Position numbers and translations under genes: made by a program
NCBI RefSeq assembly: GCF_905475395.1
Contig: NC_058337.1
Coordinates: 85,926,368-85,990,367 of the forward strand
Direction of reading: 5' to 3'
Origin: Chrysoperla carnea
Lineage: Eukaryota > Arthropoda > Insecta > Neuroptera > Chrysopidae
Length of the DNA: 64,000 bases
The notes under the pieces: generated by a model
The model's input: the letters and a program-made list of their open reading frames with translations, nothing else
Databases searched by the model: none
What the model was told of the DNA's origin: nothing
Shown here: positions 1 through 64,000 of the stretch, piece by piece
How positions within the stretch are numbered: position 1 is the first letter of the stretch
Layout: each line of letters opens with the position of its first letter

Positions 1-359
1 CTGAGTCCTTAATAGTATCTTGTGGTTGAGTAATTGGTTGTACACTGATTCTTATCACATATGAGATGATGCAGGGAATAAATGTGAGCTTTATTATCGT
101 ACAAAATAATGTTTGTAATTCACATTTCATAGTGGAGTGAGTTATTAGTTAAGGCAGGACTATAGTATAGACATGGAAATTATATTGGTATACACAAAAC
201 AGACTGTCCATGCAATTTTTAACTTTCCTTTATTTGCCACCAAAATTCATTTGACTAATTCGAAGACTTGTAATAAAGAATAACCAACTTGTAATAAGAA
301 TCATTTGAAATTCGTCTCGCATGTTATAAGATACTTAATTAAAAACAGATGATTTAATT
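1..359. other. AT-rich intergenic DNA
   Basis: No coding frame, RNA gene or clear repeat is visible in this stretch. Confidence 0.5.
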
Positions 360-1365
360 CTAAGTATGTACGAGGGAAATTTTGGATACAAGAAAATTTA
401 AGAATGTACGAGGGATGCACCAGGGAATTTTGGATACAAGGCTTGATTTTTTTTTATTAGAAATAGAACTAAGTGTTTATCATTCTGAACATTTTAGGGG
501 TAGTTTGCCCGATTATTTCATTCAATTAATGACTTAAAATTAAAACCTTGATAAATTATTGAAAAAAAAGACTAATTAAGAATGTATAAGCACGGTAGTT
601 GTGACACATATTTAAAAAAATTTATTTTTATTTTGATGGTGAATTATGTTATAACTTGACAATATAAGACGAAAAGTAAGAATACAATTTTTCGATATCG
701 GGCGTAATTTTCAAAATATCGAAAATTGAAAATTTTGTTTAATTAGATAATAATTTGATATTTTCACCCATTCTGATAACAATTTGATATTTTCGCCAAG
801 CTCCGTTTGATTGATATAATTCGTTCAATTGGTGTGTTTCGTTTGGAGGACACCTCTGATATCAACCCACCACTGTTATAACCATCTGATTGTATTTGCC
901 TCATGATTCTACGCCCGATGGAAGATATTGATACAGGCTTGAAACTAGTTATTAACTTTGTTCGATAGAATCCATTTAAAAATAGAGATAACAAAGCGAT
1001 ACTTGTGTCAACTTCCGATTGATTAACAGTTTTCAAAATACTGAGTCTCGGGTAGCGAGTCATTTCTTTACCAACCCGACACTAGAATCATATCTGTATG
1101 ATGTAAAAACGCGTCTCGGTTATCAGATAATTCAGATATCATCGTCTTACTAATACCAGTCTTCTTAGTTAAAAAAACTGTGTTTCAATATTTCGAAAAC
1201 CAAGGCAGATTCGAAAAATTTTATTCTTATTTTTCGTCTATCTTCGTGAAGTTATTACAAAATTCAACAAAGGTACAAAATAATTTTGAAATTTAGGTAC
1301 AAATAATTTTAACCGTAAGTTTTAATTTGCCTTGGCGCTCGTACTACCTTAAATTCTGGTTAAAA
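360..1365 (+). mobile_element. Foldback MITE (family H), copy 1, with nested insertion
   Basis: The outer parts match the element at 12540-13125. The left arm (about 630-745) and right arm (about 1183-1290) are imperfect reverse complements of each other. The left terminus near 390-440 resembles the complement of the right terminus near 1318-1360 (key motif TTGCCTTGGCGCTCGTAC). In the uninterrupted copy the two arms lie about 10-20 bp apart, whereas here about 435 bp of a different repeat separates them. No transposase is encoded, so this is a non-autonomous element. Confidence 0.65.
746..1182 (-). repeat. Unknown coding repeat (family A), copy 1
   Basis: The stretch 764-1063 reads open on the minus strand for 99 codons and is homologous to the minus-strand frame at 4819-5160. 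Shared peptide blocks are TVNQSEVDTSIALLS and TPIERII, with GGL, VSSKR and a Met-Arg-x-Ile-Gln block between them. Relative to the other copy a 2-nt insertion near 805-815 shifts the frame, after which the homology continues in another frame. The differences are mostly conservative replacements, so the family derives from a real coding sequence. I do not recognise the protein; it could be part of a transposon ORF or a duplicated host gene fragment. It sits inside the loop of a foldback element. Confidence 0.5.
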
Positions 1366-2147
1366 TAACGCGAGTAAAGTAAGTGCGCATTAATCAATCA
1401 AAAATTTTCAGTTCGAAAATAAGTCTATTGTAGGTAATAATATAGAAATTTTTTCGTGGCGTTAGCATGATGAAAAAAGTTTGTAATATCATAGGGTATT
1501 ATTTTTGTTTCTTGAAGAGACGCGTTCTTTCGATTCTGAATCACTGAATCTGAGTTTTCATTTATTACTAATATAGTAAAATATTATCTTATATTTAATA
1601 TAATTATTTTATTATTAATATAGCATAAAGCGAAGTTGATCGTGATAAGAATTAAAGCACAAAAATAGCAATTTTTTAATTTTAACTCTATTTTAAATAA
1701 AATTATACATGTAAACAAAGTTCTTAAGTGTATAATAATCTTTTTAGTATCAAAATACTTTGCAGTGTAGTCATAATGATATTTCACATGTCTCTTTCCC
1801 ATTAATTATTTTAAGTTATTATTTCTAGAATGATAATTATTTCTTATTCGTAATAATATCGTCGAGTTCAAACTATATAGTAACTTTATAAATAATAATT
1901 TTCTAGATAATGAAAATTATGTTTTTAATGAAAATATGGAAAATTATTCAATATTTTCCAACTGCTTTACATTAAAATATTTATATTTAAAGTTCAAGAT
2001 AAGTTTTATAAGAAAATTTACATGGACTTGTCATTTCAATGAACATATGTTGTCTTTTTGAAAGCTGTTTAATAGTGTCAAGTTAGTAGGCCTGCCACAC
2101 TTGAGTTGTAAAAAGATTAGGTTTAATAGTCCCAACTGATATATATA
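1366..2147. other. AT-rich intergenic DNA
   Basis: Only short chance reading frames are present (for example 72 codons on the minus strand at 1584-1802, with biased AT-rich composition). No repeat or RNA structure is evident. Confidence 0.5.
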
Positions 2148-2592
2148 CAATTTTGGATATGAGGCTACTTTAGAGAGCGAGATAATTACCAAAATAAATT
2201 ACTATAATATTAATAAAAAGTAATTAACTTTATTGAATCACAGTTCAATAAGATATTGAAGGCTGGTATTGTATTATTACATAAACTAAGAAATAATAAT
2301 AATAATAAGAGAAGTAGAATAAGTAGGATGTGTTACTTTGTACATAAATACAACCATTCCCACTACTATATTTTATCAATATGCATACAATAAACTTAAC
2401 TGATGGTGACTCAGGCAACTGATTCAGACATGTTATGTTGATTATTTTATTTTATATATGTAAATAGAATGTAAGACAACCTCCTACCAACCTTCAATAT
2501 CTTATTGAACTGTAATTCGATAAAGTTACTTACCTACTTTTTATTGATATTATATTAATTTAAAGCAAAGAAGACCTCGGATCCAAAATTGG
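2148..2592. mobile_element. Foldback MITE with about 100-bp inverted arms
   Basis: The left arm (about 2148-2270) and right arm (about 2480-2592) are imperfect inverted complements. Both ends start with CAATTTTGGAT, and the arms share the block TTCAATAAGATATTGAAGG next to the loop. The loop of about 200 bp holds an AAT microsatellite and no ORF. This is a non-autonomous hairpin-type DNA element. Confidence 0.65.
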
Positions 2593-3061
2593 TAAATAAC
2601 TTTTTCCTTCCTCTTTATTAGCTTATTCTGTAGGCCCACGTTTTGCAGTCTTATTTTAAGACCATGTTTTGCAGTTTTATTCTTAATTACTTATTTTATG
2701 TTTTGAATCTTGAAAAAATTTATAAATGACCGACGGTATTAGGTAGGAAACTTGGATTTAACATTGCCTTTTTGATACAGCGTTCAATGTTTAATTTGAT
2801 TGGCCTATTAAAGCAAACGTGTATGATATTCTTTTAAAATAATTTGCATGGAGTTTAAATTTATTGTTTGTACGCAAACTTCATTCATTCACAATGGTTG
2901 TTTAAACAATTATTAAACCGTAGTTTCGGCTAGGTGATACAGAAAAATAGTCTACAACCCACAGCCAGAATGTTTTATACCCTGGCGTGTGTGATATAAA
3001 GATGCCTGGAAATCCAACTTTCTGGTCTAGGATCTTCATGTACTATTTATTAAGTCCAATG
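2593..3061. other. AT-rich intergenic DNA
   Basis: No gene or repeat is recognised between the foldback element and the LTR element. Confidence 0.5.
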
Positions 3062-3066
3062 AGCCT

Positions 3067-3256
3067 ATAACACCGAAGATGTATATTTAATTATTTATTA
3101 TTGTATATAAAAAAGTTACATAATGTTTATGTATTTGAAGGAGCCGTTAGCTTGTCGACATAAATGGTCGAACTAATTATTGAATTTAGAATCTTGTTGA
3201 TGTAAACTTGGTTTCCATATAAATTGTTTTTTAGAGGATAACTTGATTCCATTACA
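3067..3256 (-). repeat. LTR (3' LTR on minus strand)
   Basis: 190 bp, one mismatch to the copy at 3609-3798. The adjoining polypurine tract lies at about 3257-3274. Confidence 0.88.
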
Positions 3257-3608
3257 TCATTCCCCCCTCCTTAAGATGAAGAAGGGACGGGCAGAATTCG
3301 AATCTGAAGAAGAATGGTGCAGTATAATTCCTTGAAGCAACAAATAATAATACATGTTGATTGTAAGTTGATGCGTATTATTCGCTGGGACATCGATCAG
3401 TGGATAATAACACTATAGCTGTGTAGCATCCAAAAATCAAAACATGTTGACATGTTGAGTGCAGATCGCCCCCTTTGACATAACTGCTAGTATCTTCGTC
3501 CATAATATTAATCATCATAAAAGTTTATTCCGAACTTAAACATAATTATTCCCATCACCGGAGATTCCTCGTTTCCAATTTTAGTCAATTTGGTATCGGA
3601 ACCATTTT

Positions 3609-3798
3609 ATAACACCGAAGATGTATATTTAATTATTTATTATTGTATATAAAAAAGTTACATAATGTTTATGTATTTGAAGGAGACGTTAGCTTGTCGA
3701 CATAAATGGTCGAACTAATTATTGAATTTAGAATCTTGTTGATGTAAACTTGGTTTCCATATAAATTGTTTTTTAGAGGATAACTTGATTCCATTACA
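3609..3798 (-). repeat. LTR (5' LTR on minus strand)
   Basis: 190 bp, followed on the minus strand by AAAA and then the primer-binding-site-like TGGTTCCGATACC. Confidence 0.88.
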
Positions 3799-3803
3799 AG
3801 CCT

Positions 3804-4818
3804 CATCTAAATAATTGCTATCCAAACTAACAATTAATAATCAATACTTATTAGGCCTAAATATATTAAATTCGTTGTCCTACTCTGTGATATTACAACT
3901 GATATGCATTCTGGCACGAATAAAAATTATAAAATTATTTTACAGTTTATTCATATAATGTATTATGAATAAATGAATTTTATTATAGTTATTACCATGT
4001 GGTTTTTCTTCAATGTCAAGTTGAACATAAAACCTTGATAATCATTACTGAGCTTCAACCATCATATTAATGTAAGCGGGAGATGTTGTAATTAAAAATG
4101 AAAAAGAAATGTCTATGTAATTTAGTTCTTTTATTATTCAAAAGTCAATCTGTCAACTAAATAACTCTGACAAAATTTTTTAAGATATAAACATTGCGTT
4201 AAAAGATCACTTTGGGCTAATTTTGCGTATATATTGTTAATTTGTCTTTTATCGGATAGGGATAATAAATTTTTGAGTAGCCATTTACATATAAATTATG
4301 CAGAGAAATAGAACTTGTTTTTCACCTTGCAGGAAACTGTGATGATTTTTTTTCCATTTGGCATAGTTTTTGTACTCTTTCATATACAACTTTTGAAGCT
4401 TCTATTGGAACAAGTGAAATCAGCGCGCGATTTTCCATAAAATTGCATATTTTCTGTTGTCTAAGAAAGTATATTGTCAAGGTTTACTTGCTATTTATAA
4501 AATAGTTTATGATAAATTTTATGATTTTGTCGCTATCTTGAAGAATTCTACCCACAAGCGGTGCACGCGGTCCGTTCTATACGTTCCGCGGTATACAGTC
4601 TTGAATTTATACTAAGACAAACCAGATTCAGAATTTCAGCATCATCTCAGACAGGAAAATATAAAAAACACTTATTTAAAAAAAATATAAATAAAATAAA
4701 AAAACTTTTATTTTCTTATTGCTTTAATTTATCATAAATGGAAAATTTATAATTCAAAAGCTATAAAAATTACTAAAATATTGGATGATCAGTTGTTTGA
4801 TCATTTGGGATACCAACT
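3804..4818. other. AT-rich intergenic DNA
   Basis: No gene is visible. A short GC-richer island (about 4552-4600) carries CGCGGT-type words but no frame or RNA fold that I can support. Confidence 0.5.
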
Positions 4819-5160
4819 TTATGCTAGTAGTAACTCCTTTGCATTAAAAATCCGTCTAATTGCTGAGACTCGGTTGTTAGCCCATTCTGATAGCAATTTG
4901 ATAATTTCACCAAGATCCGTTTGATTGATAATACGTTCAATTGGTGTGTCTCGTTTGGAGGACACCTTCCATATCAACCCACCACTATCATAAGCATCTG
5001 CTTGTATTTTCCTCATAGTTCTGTGCGCAGTTAAAGGGCATATTGAAACTAATTATTAACTTCATTCGATAGAATCCGATTAAAAATCGAGATAACAAAG
5101 CAATACTTGTGTCAACTTCCGATTGATTAACAGTTAATAAAAATACTGAGACTTAATTAT
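4819..5160 (-). repeat. Unknown coding repeat (family A), copy 2
   Basis: Minus-strand frame 4819-5016 (65 codons from an ATG). A second minus-strand frame upstream (about 5030-5150) continues the homology to the copy at 764-1063, so this copy is frameshifted near 5020-5040. It shares VSSKR, TPIERII and EWANN-type blocks. The product is not recognised. It is a decayed member of a dispersed coding family. Confidence 0.5.
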
Positions 5161-6554
5161 CGATACTTGGTTGGCCGATCACTCTAATACCAATCTGATT
5201 TAGAAGCAGAAATCCAACGTTTGCTTATTTTGTGCAAATACCGAGATTCGATTAGTAGACCACCCCGATACAATTAAAATATAAAGAACAGTTTCGGCCT
5301 GACAGAACGAACAACATGGCTTCTTAACGGTTATAGTTAGATGTCGATCCTTACAAGAGTTAGATAACGATATGTAACCATCGCTTCAGTAACATTAATC
5401 TCGGTTTAGTATCAGCGTTGGTTGCTACATAGATGATGCTAAAAAAGAATTAGTTATGAATGAAAGTTTTGTCTACATAACATATATATTATTTTAATTT
5501 CTTATATTTTATTTTTATTAATAGTTTAAATAATAAATATAATCGTGCGTTTTTTAATTACATGTTGTTGGTTATTTCACTTTTATTTTTATATTTACTC
5601 ATCCTACAAACACAGAAACGTGTTTTAAAAATTCACAACACAGCATCTGCTTAGTCTTAGTGAATTTTAAAGATTAATCTTGACGTATAATATTATCTAC
5701 ATTAGATACATACGTTCCGTCAACGAATAGTGGAAATTCATAGTGTCATCCAAATAACTGATTTCCATGATAGATAGAGCTGCGCTTTCTAAATTCTGGG
5801 CCCGGAAAAATTTTTAATAGTTTCGCCAACTTACATACTCCAATAAAATAATTATCTACTCTCTCACCATTTCGTCTTTTATCTGAAACTCAACCAGGCG
5901 GAGTATCTTTAGTCCGATTTTCTAAAAAAATTATATATTACAAAGTGCCAAAATACAGGAGAGTTAATTATGTGTTTATAAGAGTATTCAAAAAGTACAT
6001 ATTCAAAAATTTTTAGTTGACGGGCCAATTAAAAAATTTCGAGGCAAAAATTTTAAGATCTCTCTCAATATCACCTTCTCCTAGTAATGTTTGATTATCT
6101 AAGGACTATATTAACACAAATTTTTGACTTATTAAACCCATATAATTTACGGTTCAAATAAGTCAAAATAAAGCACGGTAGCTTTATACCTATTAGTATT
6201 AACTTACTTAAAGATCTATCTTTCTTTTCTTTTTATTTACTGGCATAGAGTTTAACGATAATCATTTTTGCCACTTACCAAGTAAGACAAAAAAAACAAA
6301 ATTTTATTGATACAATGAGGTACAATCTCAATAACTGCATTTTGCTTTAGAAAATTCGCTGTAAATAAAACTTATTAATTCTAAAATCAACTAAAAAGTG
6401 ATTTATTTAATTAGTTTTAGTTGTAGTATTTCTGCAACAGCTTCTTCAAAGAGAACGTCTTGCTAGGATTCTAAAAATATAAGAGTAGTTCTAGCCATTT
6501 TGACATTTCAAATGGAATTTTTTTAAGGCTCAAAGATCAAAATCTACATCTAAC
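5161..6554. other. AT-rich intergenic DNA
   Basis: No gene, RNA or clear repeat is recognised. Confidence 0.5.
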
Positions 6555-6654
6555 TTGGTGTCGCTAGAAAGTTTGCCCATTGCTATTGGTCAAATTGGCC
6601 AATTATTGGAATCCAATTCGGTGAAGACTTTTGAACGTCCTATAACTTTGAACG

Positions 6655-6925
6655 ATTCCGAAACCCGAATTCTGATATACTACCCCCTCTTGAGATTATT
6701 CGCTCCCCAACAGCCACATTATGTAAATATTAAAAAAAAGGGGCCAAAAACTATTAACGGATATTTTTGGGTCGCTGATCGCGATTCCGAAATCATAATT
6801 TTAATATACTCCCTCTCTTCTGAAGTAATTCGCCGCCACTCATCCAAAACAGCAACATTCTATAAATATTAGGCAAAATTATGAATTACGTCATAGAGCG
6901 ACGGGAGTATATCAGAATTTGATAT
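6655..6925. repeat. Degenerate duplicated segment with inverted end
   Basis: Two diverged direct copies of a roughly 95-bp unit (about 6655-6745 and 6783-6875) begin with ATTCCGAAA and contain a TATACT..CCTCT block. The complement of the same block appears at 6897-6925 (GGGAGTATATCAGAATT). A 105-codon plus-strand frame runs through it but looks like a by-product of the repeat rather than a gene. Confidence 0.4.
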
Positions 6926-9379
6926 CGTGATAAGAGTCTAAATAAACCTCCGAGTATACTTTTTTAGCTCATTTTATTGGCTCATTTACAGAATATTTTT
7001 GTTTTGGCCCAGGAGCATATATTACTCCAGGAGCACGCAGTATATCGGAATCCTGACTTGAGAATCCAATGCATTTCAGCTCTTTAACTCTCTTAAGGCT
7101 CCATAAAATCTTAAATATTGCATGTAATATAAATATAAATACATCGTGACTCTAAGAAATTGAGAATAATCATAGAATTTGATTAATATGAAAAGTGAAG
7201 CTTCAGCTACGGCTCGAATCTCATGTGAATCGACATAGAGAGATTTTCGATTTTTTTTTATTATAACTTATGAAAATGGAAAAAAATCTGTTTTAAGAAC
7301 AGGTTAAAATATGCAGAACAGAAAACTAACACAATCATAAAAAAAGGCAGAAGTAAGTTTGCAATTATCAAACCGATTAAAAAGCACTTAAGGATATGAA
7401 AACAAATACACCGAAAAATATTAGTTGCGGAAATATATTTTCTTATTTTACTTAACTAATATATTAAAGTAAACTATACTCCTAACTGTAGATAAAAACA
7501 CCTAAAATTGACAAATTTAGGATAAACGATGTCTGAAAATCCAGTTTTTTTTTTCTTCTTGTTTTATTACAACTTTAACAGACAAATCGGAAGCAAGGTT
7601 AATGATTTGATTATATAAAATCCCAAACTAGTTTACGTTTTAATGATTTTACTACGAACAAAATCGATGAAGTGTGATTCGAAATCTGCTTGATCAGGAT
7701 CCTGTATGAGTTACTTGTAAGGGAATCAATATCTGGCGATAAACAAGCTACTGATAGGTAATTATATAAAATTAACTTGTCCTTTTATAATAGTTCTTTT
7801 TAAATTCTATTCAATTCCCAACACAAAATATTATTCAAATAGCCATTTTGTGATCATGAATATATTATGATGATTAAATTCGATAACTCAAAAAGGATTA
7901 GTATCATTCGATATCCCTTTTATCTTATCATCGTAGGTCAAGTGAAGAGACAGAGAAGTGTAGTTGAAGCAATTGCCCCCCCCCAAATCTACTGAAATCA
8001 ACTGTTTTAAGTATGTAGAAAATTGCCCCCAGCCATAATACATAGAATTTGGGGTAACTTATTGCTAGAATAGAATATCCGAGATTGATTTGAGATTTTA
8101 TCGATTTTTCAAAAGAATATACGACTAAATCGATTAAAATTATATACGAAGGATTATATCTCGGGCTTTTTTCAGTTCGAAAAATCGACAATATTTTTGT
8201 GATTTATTATTTGGAGATCGTAAGATTCAAAAGGAATAAAAATCGAGCTTATTTAGAACATTTTTTGAGATAGGCCCAAAAAAATAGCTTTTTGTGATCG
8301 CAAACTGAACACAAATGAACTAGATGTTTCTTTGGGTTCAAAATAGTGCCATTCACGAAATTTATTCAAATTTTTCTTGATTTTCTCGCAGAGACAATTC
8401 AGGAAATTACACTAATTTGGATAAAAATAATTTTCTCTACATTTAAATAAATTTTAATGTTGTAAGTACATAGAAAGATTTGAAAAGAAAGCAGATCTCA
8501 GTTTGTCTTTTATGTCAGTCTTCCAGTAAAAGAAACAAACTCGAATAAATCAGAACTGTAACTTTTTACAAACTTTTTGAAGACTGGCAGTGCGAGTTTT
8601 GTTTTTTCTTTTTGTTTATGTAGTCCCTTTGATGGAAACAAGAGTTTTGTTTTTGTTTTTCATGTTCAAGCAAACAAAAACTCGAAAATTTTATTTCTTA
8701 AATATGTTCTATACATATGTTCTAGATACTCAACTGTACGATTAGTTGAAAGTCGGAATTAGAAACTTCTAAAAAGATCTTCAAAAAAATGTCGTTCTTG
8801 AAAGATATAAGTAATGAATTAATTTACCCACTATAGAAGAACGGTTGTAGAAAATTTGTTTCTGCATTTAAATAATAATTAAAAAATAAACTACATAACT
8901 GTGCAAATTGGATCGGCTTCATTGCGGATAAATTCATAATGAAATTTAAAATATCTCCTGCAGTTAAAGTGACATTCATAGAAATAAAAATTATTTATGT
9001 TTGTTTACTAAATCTTGCATACAAATTTTAAACGTCAAAATCATTTCGATAATCATTGATGTTTATAATACAATTACGTAAACTATAGACAAAAATAATA
9101 TCAGACAAAAACTCATTAATTAAAAATGATTTCTAGAAGAGAATAATAAGGCTTCGTGTTGTTTTTTTCGAAAATAGGCCTAAATTCTTTCACTAGTCCA
9201 AAAACCAATTTTTTGGTGAGGAATCCTTACTTTAGTGCCATACCTAATATGATTGATTACAATATTGTCAAACAAATTACAACTGATATTTAAAAATGAA
9301 CACCTGGAAATTAAGTTTTTAAGAATTTATTTAGATTGTTAACAGGTTTTTATCGATTTTTTTGACCATAAAATTTTAA
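6926..9379. other. AT-rich intergenic DNA
   Basis: No gene is visible. There is a short inverted repeat around CGAGTTTTGTTTTT (about 8592-8610 against 8670-8690) and a pair of C-runs in AATTGCCCCC contexts (7972-7985 and 8021-8030). Confidence 0.45.
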
Positions 9380-9387
9380 TATATAAA
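9380..9387 (+). promoter_or_regulatory. Putative TATA box of gene 1
   Basis: TATATAAA lies about 120 bp upstream of the first ATG at 9501. A start near 9410-9415 would leave a 5' UTR of about 90 nt. No strong initiator is seen. Confidence 0.4.
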
Positions 9388-9500
9388 GCGTCACATCTTT
9401 CGAAATGTATAATTAAATTTCGTTGACCAATACAAGAAATAGGAGACATTTTATTTGACCTGTTTTTGCATAATCGCAGTATTATTTTAATTTTTTGTGT

Positions 9501-11705
9501 ATGGTAAATTCACGCACTGCAACAATGGCCAATTATAATAAATCATTATCAATATTTTCAATTGTTCTATTTTTCTGCTTATCAACAGTGTCCAGCCACG
9601 AACTGTGGTATCAGGTTTGTTGAATTTTGTTATTATAAAAATAACTATAAATTAAACTTTTTGTGTAGATTTAGTCCTAACTTTAAATAAATCGTATTTT
9701 TAATTGAATTTTTTAAGTATTAAATATTATACCAACAATGGTCATTTTAATAAATTTTTGGACAATATGTTTAATTGTCTCAATGTTTCTATCTATAGTT
9801 TTGGTAAGAATTGTTACACAATTAATTTTTTTTTTTTGGGCAATTGATAGTATTAGCAATATCAAATTTTTCTAGGACAATATTATTTATATTTTTCTAT
9901 GTGTATCTAGGTAAGATTATATTGACTTTCCACGAAGAATGCGCTACCCTGCGCATACCGCGTATGGAATTGGTTACGCTTTAACCAACTGAACTACTGG
10001 GGATGACATGCTATAAGTATATCTAAAAAAATATATATAATTATATTTAAACACAGTGCGTCTCAAAAGTTATCAATAGCAGAAAAAGAATAGAGAATAT
10101 AATTCTAACGCTAAAGTCCTGCGCTTTAATTAACCAGCTAGTGATTTGATTATCATTGTTTTTTATTTTTAAATCTCATTTAGGTAATGCTAGTATAAGT
10201 GAAATTTTTATAATGGGCTTTATTTGTAAAAAATAAAGTTTAGTACATTTATTCATTTGGACTATTTTCGGTTCCTTCGTAAAATTGAAATATTTACTAG
10301 AGACAAATTTTATATTTAAGACGATTGAACCTAAAAATCGCGATTAATAATAAGTTGACAATGGCAAAACGATAAATTGTAGTAAATTTTACTTAATTCT
10401 AAAAATTTAAATTTTTATTACATCATATGATTTGAGAAATTAAAAAAACAAAATGTAATAATTCATACGAAGTTCTCAAAATAAAAAGTGAATCATTAAA
10501 TATAAATAAAATGGAGTACTTGGTAAAAAATTCACACTTTTCATTCCATTTTAACAAGTCAAATAGATTTATTTCAATAGTTAAAACGAATTCTTTTAGG
10601 GTACTTTGATCGATATAACTATAAGAAATTTAAAATTTTAACCCCTAAGCATCTGTAAAAGGTAATTCTCTAAGATGAATTACTAGAATTGACGCTTGTT
10701 TATCATTTGAATAAGATGATAATTGAATACCATCTGCAAAATCTTTTTTCTTTTCGACAAATCGCTATGCCTACCATTCTATAATTCCAAAATTGTGATT
10801 TTAGAGGTGTCGAATTCGGAAAAGAAACATACGTTTTATTAAAATAATAGATAGTTTTGCCTTTTTAATTATAATTAATTTTATTTTTGTAAAATAATTT
10901 GTTTAATATATTTTAATTTGATTTACAGACTCTTCCATCTTCACAAGGATTAAATGCAGCCACTACATTAGGTAGCAGCAATCTAGGGTATACCAATGGT
11001 TTAAGTAGCTTAGATTTAAGTAGTACCTATGCAGGTTTAGATGGAAAAAGTTTAGGATACAGTGGAGGATTAAATGGACTAAGCACAGGAGGCTTAAATG
11101 GTTTTAGTGCAAGCAGTTTGAGTGGCTTAACTGCAGGGGGATACAGTGGTTTAAGTGCGGGAGGATACAGTGGCTTAAATTTAGGAAGTTACAATGGCTT
11201 AAATACAGGAAGCTACAGCGGTTTAAGTTCTGGAGGCTTAAGCGGTTTAAGTGGATTGGGTGCAGGAGGGTTAAGTGGTTTAAATGCAGCAAGTCTAAGT
11301 TATCCAAGTTTTGGGGGTAGTAGTTATGCTGGTTTAGGCAGCGCTGATTTAAGTTTAAGCAGAAGTGCAGATTTGAGTGCTTTGAATAGCGCAACACTTG
11401 CTGGAACTAGCTTGGGCTTGAATAGCGCAGCAAGCTACGGTTTGGGGGCTGATGCATTAGGTGCATATGGATTTGGAGGCTATAGCACAGGTCTAAGTGG
11501 CTATAGTGGGTCAAGCGGACTTACTGGGTTTAGTGGATTAAGTGGTCTGAGTAGTTTGGGATTAAGTGGAACAAATGGTTTGGGAGCTTACGGATATCCA
11601 GGCTTATATTCTTATGGGAGTGCAAGTGGCTTAGCAGGAAGTGATTTAAGTGGTTTAACAGTCGGTTCAAGTAGTTTACATGCAGGTCACAGTCATAGCC
11701 ATTAG
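9501..11705 (+). CDS. Secreted Gly/Ser/Leu octapeptide-repeat protein (two exons)
   Basis: Exon 1 is 9501-9614 and exon 2 is 10929-11705, joined in phase 0 (CAG|GTTTGT ... TTTACAG|ACT), giving 296 residues. An in-frame ATG at 9525 is an alternative start and leaves the signal peptide clean. Residues about 9-32 form a signal peptide with a hydrophobic core (SIFSIVLFFCLSTVSS), with likely cleavage before HELWYQ. Exon 2 carries about nine octapeptides of the form GG(Y/L)(S/N)GL(S/N)x (11064-11288), then further Ser/Gly/Leu/Ala/Tyr-rich sequence, and ends in HAGHSHSH, a possible metal-binding tail. The intron (9615-10928) holds a SINE fragment. The composition suggests an extracellular structural protein such as cuticle, eggshell, silk or glue. 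This is inferred from composition only; no named family is recognised. AATAAA occurs at 11717 and 11874. Confidence 0.85.
9911..10003 (-). repeat. Internally deleted tRNA-derived SINE (family D)
   Basis: The complement reads a tRNA-like A box (TAGTTCAGTTGGTTAAAGC) followed by the GCGGTATGCG..GGGTAGC head seen in the other copies. It then jumps to the 3' end (TTCGTGGAAAGTCAATATAA) with the body missing. It lies in the intron of gene 1. Confidence 0.6.
11064..11288 (+). repeat. 24-bp coding tandem repeat (octapeptide)
   Basis: 225 bp encode nine octapeptides GG(Y/L)(S/N)GL(S/N)x, with one unit extended by three codons. The repeat is part of gene 1 exon 2. Confidence 0.8.
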
Positions 11706-11716
11706 TAAATAACACA

Positions 11717-11879
11717 AATAAACAAACAATTTTTCAACAAGAAAGATTCAAGTTTATATATAGATCACATTAGCTACAACGTTATTCTTGAGTAATAATG
11801 CTAACTGAAGACTTCATATTTGTTTTTAATTTTTAATTATTTTATTATTATTATTTTGTAATTACTTTTCATTAATAAA
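11717..11879 (+). terminator. Poly(A) signals of gene 1
   Basis: AATAAA occurs at 11717-11722, only 12 nt after the stop, and at 11874-11879. The second is followed by a T-rich region and gives a 3' UTR of about 190 nt, so it is the more likely site. Confidence 0.5.
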
Positions 11880-12539
11880 TTTTTGTTAAAAATGATTTCC
11901 TCTTTATTGCTATCCAAAGCTTTTTTCTTTGAAGATGTTTTTAAGTCAATAAGGTAATGTATTTTTTACAAGCTAATCAGTGTTTTCAATTTCAAGTTGT
12001 GGTCTTGAAATTTTTATGGTATTTATGATTCCATGGAAAAAAAACAAACATCACTATTCCTCACTCTTATAAAAAACATTATTTTTTTTTTTAAAACAAA
12101 CGAAAGATCAAGCACTCATTCACTGGCATTCGTCTTGAAGCTCACAAAGTAAGAATAGAAGTTCTAATGCCTTTTTATTTTAAAGAGCAAATAATTTCAA
12201 AAAGAATGCTTTACAAACCAAAAATTTAATTCTTATAACAGAGCGACTCGAAAAAGTTAAGTAATTTTGTGTTTAATCATGATTTTTTTAATTAAAATAC
12301 CTAAACTTAAAACAAACCTTGCACTTACCTTACAAAATGTATGTTCAAATTCAATACGTAAAAACGCTCCCTACGCAGATGCGCAGATTAATTCTCTTGA
12401 TTCCCAATGATCCTCCTTGAGGAATTTGACCTGACTTATGCCTTCGGCTTCAAAACTTGCATAAGATTGTTTTTCGTTAAGATACAAAACAGGCATATAG
12501 GTGTAGGTAATTGAATTGCCGAAATCGATTGTATATTCT
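11880..12539. other. AT-rich intergenic DNA
   Basis: No gene is supported. The 68-codon minus frame at 12371-12577 overlaps the start of a MITE and lacks recognisable features. Confidence 0.45.
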
Positions 12540-13125
12540 GAAAATTTTAAAGCGGGGAGGGAGGGGGGTTTGACCAATTAGTTAAATAAATAAATGACTT
12601 CAAAAGTTGCTTGGTATTATGGGAACTATCGTTTTCCCATAATACAATGGATGATATGTTTTATAAATTTCTCCAAAACAAGACGGTGGCAATTAAAAAA
12701 ATTATTTCAATTAAAGTTAAAACCTTAATAAATTAGTGAAAACAAAGAAAACCCGTCGTGCCCGACTAATTAAAGATGTATGAGTACGGTATTGGGGACG
12801 GGAATTAATAAAAATAATTTTTTTCAATTTTGATGGTGAATTATGTTATAACTTGCCAATATAGGACGAAAAGTACGAATACAAATTTTTGATATCTAGA
12901 ATACATAATTTTCAAAATATCGAAAATTGAAAATTTTGTTTAATTATATTTAGCTTTCGATATTTCGAAAACCACGCCAGATATGGAAAAATTTTATTCT
13001 TATTTTTCCATCTTATTCATGAAGTTATAACAAAATTCATTATCAAAGTTGAAAATAAGGTACAAATAATTTGAACCAGAAGTCTAAACTTGCTTTAGCG
13101 CTCATACTACCTCAAATACTTTTAA
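12540..13125 (+). mobile_element. Foldback MITE (family H), copy 2, uninterrupted
   Basis: The left arm (about 12828-12945) and right arm (about 12955-13050) are imperfect inverted complements. Shared blocks are GTTATAACTT against AAGTTATAAC, and CAAAATATCGAAAATTG against TTTCGATATTTCGAAAAC. A G-rich tract (12551-12568) sits near the left end. The terminus TTGCTTTAGCGCTCATACTACC matches the right end of copy 1. It carries no transposase. Confidence 0.65.
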
Positions 13126-13411
13126 AGAAAATAGTTTCAATTTTTCTGGGTCTCTTATTTGAAACACCCCAATACCTATGTATCTCAATTTCATATTTCA
13201 AACAAGTATTTTTAAATTCTAGAGAGTCTATCTCCAACAAACTTTCATTGATATAACTTTAGCTTCTTTTCGCATCCCATACCTTCCGACTTTACATAAG
13301 TTTTTATAACATTGTGTAAATAAAATAATCATGGTACTATACGTAAAATTAAAAATAATTAAAATAATAATTGTACAATAATAGTAAAATAAAAAAAATT
13401 TTTGAATTCTC

Positions 13412-13419
13412 TATAAATA
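13412..13419 (+). promoter_or_regulatory. TATA box of gene 2
   Basis: TATAAATATCGA starts here. An initiator-like TCATAT lies about 31-33 bp downstream (13444), giving a 5' UTR of about 30 nt before the ATG at 13475. The same 12-mer occurs upstream of gene 6 at 40189. Confidence 0.6.
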
Positions 13420-13474
13420 TCGAGAGGTAAATTTTTTTATTTTCATATTGCATTTGGTAAATAATAAAAACAAA

Positions 13475-15536
13475 ATGAATTCCAAAAATAATATATTTGT
13501 TGCGTTATTAATTGTTTTATTTTCAATAATTGTAGCTAACTGTCAACAACAAGTAAGTAAATCAATTAATTTTTATAAAATAATCGAAAATATTATTTGA
13601 AATATTATTGCATGACATAACGTAGGCCGGGTAGATTTTATGACTCATGTTTCCCAATAAATTCGCGTGCATTGACACTTGAAATATAATATTGAATAAA
13701 AATGTTTCGATCGAATTTTTGAAAAGTTTGTCAGGCAATATCAAACTTTTCGGTGATATGCGGTTTAACTATAAAACACAGCCTGTGCTGAACTATCTGG
13801 ACGGCATTGCGGTACCTGCTTGAATTGCTCATTGTTCGCCTAGGTTAATTATAATGAGCATATCTCCAAAGAGATTCTAGTATATTTGGAAGTGCACATT
13901 AATTTTTGGGTATAGGTAAAAGTTTTAAGAAAACTTCTTATAAGTTGGCATGGTAAAAATTGATTTTAACTAAATTTTATCAATGCTGTTTTGACTTTTG
14001 GGTCATCTTGTATTTATAAAATTAATAGGTGTTTTTTTGAACCATGAATGCAACTCTCGAGAACTTCGAACACTTCTGAAATATGAAAAGTCGAATTATT
14101 ACCACGGTTTAATTAATTTTTTGATGTTTCTCATCAAAGGTTGATAGGAGCACATCGGTATAATTTTTTCGTATTGTAAAAAACATTTATATCCTGTACT
14201 TCATTTTTCGAAAAGTTTAAAGTTTCAAGAATCCTTACATTCTTCTACACAACAAAGACTAGCTTCACAACCGATATACACTCATCTGGAGCTTTAAATG
14301 CCGTTATAGCTTGAGTCTTAATGAAGAAGATGAAAGAAAAGAGAAAAATGAGTCGAGATTCATGAGCTCAGATCCTTGTGGAACCTACATGAATTGTTTA
14401 CAAATAATCATTACTAGACTACTTCGATGCTTTTCATTAACGTTTACTTCGAAATATAACTATTTAAATTTTTACCCTGAAATTTGATAGGAAACTAGTT
14501 AATGAATATGGGACAGAATTTAAAAAAGAGACTTTTATTTAATACTAACTTTTAATTCTATAGTTTGTAAAAGGTTGGTCTGTTATTTTGGGACATTCTG
14601 TTTTGCCACTTGGCTGAATAAAATCATTTAGTTTCATTCTTTAAATATTAAAAAAATTAATAGATAATTTTACTTTATATAATGTGTCTGATTTTTTTTG
14701 AACCCTAGCCCAACCCATTTAATCAAGGATTTCAAAATGCGCAGCGAGTCATTCAGCAAGGTGTAGCAAGAGGAATAGAACCGTTGAACGTGGTGTTTAT
14801 GAATCCAATAAATTCACAATATAATCGAAATAATAATCGACTCGCCGGGTTTTTCAATTCATTATGAGTAGGAGCTATACCTAATCAAAATTTTGTGAAC
14901 GGACTAATGTTTTTGAAATACATTTTTCTCGTAATTTTACTAAAGGATTTCTGACAAACATTCGGGTCGTACTGGTCTATAGGCAATGGTATCCATATAG
15001 CTTTGTAGATTTTCTTAACCTTTTGTTTATTATTATTACCTACATTTTTCGGAAGTAAAGTTTAACTGCATAAATAATGTGTCTAATTTTTTCAACTATA
15101 GCCTAATCCAAATAATCAAGGATATCAAATATTAGAACGAGTCATCGAGCAGGCTGTAGCAAATGGTGTATATGATGCATTAAGCCCACAAAACAATCGT
15201 AATAATGATCAATACAGAAACAATGATCAATACAGAAACAATGATCAATACAGAAATAATGATCAGTATAGAAATAATGACCAATACAGAAATAATGATC
15301 AGTATAGAAATAATGGTCAATACAGAAATAATGACCAAAATAGAAATGTCGAGGATAGACCAGATTACTTTGTGAATGATCAACGACAAAGAGGAAATTA
15401 TGGTCGAGGAGAAGTACAACCAATTAATTCAGAACCATTACCTATACAATCAACATATCCATACGTACTCAACGTTGAACCCGTACCAAATGGAAATTAT
15501 CAAACTCGAGGGCCAATAATTCTTCGTGCCAACTAA
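13475..15536 (+). CDS. Secreted Asn/Gln/Arg-rich hexapeptide-repeat protein (two exons)
   Basis: Exon 1 is 13475-13552 and the main terminal exon is 15102-15536, joined in phase 0 (CAA|GTAAGT ... ACTATAG|CCT), giving 170 residues. Exon 1 is nearly all signal peptide (MNSKNNIFVALLIVLFSIIV, then ANC and QQQ). The terminal exon starts PNPNNQGYQ, continues with a short likely helical stretch (ERVIEQAVANGV), then eight NNDQYR-type hexapeptides (15201-15344), a charged linker and a Pro-rich end with an NYGRGE patch. A second, shorter candidate terminal exon lies at 14709-14867. AATAAA occurs at 15557. The protein is polar, repetitive and secreted, so an extracellular matrix, cuticle or glue role is possible. 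No named family is recognised. Confidence 0.82.
14709..14867 (+). CDS. Alternative or vestigial terminal exon 2a of gene 2
   Basis: This is an open 53-codon exon (stop TGA at 14865) preceded by a 3' splice site (CCCTAG|CCC) in the same phase as the main terminal exon. Its first 22 or so residues match those of exon 2b (PNPxNQGxQ, RVIxQxVAxG), and the final preserved part (YNRNNNR) aligns to the start of the hexapeptide array, which is missing here. The intron ends before both exons also match (ATAATGTGTCTGATTTT against ATAATGTGTCTAATTTT), showing a tandem duplication of intron end plus exon. Splicing to it would give a 78-residue secreted protein. I see no AATAAA between this exon and exon 2b. 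Confidence 0.65.
   Translation, partial: PNPFNQGFQNAQRVIQQGVARGIEPLNVVFMNPINSQYNRNNNRLAGFFNSL
15201..15344 (+). repeat. 18-bp coding tandem repeat (NNDQYR x 8)
   Basis: Eight 18-bp units: six encode NNDQYR exactly, one NNGQYR and one NNDQNR. Third positions vary (AAC/AAT, CAA/CAG, TAC/TAT). Confidence 0.9.
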
Positions 15537-15556
15537 AGATTTTAAAATTTAATCCC

Positions 15557-15562
15557 AATAAA
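15557..15562 (+). terminator. Poly(A) signal of gene 2
   Basis: AATAAA lies 20 nt after the stop codon. A further AATAAA occurs in 15640-15650. Confidence 0.5.
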
Positions 15563-15838
15563 ATATTTAAAACGTCGACAAATTTTTGTAAACTGTATGT
15601 AACTTTTTATTCGAAGCTTTTGTGTAAGTTAACTTTTACTAATAAATATATGAAGTAAAACTGTAAAATATATCTGTGATTTCTTAATAAATATTTTTAA
15701 AATTATAATGTCATTTTCATGAACAGAAATATATATACTGTCTAACACAGAGCTATGGTTTTCACCCAGACAAATAAAACCAAAATTGGTTTCATACCTT
15801 TACGCTTAGAGTTGCTCAACATGCGAACATAGCTTTTT

Positions 15839-15923
15839 AACATGTGAAAACAAACAATTGACTGAGTTAATTGTTGAAATACCATTTTGTTTTTCAGTCA
15901 ATTGTTTGTTTTTCCTTGTTATT
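15839..15923. repeat. Inverted pair of family B termini
   Basis: The terminal block of family B (AACAAACAATTGACTGAG) appears here as its complement and again about 40 bp later in forward form (CAGTCAATTGTTTGTTTTT). Together they make a hairpin. Confidence 0.55.
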
Positions 15924-16074
15924 TTCAACTTGGATTTCAATCAAAACTTCGGATTATGTTAAGTCTTGCTTGATGAATAAATAAAATTCTCTACAAAGTC
16001 TCAAATAAACATTTTCTAAAATTTTCTTTTTTAATTTTCAAATAAAATTTTTATACCATGTATATATGTAATAT

Positions 16075-16602
16075 GCAAGGTATACTAAGTTTATTCCCAA
16101 GTTTTTAACGCTTAAAAATATTTCTGCTAAGCAAAAAATTTAGATATAGGTGTTCATAAAATCACCTAATTAGTCCATTTCCGGTTGTCTGTCTGTCTAT
16201 CGCCTGTCTGTCCGTTACCACGATTACTCAAAAACGAAAAGAGATATCAAGCTGAAATTATAGCGTACTGAAGACATAAAAAGTGACGTCAAGTTCGTAA
16301 ATGAGCAATATAGCTCAATTGGTAGGTCAATCTTGTAAACCGTTAGAGATAGAACAAAAGTGTAGAAAATATTTCTTATAAAAAAATAACCAACTTTTGT
16401 TTGAAACATTTTTTCGTAAATATCACTGTTTACCCGTGAGAGCACAAATTAGGCGTAAATTGTATAGAATGTAATTATGGGAATATCAGTTATGTATGCG
16501 TGCCATGTATGTATGTGTAATGTGATAAAGTCATCAACACTGCCTATGCATGGTATTTCAACAATTAACTCAGTCAATTGTTTGTTTTCACTTGTTTACT
16601 CA
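16075..16602 (+). repeat. Dispersed repeat family B, near full-length copy
   Basis: It starts near GGTATACTAAGTTTATTCCC, contains a GTCTGTCTGTCT microsatellite followed by AACGAAAAGAGATATCAAGC and GTAAACCGTTAGAGATAGAA, and ends TCAATTGTTTGTTTTCACTT. Related copies lie at about 21690, 25835, 27640, 32280, 45580 and 54317. Its short frames (16224-16445, 16477-16734) are not conserved as genes. Confidence 0.8.
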
Positions 16603-17734
16603 TGCTCTTTTTACTGTTATGCCCATAGACAACTAAAAATTGATACTGATTTAAACTGCAATACAATAAATTTGACCACATATACGAAAACTATAATTTG
16701 TTATGTTTTTTTTCCTTCCATGATACTTGGATAATTCCACTGCAAGTTTTAAAATTTACGAAATATTTTATTTTTTTTTTTTTTTTTAAGAAATTACATA
16801 TTATAAATTTTAATTTGGGTCTTCTTTAATTGTTTCCTTTGACGATTAATAATAAATTACTCTACGGCAATAGATGTTCTTTCAAGATTGTCCGATTAAT
16901 TATTCGTCTGTCTGAATGTTTTCCTGTTTCATAGACTCACTAATTATCAATAGGTAGGTATATTCATCAACTGGAAACTTATGCGTGAAATTACAGAAGG
17001 CAAGGAGATCGACAACTTTTATTTTGTTCTTCTGATGTACAACTACCCATTTAGAGCCGATATATAACTGACCTCTTATAATTTTAACTTAACAATTGAA
17101 GCATCAAAATAGCGTTAACAACAAAAACGTTGAAGTGTTTTTGAAACCTGCCCGCAAAGTTTTTTTTTAGATTACCAATATAGTAAGAACTGAATGTTTT
17201 ATGTATAAAAATGTGGCTTAAAAATTACACAATAAGATACTGTTCTCTGTTTCGCGTTGTCTCGTATCTTTAGAAATACAATTCGCTAAGAAACCAATGA
17301 ATATTGTTTTGCCTTGCGTATAATACTTGCTCGTCTATTAACGAAGACGAAGAGCTATAACAAATCAGCGAGATGTAAATTTATTTTGTTACTAAATGTT
17401 TACAGAGCAATTACAATGGTAATGACCGTTGAAATAGTGCCTTCTATTCTTCTGAGAATTATTATGTCAAGAGAGTAGAAGTACCATTATGCATTGTTAA
17501 TATTACAAAAAAATTTAAGACGAGATTATTTTCATAGAAATAAAAAAAAGGTGATACAACTGAAAAGCGATACAAAACTTTTCTGATCCATTTTTGGCGC
17601 TATGGGGGACTTTTAGTATGTTCGTTTAACATATTAACACATGGCATTATTCCAAAACTTTCTTACAAAAAGATCATTTTCTTTTGCAATGAATGGCACA
17701 ATTCTCTTTTGAAATTTTTTTCTTTGAATGACTA
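16603..17734. other. AT-rich intergenic DNA
   Basis: No gene is visible. A long T run lies at 16774-16790. Confidence 0.45.
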
Positions 17735-17746
17735 TTGACTTTTTAT

Positions 17747-17901
17747 AATAATAATAATAATAATAATAAGAGCCAATCATCCCAAAGGTTAGGCAAAGGC
17801 CTCCGCCAGAATACACCACTCTTTTCTATTGAGAGACTTTCTTGACCAATAATTTCCTGCAAACGATACCAACTCGTCCCGCCATCGTTTGATGGGACGG
17901 C
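17747..17901 (-). mobile_element. 5'-truncated LINE tail with target-site duplication
   Basis: The minus strand encodes the last 37 or so residues of a LINE reverse-transcriptase ORF (17899 to stop at 17789). The pattern is RWRDEL....G..W......R..W..L.EAF, typical of RTE-like LINE C-termini. After the stop comes a short UTR ending in a TTA microsatellite (plus-strand TAA repeats, 17747-17769), which is the usual RTE-like tail. The insertion is flanked by the 12-bp direct repeat TTGACTTTTTAT (17735-17746 and 17902-17913). It is a dead, very short insertion. Confidence 0.75.
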
Positions 17902-18094
17902 TTGACTTTTTATTAACTATTTTTAATTTTCGAATTTTCGAGCCCTTCAGAAATCATTTTATTCGACGATCAACAAATAAAGAAAATTGTTAATTTAAGT
18001 AAATTCACAAAAATTTAGTTTTATCATTTTTTAAAGGTATATCATTTTTTAAAGGTTAATCATCCATCTACCGTTTTTCCATAAGACCAATATT

Positions 18095-18275
18095 AAATAT
18101 GCCTGCTTTTGAAGTCATTTATTTATCTAAATAATCGGGCAACCCCCCCCCCCCCCCCCCCCCGGGTGCCTAAATTTCAGAATTGATTTAGACTTCTTAG
18201 TTCAATTTTATATTAAAAAAATTAAATTTTTTATCCAAACTTGCCCTGGCGCTGGTACATCCTTAATTACAAAAA
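18095..18275 (-). repeat. Family H MITE end fragment with 21-C run
   Basis: Read on the minus strand it matches the left end of the element at 360-535 (terminus GGATGTACCAGCGCCAGGGC). An uninterrupted run of 21 C lies at 18143-18163, where the other copies have shorter G tracts on the element strand. Confidence 0.6.
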
Positions 18276-19016
18276 CTAAAAAGAGGAATTACAGAAAAAA
18301 CATAAATGTGTATAAATAAACCGATTAAAATCAATTATTGTTTACAATCACATTTCAATTATTATTATTATTATTATTTTGAATATTTAATGATAGGTGT
18401 GTGCAACTTAAACTATTATTATCTTGCTTTGTTTTGGTTTGCAGACGTGTGTATAAAAAACATGGATATAAGTTTATAATATTATATAATAACGACCATA
18501 GATGGACTAGATTAAACATAGAGAGTTCTAATTATTATACCCTGTTTATACGTTTAATTCACACTTTCGCATAGTGTATCCCACGAGTGTGAGAGAGTAC
18601 ATACATACGTAAACGTTAAGTAATGTGTTTAAGAAAGAGATACTATTATAGATATGTTTTCTTGTATATGTTTCAGCTTCGGTAGTAGACAGACAGCATA
18701 GTAGTGAGCCGAAATATAACTCAGCCATAGTTTTTTATTTAAATAATCTTTAAAAGATACATAGATAAAATTTGAACAATAAACAGGAAATAATCGAACA
18801 AGTGTAGTACAAATTTAAAAACATTTAAAATAAAATTAATAAAAGTAACTAATATAAAATAAATAAGTAGGACTACACATTTAAAATAAACACTTTAAAA
18901 TAAAATATTAAAACAGTAGTTTAAAAAGCAAAAAAAGAACATAGTAAGTGTCATAAATCACAGTTTTTATAATCACAATAAATTCACAATCACAAAACTT
19001 CACACTGATGTATGGT

Positions 19017-19029
19017 GGGGGGGGGGGGG
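19017..19029 (+). repeat. 13-G homopolymer
   Basis: A run of 13 G downstream of the LINE fragment (minus-strand C run in its 3' UTR). Confidence 0.8.
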
Positions 19030-19071
19030 AATGGCTCAGGTGTTCGGGCCATCCAATACCTTTGTGCTTGG

Positions 19072-19314
19072 TCACTGGGGCTGATCATGGTACTGCCTCT
19101 GTCTAGTTAGGTGTTCGATGTAGATGTTGCGCGACCAGCGGATCGTGTCCGACACCATCAACCGAGCCATGGTCTGCGTATATTTGGGTGCTATTCCCAA
19201 AGACTTCGCAATCCTATAGTTGTTAGCTAGCCAGGCCCCGAGCGAACCAACGACAAATGCATCCAATGAGCCTCTGTAGCCTTTCGTGGTTAACTCAGCA
19301 GCAAGTTCAATTGT
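19072..19314 (-). pseudogene. Non-LTR retrotransposon pol C-terminal fragment
   Basis: The minus-strand frame is open for about 80 codons from an upstream stop to a TGA at 19072-19074. The pattern AFVVGSLGAW, then N-rich residues, then LMVSDTIRWSRNIYIEHLT is characteristic, as I recall it, of the conserved end of certain insect non-LTR reverse-transcriptase ORFs (R1/R2-like or relatives). Upstream domains (endonuclease, RT palm) are absent, so it is a 5'-truncated remnant followed by an AT-rich 3' UTR toward 18740. The assignment to a particular clade is uncertain. Confidence 0.6.
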
Positions 19315-19405
19315 TCAACAGTTCACTACTATGGTGTCTGTCTACTATCGAAGCTGAAACATATGCATTAATGTATACATATGGCCACTCTCACACTCGT
19401 GAAAT

Positions 19406-19515
19406 GCACTGATTTTGAGTGCGTAAATGAGCAATATAGGGCAATTGGATCATGAGTCCGTAGGAATCATCTTTAACCGTAAAAGATGGAACCAAAGTAG
19501 TAAAAGTTAAACCAA
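19406..19515 (+). repeat. Family B, diverged internal fragment
   Basis: It contains AGTGCGTAAATGAGCAATAT and a degraded version of the following GGTC..GGACCCATC block. Confidence 0.5.
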
Positions 19516-21679
19516 TTTGTGACAAAATTTAGGTTATATTTTCTTTATAACGATAAAAAATAGAATGTTAAAAATTTACTGGTGGCTTCAAATGTAGCAT
19601 GTATTCATTTAAGTTTCATACTTAACCTCCTACCAATATTATTAAAGTAGGTTCTAGTGGTCAATATTCGGGGAAATTTTTTATGGTCAACATGCTTTAA
19701 TTACTACAAAAATTCTTTTTCTAATTTTTTGTTAACTGGAGAATAGTTTTTCGTCAACGTAAGAGTAAGACTTTGATATAGCACCATCATGAGTTGTGAA
19801 ACAGTATTTTTCCACAAACCTAGTGAAAATTAGTTGTCTGGATAATTGTCATGTTTCCTCTAGCTTTGTAGCATCGAATAAATTGAAATGATTTGAATAT
19901 TACATCTTCTATCAGTCTGCTATGAATGTTTATGAAGGTCTTTTTTAATCACAAATCGTAGTTAAGATAAGTAAAGAATGGTCGATATGATTTAAATAAA
20001 TAAATTTTCGACAAATTGTCTATACAAAAGGCAAAACTTTAATGTAGGTAAATCAACATTGTGTTAGCTGCCTAGATTTAGAATGAAAATCAATGATAAT
20101 AATAATAAACAATCAACTTGTTTTAATAAATAATTATTTCTACATAAATAATTATTTACTAAAAATTTATTGAATATTGTAAAATTAAGAACAAATCAAA
20201 ATTTTTCCATTTTATATCAACAATATTTTGAGTGCAATATACAGACATCGTAAACGCTTTGACACTGGTATGATAGTCACTTATACGTTCGAACTTCAAA
20301 AAAGAAAAGAAGTTATACTTGAAATATCATTAATTTTTTTCTTTTAATTTTCAAGAGAATTTTATAGGACTACGCTTGTAACATTCTATCTGTTGAACTG
20401 CCATCGTAGTTTTACTAAGTGGCAGGTAACTATCAATTTTTTTGGCTAGTTGCCTCGTACCGTAACACCAAAAATACTTTTTTTTTTCAAATTCATTTTG
20501 TGAGATTTAGGTTGAGTTTTGAAACTGTTCCGTTTTATGAATTTTTTATTTCCGTTTTACGAATGTATGTATGTCTCGTTTTATGAATTTAGCACACTGC
20601 AACCTGGTTGACTCGGAAACTTTAAACTTTTGAAACTGTTCCGTTTTACTAATTCTATTTGTCCGAACATACAGTGCGAAATAGGTGCAATGTATAACAT
20701 AATAATAACAAGAACTTTCGAAGAGTAGAAAAATTAGCTTAGTCATTAACTTTGAAACAAATTCAACTGATTACTTTTTAGACCATTTATGGGTATTTTA
20801 AAATAAGGCAATAAATTTGTAAAATAACTCACTCAAAAAGTTGAATGACTGAAAAATTATAGCCCATTTAAGAAATGGTTTATATTTTCAAAAAAAATTA
20901 TCAAATAATTTGAAAACAATTTTGTATATTTTATTGAAAGAATGTCGAAGGGTACGATTAAATCAAATGCTTAACATTTGATTATTTATTTTAAAAAATA
21001 GCTTAACATTTGAGTTCTGACTGAAGTCTTCATTGAATCAATCAATCAGGTAAAGTGTACGTTATAATACCGTTAGACAAAGTATAATGTGTCATGGAAA
21101 ATCATTTATAACGTGGGTTTTTACAAACCATGAGAGCATCAGGAAATGAAAATTGTCAAAATCTTTGTAATTGCCTTTATGAAAATTGAAAAGAGTAATT
21201 TATTTTATTCACAAAGTTGAAATTTTTGTTTTGCGTTAATAGGAATCGGGTAGTTTTTTTGTGTTTTATAACTGAAAATAAAAACAATTTTTTGTTAATT
21301 GAACAAATATGCATTTACCGACAATAATGAAACGTGTCATGTATGTGATACCTATACTCCAAACTATATTGAAATATATTCAAGAAAATAGTAGGAACCA
21401 TAATTGGATGACGTTTGGAGTACGTAACTTTTTCATTTTAAGAATAATTCCAGCCCATCCATACCAATTATCTTAACTACCCAACAAACGCACTTTTTTC
21501 TAACTACATAATAAAGTCTTCAGTAGGTTGTCTTAAGTACCTTATTTTTAAGAAGTCGTAATTAAGAGCTCGTTAAGAATCTTTGAATATAAGAAATGCA
21601 ATCACTTCCAGTATATTTTTTCAGATTTCATATACAAGTAATAAGAAGTTTCGGAAATGACTATACCACTTTTATACCC
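19516..21679. other. AT-rich intergenic DNA
   Basis: No gene is visible. A short repeated phrase, GAAACTGTTCCGTTTTA, occurs at about 20519 and 20633. Confidence 0.45.
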
Positions 21680-22055
21680 GATATAAGATATATATCAGAG
21701 TATATTAAAACAAGCCCAAAGTTTGTAACGTTTAGAAATATTAATGTTAAAAACAAAATTTTACATCATATAAAATCACCTTATTAGTCCATTTTCGTAT
21801 GTTTGTCTGTCCGTCTGCCCGCCTATCCGTCCTTCATCACAATAATTAAAAAACGAATAGAGTTATCATGCTGAAAGTTTTATAGCGTACTCAGGACTTA
21901 AACAGTGATTTTGAATTAGCACCCTAGATCAACTGGGTCTTCTGGTTCGTAGAATCCATCTTGTAAACCGTAGTAGACAGAACGAAAGTTTAAATATAAC
22001 AAATGTTCCTTATTTAAAAATTAAAAACTTTTTTTTGAAACATTTTTTCTGTTGG
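21680..22055 (+). repeat. Dispersed repeat family B, 3'-truncated copy
   Basis: It matches from TTTGTAACG through the GTCTGTCCGTCTG microsatellite to GAAACATTTTTTCTG, then stops. The standard terminal block is missing. Confidence 0.65.
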
Positions 22056-22077
22056 GCAAAATATATGTATCGTCTTT

Positions 22078-22125
22078 CTCAAAAAAAAAAAAAAAAACAA
22101 AAAAAAAACAAAAAAAAACAAAAAT
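22078..22125. repeat. A-rich low-complexity tract
   Basis: A runs interrupted by single C residues. Confidence 0.7.
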
Positions 22126-22864
22126 AGCTAAATTCCGAAATACAAAACAAAATTTAGCAAAATTGATATTCAATACTGTCTATATAGAGTATTTCGACAA
22201 ATGACTAAGTCAATTGTTTAATTTTTTGTAGAAATATCAACTGCATCTAAATATGCAAATATACACCAAAATAGAACTACCATAAAAACTGTTAAATTTA
22301 ATAGCCCTAATAAAATGAAATATAATATTCGATATTTTTTCAATATACTTCCGTAGCCAAATACGTCATAACCACAAAATTTTATGAAACCATTGATGAT
22401 GTCTGAAACAGGCCTTGAGGCATAAGAAATCCACAAAACGTCAACAACGCGGATTCATTTTTGAAAAAATAAAGGCAAATCTTGAATATGATGACTTAAT
22501 GAGATCATAAGGACATAATATTGTTTGCCGGATAATACTGGGCTTAGTCTTCATTTTACAATCTTACACTTTTAAGATCAAGACTACGGCATTTCCACTT
22601 TTTCAACGAATAAAATATCTCGTACGTTAAGTATTTTGCAATTTTTCCGAAGTTTGAATTATAAGAAGTCTGAATTTTATATTTACTAAGCTACTTCTGA
22701 AAATATTCCAGTAGAAAAAAATAGCTTTGAAAAAAACCAGTATTCATCATGCATCATGTTCCATCCAGATTTAGTTAATAAACCTAATTATGAAAAAAAA
22801 AAACTATTAAAAAAAAATCTCTTTAAATAAATGAATATTTATACAATTTGTTTATACATTTTTG
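22126..22864. other. AT-rich intergenic DNA
   Basis: No gene or repeat is recognised upstream of the gene 3 promoter. Confidence 0.45.
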
Positions 22865-22872
22865 TATATAAA
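22865..22872 (+). promoter_or_regulatory. Putative TATA box of gene 3
   Basis: TATATAAA lies 86 bp upstream of the ATG at 22951. The expected start is near 22896. Confidence 0.45.
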
Positions 22873-22950
22873 CAACGAAAATTATTTTATGGTTTATAGT
22901 TTGAGAAAAAAAGTTTTATCCAAACCAAACAATCAAAAACAAAAACTACA

Positions 22951-24820
22951 ATGAATTTTAAATTATTTTTGTTCGTATTCCTTGCATTAGTTGCGTTAGC
23001 AACAGCTCAAGTAAGTAAAACTATTAAAACTTATTTATCATTTATTACTTTCTTGTAAATCACTTCGGGTCATTAATATATAAAATAATGAGAATACGTT
23101 AATCAATGTCACAAATAATGCCGAGGCTTATTTATCCGCGGGAGGCCGATATCCACAGCAACGGAAAACATTTATTTGTGTAAAATACTCATTTTATTTA
23201 AATTTATTAAACCGGAGAAAATCTGTGCAGGACAATTCGACAATACTGAAATAATAGTGGCTCTACATTAGTCTTTCACTAACACAACACTATATTACTG
23301 ATCCATGGCAGCAATTACCAATCCTCAACAAGAAATGCGAAAACACATACATAAACGTACAATGTTGAAGCCCAAGATCGAAGCTGTTAGATTTAATTTC
23401 GCTTTACTTTTTTTTTTATTACAAAATCCGCAAAAACTTATTATCGAAATTTTGAAATCTGTTTTGACCGTTACTTCATGTTCTAAAGTAAAGAAAGTAT
23501 TGAAATCCCGAAAAAAATTTTATTATAACTTATTCAGTTTTCAACAGATAAACTTTAAAGCTATCTTGAATAATTTCAGCGGACAACTGTACGAATATGA
23601 ATAACGCGTAACTCAATAATCACTAACATTAGAAAGTTGAATAATATGTTGAGAAAAAAACGTAATAAAGTAAAATCATAAATGGTAAAAATATAACACT
23701 TTTCTATGGGAAGTTAAAACCATGGGTTTCTATATGGTCAAATAAGAGTCGAATGAAGTTGACTCTTATTTGACCATAATGTATGGCTCATTTCAGCAAT
23801 TTGAAGGGGATACGTAAGTCAAAACCGCTTATTTTGACGTTTTTATGGCTATCCACATTTGTACAGTCTCTCTAAATTAAGCCAGAGGGTTAAATATCGA
23901 CACATGGCTTAAGAAAAGGTCAAGAATGTGCTTTATTGGGGGTGACTTCTCAGCTCGTTACCCCCTTACCTCTTTTTTAAACCAATATATAATGTTTTTT
24001 CATCCAACACTAAAAATTATTAAATGAAGGAGAAACAGGATTTTAGTAAGGGAGGTCTGTTGTTTACGAGTTAATTTTTATATGTGACGTATATACACTC
24101 TTCTGCAAAACGTAATAGTTAAGGTATTGGGAAATAAAAAGATATTCTCGAGTATAAGTTAGCAGTATTATGAATTAAATAATTTTTTTATCTACGACTG
24201 AGAAAAGACGTACTTTTCTCACTCAGTATGCGTGGGAAAAATAGTTAATTACCGCCATAGTGTGGTAATGCATTCATTTCCGCATTAGGACGGTAATAAA
24301 TTCGAGTTACTATAGTAACTTTTTTAATTTTCTATTTTTCTCCATAACAAACTTTAAATAATAAGCCATGACAAATTTTAAATAATAATTATCGTTTATT
24401 TTCACATTTTAGAGGCGTTAACATATAATTCTGCGCTTGTTCAACTCGTACTACAAACTCGTGTAAATTTCGCAGGCGTCTATTAATAATGCTGTTATCC
24501 CACTCGTAAATAACTAAAAGGGTTTATATTAGTGGCACTTATTTTATTAAATTGATTTAGTTTTCCCTTTAGTGCCTCGCCTTGAATAAAACTGTTTAAA
24601 TTGAGACACTTCGAGCAATGTTGCGAAATATAATGCTAATGATTTTTTTCAAATAAATAAGTTTCAGAGAGGCGGAGGAATTGGCGGACAAAGTGGAAGA
24701 GGCGGAGGACTTTCAGGAGGTAATAGAGGCAGTGGAGGAGGAGGATATGGAGGTGGGCGAGGTGGGCAACAAAGTGGTGGTCGAGGAGGATATGGACAAG
24801 GACAAGGGAACTTAGGTTGA
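22951..24820 (+). CDS. Small secreted Gly/Arg/Gln-rich peptide (two exons)
   Basis: Exon 1 is 22951-23010 and exon 2 is 24668-24820, phase 0 (CAA|GTAAGT ... TTTCAG|AGA), giving 70 residues. Exon 1 is exactly a signal peptide, MNFKLFLFVFLALVALATAQ, with likely cleavage near the exon boundary. The mature part is about 50 residues, more than half glycine, with scattered Arg, Gln and Ser, no Cys, and few acidic residues: RGGG, GRGG, GGRGGYGQGQ. It is therefore basic. Glycine-rich insect peptides of this size include antimicrobial and cuticular types; neither can be chosen from sequence alone. The intron (23011-24667) contains a perfect 17-bp hairpin at 23734. AATAAA lies at 24935. Confidence 0.82.
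23734..23777. repeat. Perfect 17-bp inverted repeat in gene 3 intron
   Basis: ATGGTCAAATAAGAGTC is followed, after 10 nt, by its exact complement. Confidence 0.85.
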
Positions 24821-24934
24821 AATCAAAATTATGTGATTTTAAAAATTATTTTGATTTTTATAAAAATTTGTTAAATTGTACTTGGTACTTTTGTTATTTT
24901 TGTAGTATTATAAAATTACGTCAGACTTGATAGC

Positions 24935-24940
24935 AATAAA
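24935..24940 (+). terminator. Poly(A) signal of gene 3
   Basis: AATAAA, 115 nt after the stop. Confidence 0.5.
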
Positions 24941-24960
24941 AAATATTTCACAATTTTAAG

Positions 24961-25830
24961 ATTTCTCTTATTTCTAACTCTAAATATTATAAATTAAAAG
25001 CTTTGTTTATAGATGTTAAAGTGATGATTCAAATAATAATATAGTGTGAACACCACGCAAATCCCGTTTGTGCAGTCTATTGATTATACAGAATGCTCAT
25101 TATTCAGAATTATCATCTATAACTACTATTTTTTCGAGGAAGTGATTAATCAAAACATGACCTTAGTGAAAGTCGTTGGATTTAAAGTAAGACCTATGAT
25201 AAAAACTCTGTTTTTGAATTAGACCCAGCCCATTGTAAAGCCGACCCTATTCCACATATATGGTAGAGTACACATTAAATTAGAAAACTGTGGACTACGA
25301 AATATGAAATAATCAAATTAAAAATTAACTGGACTTGAATGCCGCAATGCATTGAGTTATTGAGATTTAATACCACAACTTTCTGCGCAATAAACACTTA
25401 ATTAATTTTTTTTAAATAGCAAGATCAAAATCTGTTTATAAACAAGATGGCAAGCGCCAGATACTTTCATTTATTTACCGCTATTTTTGAACAAAATGAT
25501 CTGGAAGCTTTGAATAGCTACCGTTGACGCGGTTCACGAGCTGAAAGTATTTTCAACATTTTTAGGTGTTGTAATGATAACTATGTGGCGGTGATGAAAG
25601 TGTTTTATGACAAGCGAACGAGTGGGCCCGTCCTTAATATTGGTTTTCGAAAATTCCGAAAATTTTCGAAAGTATTTTCAAAAACTTGTCTTCATTTTCC
25701 GAGTATATTTCACAATACCATTTGTTGAAGCTACCTGAAATTTATAACTCCCTATCTTTTATAGAAAATGGACACAAGTTTTGTCCTAATTTACCCCCCT
25801 CACGAAAACAATTATGTGTACGAAAAAATA
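24961..25830. other. AT-rich intergenic DNA
   Basis: No gene or clear repeat is recognised. Confidence 0.45.
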
Positions 25831-26160
25831 TTCAAACTAAATTTTCTATGAAGAACATTTTTTATATTTAAATTTTTGTTCTACCTCTAAAAGCTAACAA
25901 GATGGATCTTACGGACCCAAGTCCAAATTGTTACTCATTTACGAACTCAAACTCATTTTTGAGGTCTTGAGCACGCAATAAAAACTTCAGCTTGATACGT
26001 CTTTTCGTTTTCTTTCCGTTTGACCGCCGGTGAATGAATTAATTAGGCGGTTTTATGAACACCTATACCAAAATTTTATTAACATCGTCAATATTTCTAA
26101 GCGTTACAAACCTGGGATTATTATTAGTATACCTTGATATATATTTCATAACAGGGTATA
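25831..26160 (-). repeat. Dispersed repeat family B, minus-strand copy
   Basis: It is the complement of the family B core (ACGAACTC..TTTTGAGG, CAGCTTGATACGTCTTTTCG) through AAGCGTTACAAACCTGGGA. It lacks the usual terminal block and most of the microsatellite. Confidence 0.65.
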
Positions 26161-26471
26161 AAAAGTAAAACTGATTGAAAAGAATCTTTCCATTTATTCT
26201 CATAGATACCTACGTATAGAATGTCCAAATTAGAATAAAGTTTTTGTATATTCATCATTCAGTGTTAAATAACTGCTTTGAATTAATAAGTAGTCTTTAT
26301 TATAATTTAGTTTCTCACTGTCATTGTCAGTAGAAGACATTTCCTATATTTAGACGTTGCTTGGTGACTATAATACGAATGAATAAAACAATAAATTGAT
26401 TATGTACCAATTATGGAGCTACCCATAATTTGATTCCAGAAATTATCCTTTAAAGGTATCTTAATCAATAT

Positions 26472-26680
26472 ACAGGGTGTCCAAAAGTAACGGACTTCCT
26501 TGTTGTTTCAGGTAGAAAAAAAATTCTAAGACGCTATTCCTACTCGCAGTTGTTTCTGATTGGCTGCCTATTTTAAATAATAGCTAATTATCCGTGCAGT
26601 GGATCAAAATGGAAGAGGACTTAGAATTTTATTTTCTACATGATGCAACAATGGCGTCTGTTACTTCTGGAAGTCCCTGT
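26472..26680. mobile_element. Short MITE with ACAGGG termini
   Basis: The ends are ACAGGGTGTCCAAAAGTAAC and the complement ACAGGGACTTCCAGAAGTAAC. Homology continues inward (TAGAAAA..AAATTCTAAG on each arm). It is 209 bp with no ORF. Confidence 0.65.
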
Positions 26681-26738
26681 TTACAAAGTATATTTCATCA
26701 AAGACATAATTAAAATAATATGCTTAATATAAAATATG

Positions 26739-26935
26739 TGCTTGCTCGGAGACCAATTCTGTCGCGGTATTCGTGTTCAGCGACACCAAAAACCTCCAGA
26801 TAACGAGTTTGGTTTGATTATATAACGAATTTTCCGAAAACTCCAAGAGACGTTGAAGATATCGTTCATTCTGAACACCAAGTACCTCGGAGACCAATTC
26901 TGTAGCGATATTCGTGCTCAGCGACACCACGAATA
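26739..26935. repeat. Dispersed repeat with duplicated CAGCGACACCA module
   Basis: The module CGGAGACCAATTCTGT..ATTCGTG(T/C)TCAGCGACACCA occurs twice (from about 26748 and 26888). The second half resembles 34362-34490. Confidence 0.55.
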
Positions 26936-26940
26936 AAAAG

Positions 26941-27630
26941 TTGCAAAAGTTAAAAAAAAATTAAATATGAAATAAAAAGGTCTTTCGCCAATATTTCATC
27001 AAATAATAATATTTAAGAAATTAAAATAAAAAATTTTTTACAAGGGAAAAGCTCCAATAAAAACTCTTACTAGCGAAAGTTTAACTCCAATATTTATAAT
27101 TTGAATTTAACTCTGAAAATAGATCTTTATGCGTTATATTTAGATTGTTGTAATAGCGTCAAAAACGCGTATCTCTACTGGTAGTCTACTTCCGGATAAT
27201 TACGATTTTAATATTCTAAAAATTAGCAAAACTGTAATATAACCACATCTTCAGAATGCAAGTACTAAAGCTAAACAATTTATTAAATAAATATGTTATT
27301 GTTTAAAAAATGCCATTAAAAATTGTTGCAAGTTCATTAAAAAGTTTCCTAGATGTTTTTTTTTTTTCATTCACTAAAGATCGGATATTAATGTATGCTC
27401 GGATATTAATGTAAGTGAGAATTAACAGATATTGTTGTATTGTTTTATTAATTTTTGCCTACAATACCTACAAATGTCTCTTAAAGATCTGTTCAACGGT
27501 CGATATTAATCATACAGCCAAAAATAAGATGATTTGATAAAACTTATTTTTGACTAAAATTTTACCTTACACAAAGCTACGTTTAGAGTCATCGTAATCA
27601 ATTTCGAATCTTTTGAATCTTCTAGTACAG
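26941..27630. other. AT-rich intergenic DNA
   Basis: No gene is visible. A short duplicated phrase, CGGATATTAATGTA, occurs at about 27382 and 27400. Confidence 0.4.
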
Positions 27631-27635
27631 GATAG

Positions 27636-27982
27636 ATATATTTAACGCTTAAAAATATTGATGCTACGAACAAAATTGTTGTATAAGTGCTCATAAAGTC
27701 ACCAAATTAGGCCATTTCCGGTTGTCCGTCTGTCTGTCTGGCAACACGATAACTCAAAAGCGAAAAGTGATATCAAAGAGAAACATAGGTCTATTGGGTC
27801 TTGGATCCGTAAGACCCATCTTGTAAACCATTAGAGATAGAACAAAAGTTTATATATAAAAAAATGTTCCTTATAAAAACATGAACAACTTTTATTTGAA
27901 ACATTTTTTCGTAATCAACACCGTCTACACATGGTATTTCAACAATAAACTCAGTCAATTGTTTGTTTTCACTTGTTAACAT
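27636..27982 (+). repeat. Dispersed repeat family B, internally deleted copy
   Basis: It runs from TTTAACGCTTAAAAATATTG to TCAATTGTTTGTTTTCACTT. Part of the section between the GATATCAA block and the GGTC..GGGTCTTGG block, and the section upstream of the CACCGTCTACACATGG end, are missing. Confidence 0.7.
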
Positions 27983-28796
27983 TGTAGTTTTTATGATGGG
28001 TCTGCATGTAACATAAATATGGACTTTGCAAAATGTTTAGATAAAAAATATTCAAGGTGTCCTTCTTTACGCCTCATTCTTTATATCAAATAAAATAATG
28101 AAAGAGAACAATTACAATAGCGATTCAGGCTCTTATGCAAGCGTTTTCTTGGTCGTTGTCTTGCACACTGAGCATGCAGCTGGAAGGGACCGTGCGGCTA
28201 TACCTGTCTTTGAGCAGTATAGGTACTAACACAGATGCCAAAAACAATGAATTAATAAGCTAACAAAAATGATTTCCAAAGAAGTGGTTTCAACTGTTGA
28301 TGACGAAAAACTTCTTCAAAGGTGACAGGGTACTGGTATCTGTGTGAAGAATCTGTTCTTAAATCATCAATTATAATATCCAAAACATAATTAAACTGAG
28401 CGACGTTTAACCTAAAATATTCCCGGAACTTTTGGTCATCCTTCGGTAAATACTGGTTGATGTTTTAATAATAGGTATGGAACTTCACTTAGAAGGACCG
28501 CACTCACACAGCACTTAGCGTCATACGGTCAGTGTTCCTATGCTTGCGTCAGCCGCAGCATAGGAATGGTACCTTTACGAACTAACTGATAATTTCAGTA
28601 AACTGAACAAAGCAAAAATTTTCAAACGACCTCCATAATATTATTATCATTTTTAAAGAATATGTTATAAAAAAATGTTTCTAATTCTTATCACATGTAA
28701 ATGCAGTCTATTTTTAATATTGTTAAACCTTTTGTTTAATCTAGGAGCTATAAAACCAAAACTGTGTGTCAATTTAGTAATAAATTTCGATTTTTG
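27983..28796. other. Intergenic DNA
   Basis: A relatively GC-richer part (28120-28570) has no frame that I can assign to a protein. Around 28670 there is a 65-codon frame with a hydrophobic start that I did not accept as a gene. Confidence 0.4.
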
Positions 28797-28970
28797 CCCC
28801 AATTGCCTAGATCAGTTTTTTGTATTTTTAAAATATACGTATTTTCGACTACCAAGTAGTCATCATCAGTAAGAATTAGCTAGTGATTACTCTTATTATG
28901 AATGTTACTCTTTGCTAATTTGGTGGCGGACTGCACTTTATTAATGTGAAAACTGATCTAGGAAATTGAG
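28797..28970. mobile_element. Short MITE with TIRs
   Basis: CCCAATTGCCTAGATCAGTT at the left end is mirrored by AACTGATCTAGGAAATTG at the right. It is about 173 bp and non-coding. Confidence 0.55.
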
Positions 28971-30872
28971 GAAATATTTATATCATTTTCGTAAGTTTGG
29001 AGTGTGTGTTTTTAGCCATATAGCCATATAATGGTTATTTCAAAAAAAATGAATTTGTTAAAAATTAAATTAATGTCCTATTATTTGATTACGGCTAATT
29101 TGGAAAGTAGGTAACAGCAAGTAGCTTCCATAAATAATAGTATTATCGATTATGTGTCTGCCGATGTCTCACTTTTGTCGTTGGAGATAAATAAAGGAGA
29201 TAAATAAAGAAGTTGTTTTCAATAGAGTGAAAAACGAACATAGAACATGGAAATTTACAACAGTTAGTTTTCGAATAATTATTTATTAATCGTAAATTTT
29301 GTGTAATAATTTTAATAAAAGGTAAGATATTTAACTCTCTCTCCGGACCTTCAGTTAAGTCTATGATTACTTTCCATAGATCATTTCCAGTTTTTTTTTT
29401 TTTTCATTCTGATCAAAACGATATATATATATATATATATATATTGTTATTTTCGGAAGCTAAGATTCGCTAGCAATATTTTGATTAAGTGATACCAGCA
29501 TCTTTATGAGATTCCTTTTATTTTGCAAGAAAATAATCCATGACTCTGAAGGCTAATATACTGGGTGACCAGTTTTTAACATTTATCACTCTTTTTTTTC
29601 TTAAAGTTCAAATTTTAGACAAATAAAAGTTTCCAAGCATTTTTTGGTTCTTTATTTAAAAAAATACGGCATCGTTTTTTTTTATTTTCAAATAGATTAC
29701 TATATATTTTGCAGATTTTGTACTTGAGCTTATCTAAACAAAAAAAATTTGCTTCTCAATATCCCTTTTTATGTTTTTTGAAATTGGCACTTTTAAATGT
29801 GAAAAAAAAAACATTCAAACAAACTCAGTTTGCCAAAATTATCGTTTTTTTCAAAGAATTTATTCAAACTGAGCTGCATCCACGCTTAGGTAATGATAAG
29901 AATTATTTTGCTAGATTTGTAGTTGGGTTGAAATATTTAAGAAAGGTTGTTAGAAACTATTAAGTTAATCCAGTAGCCACCTTCGTCTCCGGGCTTGACT
30001 CCCATTTATAAATTTTTTGCGAGGATGCCTCATAAATTTGGAATCAATAAAAGATGTAGAAGTGCGAATAACTCAAGCTTACCTAGATATTAATGAGACC
30101 GCCATAAGTGTGGCGTCTTAAATTGTGCATAGAAGTGCTAGCCTAAGATGGATGGAGCTCAATTTGAAGTTGGAATATTTATGTACAAATTTAAAATTGT
30201 AGAACTTCAGAACTTCATAAAAAATGTTCAAACATTATTTTAGAATTTTTTATAAGCCCAAAAATGTAATTGTGAACCCCGTTTTTCAGCTTTTAAAATG
30301 GTTTTTTTGGAGTTTTTCCAAGCATTAAACTGTTAATATCTCGAAAACGAAAAAGTTTACAAAAAAATCACAAAGAGCCCTTTTTATGTTAAATGACCCA
30401 TAGAACCTAGAATAACTTTTACTTGATTCAAAAAAAATGTCATTTAACTGTTTCTGTGGAGAAGGGGTTTCTGACAAGATCCAGAATATTAACCTATAAG
30501 CTTTTCTGATCAAGAATCAATTGACAAAATGCGGTACTCATATTTTGCACACTCAACTCCATCCAGCGCCTGCACTGTATGTATTGAAATCAGACAATAA
30601 ATTAATAGTATTTTTAATCAGTTTAATAATTGAAATTACAACACCATTACATTATAAAGTTTTGAAAATAAAAACTGTTGTGACAAGCCAAAGTATCCAT
30701 CTTTTTTGTTAGTAGTTAATAAAATTTTTATTAAAATTTCTCGTGATAAATCGTCTTATAAATAAATTAATTAAATTTACATAAATTAATTTAAAACTTG
30801 TTTTAAACTTGTAATTAATTAAATCAAATTTATTTATTTACAAAATAATACTAAAAAAAAAAATTGTAAATA
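28971..30872. other. AT-rich intergenic DNA
   Basis: It contains an AT dinucleotide tract (about 29421-29444) and a T run just before it. The phrase CATATTTTGCACACTCAACT with neighbouring bases (about 30538-30575) resembles 55515-55556, a low-copy dispersed fragment. No gene is supported. Confidence 0.45.
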
Positions 30873-30883
30873 TATATAAAAGG
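30873..30883 (+). promoter_or_regulatory. Putative TATA box of gene 4
   Basis: TATATAAAAGG lies 86 bp upstream of the ATG at 30959. Confidence 0.5.
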
Positions 30884-30958
30884 AACCAACTAAATGATAT
30901 TTTTTTTACTTTTAATAGCTTTAATCAAATGTTTAGCGATTGTTGATTATTGTAGACG

Positions 30959-33117
30959 ATGTATCAAAAACACTACGTCATATTTTATTGCGTCATAATT
31001 TTGTTTTTTGTGATTCATTACGGTGATGCACAATATCAAACTGTAAGTATGACTTCTTGTCACATAATTTTATAGATGACTTATGATATCGGTCAAATAG
31101 AGTATAGATTGTAATCCTAAGATGTAGTGTAACACGATTTATGCTTAATAAAGTAATAAGTGTGCAGTTTTTATCATCTCATTCAATGTAAAAACCTTCT
31201 TCACGATGGACAATTTGGGCATTAAATTCAATTAAAATTTGTTTTGTAAATATTACTAATTTTGTTTCTGTATCATATAAAAAAAACTTTTAACAAAAAG
31301 AAAACCGACTTCAAAAGAAAAACTTTTCCAAAACAAATTAATATGCACTAAAAATTAAAAAAAAAATAACGATAATATAATGTAGTTAAAATTATTGTTA
31401 TTTTTGGAGACGGTGTCAGCCAAGGAAACAACTCTGACAGAACAGTTTGCTACATTAGCTTGCCTGACAAAAATAACAATAATTTTAACTACATTATATT
31501 ATCGTTATTTTTTTAATTTTTAGTGCATATTAATTTGTTTTGGAAAAGTTTTCCTTTTGAAGTCGGTCGGATTTTTAGTGAATCTGAAGTACACGAACTA
31601 ATTTGTCACTAAAAAAAGAATCATCGAAATCGGTTGGCGTGATATTGAGTTATTCGTCCTCTTGTCGTTCATACTTAATGTAAATTTAATACTTTTATGG
31701 CTTTCACATGCATCCCGTTGTCAGAAATAGACCAAAATGAAATGGGACCACACGGGAAGCACCAGCTTTTAAATAGATAAAGAATTATCTAAATCGATTC
31801 ACCCAGTCAAAAATTCTGAAGTAACACACCTAAAAAAAAAAAAATACAGTTGAATTAATGACCTCCTCCTTTTTTGTTTGAAGTCGGTTAAAAATAGAGC
31901 AAACACTTATCATAATTTAAATTAACATGACCATTTTTATGGCTACATTTTGTTAAAATATATCCCCTTGAGGAAACACAATTAAAGATCATACATGAAG
32001 ATTTATAAAATTATTATCAATTAGCTAGATCGGTTTCGATTGCTTTGGAAATCCTCTTCAGTAGCATTACTTAAATCTTTAAAAATAAATATAAAAAAAC
32101 AAATAAAATTACCAAAATAAGATAAAAATCAAATCAAAAAAATATATCTGCAACGCCCTAAAACAACCAATATAAAGTATTAAAAATTAAATCAGGCAGA
32201 ATTAATTGCTTTATTTTAGAAGGATGTTCTTGATAGAGCAACTAAATCATCATTAAAATATTTTGAATGATTCAATACAAGTTTGTAACACTTAAAAATA
32301 TTGAGGCTACGCAAAAAGTTTTGGTATAGGTGTTCATAAAATCATCTAATTAGTCCATTTCCGGTTGTCCGTCCGTCCGTCCGTCTGTGAGCACGATAAC
32401 TCAAAAACGAAAAAAGATATCAAGCTGAAATTTTTACAGCGTACTCAGGACATAAAAAGTGACGCCAAGTTCGTAAATGAGCAAAATAGGTCAATTGGGT
32501 CTTGGATCCGTAGGACCCATCTTGTAAGCCGTTAGAGATAGAACAAAAGTTTATAAACAAATAACTAACTTTTGTTCGAAACATTTTTTAGTAAACATCA
32601 CTGTTTACCAGTGAGGGCGCAAATTAAGCGTAAATTGTATAGAATGTATTATACGGGCATATCAGTTATATATGTATGCTTAATGTGACAGTTTAATCAA
32701 CACTGTCTATGTAAGGTATTTCAACAATTAACTTGTCAATTGTTTGTTTTCACTTGTTTTTATATATAATAATGAACTCAGTGAAAAGTTAGCAATCTAA
32801 GTTAAATATTTATCTTTGTGCATATTTTGAATGGCTTACGTTCACTAAATATGTAAATTTTAAAATATATTTTTAATGGTAAAATGACTTGCACTTTTAA
32901 TATAAAAATTTAGGTAATAATTGATTATTATTGTATGCTATTTTGAAAATTTTTTATTTTGCTTTTTTTCAAGGGTTTTGGTGGATTTGGTGGTTCAAGT
33001 GGCTTAGGATTTGGTGGTCGTCCAGGTGGTTATTATTTAGAAAGTAGAAAGAATCCATTTTATGAATCACTTGGTATACGGAGACCTGGTGGATATGCAA
33101 CCGTTTATTTATCCTAA
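30959..33117 (+). CDS. Small secreted Gly-rich peptide with conserved-looking tail (two exons)
   Basis: Exon 1 is 30959-31042 and exon 2 is 32974-33117, phase 0 (ACT|GTAAGT ... TTCAAG|GGT), giving 75 residues. Residues 1-24 form a signal peptide (hydrophobic IFYCVIILFFVI, cleavage likely after GDA before QYQT). The mature chain starts with GFGGFGGSSGLGFGGRPGG and then changes to a non-repetitive tail (YYLESRKNPFYESLGIRRPG, ending TVYLS), unlike the fully repetitive neighbours. The intron (31043-32973) is packed with two mobile elements. AATAAA lies at 33166. No Cys is present in the mature part. The function is not recognised; a cuticle, eggshell or antimicrobial role is conceivable. Confidence 0.78.
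31288..31895. mobile_element. Composite element with long hairpin and AACCGACTTC termini
   Basis: The left end carries AAAACCGACTTCAAAAG and the right end TTTGAAGTCGGTTAAAAA, forming inverted termini. A near-perfect hairpin with about 120-nt arms occupies 31300-31575, with shared GTGCATATTAATTTG / CAAATTAATATGCAC. The rest includes the phrase AATGGGACCACACGGGAAGC, which I recall from repeats in several insect genomes. It lies in the intron of gene 4. A second copy of the hairpin part is at 48418-49390. Confidence 0.65.
32277..32759 (+). repeat. Dispersed repeat family B, near full-length copy in gene 4 intron
   Basis: It runs from GTTTGTAACACTTAAAAATA through a GTCCGTCCGTCCGTCTGT microsatellite to TTGTCAATTGTTTGTTTTCA. 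It has the same orientation as the gene. Confidence 0.8.
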
Positions 33118-33165
33118 TTTTTTTATGTTTTTCCTATCTTAATTTATTTTTTGTTATTATTATTT

Positions 33166-33171
33166 AATAAA
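33166..33171 (+). terminator. Poly(A) signal of gene 4
   Basis: AATAAA, 49 nt after the stop. Confidence 0.5.
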
Positions 33172-33337
33172 AAAAGTTTTATAAAAATAAATGTTTATTA
33201 CTCTTATTATTGAGATTGGTTGACGACTCTTATTATTAAGATTAGTTGAAGATTCTACCTACTAGATATTATCGTGTCCATCCGAATGAATCCAAAGATA
33301 TTATGTTTAGATAATAGTCTGTGACATTAGCTACTAA

Positions 33338-33620
33338 GTTAGGTTAGGTTAGGTTATATTGGCTGTCCACGAAGGACACACTTAGGCTATAGAGCCCATT
33401 GTGATACCATCTATGTGTTTTACCACCTTTCCGCTGAAAATTTCATTTATCAGCTCCTCAATTTTAGAGGCTGAGAGCACCTTCTTCATGCATCTACCAT
33501 GTACTACTCCAGCCCATCACAACTATTAATTAAATTAATTTTGTTGCGACGGCGGGCATCGAACCCGCTACCCTAGGTAAGCATACCGCGGACGGAAGAT
33601 TAGCGACTAACTACTGACAG
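33338..33620 (-). repeat. tRNA-derived SINE (family D), long copy
   Basis: Read on the minus strand: a diverged head with a B box (GGTTCGATGCC), GCGGTATGC, the body GCTGG..AGTACATGGTAGATGCATG, the CTC..TTGAGGAGCTGATAAATG block, and a tail ending TATAACCTAACCTAACCTAA. The A box is degraded. Confidence 0.7.
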
Positions 33621-34050
33621 AATTTTTTTTATTTAGAATTTTATTAGATAAAACATTCTCTTTTTTCCTGAAATTGCATGTCATTTTTCAACACTTTCAT
33701 GATTTACAAGTTTCTTTCATTTTTGTTACGTAATTCGTTTGCTATGACTGTTGTTCAACATATATGACAGACAAAAACAAATTGAAGTACGAGAGTAGAA
33801 ATTCGAAAAATACGTTTTGGCAAGATTGTGATTTGATATACACGAATCACTGATCAGAACATTTTCCACCGTTCCGTACCATCGTTTGTGGCACTTTTAA
33901 TGGCGGACATTTTGGAATTTGCAAACTTAATTTTTTTATAACTTGTTGTGTCTCGCTTATTAATATTTATGGTGTCTCACCCAGGCGAGTACAAGAAAAT
34001 AATTATCTTCGTTTATTTAGTCGCAGGAACGATGCAACTAACTTTTTGGC
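33621..34050. other. AT-rich intergenic DNA
   Basis: No gene or repeat is recognised. Confidence 0.4.
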
Positions 34051-34647
34051 ATTCGATTCGTAAGAGCGCTAGGAAATTTTACGACTTAAATTTATTTATA
34101 AGAAATTAAAATATGCAATTTGGATAAATAATATACATTTTATAATTGCATTTTAAATTAATCGTAAATATACTAAATTCCATAATACGGTTAATAGTGA
34201 TGAAAATGATTAAAAAGTTGTTACACGAGGGTTTTGGGAGTATCTGGTCAAAAATATGCCGACAGAATTGATGGCGCCCAGAGTACCTCGAGAACTCTGG
34301 GTACCTGGTACCCCTGGGTACATGCTGCTATCCCAATACCCCCGGGTAAGAAATTTACACCGATTATATAACGAATTTCTCGAACACTAAAAGACGACGA
34401 GGATACCGTTCACCCTGTGTACCAGGTACCTCGGATATAAATTCTGACACGATATTCGTGTTCAGCGACTCCAAAAACCCTCTCTAGTAAAAAACTTGGA
34501 ATCATTTTCATCACTATTAACTGAATTGTGAATTTAGTATATTTACGGTCAATTTAAAATGCATATTATTCATCTAAATTGCATATTTTTAATTTCTTAT
34601 TCATCAATTTAGGTAACAAAATTTTCTGACGCTCTAACGAATCGCTC
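34051..34647. mobile_element. Large foldback element, about 600 bp
   Basis: Arms of about 150 bp (34051-34212 and 34498-34647) are inverted complements. They share CGATTCGT(A/T)AGAGCG at the tips, AAATATGCAATTT, CGTAAATATACTAAATTC and GTTAATAGTGATGAAAATGA. The roughly 285-bp core is GC-richer (GTACC/GGTACC-type words, CTGGGTACC) and shares a segment with 26815-26930. No ORF. Confidence 0.7.
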
Positions 34648-35937
34648 TATCAAGCTATTTCACTTTACGGACTAGGGCAGGCTTTGATAGGTGCGGATGA
34701 TCATCGCTCTACCATGTTTACCTCTTAAATTAAAATTTTGATTATAAAGTGCTCAGTATTTATCAGTTTCGTTTCTATACAAGGTTTATCGAGATGATAT
34801 CGTATACAAGGTTTCTCTACGTCGTAGGTATTCTCTATGACGTAGATAACACAATATTCTAAGTAGAAAAATCCTTTGAAAAAGCGGTCCATTTCCTGTT
34901 TAATAGTAAAAAAAATTATCGCCAGATGGCAGGATTTGTCTGATTTTATTTTGAATATTTTGGTTGGCCTTAAAAAATGGTAAGTGTAAGTATTGCAATC
35001 TGGTAGTCGAAATTGTAACTACTGAATTCGGGTCGTCTTCTGATTTTAATTAGTACGAATTATTATCGCCAGTTATCGAGTTGCAACTCCCAGTTATCAA
35101 TAGTCAATTGCTTAGTTATGAAAACATCTCAACTAATAGCCCAATTAAAAGTTGTATAACAAGAAAAATTATAGAAAAGAAATTTTACTATCTTTAAGTA
35201 ATACCGCAATATTGAGTTTTTCAAAATCACTAATATATGCCCTACAAAGAAATGTTTATATTAATAAATTAGTAACATAATTAATAAATTAATAATTTAA
35301 GCCTATAAATATTTAGAAAATCTGTCGTTGAAGAAAATCAGCTTAAATTACATATTTTAGAGTTCGGTTGGAATTTTTGTGGTATTTTCATTTTAAATGG
35401 TTTTCATTTTATTTCTATCCAAGCATTTTTGGAATAGAACAAAGGTTAATGATAAAATCTCAGAAAGTAGTTTAATAAACCTAAATGTATTGACGTAGTA
35501 TCGAATCCATAGAAAGTATATTGACGTAAATTAAATTTGGAAAATCAATTAGTCAAATTAAAAAAATATTATTCTTTAAGTGTTAAATAAATAAATGTAT
35601 AAAGGTTTTAACTAAATTTTTTTGGATTTTTAAATTTAAATTAACACGTTTGTAAACAAAAATACTTAATTCCAAATAAATTGAAAAATTGACCTCATCC
35701 TTCAGGGGAAATCCTATAAAAAATTAACATAAAGCTAATAAAATTTAACCTCATAATAAAATACAAATAAATATAATTTAAAAAGAAAAAAACAAGATAT
35801 TGAAGAAGCGTTGATTTTTAAATGCATTGTTCTCTGTTTATTTAGAACTATATTGACAAATTGACGACATTACTTCGAATAATTGATGATTACTCATTTT
35901 TTTTTTTTTAAATTGTTCATTTTTTCATATAAATATC
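34648..35937. other. AT-rich intergenic DNA
   Basis: No gene or repeat is recognised upstream of gene 5. Confidence 0.45.
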
Positions 35938-35945
35938 ACAATTTT
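35938..35945 (+). promoter_or_regulatory. TATA box of gene 5
   Basis: TATAAATATC begins here. An initiator-like ACATTC lies about 33 bp downstream (35971), 50 bp before the ATG. Confidence 0.55.
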
Positions 35946-36020
35946 TTAAAATTTTACATCAATTGATTCTTACATTCTTAAATAAGTAGAACTTTACTCT
36001 AGTCTTAAAAAAAATTAAAA

Positions 36021-37147
36021 ATGAATTGTTTGGTAGTTACATTTTTCGTTTTAAGTTGCATTTTGTGTAATTTTGCAATGGCATTGCCACAAAATTATGC
36101 CTCTGGCCATTTGGATTATAATCGTGTCAGTTATCCTGGATATCAACCTATACAGCCTGTGTATCCAGCATATCCAACATATCCAGTTTATCCGGTAAGT
36201 AGTTATTTATTTTTCGTATTATCTAACATAAGAGATGTTTATAAAAGTGTGATAAAAAATTTAAAAAAATAATTGCTTTATTTAAACTAAACTTTTTTGT
36301 AAGGACGAAATTCAGAATATGTCGGACCTATTATAGAAATCTTTGCAAGATTTTCAGTAAACAATCTGATTTTCCATTTTTTATTTCGAAATTTCCATAC
36401 ATCATTAAAGTGGTTCGGCTGTTTGAACAAGTACGGTAAATTCAAAGTCCCTTGATCACAGTAAACACAGTTTCGTGGCCTCTTACGAAGCAAAATTTTT
36501 AATTATATCAATTTAAAATTGTGATTTTTAACATAGTACCGTATGGAAGAACTCATAATAATGTTAATTGTACAAAAATTAAAAAAGTTTTAATCATGAA
36601 GAAAATTTATCACAGTTTCTGTTTATGCAAACAAACATTACTTTACGGCGCTTTCCAAAACAGAAAACATAAAAAAACTTTGGTTTTTGACGCATTTTGG
36701 ATATTTTTAGAGCATGTTTTTACATTTAGGTCATACAAATTTAGTTGATTCACGTGACGGCCGAACCACTTTAAAGAAATGAATTTCTAATTATATTGAC
36801 ATAAACACGTTTAATTTGTGCTTCATTTGTGATTTTATCTTGTATTTTAAAGTAAAACGTGAAAACAGAAACTTGTTTTCAAACTTTTCCAGGCGTACAA
36901 TTGAAAAATTTGAAGCTAAAAAATTAAAAGTATCTAATGGTACAAAATTATATCAATTTTGAATATTTACGTGGTTTTTGCGTCACCTTGCTTTATGTTA
37001 CTTCTACATATTTTTAATTATTTATTCCAGACCGGAGGATCACGTGGAGCAGTTGGTGGCATAGTTGTGAAACAAACTCCATACGGAAAAACTGTTGTAG
37101 CTGGTGGTATTATTAAGAAAAATAATCAGCCATACTACGTATATTAA
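36021..37147 (+). CDS. Small secreted Tyr/Pro-rich protein with Gly/Val tail (two exons)
   Basis: Exon 1 is 36021-36194 and exon 2 is 37031-37147, phase 0 (CCG|GTAAGT ... ATTCCAG|ACC), giving 96 residues. The signal peptide covers residues 1-21 (MNCLVVTFFVLSCILCNFAM, cleavage after A21). Unlike the neighbours, exon 1 also encodes about 37 mature residues, ending in YP-x dyads (PVYPAYPTYPVYP), a pattern frequent in insect cuticle and adhesive proteins. Exon 2 encodes GG-spaced hydrophobic segments (GAVGGIVVKQTPYGKTVVAGG) and ends QPYYVY. Tyr residues could support cross-linking; this is inference. AATAAA lies at 37175. The intron (36195-37030) shows no mobile element. Confidence 0.85.
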
Positions 37148-37174
37148 AACCAAAAATTATGTAATTTTTCTAAA

Positions 37175-37180
37175 AATAAA
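37175..37180 (+). terminator. Poly(A) signal of gene 5
   Basis: AATAAA, 28 nt after the stop. Confidence 0.5.
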
Positions 37181-40100
37181 TATTTTTTAAGACTATAAAA
37201 AAAAGTTTTCAAATTATTACCAAAATTTGGTAACCAAATGTACCCCAACAAAAGTAAATTGTCTAATACTTTCTATATCAACTAGTTGAAACATACTCTC
37301 AAAAATGATTTCAATATAAACTTTATTAAAAGACTTATCTGAGAAAGAATTACGCATGGTAAAATTAGGGAAGTGTTAAAATTTTAAACAAACAAATACT
37401 TTGTTTATGTTACCACAGACTTTTACTTGGCATCATCAAATAGTTTTATGAAATACTTCTATATTCTAAAACATTATTTACACTTTTTGTATTCAAGGTT
37501 AATTAGAAATGTTCTATTTTTAATCACACAATATTTGTAAAAATAATTGTCACAATTTTTATGTAAATAAATTATATTCAATACTGCGCGTACAGTGTCC
37601 CTAAAAGGTTTGTATAACATTCTATAAGATATAACATAGCTCCAATAAGTCGATTTAGCTAATGTTTCCATATTACCAGATTGTTTCGTTTTGTACCTAG
37701 ATGGTTTTAAAGATGAAATAGTTAATCGTTTTTTGTAACTCAAACTCCAACGAAATATTTTTTTGCTAAAATTGGATATGTAGGTATGGTTTAAAACTCA
37801 AACCATTAGCGTAGAACGTGAGATTATTATAATTAAATCCCACTGTATTTCTACGCTATGGAGGTAAGAGGTTGAAAATGTTAAATTTTGATTCAGTTAA
37901 TTGTGTACTTTACAAAAGATGCTTTTGGTATGAATCGTTCATCTTCATGATTTATTCGAAATTTCTCGAAACTTTTGCTATGAGAAATTACGTCCAAATG
38001 TGCATCTAAAACGATCGTTAATAGATTATAAGCCTACCTACTTAGAAACCATACTGTGTCCATACATAAAGCTTCTATTTCAAGATCTTTCATCACATTA
38101 TTCTGAAATTCACCCAGGTTTTAGCCGAATTGTGAAGTATTTAAAATACCACAATCAAGTTTAACAGCAACCTTAAAGAAAAGTGCCTAATTATAAAAAA
38201 AGGTGCTGTAAATATTAATACAATGATGGGAGCGATAACAACGTATACAATAAATAACCACATTGATCTTCACTATCTTTTTATCGATTTTCGTCAAACC
38301 TAGAACAGCATAGTAAGAAACACAACTGCACATATCTAAATACGCCGTACCACAATTCTTATTAGATATAGATATCCTGAATCAAACGCACGCTTCAACT
38401 TGGAAAACGCCATCCATGCTTACTCTGGAAGAACAATTTGCAATAAGCTCCTCATCTTGCTTATGCGGCTGATATGGATATAATGCCAATCCCCGCTTTG
38501 GATGATGATACTTTTTTGAAGAATTTGATCTTTCTGTCAAAATTGAATATCATTTGATATTTCAGTCGAAATGTCACATTTGCGTCCATGAATAAAGAAA
38601 ACATTCAGCAAATTCTTCGAAACAACGTTCACTGTTTGGGGTATATGACGTAGCATTGATAATGCGAAGCAGGTTCAGGTATGGACATATTTGGGCTTGG
38701 AGTTCGATGAAGGAATGTCTGTCAAAATTTAGTTGAATGAAGGAATGTTGTCCAGAAAGTCCCGGTCTTTCAAGCATCGTAACGATGAAATATAATTTGA
38801 ATCATTGTAAAGGGAATATCTATATGTGAATATGCGTAACGGGATTGTAAGGAGTAATGTGAAATCTCTCCTTAACAATTTAATTTCACATGAGAATCCC
38901 AGAAATGTTTGAGAAAATTGTTCCTAAATCAAAAATGAGAATCGAGATATCCTAGCGAGTGATAAAGCTACACCAAAAAAGGGATATTCTTAATAGTTTT
39001 GAAACTTATCCGGCCAACGTTAAAATTATTATATAATTTTTAACACACTTTTTGTTTAGAAATAAGTAGTTCTGTTTTATTAATATTTGAAAGGCCTTGA
39101 ATTTTTACAAATGATTTCTATCAATCAGAAATATAAATAAAAACTAAAAACTAAAACCCGACTACACAAAACATAAAAACAAACATAAAATATATAATCT
39201 GGTACACATCAAAAATCAGATGTCCAAACTCAAAAATTTACAAGTATGGATACAGAATGGCATTCGATAGAAGAAATGATTCGATCTTGATCATTCGAAA
39301 GTGTGCAGTTTCATCATTTTGAAAATATTTCAATTCCATAAAGTGATCATCCCGTAGCGCTTTGCGTCAAGGGTTGAAAGAGTGAAAAAATATTCTATTA
39401 ATTTTTATAATCGAAAAAAGTAAACAAAGTTGTTTTTCTAGAAAAAGCACTATGGATCAAGTGCGATTTGCTCAGGATTCCGATTCGCACTTGATTCTAG
39501 AAAAAGAGCACGGTTGCCAATAGTAATTTTAGTTTTCATACAAAATAATTTTTGCACGCTTTAAGATCGTAAAAATGATGTCACTTTTTTAGATTTAATC
39601 AGAAAATTTTTCCAAGCTTTCAAGCCTCGGAGTAAAGCTCTATACATTTAGTTATACTATTTTCCCCTAATATTTTAGTACCTATCCCCATTGCTAATAA
39701 CGGGAATTGTTGAAATCGACTACAAGAATTTAGTATATGTATTACATTCGTAAGCACGTGCATACAGTGTTTACATCTTAACCCTTCATTTTTGGTTTCA
39801 TAGTCGAGTAAAAAGTGAAAATTTTGCGTACATTAAAAATCTTCCAATGAATAAAATCTATCAATGATAAAACTATTTTAAAATTTAGAATATATTAAAC
39901 AAAAAAAAAATCAAATATTTATTTTAGAATTAAAAACTTTTTACTTTTGATTTTTAATATTTTGTTTTTTTCGTATATTTAAAAATTTACACTCCTTTAT
40001 TTTAAGTGATGAAATTTTTCAAAAAACACATTAAAATACTATAATAATTAGATAACTATTTACTTTACCAATTTTTATCTTATATCAGTTAAGAGGAGGG

Positions 40101-40188
40101 TAATATAATTAAACATTCTTAAACTAATAAAAATTATTTCATCCTTACCACCAATGCACAAAACCGCCAATAAGAGACTTTTTTTGGG
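37181..40188. other. AT-rich intergenic DNA
   Basis: No gene is supported over about 3 kb. The small minus-strand frames at 37474-37743 and 38574-38777 have no recognisable motif. A short inverted pair around CTAGAAAAAG..GATCAAGTGCGA is present at 39435-39505. Confidence 0.45.
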
Positions 40189-40196
40189 TATAAATA
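40189..40196 (+). promoter_or_regulatory. TATA box of gene 6
   Basis: TATAAATATCGA starts here, the same 12-mer as upstream of gene 2. An initiator-like TCATTC (40221) follows at about 31-34 bp. The 5' UTR would be about 65 nt. Confidence 0.6.
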
Positions 40197-40287
40197 TCGA
40201 AATAATTGTCAACCAAATCATCATTCGAACGTCAACCATCAAAATTTAATAACATACAATTTGTCTAATTATTATCGTTTTATAACA

Positions 40288-42457
40288 ATGATGAATAAGA
40301 CATTATTAAGTGTTCTATTAGTTTTAACAATTGCGGTATGCATTGTTTACTGTGCACCGGAACCAGAACCAAATAAGGGAGGCGGCGGTGGTGGATATGG
40401 CGGTGGTTATGGCGGAGGATCTATATGGGATTTGAAATCAAAATTTGGATGGGGTGATTATGGCGGTGTATGTATTCAATTTTTGCTGTTTTTTTTTACT
40501 TACATATTTTTTGAACTGAATAATCTTAATTCAGGAATAGAATTACATAATTGAATTCATCAAAATAAACCATTTATTAGATTCTTTTTATTCCTTTTTT
40601 TGTTGTTCACATCTTGTGTCACTACTGGTGAATGGAATTTTTGATGTTAAAAGTATGAAACAGATAATTATGAATCGAAGAAATGGTTCTATTTAATGAA
40701 TGCAATCAATCAATGAATAATAAGTGGTAGGTTTAAAACTACTATTTGAAATAATTAATTATATTAATATTTTTAATTTGTTCGCACTCGGGTACAAAAA
40801 TAATTGAAACTACAGTATTAAAAAGAATTTAAAAAAATACATTGGAACCAGGACTCGAACCCGGACTTCTTGGACTTATGTTAAGTGCCCTACCAATTAG
40901 GCTATTCGAGTTCTAGACAGAGAGTGCAACTGTTTATTTTAATAATGTATACGATATTTATTTACATCATGGTCTCTCGATTCGACAAATATCTTGTCTA
41001 GTAATCTTAATTAAAGAGAATTGAAAAAAATACACCCGAACCAAGACTCGAACCCGGACTTCATGGATTCATGTTATTTAGAACTCGTTTAAAAATACCA
41101 TTCGTTAAAATCAATTTTCTATCTTTTATTGAAAACTTTCATAATCGGAATAATAATGGATTTTGTTAAGAGGTCAAGTAGATCATTGCTGAAATAAAAA
41201 ATTTTATATTTTGTAGGCAGCAAGCTCTGTCTTTTCAAAAATTTGTATATATATTATAGTAATAAGGACCGGTATATCAAATATTTAATTCCTCCAATCA
41301 AAATTCAAACAAAAATCCTTTCGCTATTTAGAGGATAATGAATAATAAAAGTTCGCCAAATAGCGAGTATATGAACATTCGTCGACGTGAACATAAACAA
41401 TGTAAATTGTGAGTGCTTGACCACTTGACCACTTTATGTGTAGATTCCATTGAAGTTTCCCTTTGACGTTCAATATTTCAGGAAAGATTTCTAAAGAATT
41501 TGACGAACCAAATCGTATTCTGTATCTTGATTCTGTAACTTTTCCAGAATTATAGCTCGACAATTGTTCCTTATCTCGTCTCGTATATATAAGATCAAAA
41601 AACTTGCATAACAAAATACAATCGCTTATCGACTATCGTTAAATAATATTTCTAACGCCGCTCAAAAACTTTTGTTGTGTTAACACTAGAGCAACTACTT
41701 AACAAGCCAGTTTAAACAAATCGAATCCTTTTTCTTAGCAAAAAAATTTTCTTTACGTCATCAAATACCTATTGCTTTGATGCCACCTCGTCTTGGTGGA
41801 AATTGTACTCATGGATGTAACGAAGAGAGGGCGGATCAGGGCAGCTACAACACCTGAATCTGAATTTACCATTGTTTTAATTGACGAAGTATATGTTTAT
41901 GACAAAAAACAGTTGAATTTGGGAAACTTTTAGCCAAAAGTTTTAGACTTGGCACCTTTTTTAGATCAAAAATACCTGTGTACTAAGTCATTCTTTGAAA
42001 GGGAATTAAATCGGAATAATCAAAGCAAATTGCATCAAACAATCAATTACTCTTAGATTACATTGTTTTATTCCTTGGCATCTTAATTTTTTTAAACATA
42101 ATCATTAAAAAGTGCTTCCGATTATGTTTAGTCCCAAAATAACCATTTCTCGCGGCAACATTAAGTATAACCCAATTATTTCTTCTTGAAAAAAAAATTG
42201 TAAGTAATTTATATCTTTATTGATAAATTACCCGTCTACAAAAATAAATGTCTACCAACTTATTTTTTGACAATGAAATAAATGTTGACCATTATTTGGA
42301 ACAAAAAAAAAAACGTAATGTCCAACTACAATTAGTTTGTAAAAGTGTTGGTTTTTATTTGAACAAACAGAAAAAAAAATTATATTTATTTTTTGTTGGT
42401 GTAAAGGGTTATGGAGGCGGACACGGTGGTGGCAGACGAGGTGGTCACGGACGTTAA
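40288..42457 (+). CDS. Small secreted Gly/His/Arg-rich peptide (two exons)
   Basis: Exon 1 is 40288-40467 and exon 2 is 42407-42457, phase 0 (GGT|GTATGT ... GTAAAG|GGT), giving 76 residues. The signal peptide is residues 1-22 (MMNKTLLSVLLVLTIAVCIV, then YC), followed by APEPEPNKGG, which resembles a short acidic/proline propeptide. Then come GGYGGGYGGGS and IWDLKSKFGWGDYGG in exon 1, and GYGGGHGGGRRGGHGR in exon 2. If the intron were retained, the frame would run on to a stop at 40554 with an AT-rich, unrelated tail; glycine-rich continuity favours splicing. The 3' splice site lacks a strong pyrimidine run, so the exon 2 boundary is slightly less certain. AATAAA lies at 42603. The type resembles Gly/His-rich insect antimicrobial or cuticle peptides; not assigned. 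Confidence 0.76.
40843..40917 (-). repeat. tRNA-like SINE head (family E), copy 1
   Basis: The minus strand reads an A-box-like TAGCCTAATTGGTAGGGC and a B box GGGTTCGAGTCC. The anticodon stem does not fold as a standard tRNA, so this is a tRNA-derived repeat rather than a functional tRNA. It lies in the intron of gene 6. Confidence 0.6.
41035..41087 (-). repeat. tRNA-like SINE head (family E), truncated copy 2
   Basis: It matches the 3' half of the copy at 40843-40917, including GAAGTCCGGGTTCGAGTC and the AT-rich flank GTATTTTTTTCAATTC. The A box is missing. Confidence 0.6.
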
Positions 42458-42602
42458 TTACATGAAACAACAGCAAACGACAAATTACATCAGTTTATAA
42501 TTAAGTTCTGTTGTTTTTATATATAATTGTGTTCAATTTTGTTTTTTACATTGATATTTTTCTAATTTGTTTTTATGTAAATTGTTTTTTCATTTTTTGG
42601 CA

Positions 42603-42608
42603 AATAAA
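42603..42608 (+). terminator. Poly(A) signal of gene 6
   Basis: AATAAA, 145 nt after the stop, followed by a T run. Confidence 0.5.
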
Positions 42609-42619
42609 ATTTTTTTTTT

Positions 42620-43935
42620 TACTTTAAACCAAAATCTTTAATTTAAATTTAATAATATTAATTAATAATAAATTAATATTTACGAAATCATTTGAAATTT
42701 TTTGTTTTTGACACCTCTGAGATAAAAAAAGTTGGATGTTTATTTTGTGGGATAAATAGCAAAAAGAAGTCAATGTGATCCAACTTATTGATGTAATTTG
42801 GCAGCAATTTTTTTCCAATCTAATACCATTTACTAAAAATTAATTCGGTTTAGTATGTTTATTGCGATTTAATAGCTTCACAGATCTCAAATCAAAATCA
42901 AATCAAACAGTCAAAATTCACAAAATTTACAATTAAATATTTTGAAATATTTACATTATAACTCAAAATTTATAAGGAACTTTCTATCATCGTTTGTTTT
43001 TTTAAGAAAAAAACTTCTTAAGCCACGTTGATCCATTTTATTGTAAACGTTTTATTATAAAAATTCTAGGTTTGAATTCATAGTAAAAGTAAATTTAATA
43101 CTCATTGCATGGCTTCTTAGTTTACTTTTTGCTTATTAATACTTTTACAAACCTATTTCGATTGTTACTTCTGTACAACGTTGGACTTTCATGACAAAAT
43201 TAAATCGTAACATAAACTCACATGTGCTCCACCTTGTAATCCAATGTTTAATTTGACTTCCGCAGTCAATTGATCTTTATTTATCATTTTCCGCTTTCTC
43301 CAATGAATTTTTATTAGCAGAAACCCTCAAAATGGGAAATAGCTGCTAAGTTCAAGAAAATCGTGTGATGAAAACATTCAAATTACATTCAGTTAAACTA
43401 GCTCAACCCGTGCGAAATTCAAGAGCAGTTTACTTTATTTTTATTTATAGGCAATTTTATTACATATATGATAAATAAATTACGTAATGAACAAAATTAA
43501 ATGTTAAAATTATTTCTCTAGTCTGTTTTTTCCTAAGCTATACATTTTTTGACCGTGAGTCTATTTTTTGTCAGTACCTATCATGATAAGTTTGGCAAGG
43601 ATGGATAAATCATGGAATTTGATAAAGTAATAAAAAAAATATCGATCGCATGGACAGGAAAAAACAGGTTAGAATAAAAATCTTAGATAATTAAGTTATA
43701 TAGACTAAGCCTCAAACGCAAACGATTTTAACAAAGTGTTGTTCTCATACTTGTCATTGTCGATTCGTTTGTAATTAAGGCTTGGTATAGGAGGCACCCG
43801 GCACTGGCGCAGCAAAAAAAAAAAAAAAAAACAAGTTTATAAACATAAAAAAATAAAAGCTCTCTAAGCCGACAGTAAACTGTGATATATGAATTAAGTT
43901 GTTATAAGTATGTCTATATAGCATCTTGTATGTTA
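42620..43935. other. AT-rich intergenic DNA
   Basis: No gene is visible. An A run at about 43813-43831 follows a GC-richer phrase (GGCACCCGGCACTGGCGCAG), possibly a retroposed 3' end. Confidence 0.4.
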
Positions 43936-43959
43936 TCGTCATAAAGTTCAATTCAATTT

Positions 43960-44485
43960 TTTTGCTAACAAATGCAAATTTCGTTACCTATCACTAATAT
44001 GCTTGATTCCGGGACCAGGATTCAAAATTCTTGAAACCTATTAGAGCTAGGTTAATTTTGATCAAATTTGAAAAGTATGACCCAAATTTAGTAGGATTAC
44101 ATACTTCGTTTATCAAAATTGGATAAAATTTGGATGTGATAGAGCAAAATTAAATTTTTTGGATTCCGATGACGTCATAAAGTTAAAAAATTCGATTTTT
44201 TTGATAACACAGACAAATTTGATCCGATCTTATTGGAATTTTTTTTGAAACCCACTAATGTAAATTTTTCGCTAGCTATCACCTATGTGCTTAATTCCGG
44301 GATCATAACTGCACATTTTTGAAACTTATTAGAGCGATGTTAATTTTGATCACAAATTCGAAAAGTATGACTCAAATTTAGTAGGATAACATATTTGGTT
44401 TATCAAAATTGGATAAAATTTGGGTGTGATAGAGCAAAATTAAATTCTTTGGATTCTGATGACGTCATAAAGTTAAAAAAAGATA
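43960..44485 (+). repeat. Satellite-like tandem repeat, two monomers
   Basis: Two diverged copies of a unit with TTCCGGGA(C/T)CA, AAATTTAGTAGGAT, TTATCAAAATTGGATAAAAT and GATGACGTCATAAAGTTAAA. The spacing here is about 288 bp. The same unit occurs inverted at 52011-52730. Confidence 0.75.
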
Positions 44486-45574
44486 AGCGATGCTTAGCCA
44501 ATGGACTATAATGTCAATAAAAATAATATATCTCAGACTTCAATCGACGACTTTTATTAGGCGTGCAACAAATGCGTGCAAGATTTTAAATATTTGCACG
44601 TCTAACCAAAGCAAACAATAACCACACAACATTTACCACAATATAAATTACAGAACATAATAATATTATGAGAAACGGTTCAACTTTGAGGCTTGTTTCA
44701 CAATCATATGTGAGCGTTGTTATATAATGTTCATTATATAACCTAACGTGTGTGTATAGGTAATATATGTATGCACACATGAACTGCATACATAGAAGTA
44801 CTGCAGGGACAATAAATAGATATATTGTACGACATTTATATCCCACAGGAGGCGCACACATACTGAAAATATGAAATACAATACCACAAGAAATGTACGA
44901 ATAATAACAACAGAAACACATTTTCAACATGAGAAAATATGTAGTGATATTTTAAATACACTGAACTATCGTTATTACCGTGCGTTCTAGAAATAATTAA
45001 CTTCACGTCTCTAAACACACTCACCTTGCAAGTACATGCAAGTCATTTTCTACGTTTAACTTGAGAATCTGAAAGGCTATAATTTGAATATTGGTACTAG
45101 TTCCTTATCGCACGTTAGCGTTCTAAATTTGTTTACTGGTTAGGAGGTAAGTAAAAACAAAAAAACTACACCAAATATTGACTATTTTCATCTAGGTTAC
45201 CTGAGAAACTAAAGAACAAACATAATTTTAAGTGAGTAGGCCCAATGAAAAGTTTATGTTATGTGTTATGTCACAATAAATATCCTGATCAAACCAAGCG
45301 TATTGTACGCTTATATTGGACTGACTACTAAATCAGAAGTATGTCTTTTTTAAACAAATATTACAAAAAATTCATACGGTAAAAACTAAAATCTATATAA
45401 TTAAATTCTTTAAAAAACAAACAAGTATTTGACTTCTAAAGTAATACATTACATTTTCAGAAAAATATCTTGCAAATAAAAAAAGTAAGCACTAGCTTTA
45501 TAAGGTAAAAAGATAAGAAAGGAATATAGTTCGGGTGTCCAACGATACCTCTCGTACATTTTTATAACATGCAT
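44486..45574. other. AT-rich intergenic DNA
   Basis: A 114-codon minus-strand frame (44586-44930) is hydrophobic and Cys/Tyr-rich but lacks any recognised pattern. It is probably fortuitous. Nothing else is visible. Confidence 0.4.
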
Positions 45575-45579
45575 ATGAA

Positions 45580-46129
45580 ATATGCAAAGGTATATTAAGT
45601 TTAGTCCCAAGTTTGTAACGCTTAAAAATACTGATGCTATGAACAAAATTTTGGTATAGGTGCTAATAAAATCACGTAATTAGTCCATTTCCGCTTGTCT
45701 GTCTGTCTGTCGTCTGTCTGCCCGTCTGTCATCACCATGACTCAAAAACGAAAAGAGATATCTAGCTGAAATTTGTATAGCGTGCTGTGGACGTAAAAAG
45801 TGAGGTCAATTTCGTAAATGAGCAACATAGATCAATTGGGTCATGGGTTCGAGGGACCCATCTTGTAAACCGTTAGAGATAGAACAAAAGTTTAAATGTA
45901 AAAAATGTTTCTTATAAATAAACAAGTTTTGTTTGAAACACTTTTTTGTAAACTTCACTGTTTATCCATGAGAGCGCAAATTATGCGCAAATTGTATAGT
46001 ATTATATGAGTATATCAGTTATATGTATATGTGTGACATGTATGTATGTGTAATGTGATAGTGTAATCAATACTGTCTATACATGCTATTTCAACAATTA
46101 ACTCAGTCAACTGTTTGTATTCTCTTGTT
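45580..46129 (+). repeat. Dispersed repeat family B, full-length copy
   Basis: It runs from ATGCAAAGGTATATTAAG through the GTCTGTCTGTCTGTCGTCTG tract to CAGTCAACTGTTTG..TCTTGTT, with all internal blocks present. This is one of the two longest copies in the window. Confidence 0.85.
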
Positions 46130-47123
46130 TTTTTTTTTTTTTTAGTTAAAAAAGGCTAGAAGAAAGTTAATGGCGTCTTATTGCTTCTACACCAGCCAAA
46201 TGATCCGCGCAGACCCTAAACTGGGAGATTGGTTTTTTGAATTCTAGCGGTAGCAATTTATCAATTTTAATTAATAATCAATTTCAATTTACCAATTTTT
46301 GTCAAAATGTTGGTGCATGAACTCCAAGAATATGTAGTTCACCAAAAATAACTCAGGAGCAGTAGTAACTGTTATAGAAGTTAGTGTGTTTATCTTTGTT
46401 CAAACATATCATTAATTGGGCATGTAAGTGACAAAGTATTAATACAAACAAAAACGTATGTATAAAACCAATATACGAACTCTAAAAAGCTAATTACTTG
46501 TAAAAATGCTGGAGTCGACTGAAATCTGATTTCTTCGAATACGTCAATGCATATTTTGGACCGGAAATGTAAGAAAAAGGACAAGGCAAAAAATAACAAT
46601 AAGAAAAAGATAATTGAATTTTTTTAATCCCACGGATAGGCTGATTGCTTCAAAACCAAACAGAAGATAATGAATTAGATTTTTATGAAGCTTTAATAAT
46701 TCTCCGTTTGGAGTACCATATAGTGTAACTTTAGGGCCTGTTGTATTTATCTAAAACAATAATAAGCACAACGTAGGTAATATATGTCTACATTCGTATG
46801 TTTATATTATATAATATGTATACCTCTACATATAAATAATAACAAAAGTCTAATTAAAACAACATACAACATACAACAAACAACACATAATAAAATTAAC
46901 TTTCATATCAGAAATTAAGACACAAACAATTTATTTGAGGTTATATTTTTGTAATTTATTTTGTTTTGTGTATATCATTATTATTATTTTATTATTTGTA
47001 TTGTATGGTATCTGTATATATACCATTATTATAGTACAACCATCTTGGGGTTACACCTTCGAACATAAAATATGACCAAATTTCTAAAATTCAAATTCAA
47101 TAATATTTCTTCTTTTGGTATTA
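46130..47123. other. AT-rich intergenic DNA
   Basis: No gene is supported. Tandem-like phrases ACATACAACA repeat at 46861-46885. Confidence 0.4.
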
Positions 47124-47470
47124 AACAAGTGAAATTTACAAAGTTTAAAAAACCCCCGGCAAATTTTTTCGGGTACGGAACCCTAAACTCCCACTTGAAA
47201 CATATACATATAAGAGCACTCTCCATTAAATTATTTTTTTCTTAAAAGCATTTTGAAGATCGTCGCCAATTTTTTTGTTTTTTCGGATACGGAACCCTAT
47301 GCTCACACTTGAAACATAGCTAAGAACACTCTGCGTTATATTACCTTTCAGACGAAATAATAAAAATTAAAATCGGTTCATCCGTTTATGCCACAGGCAG
47401 ACAGACACACACACACACACACATAGCGGTCAAACTTATAACAACCCTTTTTAGTTCGAGGGTTAAAAAA
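47124..47470 (-). repeat. Dispersed repeat family C, copy 1
   Basis: The plus strand reads AACAAGTGAAATTTACAAAG..AACCCCC, two GG(G/A)TACGGAACCCTA blocks, AAAATCGGTTCATCCGTTTA, a CA microsatellite and TTCGAGGGTTAAAAAA. The complement matches 59496-59802. Confidence 0.8.
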
Positions 47471-48415
47471 CAGTTTTCATTGTAGACAAGGAAAAACATT
47501 TTACCGCGAAAATTTCTAGAGTAAGGTTGGTATTTAAGTATTGCAAACTATAGGGAAATAATTTTTTCTCGTGCGTGCATTAAAAAATGTATTGTTTGTA
47601 CATATAACATAGTAAATAATGATTAGAAAATGAATTTTTTTGAAATTTTTTCAATATCTTTACTTTATCTATTACAAGCTTTTTAAAAAACAACAAAAAA
47701 AAATTTAATGTAAAAAAACAAAAGTCCTACTTTTTAAATCAGGATGCTCAAATCCCCAAGTGCTCAGAATAATTTTTTTTTAACGTCGGATTCGTGTTCA
47801 GTGTCTCCAAACACCCTTGGAGTAACACCCTTGCCTAAAATAGTACATCACAAAAAATGCTTTTTTTAATGCACAATCAAGGAAAATTATCTTCCCATAA
47901 TTTGCAATGTTCAAAAAGTTTATAAATACCTTCTAGAAACTAATGTAAAAAACTGCATCTCGATCAATCTTACTTTATAAATTTTCGCGAATTGACGTTT
48001 TTCGTGTTAAATTTCTCACTCGCTTTGGGCGGACACTTTTATTAACTGAACCTACTCACCAAAAAGTGTATATTTCGACAAGGTTTCCTTTGTTTTAATC
48101 TTTACGAAAGTTTGCGAAATAAAATGTGTGAAATGACTGGTTTATTCATATCGTTCTGATATTTTATTTAAATAATTGTTTTACTCTGCTTTTGATATAT
48201 TTATATTATTATCCTTCTAAGTACCGAAAACTTGTAATAGTGTAAAACTATAAAGGACCACTATACAATTTTTATTTATTTATTTTATTATCTTGTAATT
48301 AAGAAACATATTTGAAAATAGGTCTGAAGGAAATTAATTTTATTACCTATCCATTTGCTAAATAAATGGCGAAGTACAGTTTAAATAACTGTAAAATACC
48401 ATACATATAAAAAAA
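47471..48415. other. AT-rich intergenic DNA
   Basis: No gene. A short fragment GGATTCGTGTTCAGTGTCTC (47787-47806) belongs to the repeat also present at 26739 and 34440. Confidence 0.4.
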
Positions 48416-48417
48416 TT

Positions 48418-49390
48418 TCAACAAAAAAAAAACCGGCTTAAAAAAAAGTATTCCGAAACAAATTAATATGCACTAAACATTTAAAATAAATAACGATAAA
48501 ATGATGTAGTTACAATTATTGTTATTTTTGGAGTCAGTGTCAGCCAAGGAAACAACTGTGGCAACAGTTTGCTACATCAACTTGGCTGAAACCGACTCCA
48601 AAAATAACAATAATTGTAACTATATTATATTATCGTCATTTTAATTTTTAGTGCATATTAATTAATTTTTGAGTCGCCCTATTAGCTCAGTTGGTTAAGG
48701 CTTAATCAATTCCGTCCGCGGTATGCTTGGGGTAGTCGATACCCGCCGTCGCAAAAAAATTAATTTAATTAATAGTTGTCATGGGCTGGTGTAGTACATG
48801 GTATATGCATGAGAGAGGTGCAATCAGCCTCTGAAATTGAGGAGCTCATAAATGAAATTATCAACGGAAAGGCGGTAAAACACATATATGATATCACAAT
48901 GGGTTCTATTCGTTGTGTGCGTAGTCATGGTAGGGATAATAAAATCGATGCCAGCGCTTTAAGTGAAAAATTTTGGAGATAAAGGGGGCTGTTATGACTA
49001 ATTTGCAATTCTTTACATGTTAATATTATAGAAACTGTCAAATTAAAATGATTGAAAAACACTAATTAATTAAACTTAATGCATTAAAAATTGTGAAAAT
49101 AAGAAATCAAATTGTACAAATACTATTTTTCAAATGTAAATTATCATAATTATTTATTTAAATTTGCGAAACAGGAATATTAAATTTTAAATGTAAGTTT
49201 TCAATGCAATCCATACAATTATATATGCATCCATACAATTCTATAATTAAAGTAGTGTATCGTTGTCATGGAAACGAAACTCACGCACAGAGCGAATAGT
49301 CTAAGTGTGTCCTTCGTGGACAGCCAATATAACCTAACCTAATTTATTTTGGGTTTATTTTCTTGAAGTCGGTTTTTTTTTGTTAAAAGT
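48418..49390. mobile_element. Long-hairpin element split by a SINE
   Basis: The left arm, loop and first half of the right arm (48418-48660) match the element in the gene 4 intron. The right arm resumes at about 49345 with TTGAAGTCGGTTTTTTTTTG and GTTAAAAG. The 48673-49340 stretch is a SINE with extra DNA. Inner hairpin blocks TTGGAGTCAGTGTCAGCCAAG and CTTGGCTGAAACCGACTCC are nearly perfect complements. Confidence 0.7.
48673..49340 (+). repeat. tRNA-derived SINE (family D), interrupted copy
   Basis: The head has A box TAGCTCAGTTGGTTAAGG and B box AGTCGATACCC, followed by the body GGGCTGGTGTAGTACATGG, the CTCTGAAATTGAGGAGCTC hairpin and CACAATGGGTTCTAT. About 370 bp of AT-rich DNA interrupts before the 3' end GTGTGTCCTTCGTGGACAGC..AACCTAACCTAA. 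The 68-codon frame at 48776-48982 lies in the body and is not a gene. Confidence 0.75.
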
Positions 49391-50207
49391 TTATTTATTA
49401 TTTATTTTTTTGGTCTCCTATGCCTGATGCAACATGGACGTTCGTTACTCTTTGACATGTATATGCCCTTCTGTTTCTGATTATTATTTCAGGTAGATTC
49501 TACATTGAACTTCTTATACCCAAATTTCGATCTTTAAAATGAGATATTATAGTAGGTACTTGTAAAAAAATAAATCAACTATTAAAATTATATAAAGTAG
49601 AAAACAACGCCTTATATATATTCTACACGATGACATTCATTTTCTATGCTCTTTTATAGCTTAAACGGATTTAAACAATTTGTAAACTTATGATTTACTG
49701 ATAGAACTTTCCTCATTTTAATACACACAGTTACAAATATCTCTTTAAATGAGAATATATTATTTATTTACAGAATGTAATAAAGTATTAGCCATTTAAA
49801 TATATGAACATTATTATTATTATAATACAAAAACTATTTAATCTTTTATGAACGAACGAACGAACGTATTATTATTATGGCGATGATAATGTTGGAGAAA
49901 AAATATGTTTATCATTCAGATAATAAATGAAAATTTATATCGAAAGTTTTCTTCTTTGATAACATATTGATACCTATATTCATATTAAAAATTTTGTTTT
50001 ATTGCAATATTTTATACTTTAAAAGTTAACGACCTACTGCTATTATAATTTTAACATCGTGTTCTTATTATACTTACTTAAAAACTCCTTCTAGAACATG
50101 TCCTTTCTACATATCCTTGAAAATATTTTTTTTCGTGTGTTTTTGACAAAAATGAAAAAGTACGTATAATGTACACTTACTTACCCTTACCAGTAACTAA
50201 TTACACG
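49391..50207. other. AT-rich intergenic DNA
   Basis: No gene. A short GAAC tetranucleotide repeat lies at about 49853-49866. Confidence 0.45.
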
Positions 50208-50527
50208 ACAAGTGAAATTTACAAAATTTAAAAACCCCCGACAAATTTACGGCTACGGAACCCTAAAGTCGTATTTGAAACATATCTAAGAACACTCACA
50301 ATCAAGGACCTTTTTCCTTAAAACCTTTTCCAAACTGAGCCGATTTGGAAGATCATCGCCAATTTTTAGATTTTTCGGGTACGAACCCTAAATTCGCACT
50401 TGAACAAAACCAAAAATAATCAAAATCGGTTCATCCGTTTAGGCTCTACCATGCCACAGACAGGCAGACACACACACATAGCGGGAAATCTGATAATACC
50501 CCTTTTTTTTAGTTTGGGGGTTAAAAA
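50208..50527 (-). repeat. Dispersed repeat family C, copy 2
   Basis: The plus strand reads ACAAGTGAAATTTACAAAAT to GGGGGTTAAAAA, with the ACACACACACATAGCGGG tract and AAATCGGTTCATCCGTTTAG. Confidence 0.8.
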
Positions 50528-52010
50528 TTGTTACCTAAGTAAAACATAGAATTTTAACTTTTCATAATGTTCCCGAAAAATTCTCAAAAAGTAGACGTAG
50601 CAAAAGGAAACAATAGCTTTAGATATGTCTAATTAAACTTATTAAATGCTTCGAGTGTATAGTGATGTTACACAGCGTCTGTAAAATGCGAGGACAAATA
50701 CTAACTATACATATAAGGCCATTGGCCATCACTTTCTTAGTAAAGGTAGTCTTCTAGGTCCGATGTGAAAAATAACGAACTTGACAGCCTAGACGGAAAT
50801 TGGTATAAAATAACGACAAAAAAATGTAAGGCTTGTTAAAAAGATTTCGAAAATCAAAACAAAAAGGCATATGCTTCTTAGAGCTATTCAAATCAATGGA
50901 TTACCTGTTTGTGGTATGCTATTCGGTTGCTGCTTCTTGTGTGTATTCTAGAAATTAATTAATACGAGAAGCCGCGCAAATAAAATCGTTTAGTCTTGTG
51001 TACATTGGTACAAAATTAGAATCTCGGACTACTAGATGATTCTCGAAGACATACGCTTTGAAAATCGTCAAATTAAATCTGAGATTATTTTACAGCTCAT
51101 ATAAAAACATTACAATGACTCACTTCTAGAAAAAATACTATGATTGATAATTTAGTGAATATTAATTTTTTTTTTTTATAAATATTTAAAAAAATTGTAA
51201 TAAAATGTTATTTTAAAAGAATAATATAAAATAATAATTAAAATGCATATCACATAACAACATTAAAATATATTCTTAATATGTCTAGAACTATAGAAAT
51301 AATAATAATATCTACCAAGAAGATATCTTCAAACCAAGAAATGTTCTTTTCTTTACTATGCTAGACTACCTACTGTTTGCTAGTGCTACAAGAGCTAGTA
51401 CATAGTCTCAAAAACTAAACTCATATATTATTTCACATATATACGTATACAGTCTTTTACTTTAGAATAGCAATACAAATTTACATATAAGAAAGTACTA
51501 GATGTATAAATAAAGTAATGCTTTGGTTTTGTTGGTTAAGCTAATCCCAAGGTCATAACAAGGGTACATAGCACCGGTTTTAGGTTGTGCCTTATATATT
51601 ATATCGGGATCGGCTCTAACGATTTTGATGAAAATTTATATATTGATAGTATTTAACTTAAGAGTAAAGGCAAAATGAGAGAGAGCTGCCATAATCGTGA
51701 CATTTTACCTTAAAGAGTGTGTACATTTAATTGAAAAACTTTTTAAATTTATTCAAATGATATGAGAGTATCAAATTAAAGTATTGATTTCTTTCTACGT
51801 TGCCGAGAAAAACAAGGAATTCATTACTCTCCTAAATGATACGGGAGTATTTTGCGTAAGAAACTGATTGCCTCCAAAATCGAAATTTTGTTGACAATAA
51901 ATTAAGTAAATAATACAGAGTATTACAAACAAAATTGGATTAAAATTTTAATTATTATTAATATATCCGTTGTTCGTTAAAAGGTATCAAAAAGTACCAT
52001 ATTGGCAATT
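50528..52010. other. AT-rich intergenic DNA
   Basis: No gene or clear repeat is recognised. Confidence 0.45.
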
Positions 52011-52730
52011 TTGATAAAGCAAGGATGTAATCCGACTGAATTTGGGTCATACTTTTCAAATTTGAGATCAAAATTAACCAAGCTCTAATAGGTTTCAAAA
52101 ATGGGAAGTCATGGTCCCGGAATTAAGCACATAGGTGATAGCTAGCGAAAAATTGACATCACAGCTGAGAAGAGTAACACAAAATTAGAGGGTTTCAAAA
52201 AAAATTTCAATAAGAATGGATCAAATATACCTGAGTTATCAAAAAAATCGAATTTTTTAACTTTATGACGTCATCGGAATACAAAAAGTTTAATTTTGCT
52301 CTATCACATCAAAATTTTATCCAATTTTGATAAATCAAGTATGTAATCCTACTAAATTTGGGTCATTATTTTCAAATTTGTGTTCAAAATTAACCGAGCT
52401 CTAATAGGGTTCAAAAATTTGGAGTCAAGGTCCCGGAATTAAGCACATTAATGATAGCTAGCGAAAAATTTACATCACAGCTGAAAAGGGTAACCCAAAA
52501 TTAGTGGGTTTCAAAAAAAAAATTCCAATAAGATCGGATGAAATTTGCCGGTGTTATCAAAAAAATCGAATTTTTTAACTTTATGACGTCATCGGAATCT
52601 CAAAAATTTAATTTTGCTCTATCAGATCCACGTTTTATCCAATTTTGATAAACCAAATATGTAATCCTACTAAATTTGGGTCATACTTTTCCAATTTGTG
52701 ATCAAGATTACCTTTGCTCTAATAGCTGAT
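52011..52730 (-). repeat. Satellite-like tandem repeat, about 317-bp period
   Basis: The phrase TTGATAAA(G/T/C)CAA..TGTAATCC recurs at 52011, 52327 and 52645, giving periods of 316 and 318 bp and about 2.3 monomers. Each monomer has TTTATGACGTCATCGGAAT and GTCCCGGAATTAAGCACAT. It is the inverted relative of 43960-44485 and contains an extra segment of about 30 bp (ACAGCTGA..GGTAAC) that those copies lack. Confidence 0.85.
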
Positions 52731-52802
52731 AATTACATGCCGTCTTCAGCATAAGCTAGTTAACGAGATAAACGTCCTTAACGTATTGCAAATGTCGTTT
52801 AT

Positions 52803-53035
52803 TTAATTTTCATTAAGGATATTTAACAGACTAATCTGTTGGGCCGTAGGATCATCATTATTAATATATTTTTGAATGAAGGCTTGTCTGTACAATTTTT
52901 GGAAAGGATATTTGAAGAGGAGGTGTTCCAGTGTTTCCGGTTCATTGTAATTATATATTTGACAGTTAGAGTCTTGCTTCCATCTATAGCTCATAAGGTT
53001 AACGGTCAGTTCAACAGTCAGAATGCTCGAAACTC
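52803..53035 (-). pseudogene. LINE ORF C-terminal fragment
   Basis: The minus-strand frame (stop near 52803) reads SYRWKQDSNCQIYNYNEPETLEHLLF, followed by a P and an R-rich stretch. This matches the C-terminal Cys/His pattern C..C....ETxEHLLFxCP of jockey/CR1-type LINE ORF2 proteins. Two of the expected Cys are replaced by Tyr (CQIY, KYP), so it is a decayed copy. Open sequence continues upstream to about 53035. Confidence 0.6.
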
Positions 53036-53040
53036 TTAAT

Positions 53041-53559
53041 TAGCTGGTTAGGCGAAATTATCGAAAACTAAGACAATATCTTTCATTGTCAGAAATTTTG
53101 ACGGAATTCGATTTCCATAAAAAAATTCGGCTTTGTGTCACTCGGTATAATATTATTTTATCCTTGATACAACTTCCCACACCTACTTTGTACATATACA
53201 GGTTCGGATATATGAAATGCATTTAAAATTGCACAATCCGTCCTCAGAAAACATATTCCGCGCTTATATCCTCCATTGAAAAATATTATTATAAGTGGGT
53301 GATATCTATGCGTAAAACATGATACGCGATTCATTCTTTTATGAGTTGATGTCGCTACCATCTATAGCATTAAAATATCACACTTATTTTATCGCATGTA
53401 TGTATGATTTCATATATAAGGTGTAAAAAAAAGAGCGTACCTATCCCGAACATAACATGAACATTAACAATAAAAAGACGGATTTTTGATACAAAAAACC
53501 TACCCCTGTTATACATATTCCTCTTTCACATCTTGTTCACCACACACAATAGCTCACTT
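53041..53559. other. Intergenic DNA, possibly further LINE remnant
   Basis: A 67-codon minus frame (53158-53361) precedes the LINE fragment on the same strand but has no motif that I recognise. Confidence 0.35.
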
Positions 53560-53562
53560 TTG

Positions 53563-53926
53563 CAAGTGAAATTTAAAAATGTAAAAAACTCCCGACAAAT
53601 TTTTTGGCTACAGAACCCTCAACTCGCATTTGAAACATGTCTAAGAACACTCTCTAAAATTGCCTTTTTCCATAAAACCTTTTCCAAACTGAGCCGATTT
53701 GGAAGATCATCGCCAATTTTTAGTTTTATCGGGTACGAAACCCTAAATTCCTACTTGAAACATTGTTAAGAACATACTCCATTAAATGACCATTCAAACA
53801 AAAGAAAAAAATCAAAATCGGTTCATCTGTTTAGGCTCTACGATGTCACAGGCAAACACATACACACACAGCACACACACACACACATAGCAGCAAACTT
53901 ATTTTTTTAGTTCGGGGGTTAAAAAG
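53563..53926 (-). repeat. Dispersed repeat family C, copy 3
   Basis: The plus strand reads GCAAGTGAAATTTAAAAATG to TTCGGGGGTTAAAAAG, with CA repeats and AAATCGGTTCATCTGTTTAG. Confidence 0.8.
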
Positions 53927-54316
53927 ACCGTGAAGGTACTCAAGATAAGGTAAATATCACCTCCAAGGATATTTTTAACGCTACAACATATATTTAACTT
54001 TTTATAAATCTTTTTTTTAATTATTCCCAAATTTATACGTTGTTTTTTTACACTCTGTATGTGTTCGATAATGCTATTTGAATCGGAATTACTTCTTATA
54101 GTATGCTTAGATATGAAAGATATTACATATGAAATTTTTTTTCGATATGATGATAGTACACTACAGGGTTATTCAATCATATTACGGGATGATATAATTA
54201 ACTAAACCCTCATTGGAAATGGTGGCTATAAACATTAAAAGAGTTTAACAAAAATATTTATCACCTCCGAACGATATTTTTCAAACTTTCTCAGTCAAAT
54301 GAATTTGATTTAAAAA

Positions 54317-54885
54317 ACAAGTGAAAAGAAATAATTGACTGAGTTAATTGTTGAAATACCATGTATAAACAGTGTTGATTACTTTGTCACATTACACATA
54401 CATACATGTCACACATACATAACCGGTATAGTCTTATAACATAGATAATATACAATTTGCACATAATTTGCACTCTCACGGGTAAACAGTGGAATTTACG
54501 AAAAAGTGTTTCAAACAAAAGATGTTTATATTTTTATAAGAAACATTTTTTACATTTAAACTTTTGTTCTATCTACAGTTTACAAGATGGGTCCTACGGA
54601 CCCAAGACCCAATTGATTTATAGTGCTCATTTACGAACTTGACCTCACTTTTTACGTCCTCAGCACGCTATACAAATTTCAGCTTGATATCTCTTTTTGT
54701 TTTTGAGTAATCGTGATGACAGACGGACAGACAGACGACAGACAGACAGACAGACAAGCGGAAATGGACTAATTAGGCGATTCTATGAACACCTATAAAA
54801 AAATTTTTGCTTAGCATCAATATTTTTAGCGTTACAAACTTGGGACTAAACTTAATATACTATGTATATTTCATATGTACATGGT
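54317..54885 (-). repeat. Dispersed repeat family B, full-length minus-strand copy
   Basis: It starts AACAAGTGAAAAGAAATAAT and runs through ACAGACGGACAGACAGACGA to TTTAGCGTTACAAACTTGGG and the ATATTTCATATGTACATGG end. Confidence 0.85.
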
Positions 54886-57800
54886 ATAATAATATCATTG
54901 GATTTTAGGTATAATTCATTACAATTTATTTCATTTAAGCTTCAGTACAATTTATCCCTACTTTCTTTGCCTCATTTACTTTAACTTTTAGGAGATTGGA
55001 ACAACATCGGTCGTCTGAGCAACTTGAAAATACGCATGCATACTTTTTGTTACTCAAGTCGAAACTTCTCAAAGAGATTTTTGTCCAATTTGAATTTTTT
55101 CTTTTGAAATAATAAACTACCCTCAATATTGATTTAAACGAACGATTTTTGCTAGTTAATTATAAGCAATATGACAATAAAATGGGATGAAACGATGATT
55201 CATCAACAAATTATATAATTTCTATGCAGTTTTATTATATTCTAAAGTTTTTATTGCTTAGAATTAGCAAGCAAAAAATGAATTTTTTTAAACTTCGAGA
55301 TGCAAACTCAAAAATACATCAATTAAAGCCGAAAACCTTCTGAAAACTGACTTCATTAACAAAGATTACGTATCCGAACGTTTAGTTCGATCATACGATA
55401 AATGTTGTTTCGCTCCCGTAATAGTGATGAGGGGAAATTCAGCAATTAAGAATCTACGAGTGGACCCTGGATGTTCGAGTATTTATATATCCGAACCAAT
55501 CAATAGGTCTCACTTCTTATATTTTGCATACTTTGCTCCCTCCAGAACCTGCTCTATAATTTATTGTTGATTTCGTCATTTGTATTTCTTTGATTTTTAA
55601 AAGAGTTTTCGTCCGTATTTTTATATAAAATAATAATCAAACGTCAAATAAATGGCTTTAAAAAAGTGATAGATTTCTGAAATTATTATAGTTTTTCTTA
55701 AAATTTTCCAGAATAAAAAAACAACATTATCTAGTTATCTTTATGTTCTTTTGAAAACAAAAACCAATTACATTCTGTTTGAAATTATCTCCTTCCTCGT
55801 TAAAAAACTGTACATTGAAAAAAAAAGTGTTTTCAAGTCACAATCTTATTATTTATTAATAGAATTTTTATTTAAAATTATTATTATTTACTTTATATAT
55901 TTTTTCCACTTCCACGACGCGACGCGATGCGATGAGCAATGCTGTTGTATGTAGGTAGTTAAATATAAACAACAAAATATTATTAAAAGTATAAAAGTAA
56001 ATATGATAACATAGAATTTTTATGTCGCCATTAATATAAATTATTCATTAGAAAATATAGAAACATAAAACTATACTAATTATGAACGAAGCAAAAGCTA
56101 CATAGAGAATGTCGAAGAAAACTTTCTTACAACACAATATATTGTATACTAAAAATAAGATAAGAATATGGTGTAAGGTATTTTGTAACATCATTTTCTC
56201 AAATGGATACACTTCTACAATGTGTTATATGCATTACTATAATGATACCCGTCCGCTTCACTGGGCTTAAAAGTAAAAACCACCGCTTTATAGCCTCCAA
56301 CACAGATTATAGATTTTATATAATAAATTATAATGTGGCCTCCACCTTCTCTATATATACACAGTTTTCAATTTTTTTAAATGTAAAATAGTCATAATTT
56401 ATTGAGTATAGAAAAGTTGACATTTACTATTTTGAATTTTTACAGAGTTCTTTAATTTATGGTTCAAAATGATGATCCTAAGAAGATTAAGCTAAGTCCA
56501 ATGCCTAACTCACCTAATTATTTTGTTTTTCTTTCCATTAATATAAAATTTGTTTATTTATTTTCCATTAAGGAACGATGGTTTTACAATGAATGACATA
56601 CGAATTTAGGATAATATTTATTCAAAGTTTTTAATTCGTTTATATGTTTAAAAGAAATAGAAACATCAACATCACCATTATAGGCATTCTGTGATAAGTG
56701 AACAGTCGCTGAATGTTATTGTAGCCAAAAGAAACAGGTAGAACTACGACAAGGTAACACAATCTACAAGGAAATATTGCTGAATAAAATATGCAAACCT
56801 TACGAAACTACCGCGTTGGGAATTTTTGAATCCTGAATGACTCTGGTTGCAATATATGTGAGTGCTTATTTTATATATGTTAACTCATAATTGGGAGTAA
56901 AAATCAAACCTTTCGCAGTTTTAATCAGTAAATTTCCAAGGTTCAAAAATACTATTTTAGAAAATAGTTCTGTTACCGGCTTATGTGTTTTTTTTAAATT
57001 AGTGGAAGAGAAAACTTCCTTATCTTTCCTTATAAAGAACGTGGGCCATACAACGATATAGACAAAATACTTATTTGAATGTTAATTTCATGTCTTTCAA
57101 TGTCTGTACTTTCAGGACAGAATGTCTAAATAATCGGTCGTTCAAGACATTTCAATTTGGAAGCGACATAACAGTACTAGGCAAAATAAAATTGAATTAA
57201 AATCCTTAAAGGTTTTTAGGACTCTAACTTAGCATACGCCTTGCATTTTTTGCCATGTTTCAAGTTTCTCATAGAATTCGGATGGCCATTGTATCTATAT
57301 TTTTATAAAATATCTTACAGCAACGTAATTGAATATAGTTTGCAGAAATAATTCACCAAGGGTACGGAATTCCTTCGAAACAATTTTTTTAATGAGAATG
57401 TCAAGTATTCGTTTGGAAAAGCTGCCCCATTTGGTGAACTCTGCATAATACTTTCAAAGAGACTTTCGTGGATATAATATCCCTTAAGTTCAATCAAAAT
57501 AGTACTTTTGACAGATGCTCTCTGTCTGGATTCCTTATTATATTAATATATAATTTTAAAAGAAGAATTTTCATTATAATTTATGTATTAATTAACTAAT
57601 TTACTTTGTAGAGAGTTTTACTTCGAAAGTGATATTCTAAGTAATTTCACTTTTGAAATAATAACAATATTCAAACATCACAGACACATCGAAAAACATT
57701 GTAGTAGCATCAACCAGCCATACTCACTACAATGATAACCGCACACATTATGTTTTAGTGAGCAAAGTATATGAATTTTATAGTAAGACTATACATAAAA

Positions 57801-59495
57801 CTCGTTTACAAATCAACGGTACAGTCACGCAGTTTTTACTCAAAGGTTACCTGAATTTTTTTTTAAATTTAAGCTTCCTAAACCTTTCTTTATTATTAGT
57901 AACGTTGTAATATTAGTAAAAATATATGAGCATTATTTGTTTAATCAAGAGCAATGGGCAAGTGTGATTAGTCGCAGATGAGCGCCACTCTACAACTATC
58001 CCTGAGGGGCCTGTTTGAAAAGATGAAGTAATCAGCTGTCCTTTCGAGTCAATACTGTCAAAGATGATTTCAAAAAGCAACTGGAACCACTCTTCCTACC
58101 AATTTCTAGTATTTTCTCTATTTCCATTCCTGCACCTACTGAATTTACTGTAAATAAATGTATTTAAATAAAAGTTTAAAAATATGGATGTGAACGACTT
58201 CCGTCATAGACGGATATGTGTCTGAGGAGCATAAGTAAATCCTTGCTACTAATAAAATAGTTAAAGACCGTTCTAAATATTAAAAGAAACTGTACTTGAA
58301 GTACCATAGATGACATGCTTTGTACATTCTTGAAAAGTGGTTTTTTTTTAATTATAGATAAACATTTTTAGTTACATCACCTTTCTAAACGTTAAAGATG
58401 CTTATTTTTTAAATGATTTTGAACAGGAAACATTGAACACTCAACAAGCCTAAATATATAAGATATGTATCATACGATTTCTATAATAATGTGTTAGTAG
58501 ATAGTAGTAGTAGGCTATACGAGTATAGCCTAGTCTCTTCACTGTTTAGATATTTGTACCATTACCAAATGACAAAGATTTCCTGTTATAGTACAATTCC
58601 TAAGTGGCGAGTAGTCCCACTATTCAAAATTTAAACTTCTTATGAAAACAGACTTTCTATGTTTCCAATATCATATAAGCACTTAAATGTTTTGTTGTTT
58701 AAATAAATTCGTGATTGAACAAGAATTGGAGAGAAATAACCAAAATTAAAATATAGTAGTTTTAATTTTTTTTAAATATTCTATGACAATATTTTCCTGC
58801 AACGTAAAAAAATCATAAATGAATAATTTGTATGAATAATTCAATGAATTACCAAAATTTACATTTTCTCATAAAATTTAAATTTGTAACCTTGTACGTT
58901 TCAACCGCAAACTCTCATTATACATTATACTCAAATTAGTTACGATTGTAAAATAGAAATAATAAAATTAATAATATAATACTACATTTGTAATTCTGTG
59001 GTTTTTGTCTGCCTAAGTATATCTTTATTGGAAAAATAGTATGAAAAAATGATATATCAAGGAACAATTTCGATCAAATTACCTTTCAAAAAAAATCTAA
59101 ATCGGTTAAATCGTTTAGCGGCTATGATGCCATAAGCGAATCAATCAGTCCTGATTTCGCGTCGGAGGTTTCTTTAAATTTTTTAAATATGTTTTATTAA
59201 TCTCGCTGATGAGAGACGCTTTTATTGAACGTTTTAATAATTATACCTATCTGCCAACGTTTAAAACAAAGTACATTTTTAAAGTACCTACAGTTTAATT
59301 TCATTGGTGCGATCTTTTAATTCTGTTTTAAAATAACTTAAATATTTACCAAAATCATAAATTCGAATCAATTAAATTGTGTGTCTAGGCCCGAAAGCAT
59401 ACTTCGAAGTTCCTAAGGTTGGTCTCTTTAAAATACCCGAGTATATATCAATATGTAGATCTTTTAAAACTATTATATCAAAATGTGTGCACAGC
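54886..59495. other. Gene-free AT-rich DNA
   Basis: No reading frame over 70 codons and no splice-compatible coding pair is seen. There is a fragment similar to 30538-30575 at 55515-55556, and a short CGACGCGACGCGATGCGATG imperfect repeat at about 55914-55933. Confidence 0.4.
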
Positions 59496-59802
59496 TTTTT
59501 AACCCCCCGAAATAAAAAAAGAGCTGTAATAAGTGACAGCGTAGTGCCTAAACGAATGAACCGATTTTAATTTTTTTGGTTTAGTTTGAAAGGTAATTTA
59601 ACGGAGAATGTTTTTAGCTATAACGAGTTTAGGGTTCCTTACCCAAAAAACTAAAAAAATTGGGGACGATCTTCAAAATGCTTTAAGGAAAAAGGTACTT
59701 TAATGGAGAGAGTTCTTATATATGTTTCCAGTGCAAGTTTAGGGTCCCGTACCAAAAAAATTTAGCGGGTTTTTTTTAAAATTTTGTAAATTTCACTTGT
59801 TA
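59496..59802 (+). repeat. Dispersed repeat family C, copy 4
   Basis: It starts TTTTTAACCCCCCGAAAT, with AACGAATGAACCGATTTTAA, GTTTAGGGTTCCTTACCC and GTAAATTTCACTTGTT at the end. It is inverted relative to the other three and lacks the CA microsatellite. Confidence 0.8.
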
Positions 59803-62138
59803 GCTACAAAGCTTTAATTATCATAAAAATAGAGTGAGTTTTAAAGAGTGATAAGGTAAGTGTTTTATAATATTTGGAATTAAAATATAAAAAAATGGTG
59901 TAATGTATCAATGTGATTTTTTTAAATTTCAAGGGTTCGATGATTATGTCATTTTCATTTAAAAATAATTTCTTGTATATAAACAACGTGTAGACGCATA
60001 ACAAGGTAATTTTCGTTTTCAAATATGCCAAGGTGTTTATTTTTGTAAATGTTAACGTAATTAATGAACATGATGGGTTATCGTAGAGAGGTTAAAAAGT
60101 TTCGTTTATAGATTATGAACAAACTCTGCAGTTGTCTTAGTTCCTTGTGAAGCAGCAAACAGAATTGATGCAGAAGCAAGCCTTTTCTGTCTTTTCCCCG
60201 TTTTTTCCCTATTATTATTTTAATCTAACAAACTTTGGATTACAAAGGCTATCATTTAGCAAATATTTGTTAAAAGTTCGAAAGTGCACCAGTGAAATAA
60301 TAATCAACATAGAATAAAAACATTTGCTAGTTTTTGACTGTGCATTGAATTTGAAGAGTCATGTTTGAAAACATATTGCCGTCGCAATGCACCACTCCCA
60401 ATATATAGTGAACTCCAAAACACCTCGTGTTCCCCACTGATTCATATGGTATGCAATATTATATTACACATATAACATATAGAATTATCCAAACCATATA
60501 TGATAGTGTTGTGTAGTCTCTGAATTGCAATATATGCAAAAATTAACCAAATTATAGATCGTACTACAAAATATTCTGTTAAAATTCTAAAATATATTGA
60601 CCTAATTAGAACGGATAACAATACAAACGGCAGGGATGGATAACTTTCGTACAGATAAGATCTACTCTTAATCTTAAAACTGCTTGTTATAGACGTAATC
60701 AATGCGCAAAAAAATTAAAACCTATGCATTATACAGAAAAAAAATTTGAAAAATAATTATAGAAAATGTATGAATTATCTATGAAAATGATCCTGACTAT
60801 TTTTGTCGTACGATGTACGATTCACAAGTTATTTGATAAAACGTGTTTTTCAAGTTGGTGGCTGAAGCTCGCTCCCCCCCCCCCCCGCCTCGTCATTTTG
60901 GGTTAACACTCGGAGGGTACCTCTGAATATATTCCAACAATAAAATCCTTTCTATTGAAAATTGGCAGAAAAAAGTACCCGGATATAGCAGAATGAAATG
61001 GTAAACTGCTAATTATATTTATTTTACTTGTAACTTGAATTTTGAACAATTTTAAAGGCTGTAATTCCGAAACGAATAGTTTTAGAATTATCCAACCACT
61101 TGAAAATTCGATGAGGATTGGAATATGACCCTGAAAAGCATAAAGAAATTGTTAAATGTGCGGATTCGTTTGTGCTATTTTTGTAGGAACTGTTGTTTCG
61201 AGACGAACAAATCTAGATTACAATATGTAGTTTCAAGAAATTTAAACATGAGGGTTCCTTTGTTCGTGTACGATTAAGAGAGCAGACCGTCATACTTTTG
61301 AGTATGAACTATAAATTTTAATATATACATATTATTATAATAATAAACATACTCATAGTCATATATTTTATATATAATTACTGTTGGTACTGGTACTGGA
61401 GCTACAGCTACAGCTATAGTACTGTGATGTACTTTTCAACGATGTTAAGGATTATCTACGTTTGAATTGGATTAATACTCTACGACTATTTCCCATAATA
61501 ATATCACAACAGAACATATAGAGAAATAGAAGAACAATATTCTAATTGTAATTCAAAATACATTACATGTTTATTTATTTATTATAATGCTTACTATTAT
61601 CCGTCTAGTAATACCATCTTATCAAAAATGTTATTCGAGATAACAAAAAATCAGTATTGCACTGAAAAAAACTAACTAACAAAATCTACTTTCGAAGTAA
61701 AAATACTTTCAAAAACAGTTTCTTAATCATTGAAACAAATACTAAATATTTGTATTTACAATAGAATGGGATTGAATTTAAAATATGAATTCATTGATAC
61801 AAAATCACTGAAGTTCAATAAACAAAAGCTTTACTTCTATGAAAGAGAGTGATTTTAGTTTAAAGTCATGCATTTTATTGATGGAAAATAAAATTGTACT
61901 TAGTTGGAATATATAATTGTGTAAATATATCGAATCGATGAATTAAAAGAAAATTTCTTTGCGTTTGCTTTAAATAGAGGATTTGGTTATTATGAACACA
62001 TATCTATCATGTCTAGTCTATATGCGATTGTGTCAACTACATAAAGATTGTTGTTACTAACTTACAGAAAGTTTGAAATAAACTTCTTGTTCATTATTAT
62101 AATATGTAGCATATTTTTTTGAATATATATATAACAAG
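59803..62138. other. Gene-free AT-rich DNA
   Basis: No gene is supported. A C run lies at about 60875-60886. The phrase GGTACTGGTACTGGAGCTAC and following short CTACAG repeats lie at 61386-61420. Confidence 0.4.
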
Positions 62139-62141
62139 CAT

Positions 62142-62409
62142 CGGTAGCGCAGTTGGTTAACCGGTAGACTTAGTACACTAAAATCAAAAGTAATCAATAT
62201 GACAAATATGATTAATTTAATTAAAAGTTGTGATGGGCTGGTGTAGTACATGGTATATGCATGAAGGAGGTGCACTCAGCCTCTGAAATTGAGGAGCTGA
62301 TAAATGAAACTATCAGCGGAAAGGTGTTAAAACACATATGGTATCACAATGGGCTCTATAGCCTAAGTGTGTCTTTCGTGGACAGCCAATATAACCTAAC
62401 CTAACCTAA
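62142..62409 (+). repeat. tRNA-derived SINE (family D), full-length copy
   Basis: The head starts GGTAGCGCAGTTGGTTAACC (A box), but the B-box region is replaced by AT-rich sequence. The body GGGCTGGTGTAGTACATGG, the CTCTGAAATTGAGGAGCTG hairpin and CACAATGGGCTCTATAGCC are intact. The tail is GACAGCCAATATAACC plus further TAACC pentamers. Confidence 0.75.
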
Positions 62410-64000
62410 AATGACACTGGTATGACACTGCCCATGTGATCGTGACAACCAAGTCTTTTGTTATAATATTTATAAGTGGTAGAACCAATCAAAAAATGAA
62501 CTGTTGTAGGTAAATCTTATTTTCTTACAGTATTAAGTATTTTCAAAATTACAAACGATAATAATAAATTCCTGTCTCGTTAATGGTACACCTTCCCATA
62601 AACTGCGAAGGAAATATCTTTTTGTAGTTTATACTCCATATCCCTTTACTCTTCTCATACGGTAGTTTTGGATTACCCTAAGTATAAAAACACATTCATC
62701 ACAAAATAATAAAAATTTTGGAAAATAAATGGAATTTTTTTATTCCATTTTAAGAGTGTAATAATATTTTTGGTTGAAATGTACATAATTTTGTGTACTG
62801 TGCTTTGGCTTTGATATTAGTGTGATGTTATTTCATTTTATTTAGTAGTAATTCCATAACATTCTCTGTTCGTTAAACTTTAGCTTGGCTTTAGCTCTCT
62901 AGTACTAACTAAATAGACAATATTGGATGATATTTAAACCTATCCCCAAAAACAAACATATTTATTTTATTTAAATATTTAAAACGTTTATACATAATTA
63001 TGTCCATAATGTTTTGGATGCCAACTCTGATAATATAATTGATATTACAAATGGCAATTTAACTGCTATTGACTTGATTGCAATTATTATTCGTATTTCA
63101 TGTATATTAATGGTTAGTATTCATTATCCAAGTTCATGTTCGCTACTAATTAGTCGTATTTAGTTCATAATAATCATTATTTCGACACGATGGTACAACC
63201 TTTAATTTTACAGATTTTATAGAAATTAAATATGATATGATTGTGATAACGTGCGATTTCAATATAGCACATAAAAGTTACTGCTCTAATGTACCTAGTG
63301 CCTTGAAGTTTTGATGTTGATTTCTAATTATCTTTTTGAAATTTAAATTTGGTTCAAATATTATTCTTCGGTAACTTTAATGACTGGACATTTCAACTCA
63401 ACCATTATTTTAGTAATTAATATCTTTTTAATTACTTAAAATTAATTAATAAAAGTACAAATTCAGTGAGGGCATTTTAAAATTTATTAAATTCAAATTT
63501 TTATACGGGCGTGACATCATAGTACGGGCTTGTCAAATTTGTTGACATACTGCATGATATTAATTACTTACATTTTATATGGTATTTCATTAAATTATAC
63601 TAGTCTACGGCTTTTTATTAGAAAACTTAATAATAACGTGTGTAAATTCTGTGTTGTAAATTCTTTTTTTTAAAGTGTAAATTATACACTGAACTGTCAC
63701 CAATTGGCAGATCACTTTCTTATACGTTATCAACAGAGAGCCCCAAAAAACTGCGTTTAAATATCTCAAAATTAAAATGTATTTTAAATATTTTTTAACA
63801 AATAATTACAGCATTTTTAAGCAGTATTTATATTTTTTACTTTGTTATAACGGTGTAAACAATGAATTAAAAATATAAAAAAATACATGAATATTCCCTA
63901 TTGTATGACACTATTAGAGAACAAATGACACTATTAGAGAAGCAATCGTAATTACGAGTCACGCACATAAGCTGTTGTACCTTCTTGCCCCGATCTCCCT
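62410..64000. other. Gene-free AT-rich DNA
   Basis: No gene is visible. The phrase AATGACACTATTAGAGAA repeats nearly directly at about 63905-63940. Confidence 0.45.

Follow-up and report, generated by a model that had tools for sequence, protein, structure and literature searches.

A stretch of 64,000 nucleotides from chromosome 1 of the green lacewing Chrysoperla carnea was analysed (referred to below as the window). Between positions 9525 and 42457 of its + strand lie six two-exon gene models, A to F, each consisting of a signal-peptide exon, a phase-0 GT-AG intron and an open terminal exon. The splice junctions of all six genes are predictions from sequence and the signal peptides were called by a hydropathy rule in place of a trained predictor. 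With these predicted junctions, the introns of A to F measure 1314, 1549, 1657, 1931, 836, and 1939 bases, and the encoded proteins are 288, 170, 70, 75, 96, and 76 aa long, respectively. Checking of the sequence recovered all six + strand models of the first-pass annotation with their phase-0 donors and AG acceptors, and its description of the locus as a cluster of genes for small secreted low-complexity proteins was borne out.

Gene models

Exon 1 of gene A (9525..9614, +) encodes the signal peptide; an in-frame ATG is found upstream at 9501, a TATA box near 9380, and the donor (GTTTGT) looks weak. The terminal exon (10929..11705, +) carries SGL repeats with an 8-residue period, which gave the highest self-match at lag 8 (0.316), followed by lag 16 (0.248). 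The mature part of the protein contains 24% Gly and no Cys, and its end is HSHSH. Comparison of protein A with 5.8 billion proteins gave no match at E 0.001 among 7989 scored candidates. Gene B begins with a signal-peptide exon (13475..13552, +) ending in the donor CAA/GTAAGT. Its earlier model had to be corrected, as the start of the terminal exon is present as two tandem copies (14709-14867 and 15102-15536). The first of these, exon 2a (14709..14867, +), is a duplicated terminal-exon copy with its own stop codon, while exon 2b (15102..15536, +) contains an array of NNDQYR hexapeptides and then a unique tail; the composition of the gene B product is of Asn/Gln/Arg type. Exon 2a is possibly an alternative terminal exon or a relic, and none of the four poly-A-like hexamers looked for was present ahead of exon 2b.

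The signal-peptide exon of gene C (22951..23010, +) has the same donor, CAA/GTAAGT, and its terminal exon (24668..24820, +) is rich in Gly, Arg, and Gln, the mature part containing 57% Gly. Gene D comprises a signal-peptide exon (30959..31042, +) and a terminal exon (32974..33117, +) that starts with GFGG and continues in a unique tail (27% Gly in the mature part). In gene E, the signal peptide is followed by a Tyr/Pro segment within exon 1 (36021..36194, +), and the terminal exon lies at 37031..37147 (+); the mature part contains 16% Tyr and 13% Pro, with the pairs PV (2), PY (2), and YP (5). Exon 1 of gene F (40288..40467, +), which has a second ATG at 40291, encodes the signal peptide and a Gly/Tyr segment, and its Gly/His/Arg terminal exon (42407..42457, +) is preceded by an acceptor (TTGGTGTAAAG) that looks weak. 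The mature part of F is 48% Gly and GGY occurs three times, above its own shuffles (p 0.03, uncorrected). The first-pass annotation had stated that the mature sequences do not align across genes, which stands; their compositions do overlap, however, as a high Gly content is common to C, D, and F.

A rule-based scan (signal-peptide-like ORF, TATAAA, phase-0 donor, and a Gly-rich or long terminal exon at up to 2.6 kb) was run on both strands of 264 kb. Full models were obtained for the six genes alone: the 200 kb of flanks (100 kb per side) held no seventh cluster gene and 40 simulated 264-kb strands gave no full model. As the thresholds were set after viewing the six genes, the scan measures rarity and not significance. 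For C and F it took acceptors differing from those of the models, and an earlier, stricter version did not find the terminal exon of C.

Homology and chromosomal neighbourhood

Nothing exceeded the Pfam cut-off in any of the six proteins, including chitin_bind_4 (PF00379), the domain of the CPR (R&R) cuticular proteins. The matches below the cut-off were A 0.83, B 0.49, B with exon 2a 0.12, and C 0.081, the last covering only the signal-peptide part. A PDB search, made with protein D only, gave no match. When the C. carnea genome was searched with A, B, D, E, and F, only their own exons were found, apart from one weak match for E, and no other member of the array was recovered. By these searches, at least five of the six genes are without a detectable second copy in the genome. 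In a relative, exon 1 of E (P0001) and exon 2 of D (P0002) were kept at 87-90% identity, which drops beyond the predicted splice sites. The D exon 2 match comprises 42 identical residues of 47 without an indel, contradicting the suggested fast evolution of the tails for the sole tail that could be compared. A literature search, mostly without full texts, recognised no published report of the six-gene cluster. Taken on their sequences, the six models are probably real, lineage-restricted genes.

JHBP-like genes are located downstream of the cluster. Further signal-peptide exons were noticed in the flanks at 98340 (minus) and 112646 (plus, both in window coordinates), and by their position only these are likely to belong, as first exons, to genes of the JHBP-like kind. 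Of the 140 chitin_bind_4 matches listed for the genome, not one falls inside the window; the closest among those listed (C1:86,842,354) is about 0.85 Mb off, by which an R&R cuticle gene cluster was ruled out as the location, although the list is perhaps incomplete because only the best candidates were scored.

Promoters and common origin

TATAAA was found 41-160 bases 5′ of the chosen start codon in all six genes (background in equal windows, 0.18 to 0.19), and this TATA box is the sole promoter element common to them. When the segments from −250 to +60 of exon 1 were compared, none of the 15 gene pairs aligned clearly above dinucleotide shuffles; the score of the best pair, B-D, was reached in 8 of 200 shuffles (uncorrected). 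No 6-8-mers were enriched across the six promoters after correction. The DNA common to the gene units consists of short or dispersed-repeat matches, and segmental duplication of the units was rejected, as the long stretches they share belong to a dispersed repeat, of which further copies (66-93% identity) occur on both strands of the flanks. These results do not support the proposal that one signal-exon and promoter module was used repeatedly, and a common origin of the genes, if any, may be ancient and beyond the reach of sequence similarity. The other option offered in the first-pass annotation, a shared tissue programme, would be consistent with the single strand, the TATA box in 6/6 genes, and the isolation of the cluster. 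Separately, TATAAATATC, spotted post hoc, is present in the promoters of B, E, and F (background about 0.001), where its flanks show no alignment by eye.

Transcription-factor site patterns (FTZ-F1, Grainyhead, BR-C, Forkhead) were counted in a purely descriptive way. The six promoters contained no FTZ-F1-like site and one Grainyhead-like site (gene A), while BR-C-like sites numbered 0.67 per promoter against a background of 0.23 and Forkhead-like sites 3.5 against 2.11. These patterns do not decide for or against a cuticular role.

Discussion

We tentatively favour the view, with a probability of about 0.42, that the six genes form a lineage-restricted neighbourhood coding for disordered structural proteins of the extracellular matrix, of cuticle type. 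As read from the sequence features, a short mRNA would be transcribed from each TATA promoter, and its product would be secreted by way of the signal peptide. The mature chains, which look disordered, are poor in Cys and have high contents of Gly, Tyr, Ser, Asn, or Pro; they could pack or crosslink (e.g., via Tyr) to form an extracellular matrix, with a cuticle layer produced by the epidermis as its likeliest form. The side-by-side position of the genes may allow joint regulation. Glycine-rich cuticular proteins (CPG), known from Bombyx mori, are described as having GXGX/GGXG repeats, and C and F, and weakly D, resemble them in composition, with no sequence homology seen; the others do not. 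C has 14 GXGX and six GGXG matches, F has 15 and eight. Against shuffled compositions, however, the counts in C (p 0.84 and 0.95), F (p 0.055 and 0.09), and D show no excess at the 0.05 level and thus indicate little more than a high Gly content. Gene E is similar in its Pro and Tyr content to the proline-rich low-complexity cuticular proteins (CPLCP), which are defined by abundant Pro in PV and PY pairs, but its PV/PY pairs are few and its second half is of another type. Apidermins, cuticle proteins of Hymenoptera described in PMC12426002 and PMC7497268, are restricted in taxon and biased in composition, two features shared with the cluster genes; apidermins are, however, Ala-rich with AAPA/V, tetrapeptides that occur in none of the six proteins, where Ala reaches at most 9%. 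The Asn/Gln/Arg-type gene B is not cuticle-like and, like the 0.85 Mb or so to the closest chitin_bind_4 match listed, counts against this interpretation.

Alternatively, the genes could encode antimicrobial peptides (AMPs) of the epidermis or fat body, small Gly/Tyr-rich products induced by infection or wounding, which we consider unlikely. The C. elegans nlp-29 cluster, as outlined in PMC2453101, likewise consists of six adjoining genes for glycine- and tyrosine-rich peptides, and a Nasonia AMP family, thought to be a product of exon shuffling at a phase-0 intron, offers a precedent (PMC2853521). Six small secreted genes adjoin here as well, and the net charge past residue 20 is positive in C (+5), E (+5), F (+2), and D (+2), but acidic to neutral in A (−5) and B (−1), whose products are also longer and repetitive. 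NF-kB-like sites, two in the six promoters (0.33 each vs. 0.15 background), are too few to decide. Moreover, the infection-induced nlp-29 cluster spans 12 kb and is described as monophyletic, whereas the lacewing cluster covers 33 kb and its members do not align and have no recognisable paralogs (genome queries A, B, D, E, and F).

A glandular material, such as larval cocoon silk, egg-stalk silk, adhesive, or egg coating, also seems a doubtful identity for the six products. Gene A, a Gly/Ser/Leu-rich repetitive secreted protein with its 8-residue period, resembles the egg-stalk silks of lacewings, which PMC5485732 characterises by a 16-residue period and a high content of Ser, Gly, and Ala, and the Forkhead-like sites exceed background in the descriptive counts given above. 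Nevertheless, the same source assigns the egg-stalk proteins a common C-terminal Cys/Asp motif, missing from gene A, whose product is free of Cys in its mature part and ends in HSHSH, and masses of 78.2, 48.7, and 30.3 kDa to ChryC1-3 of C. carnea, larger than every cluster protein. The identity of gene A with ChryC3 was ruled out by the lack of the C-terminal Cys motif.

Quite unlikely, in our estimation, is that the locus acts as a nursery, that is, a regulatory neighbourhood where unrelated low-complexity terminal exons were repeatedly captured or born behind signal-peptide exons. If true, the six genes would have a tissue programme and an exon plan in common but no sequence ancestry, and the tandem terminal-exon copies of gene B would represent a replacement caught midway. 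It is very unlikely that six independent orphan genes adjoin by coincidence without a common role: there is no clear DNA-level homology among them, but they share one strand, one exon plan, and the TATA box, and no seventh gene was found in the 200 kb of flanks. Larval venom or saliva peptides are highly improbable: although the six genes are secreted, orphan, and clustered, and C. carnea venom is reported to contain Neuroptera-specific secreted families, one in tandem array (PMC12758981), the terms "glycine", "low complexity", and "silk" are absent from the main text of two lacewing venom papers.

Where small low-complexity secreted genes are clustered, the members can usually be recognised as paralogs, as in nlp-29. 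Here, the same architecture is found in all six genes, yet genome searches made with five of them (A, B, D, E, and F) detected no relative at another locus. If the genes proved to be co-expressed and syntenic, the locus would test whether an exon plan and regulation can outlive sequence homology, or arise without it, and it would supply candidates for the genes behind an extracellular material specific to lacewings.

Gene models of the array and their rarity

The window with the six genes (C1:85,926,368-85,990,367) belongs to chromosome 1 of Chrysoperla carnea, the common green lacewing. Gene A was modelled with exons at 9525-9614 and 10929-11705 (288 aa, donor GTTTGT), B at 13475-13552 and 15102-15536 (170 aa), C at 22951-23010 and 24668-24820 (70 aa), D at 30959-31042 and 32974-33117 (75 aa) and E at 36021-36194 and 37031-37147 (96 aa), these four with donor GTAAGT, and F at 40288-40467 and 42407-42457 (76 aa, donor GTATGT). 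The first-pass annotation had described two-exon genes with phase-0 introns on the + strand, and all six were borne out as predicted models; every modelled intron is in phase 0, and the two-sided chance of six genes out of six lying on one strand is, by arithmetic, 0.03. Signal peptides were assigned by a hydropathy rule alone. TATAAA was found 41-160 bases 5′ of the ATG in each gene (background frequency 0.18 to 0.19). A second signal-peptide-like ORF (30894-30998, +) lies just 5′ of the gene D start, out of frame with it and near the TATA box.

A rule-based scan, run on both strands of the window and of its two 100-kb flanks, detected eight signal-exon matches on the + strand and one on the − strand, while the full models were genes A-F alone (F counted with two starts), with none in the flanks. 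The 40 simulated 264-kb strands contained 0.275 signal exons on average and not one full model; as the rules had been adjusted to the six genes already known, these figures express rarity in the surroundings, not an unbiased probability. The stricter first version of the scan found no terminal exon for gene C, and the looser version took acceptors for C and F slightly upstream of the modelled ones.

In gene B, the end of the intron and the start of the terminal exon are present as a tandem duplicate. The first copy, 2a (14709-14867), repeats PNPxNQGxQ...RVIxQxVAxG and then reaches its own stop, while the second, 2b (15102-15536), bears the NNDQYR array. Since none of AATAAA, ATTAAA, AATATA and TATAAA occurs between the copies, 2a is possibly a relic, or an alternative terminal exon with an unusual poly-A signal. 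The presence of QYNRNNNR in 2a at the place of the repeats of 2b suggests a seed of this kind from which the array expanded.

Conservation and origin of the six genes

The protein collection was searched with A, D and E. One relative of E (P0001, 87% identity over 64% of the query) spans exon 1 and continues beyond the predicted donor, and one relative of D (P0002) matches exon 2 in 42 of its last 47 residues without indel; before the D acceptor, the likeness is partial and the window's frame contains two stops. The source contigs are short (1212 and 934 bases, respectively) and unspliced, so they support the exons of E and D and their limits rather than splicing. The full-length search with gene A gave no match among 7989 scored candidates. 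In genome searches (559 Mb in 337 contigs), the queries A, B, D, E and F matched nothing but their own exons, except for one weak match of E (E-value 0.3, 29% identity, internal stops); F recovered its exon 1 alone, which shows that a short Gly-rich exon can escape such a search. The predicted genes searched are therefore single-copy, at least for the most part, and do not form a recently expanded family.

The reuse of one signal-exon and promoter module, proposed in the first-pass annotation as the origin of the array, found no support in three comparisons. Pairwise local alignment from −250 to exon 1 +60 gave no score clearly exceeding 200 dinucleotide shuffles in any of the 15 gene pairs (the best, B-D, was reached by 8/200, followed by C-F with 15/200, B-F with 17/200 and D-E with 18/200); no 6-, 7- or 8-mer was enriched after correction in the 500-base promoters relative to 915 background windows; and Blast among the gene units yielded repeats and short matches only. 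TATAAATATC, spotted post hoc in the promoters of B, E and F (background about 0.001), is suggestive. Ancient duplication is compatible with these comparisons and may be the source of the six genes.

Genomic surroundings

Downstream of the array, JHBP-like exons lie on both strands at ~90.2-134.9 kb (L019-L028); four ORFs among them matched JHBP (PF06585; E-values 1e-24 to 3e-46) and are presumably takeout-like. For a fifth ORF (44.6-45.0 kb), the test gave no match at all. Upstream, a locus at ~-89.8 to -83.1 kb (L010) contains long ORFs of 361, 1251 and 668 aa, which look like a retroelement. The chitin_bind_4 family occurs at no fewer than 140 places in the genome, and none of the 140 listed is inside the window; among those listed, the nearest is ~0.85 Mb downstream, four are at 83.05-83.47 Mb, and dense groups lie at 90.4-91.1 and 93.1-93.2 Mb.

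A dispersed repeat of ~500 bases with a CGTCCGTC motif (16098-16597, 27643-27977, 32278-32780, 45608-46132 and others) is present on both strands of the window and flanks, with copies 66-93% identical, one of them in the gene D intron. At 33330-33600, TTAGG repeats are followed by a tRNA-like segment, a stretch that we take to resemble a SINE. The gene F intron carries a tRNA-like element (40840-40911, −; Rfam RF00005), probably SINE-derived, with a partial copy, 87% identical, at 41010-41076. A tandem repeat of a 318-base unit (2.3 copies, 87% matches) occupies 52006-52725.

Composition and likely role

None of the six proteins matched Pfam over the cut-off. Gly makes up 57% of C and 48% of F, while Gly/Ser/Leu dominate in A, Tyr/Pro in E and Asn/Gln/Arg in B; the predicted proteins have the compositions of disordered structural proteins. 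PMC12426002 names GXGX/GGXG stretches as a feature of glycine-rich cuticular proteins (CPG), and C and F contain such stretches, though no more than composition gives at 0.05; the GGY count of F exceeds its expectation (p 0.03, uncorrected). With its PV/PY pairs, gene E may show a partial likeness to proline-rich low-complexity cuticular proteins (PMC7497268). Gene A may resemble silk in its periodicity; as an egg-stalk silk of C. carnea it was rejected by the Cys-motif test (PMC5485732).

The products are predicted to be secreted, and a cuticle-type extracellular matrix role is favoured, with a probability of roughly 0.4. Antimicrobial peptides and gland material are both live rivals, each rather improbable. 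Raw counts of patterns per promoter, relative to background, were 3.5 vs 2.11 for Forkhead-like, 0.67 vs 0.23 for BR-C-like, 0.33 vs 0.15 for NF-kB-like and 1.17 vs 1.66 for GATA-like sites, with one Grainyhead-like site and no FTZ-F1-like site in the six promoters; these putative sites single out no one tissue. The tissue, the crosslinking and the co-regulation are all points that we infer.

Taxon-restricted low-complexity secreted proteins are already known, such as CPG and apidermins (PMC12426002, PMC7497268), and in C. elegans the nlp-29 cluster brings together six genes for such proteins (PMC2453101). The nlp-29 genes are recognisable relatives, whereas A-F, on present evidence, are not. 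No earlier report of the lacewing cluster was recognised in the portions of open-licence papers covered. The predicted A-F array is a real, unusual gene neighbourhood; the molecular function of its genes is likely ordinary, and it is of interest mainly as a test case of genes with a common architecture but no sequence in common.
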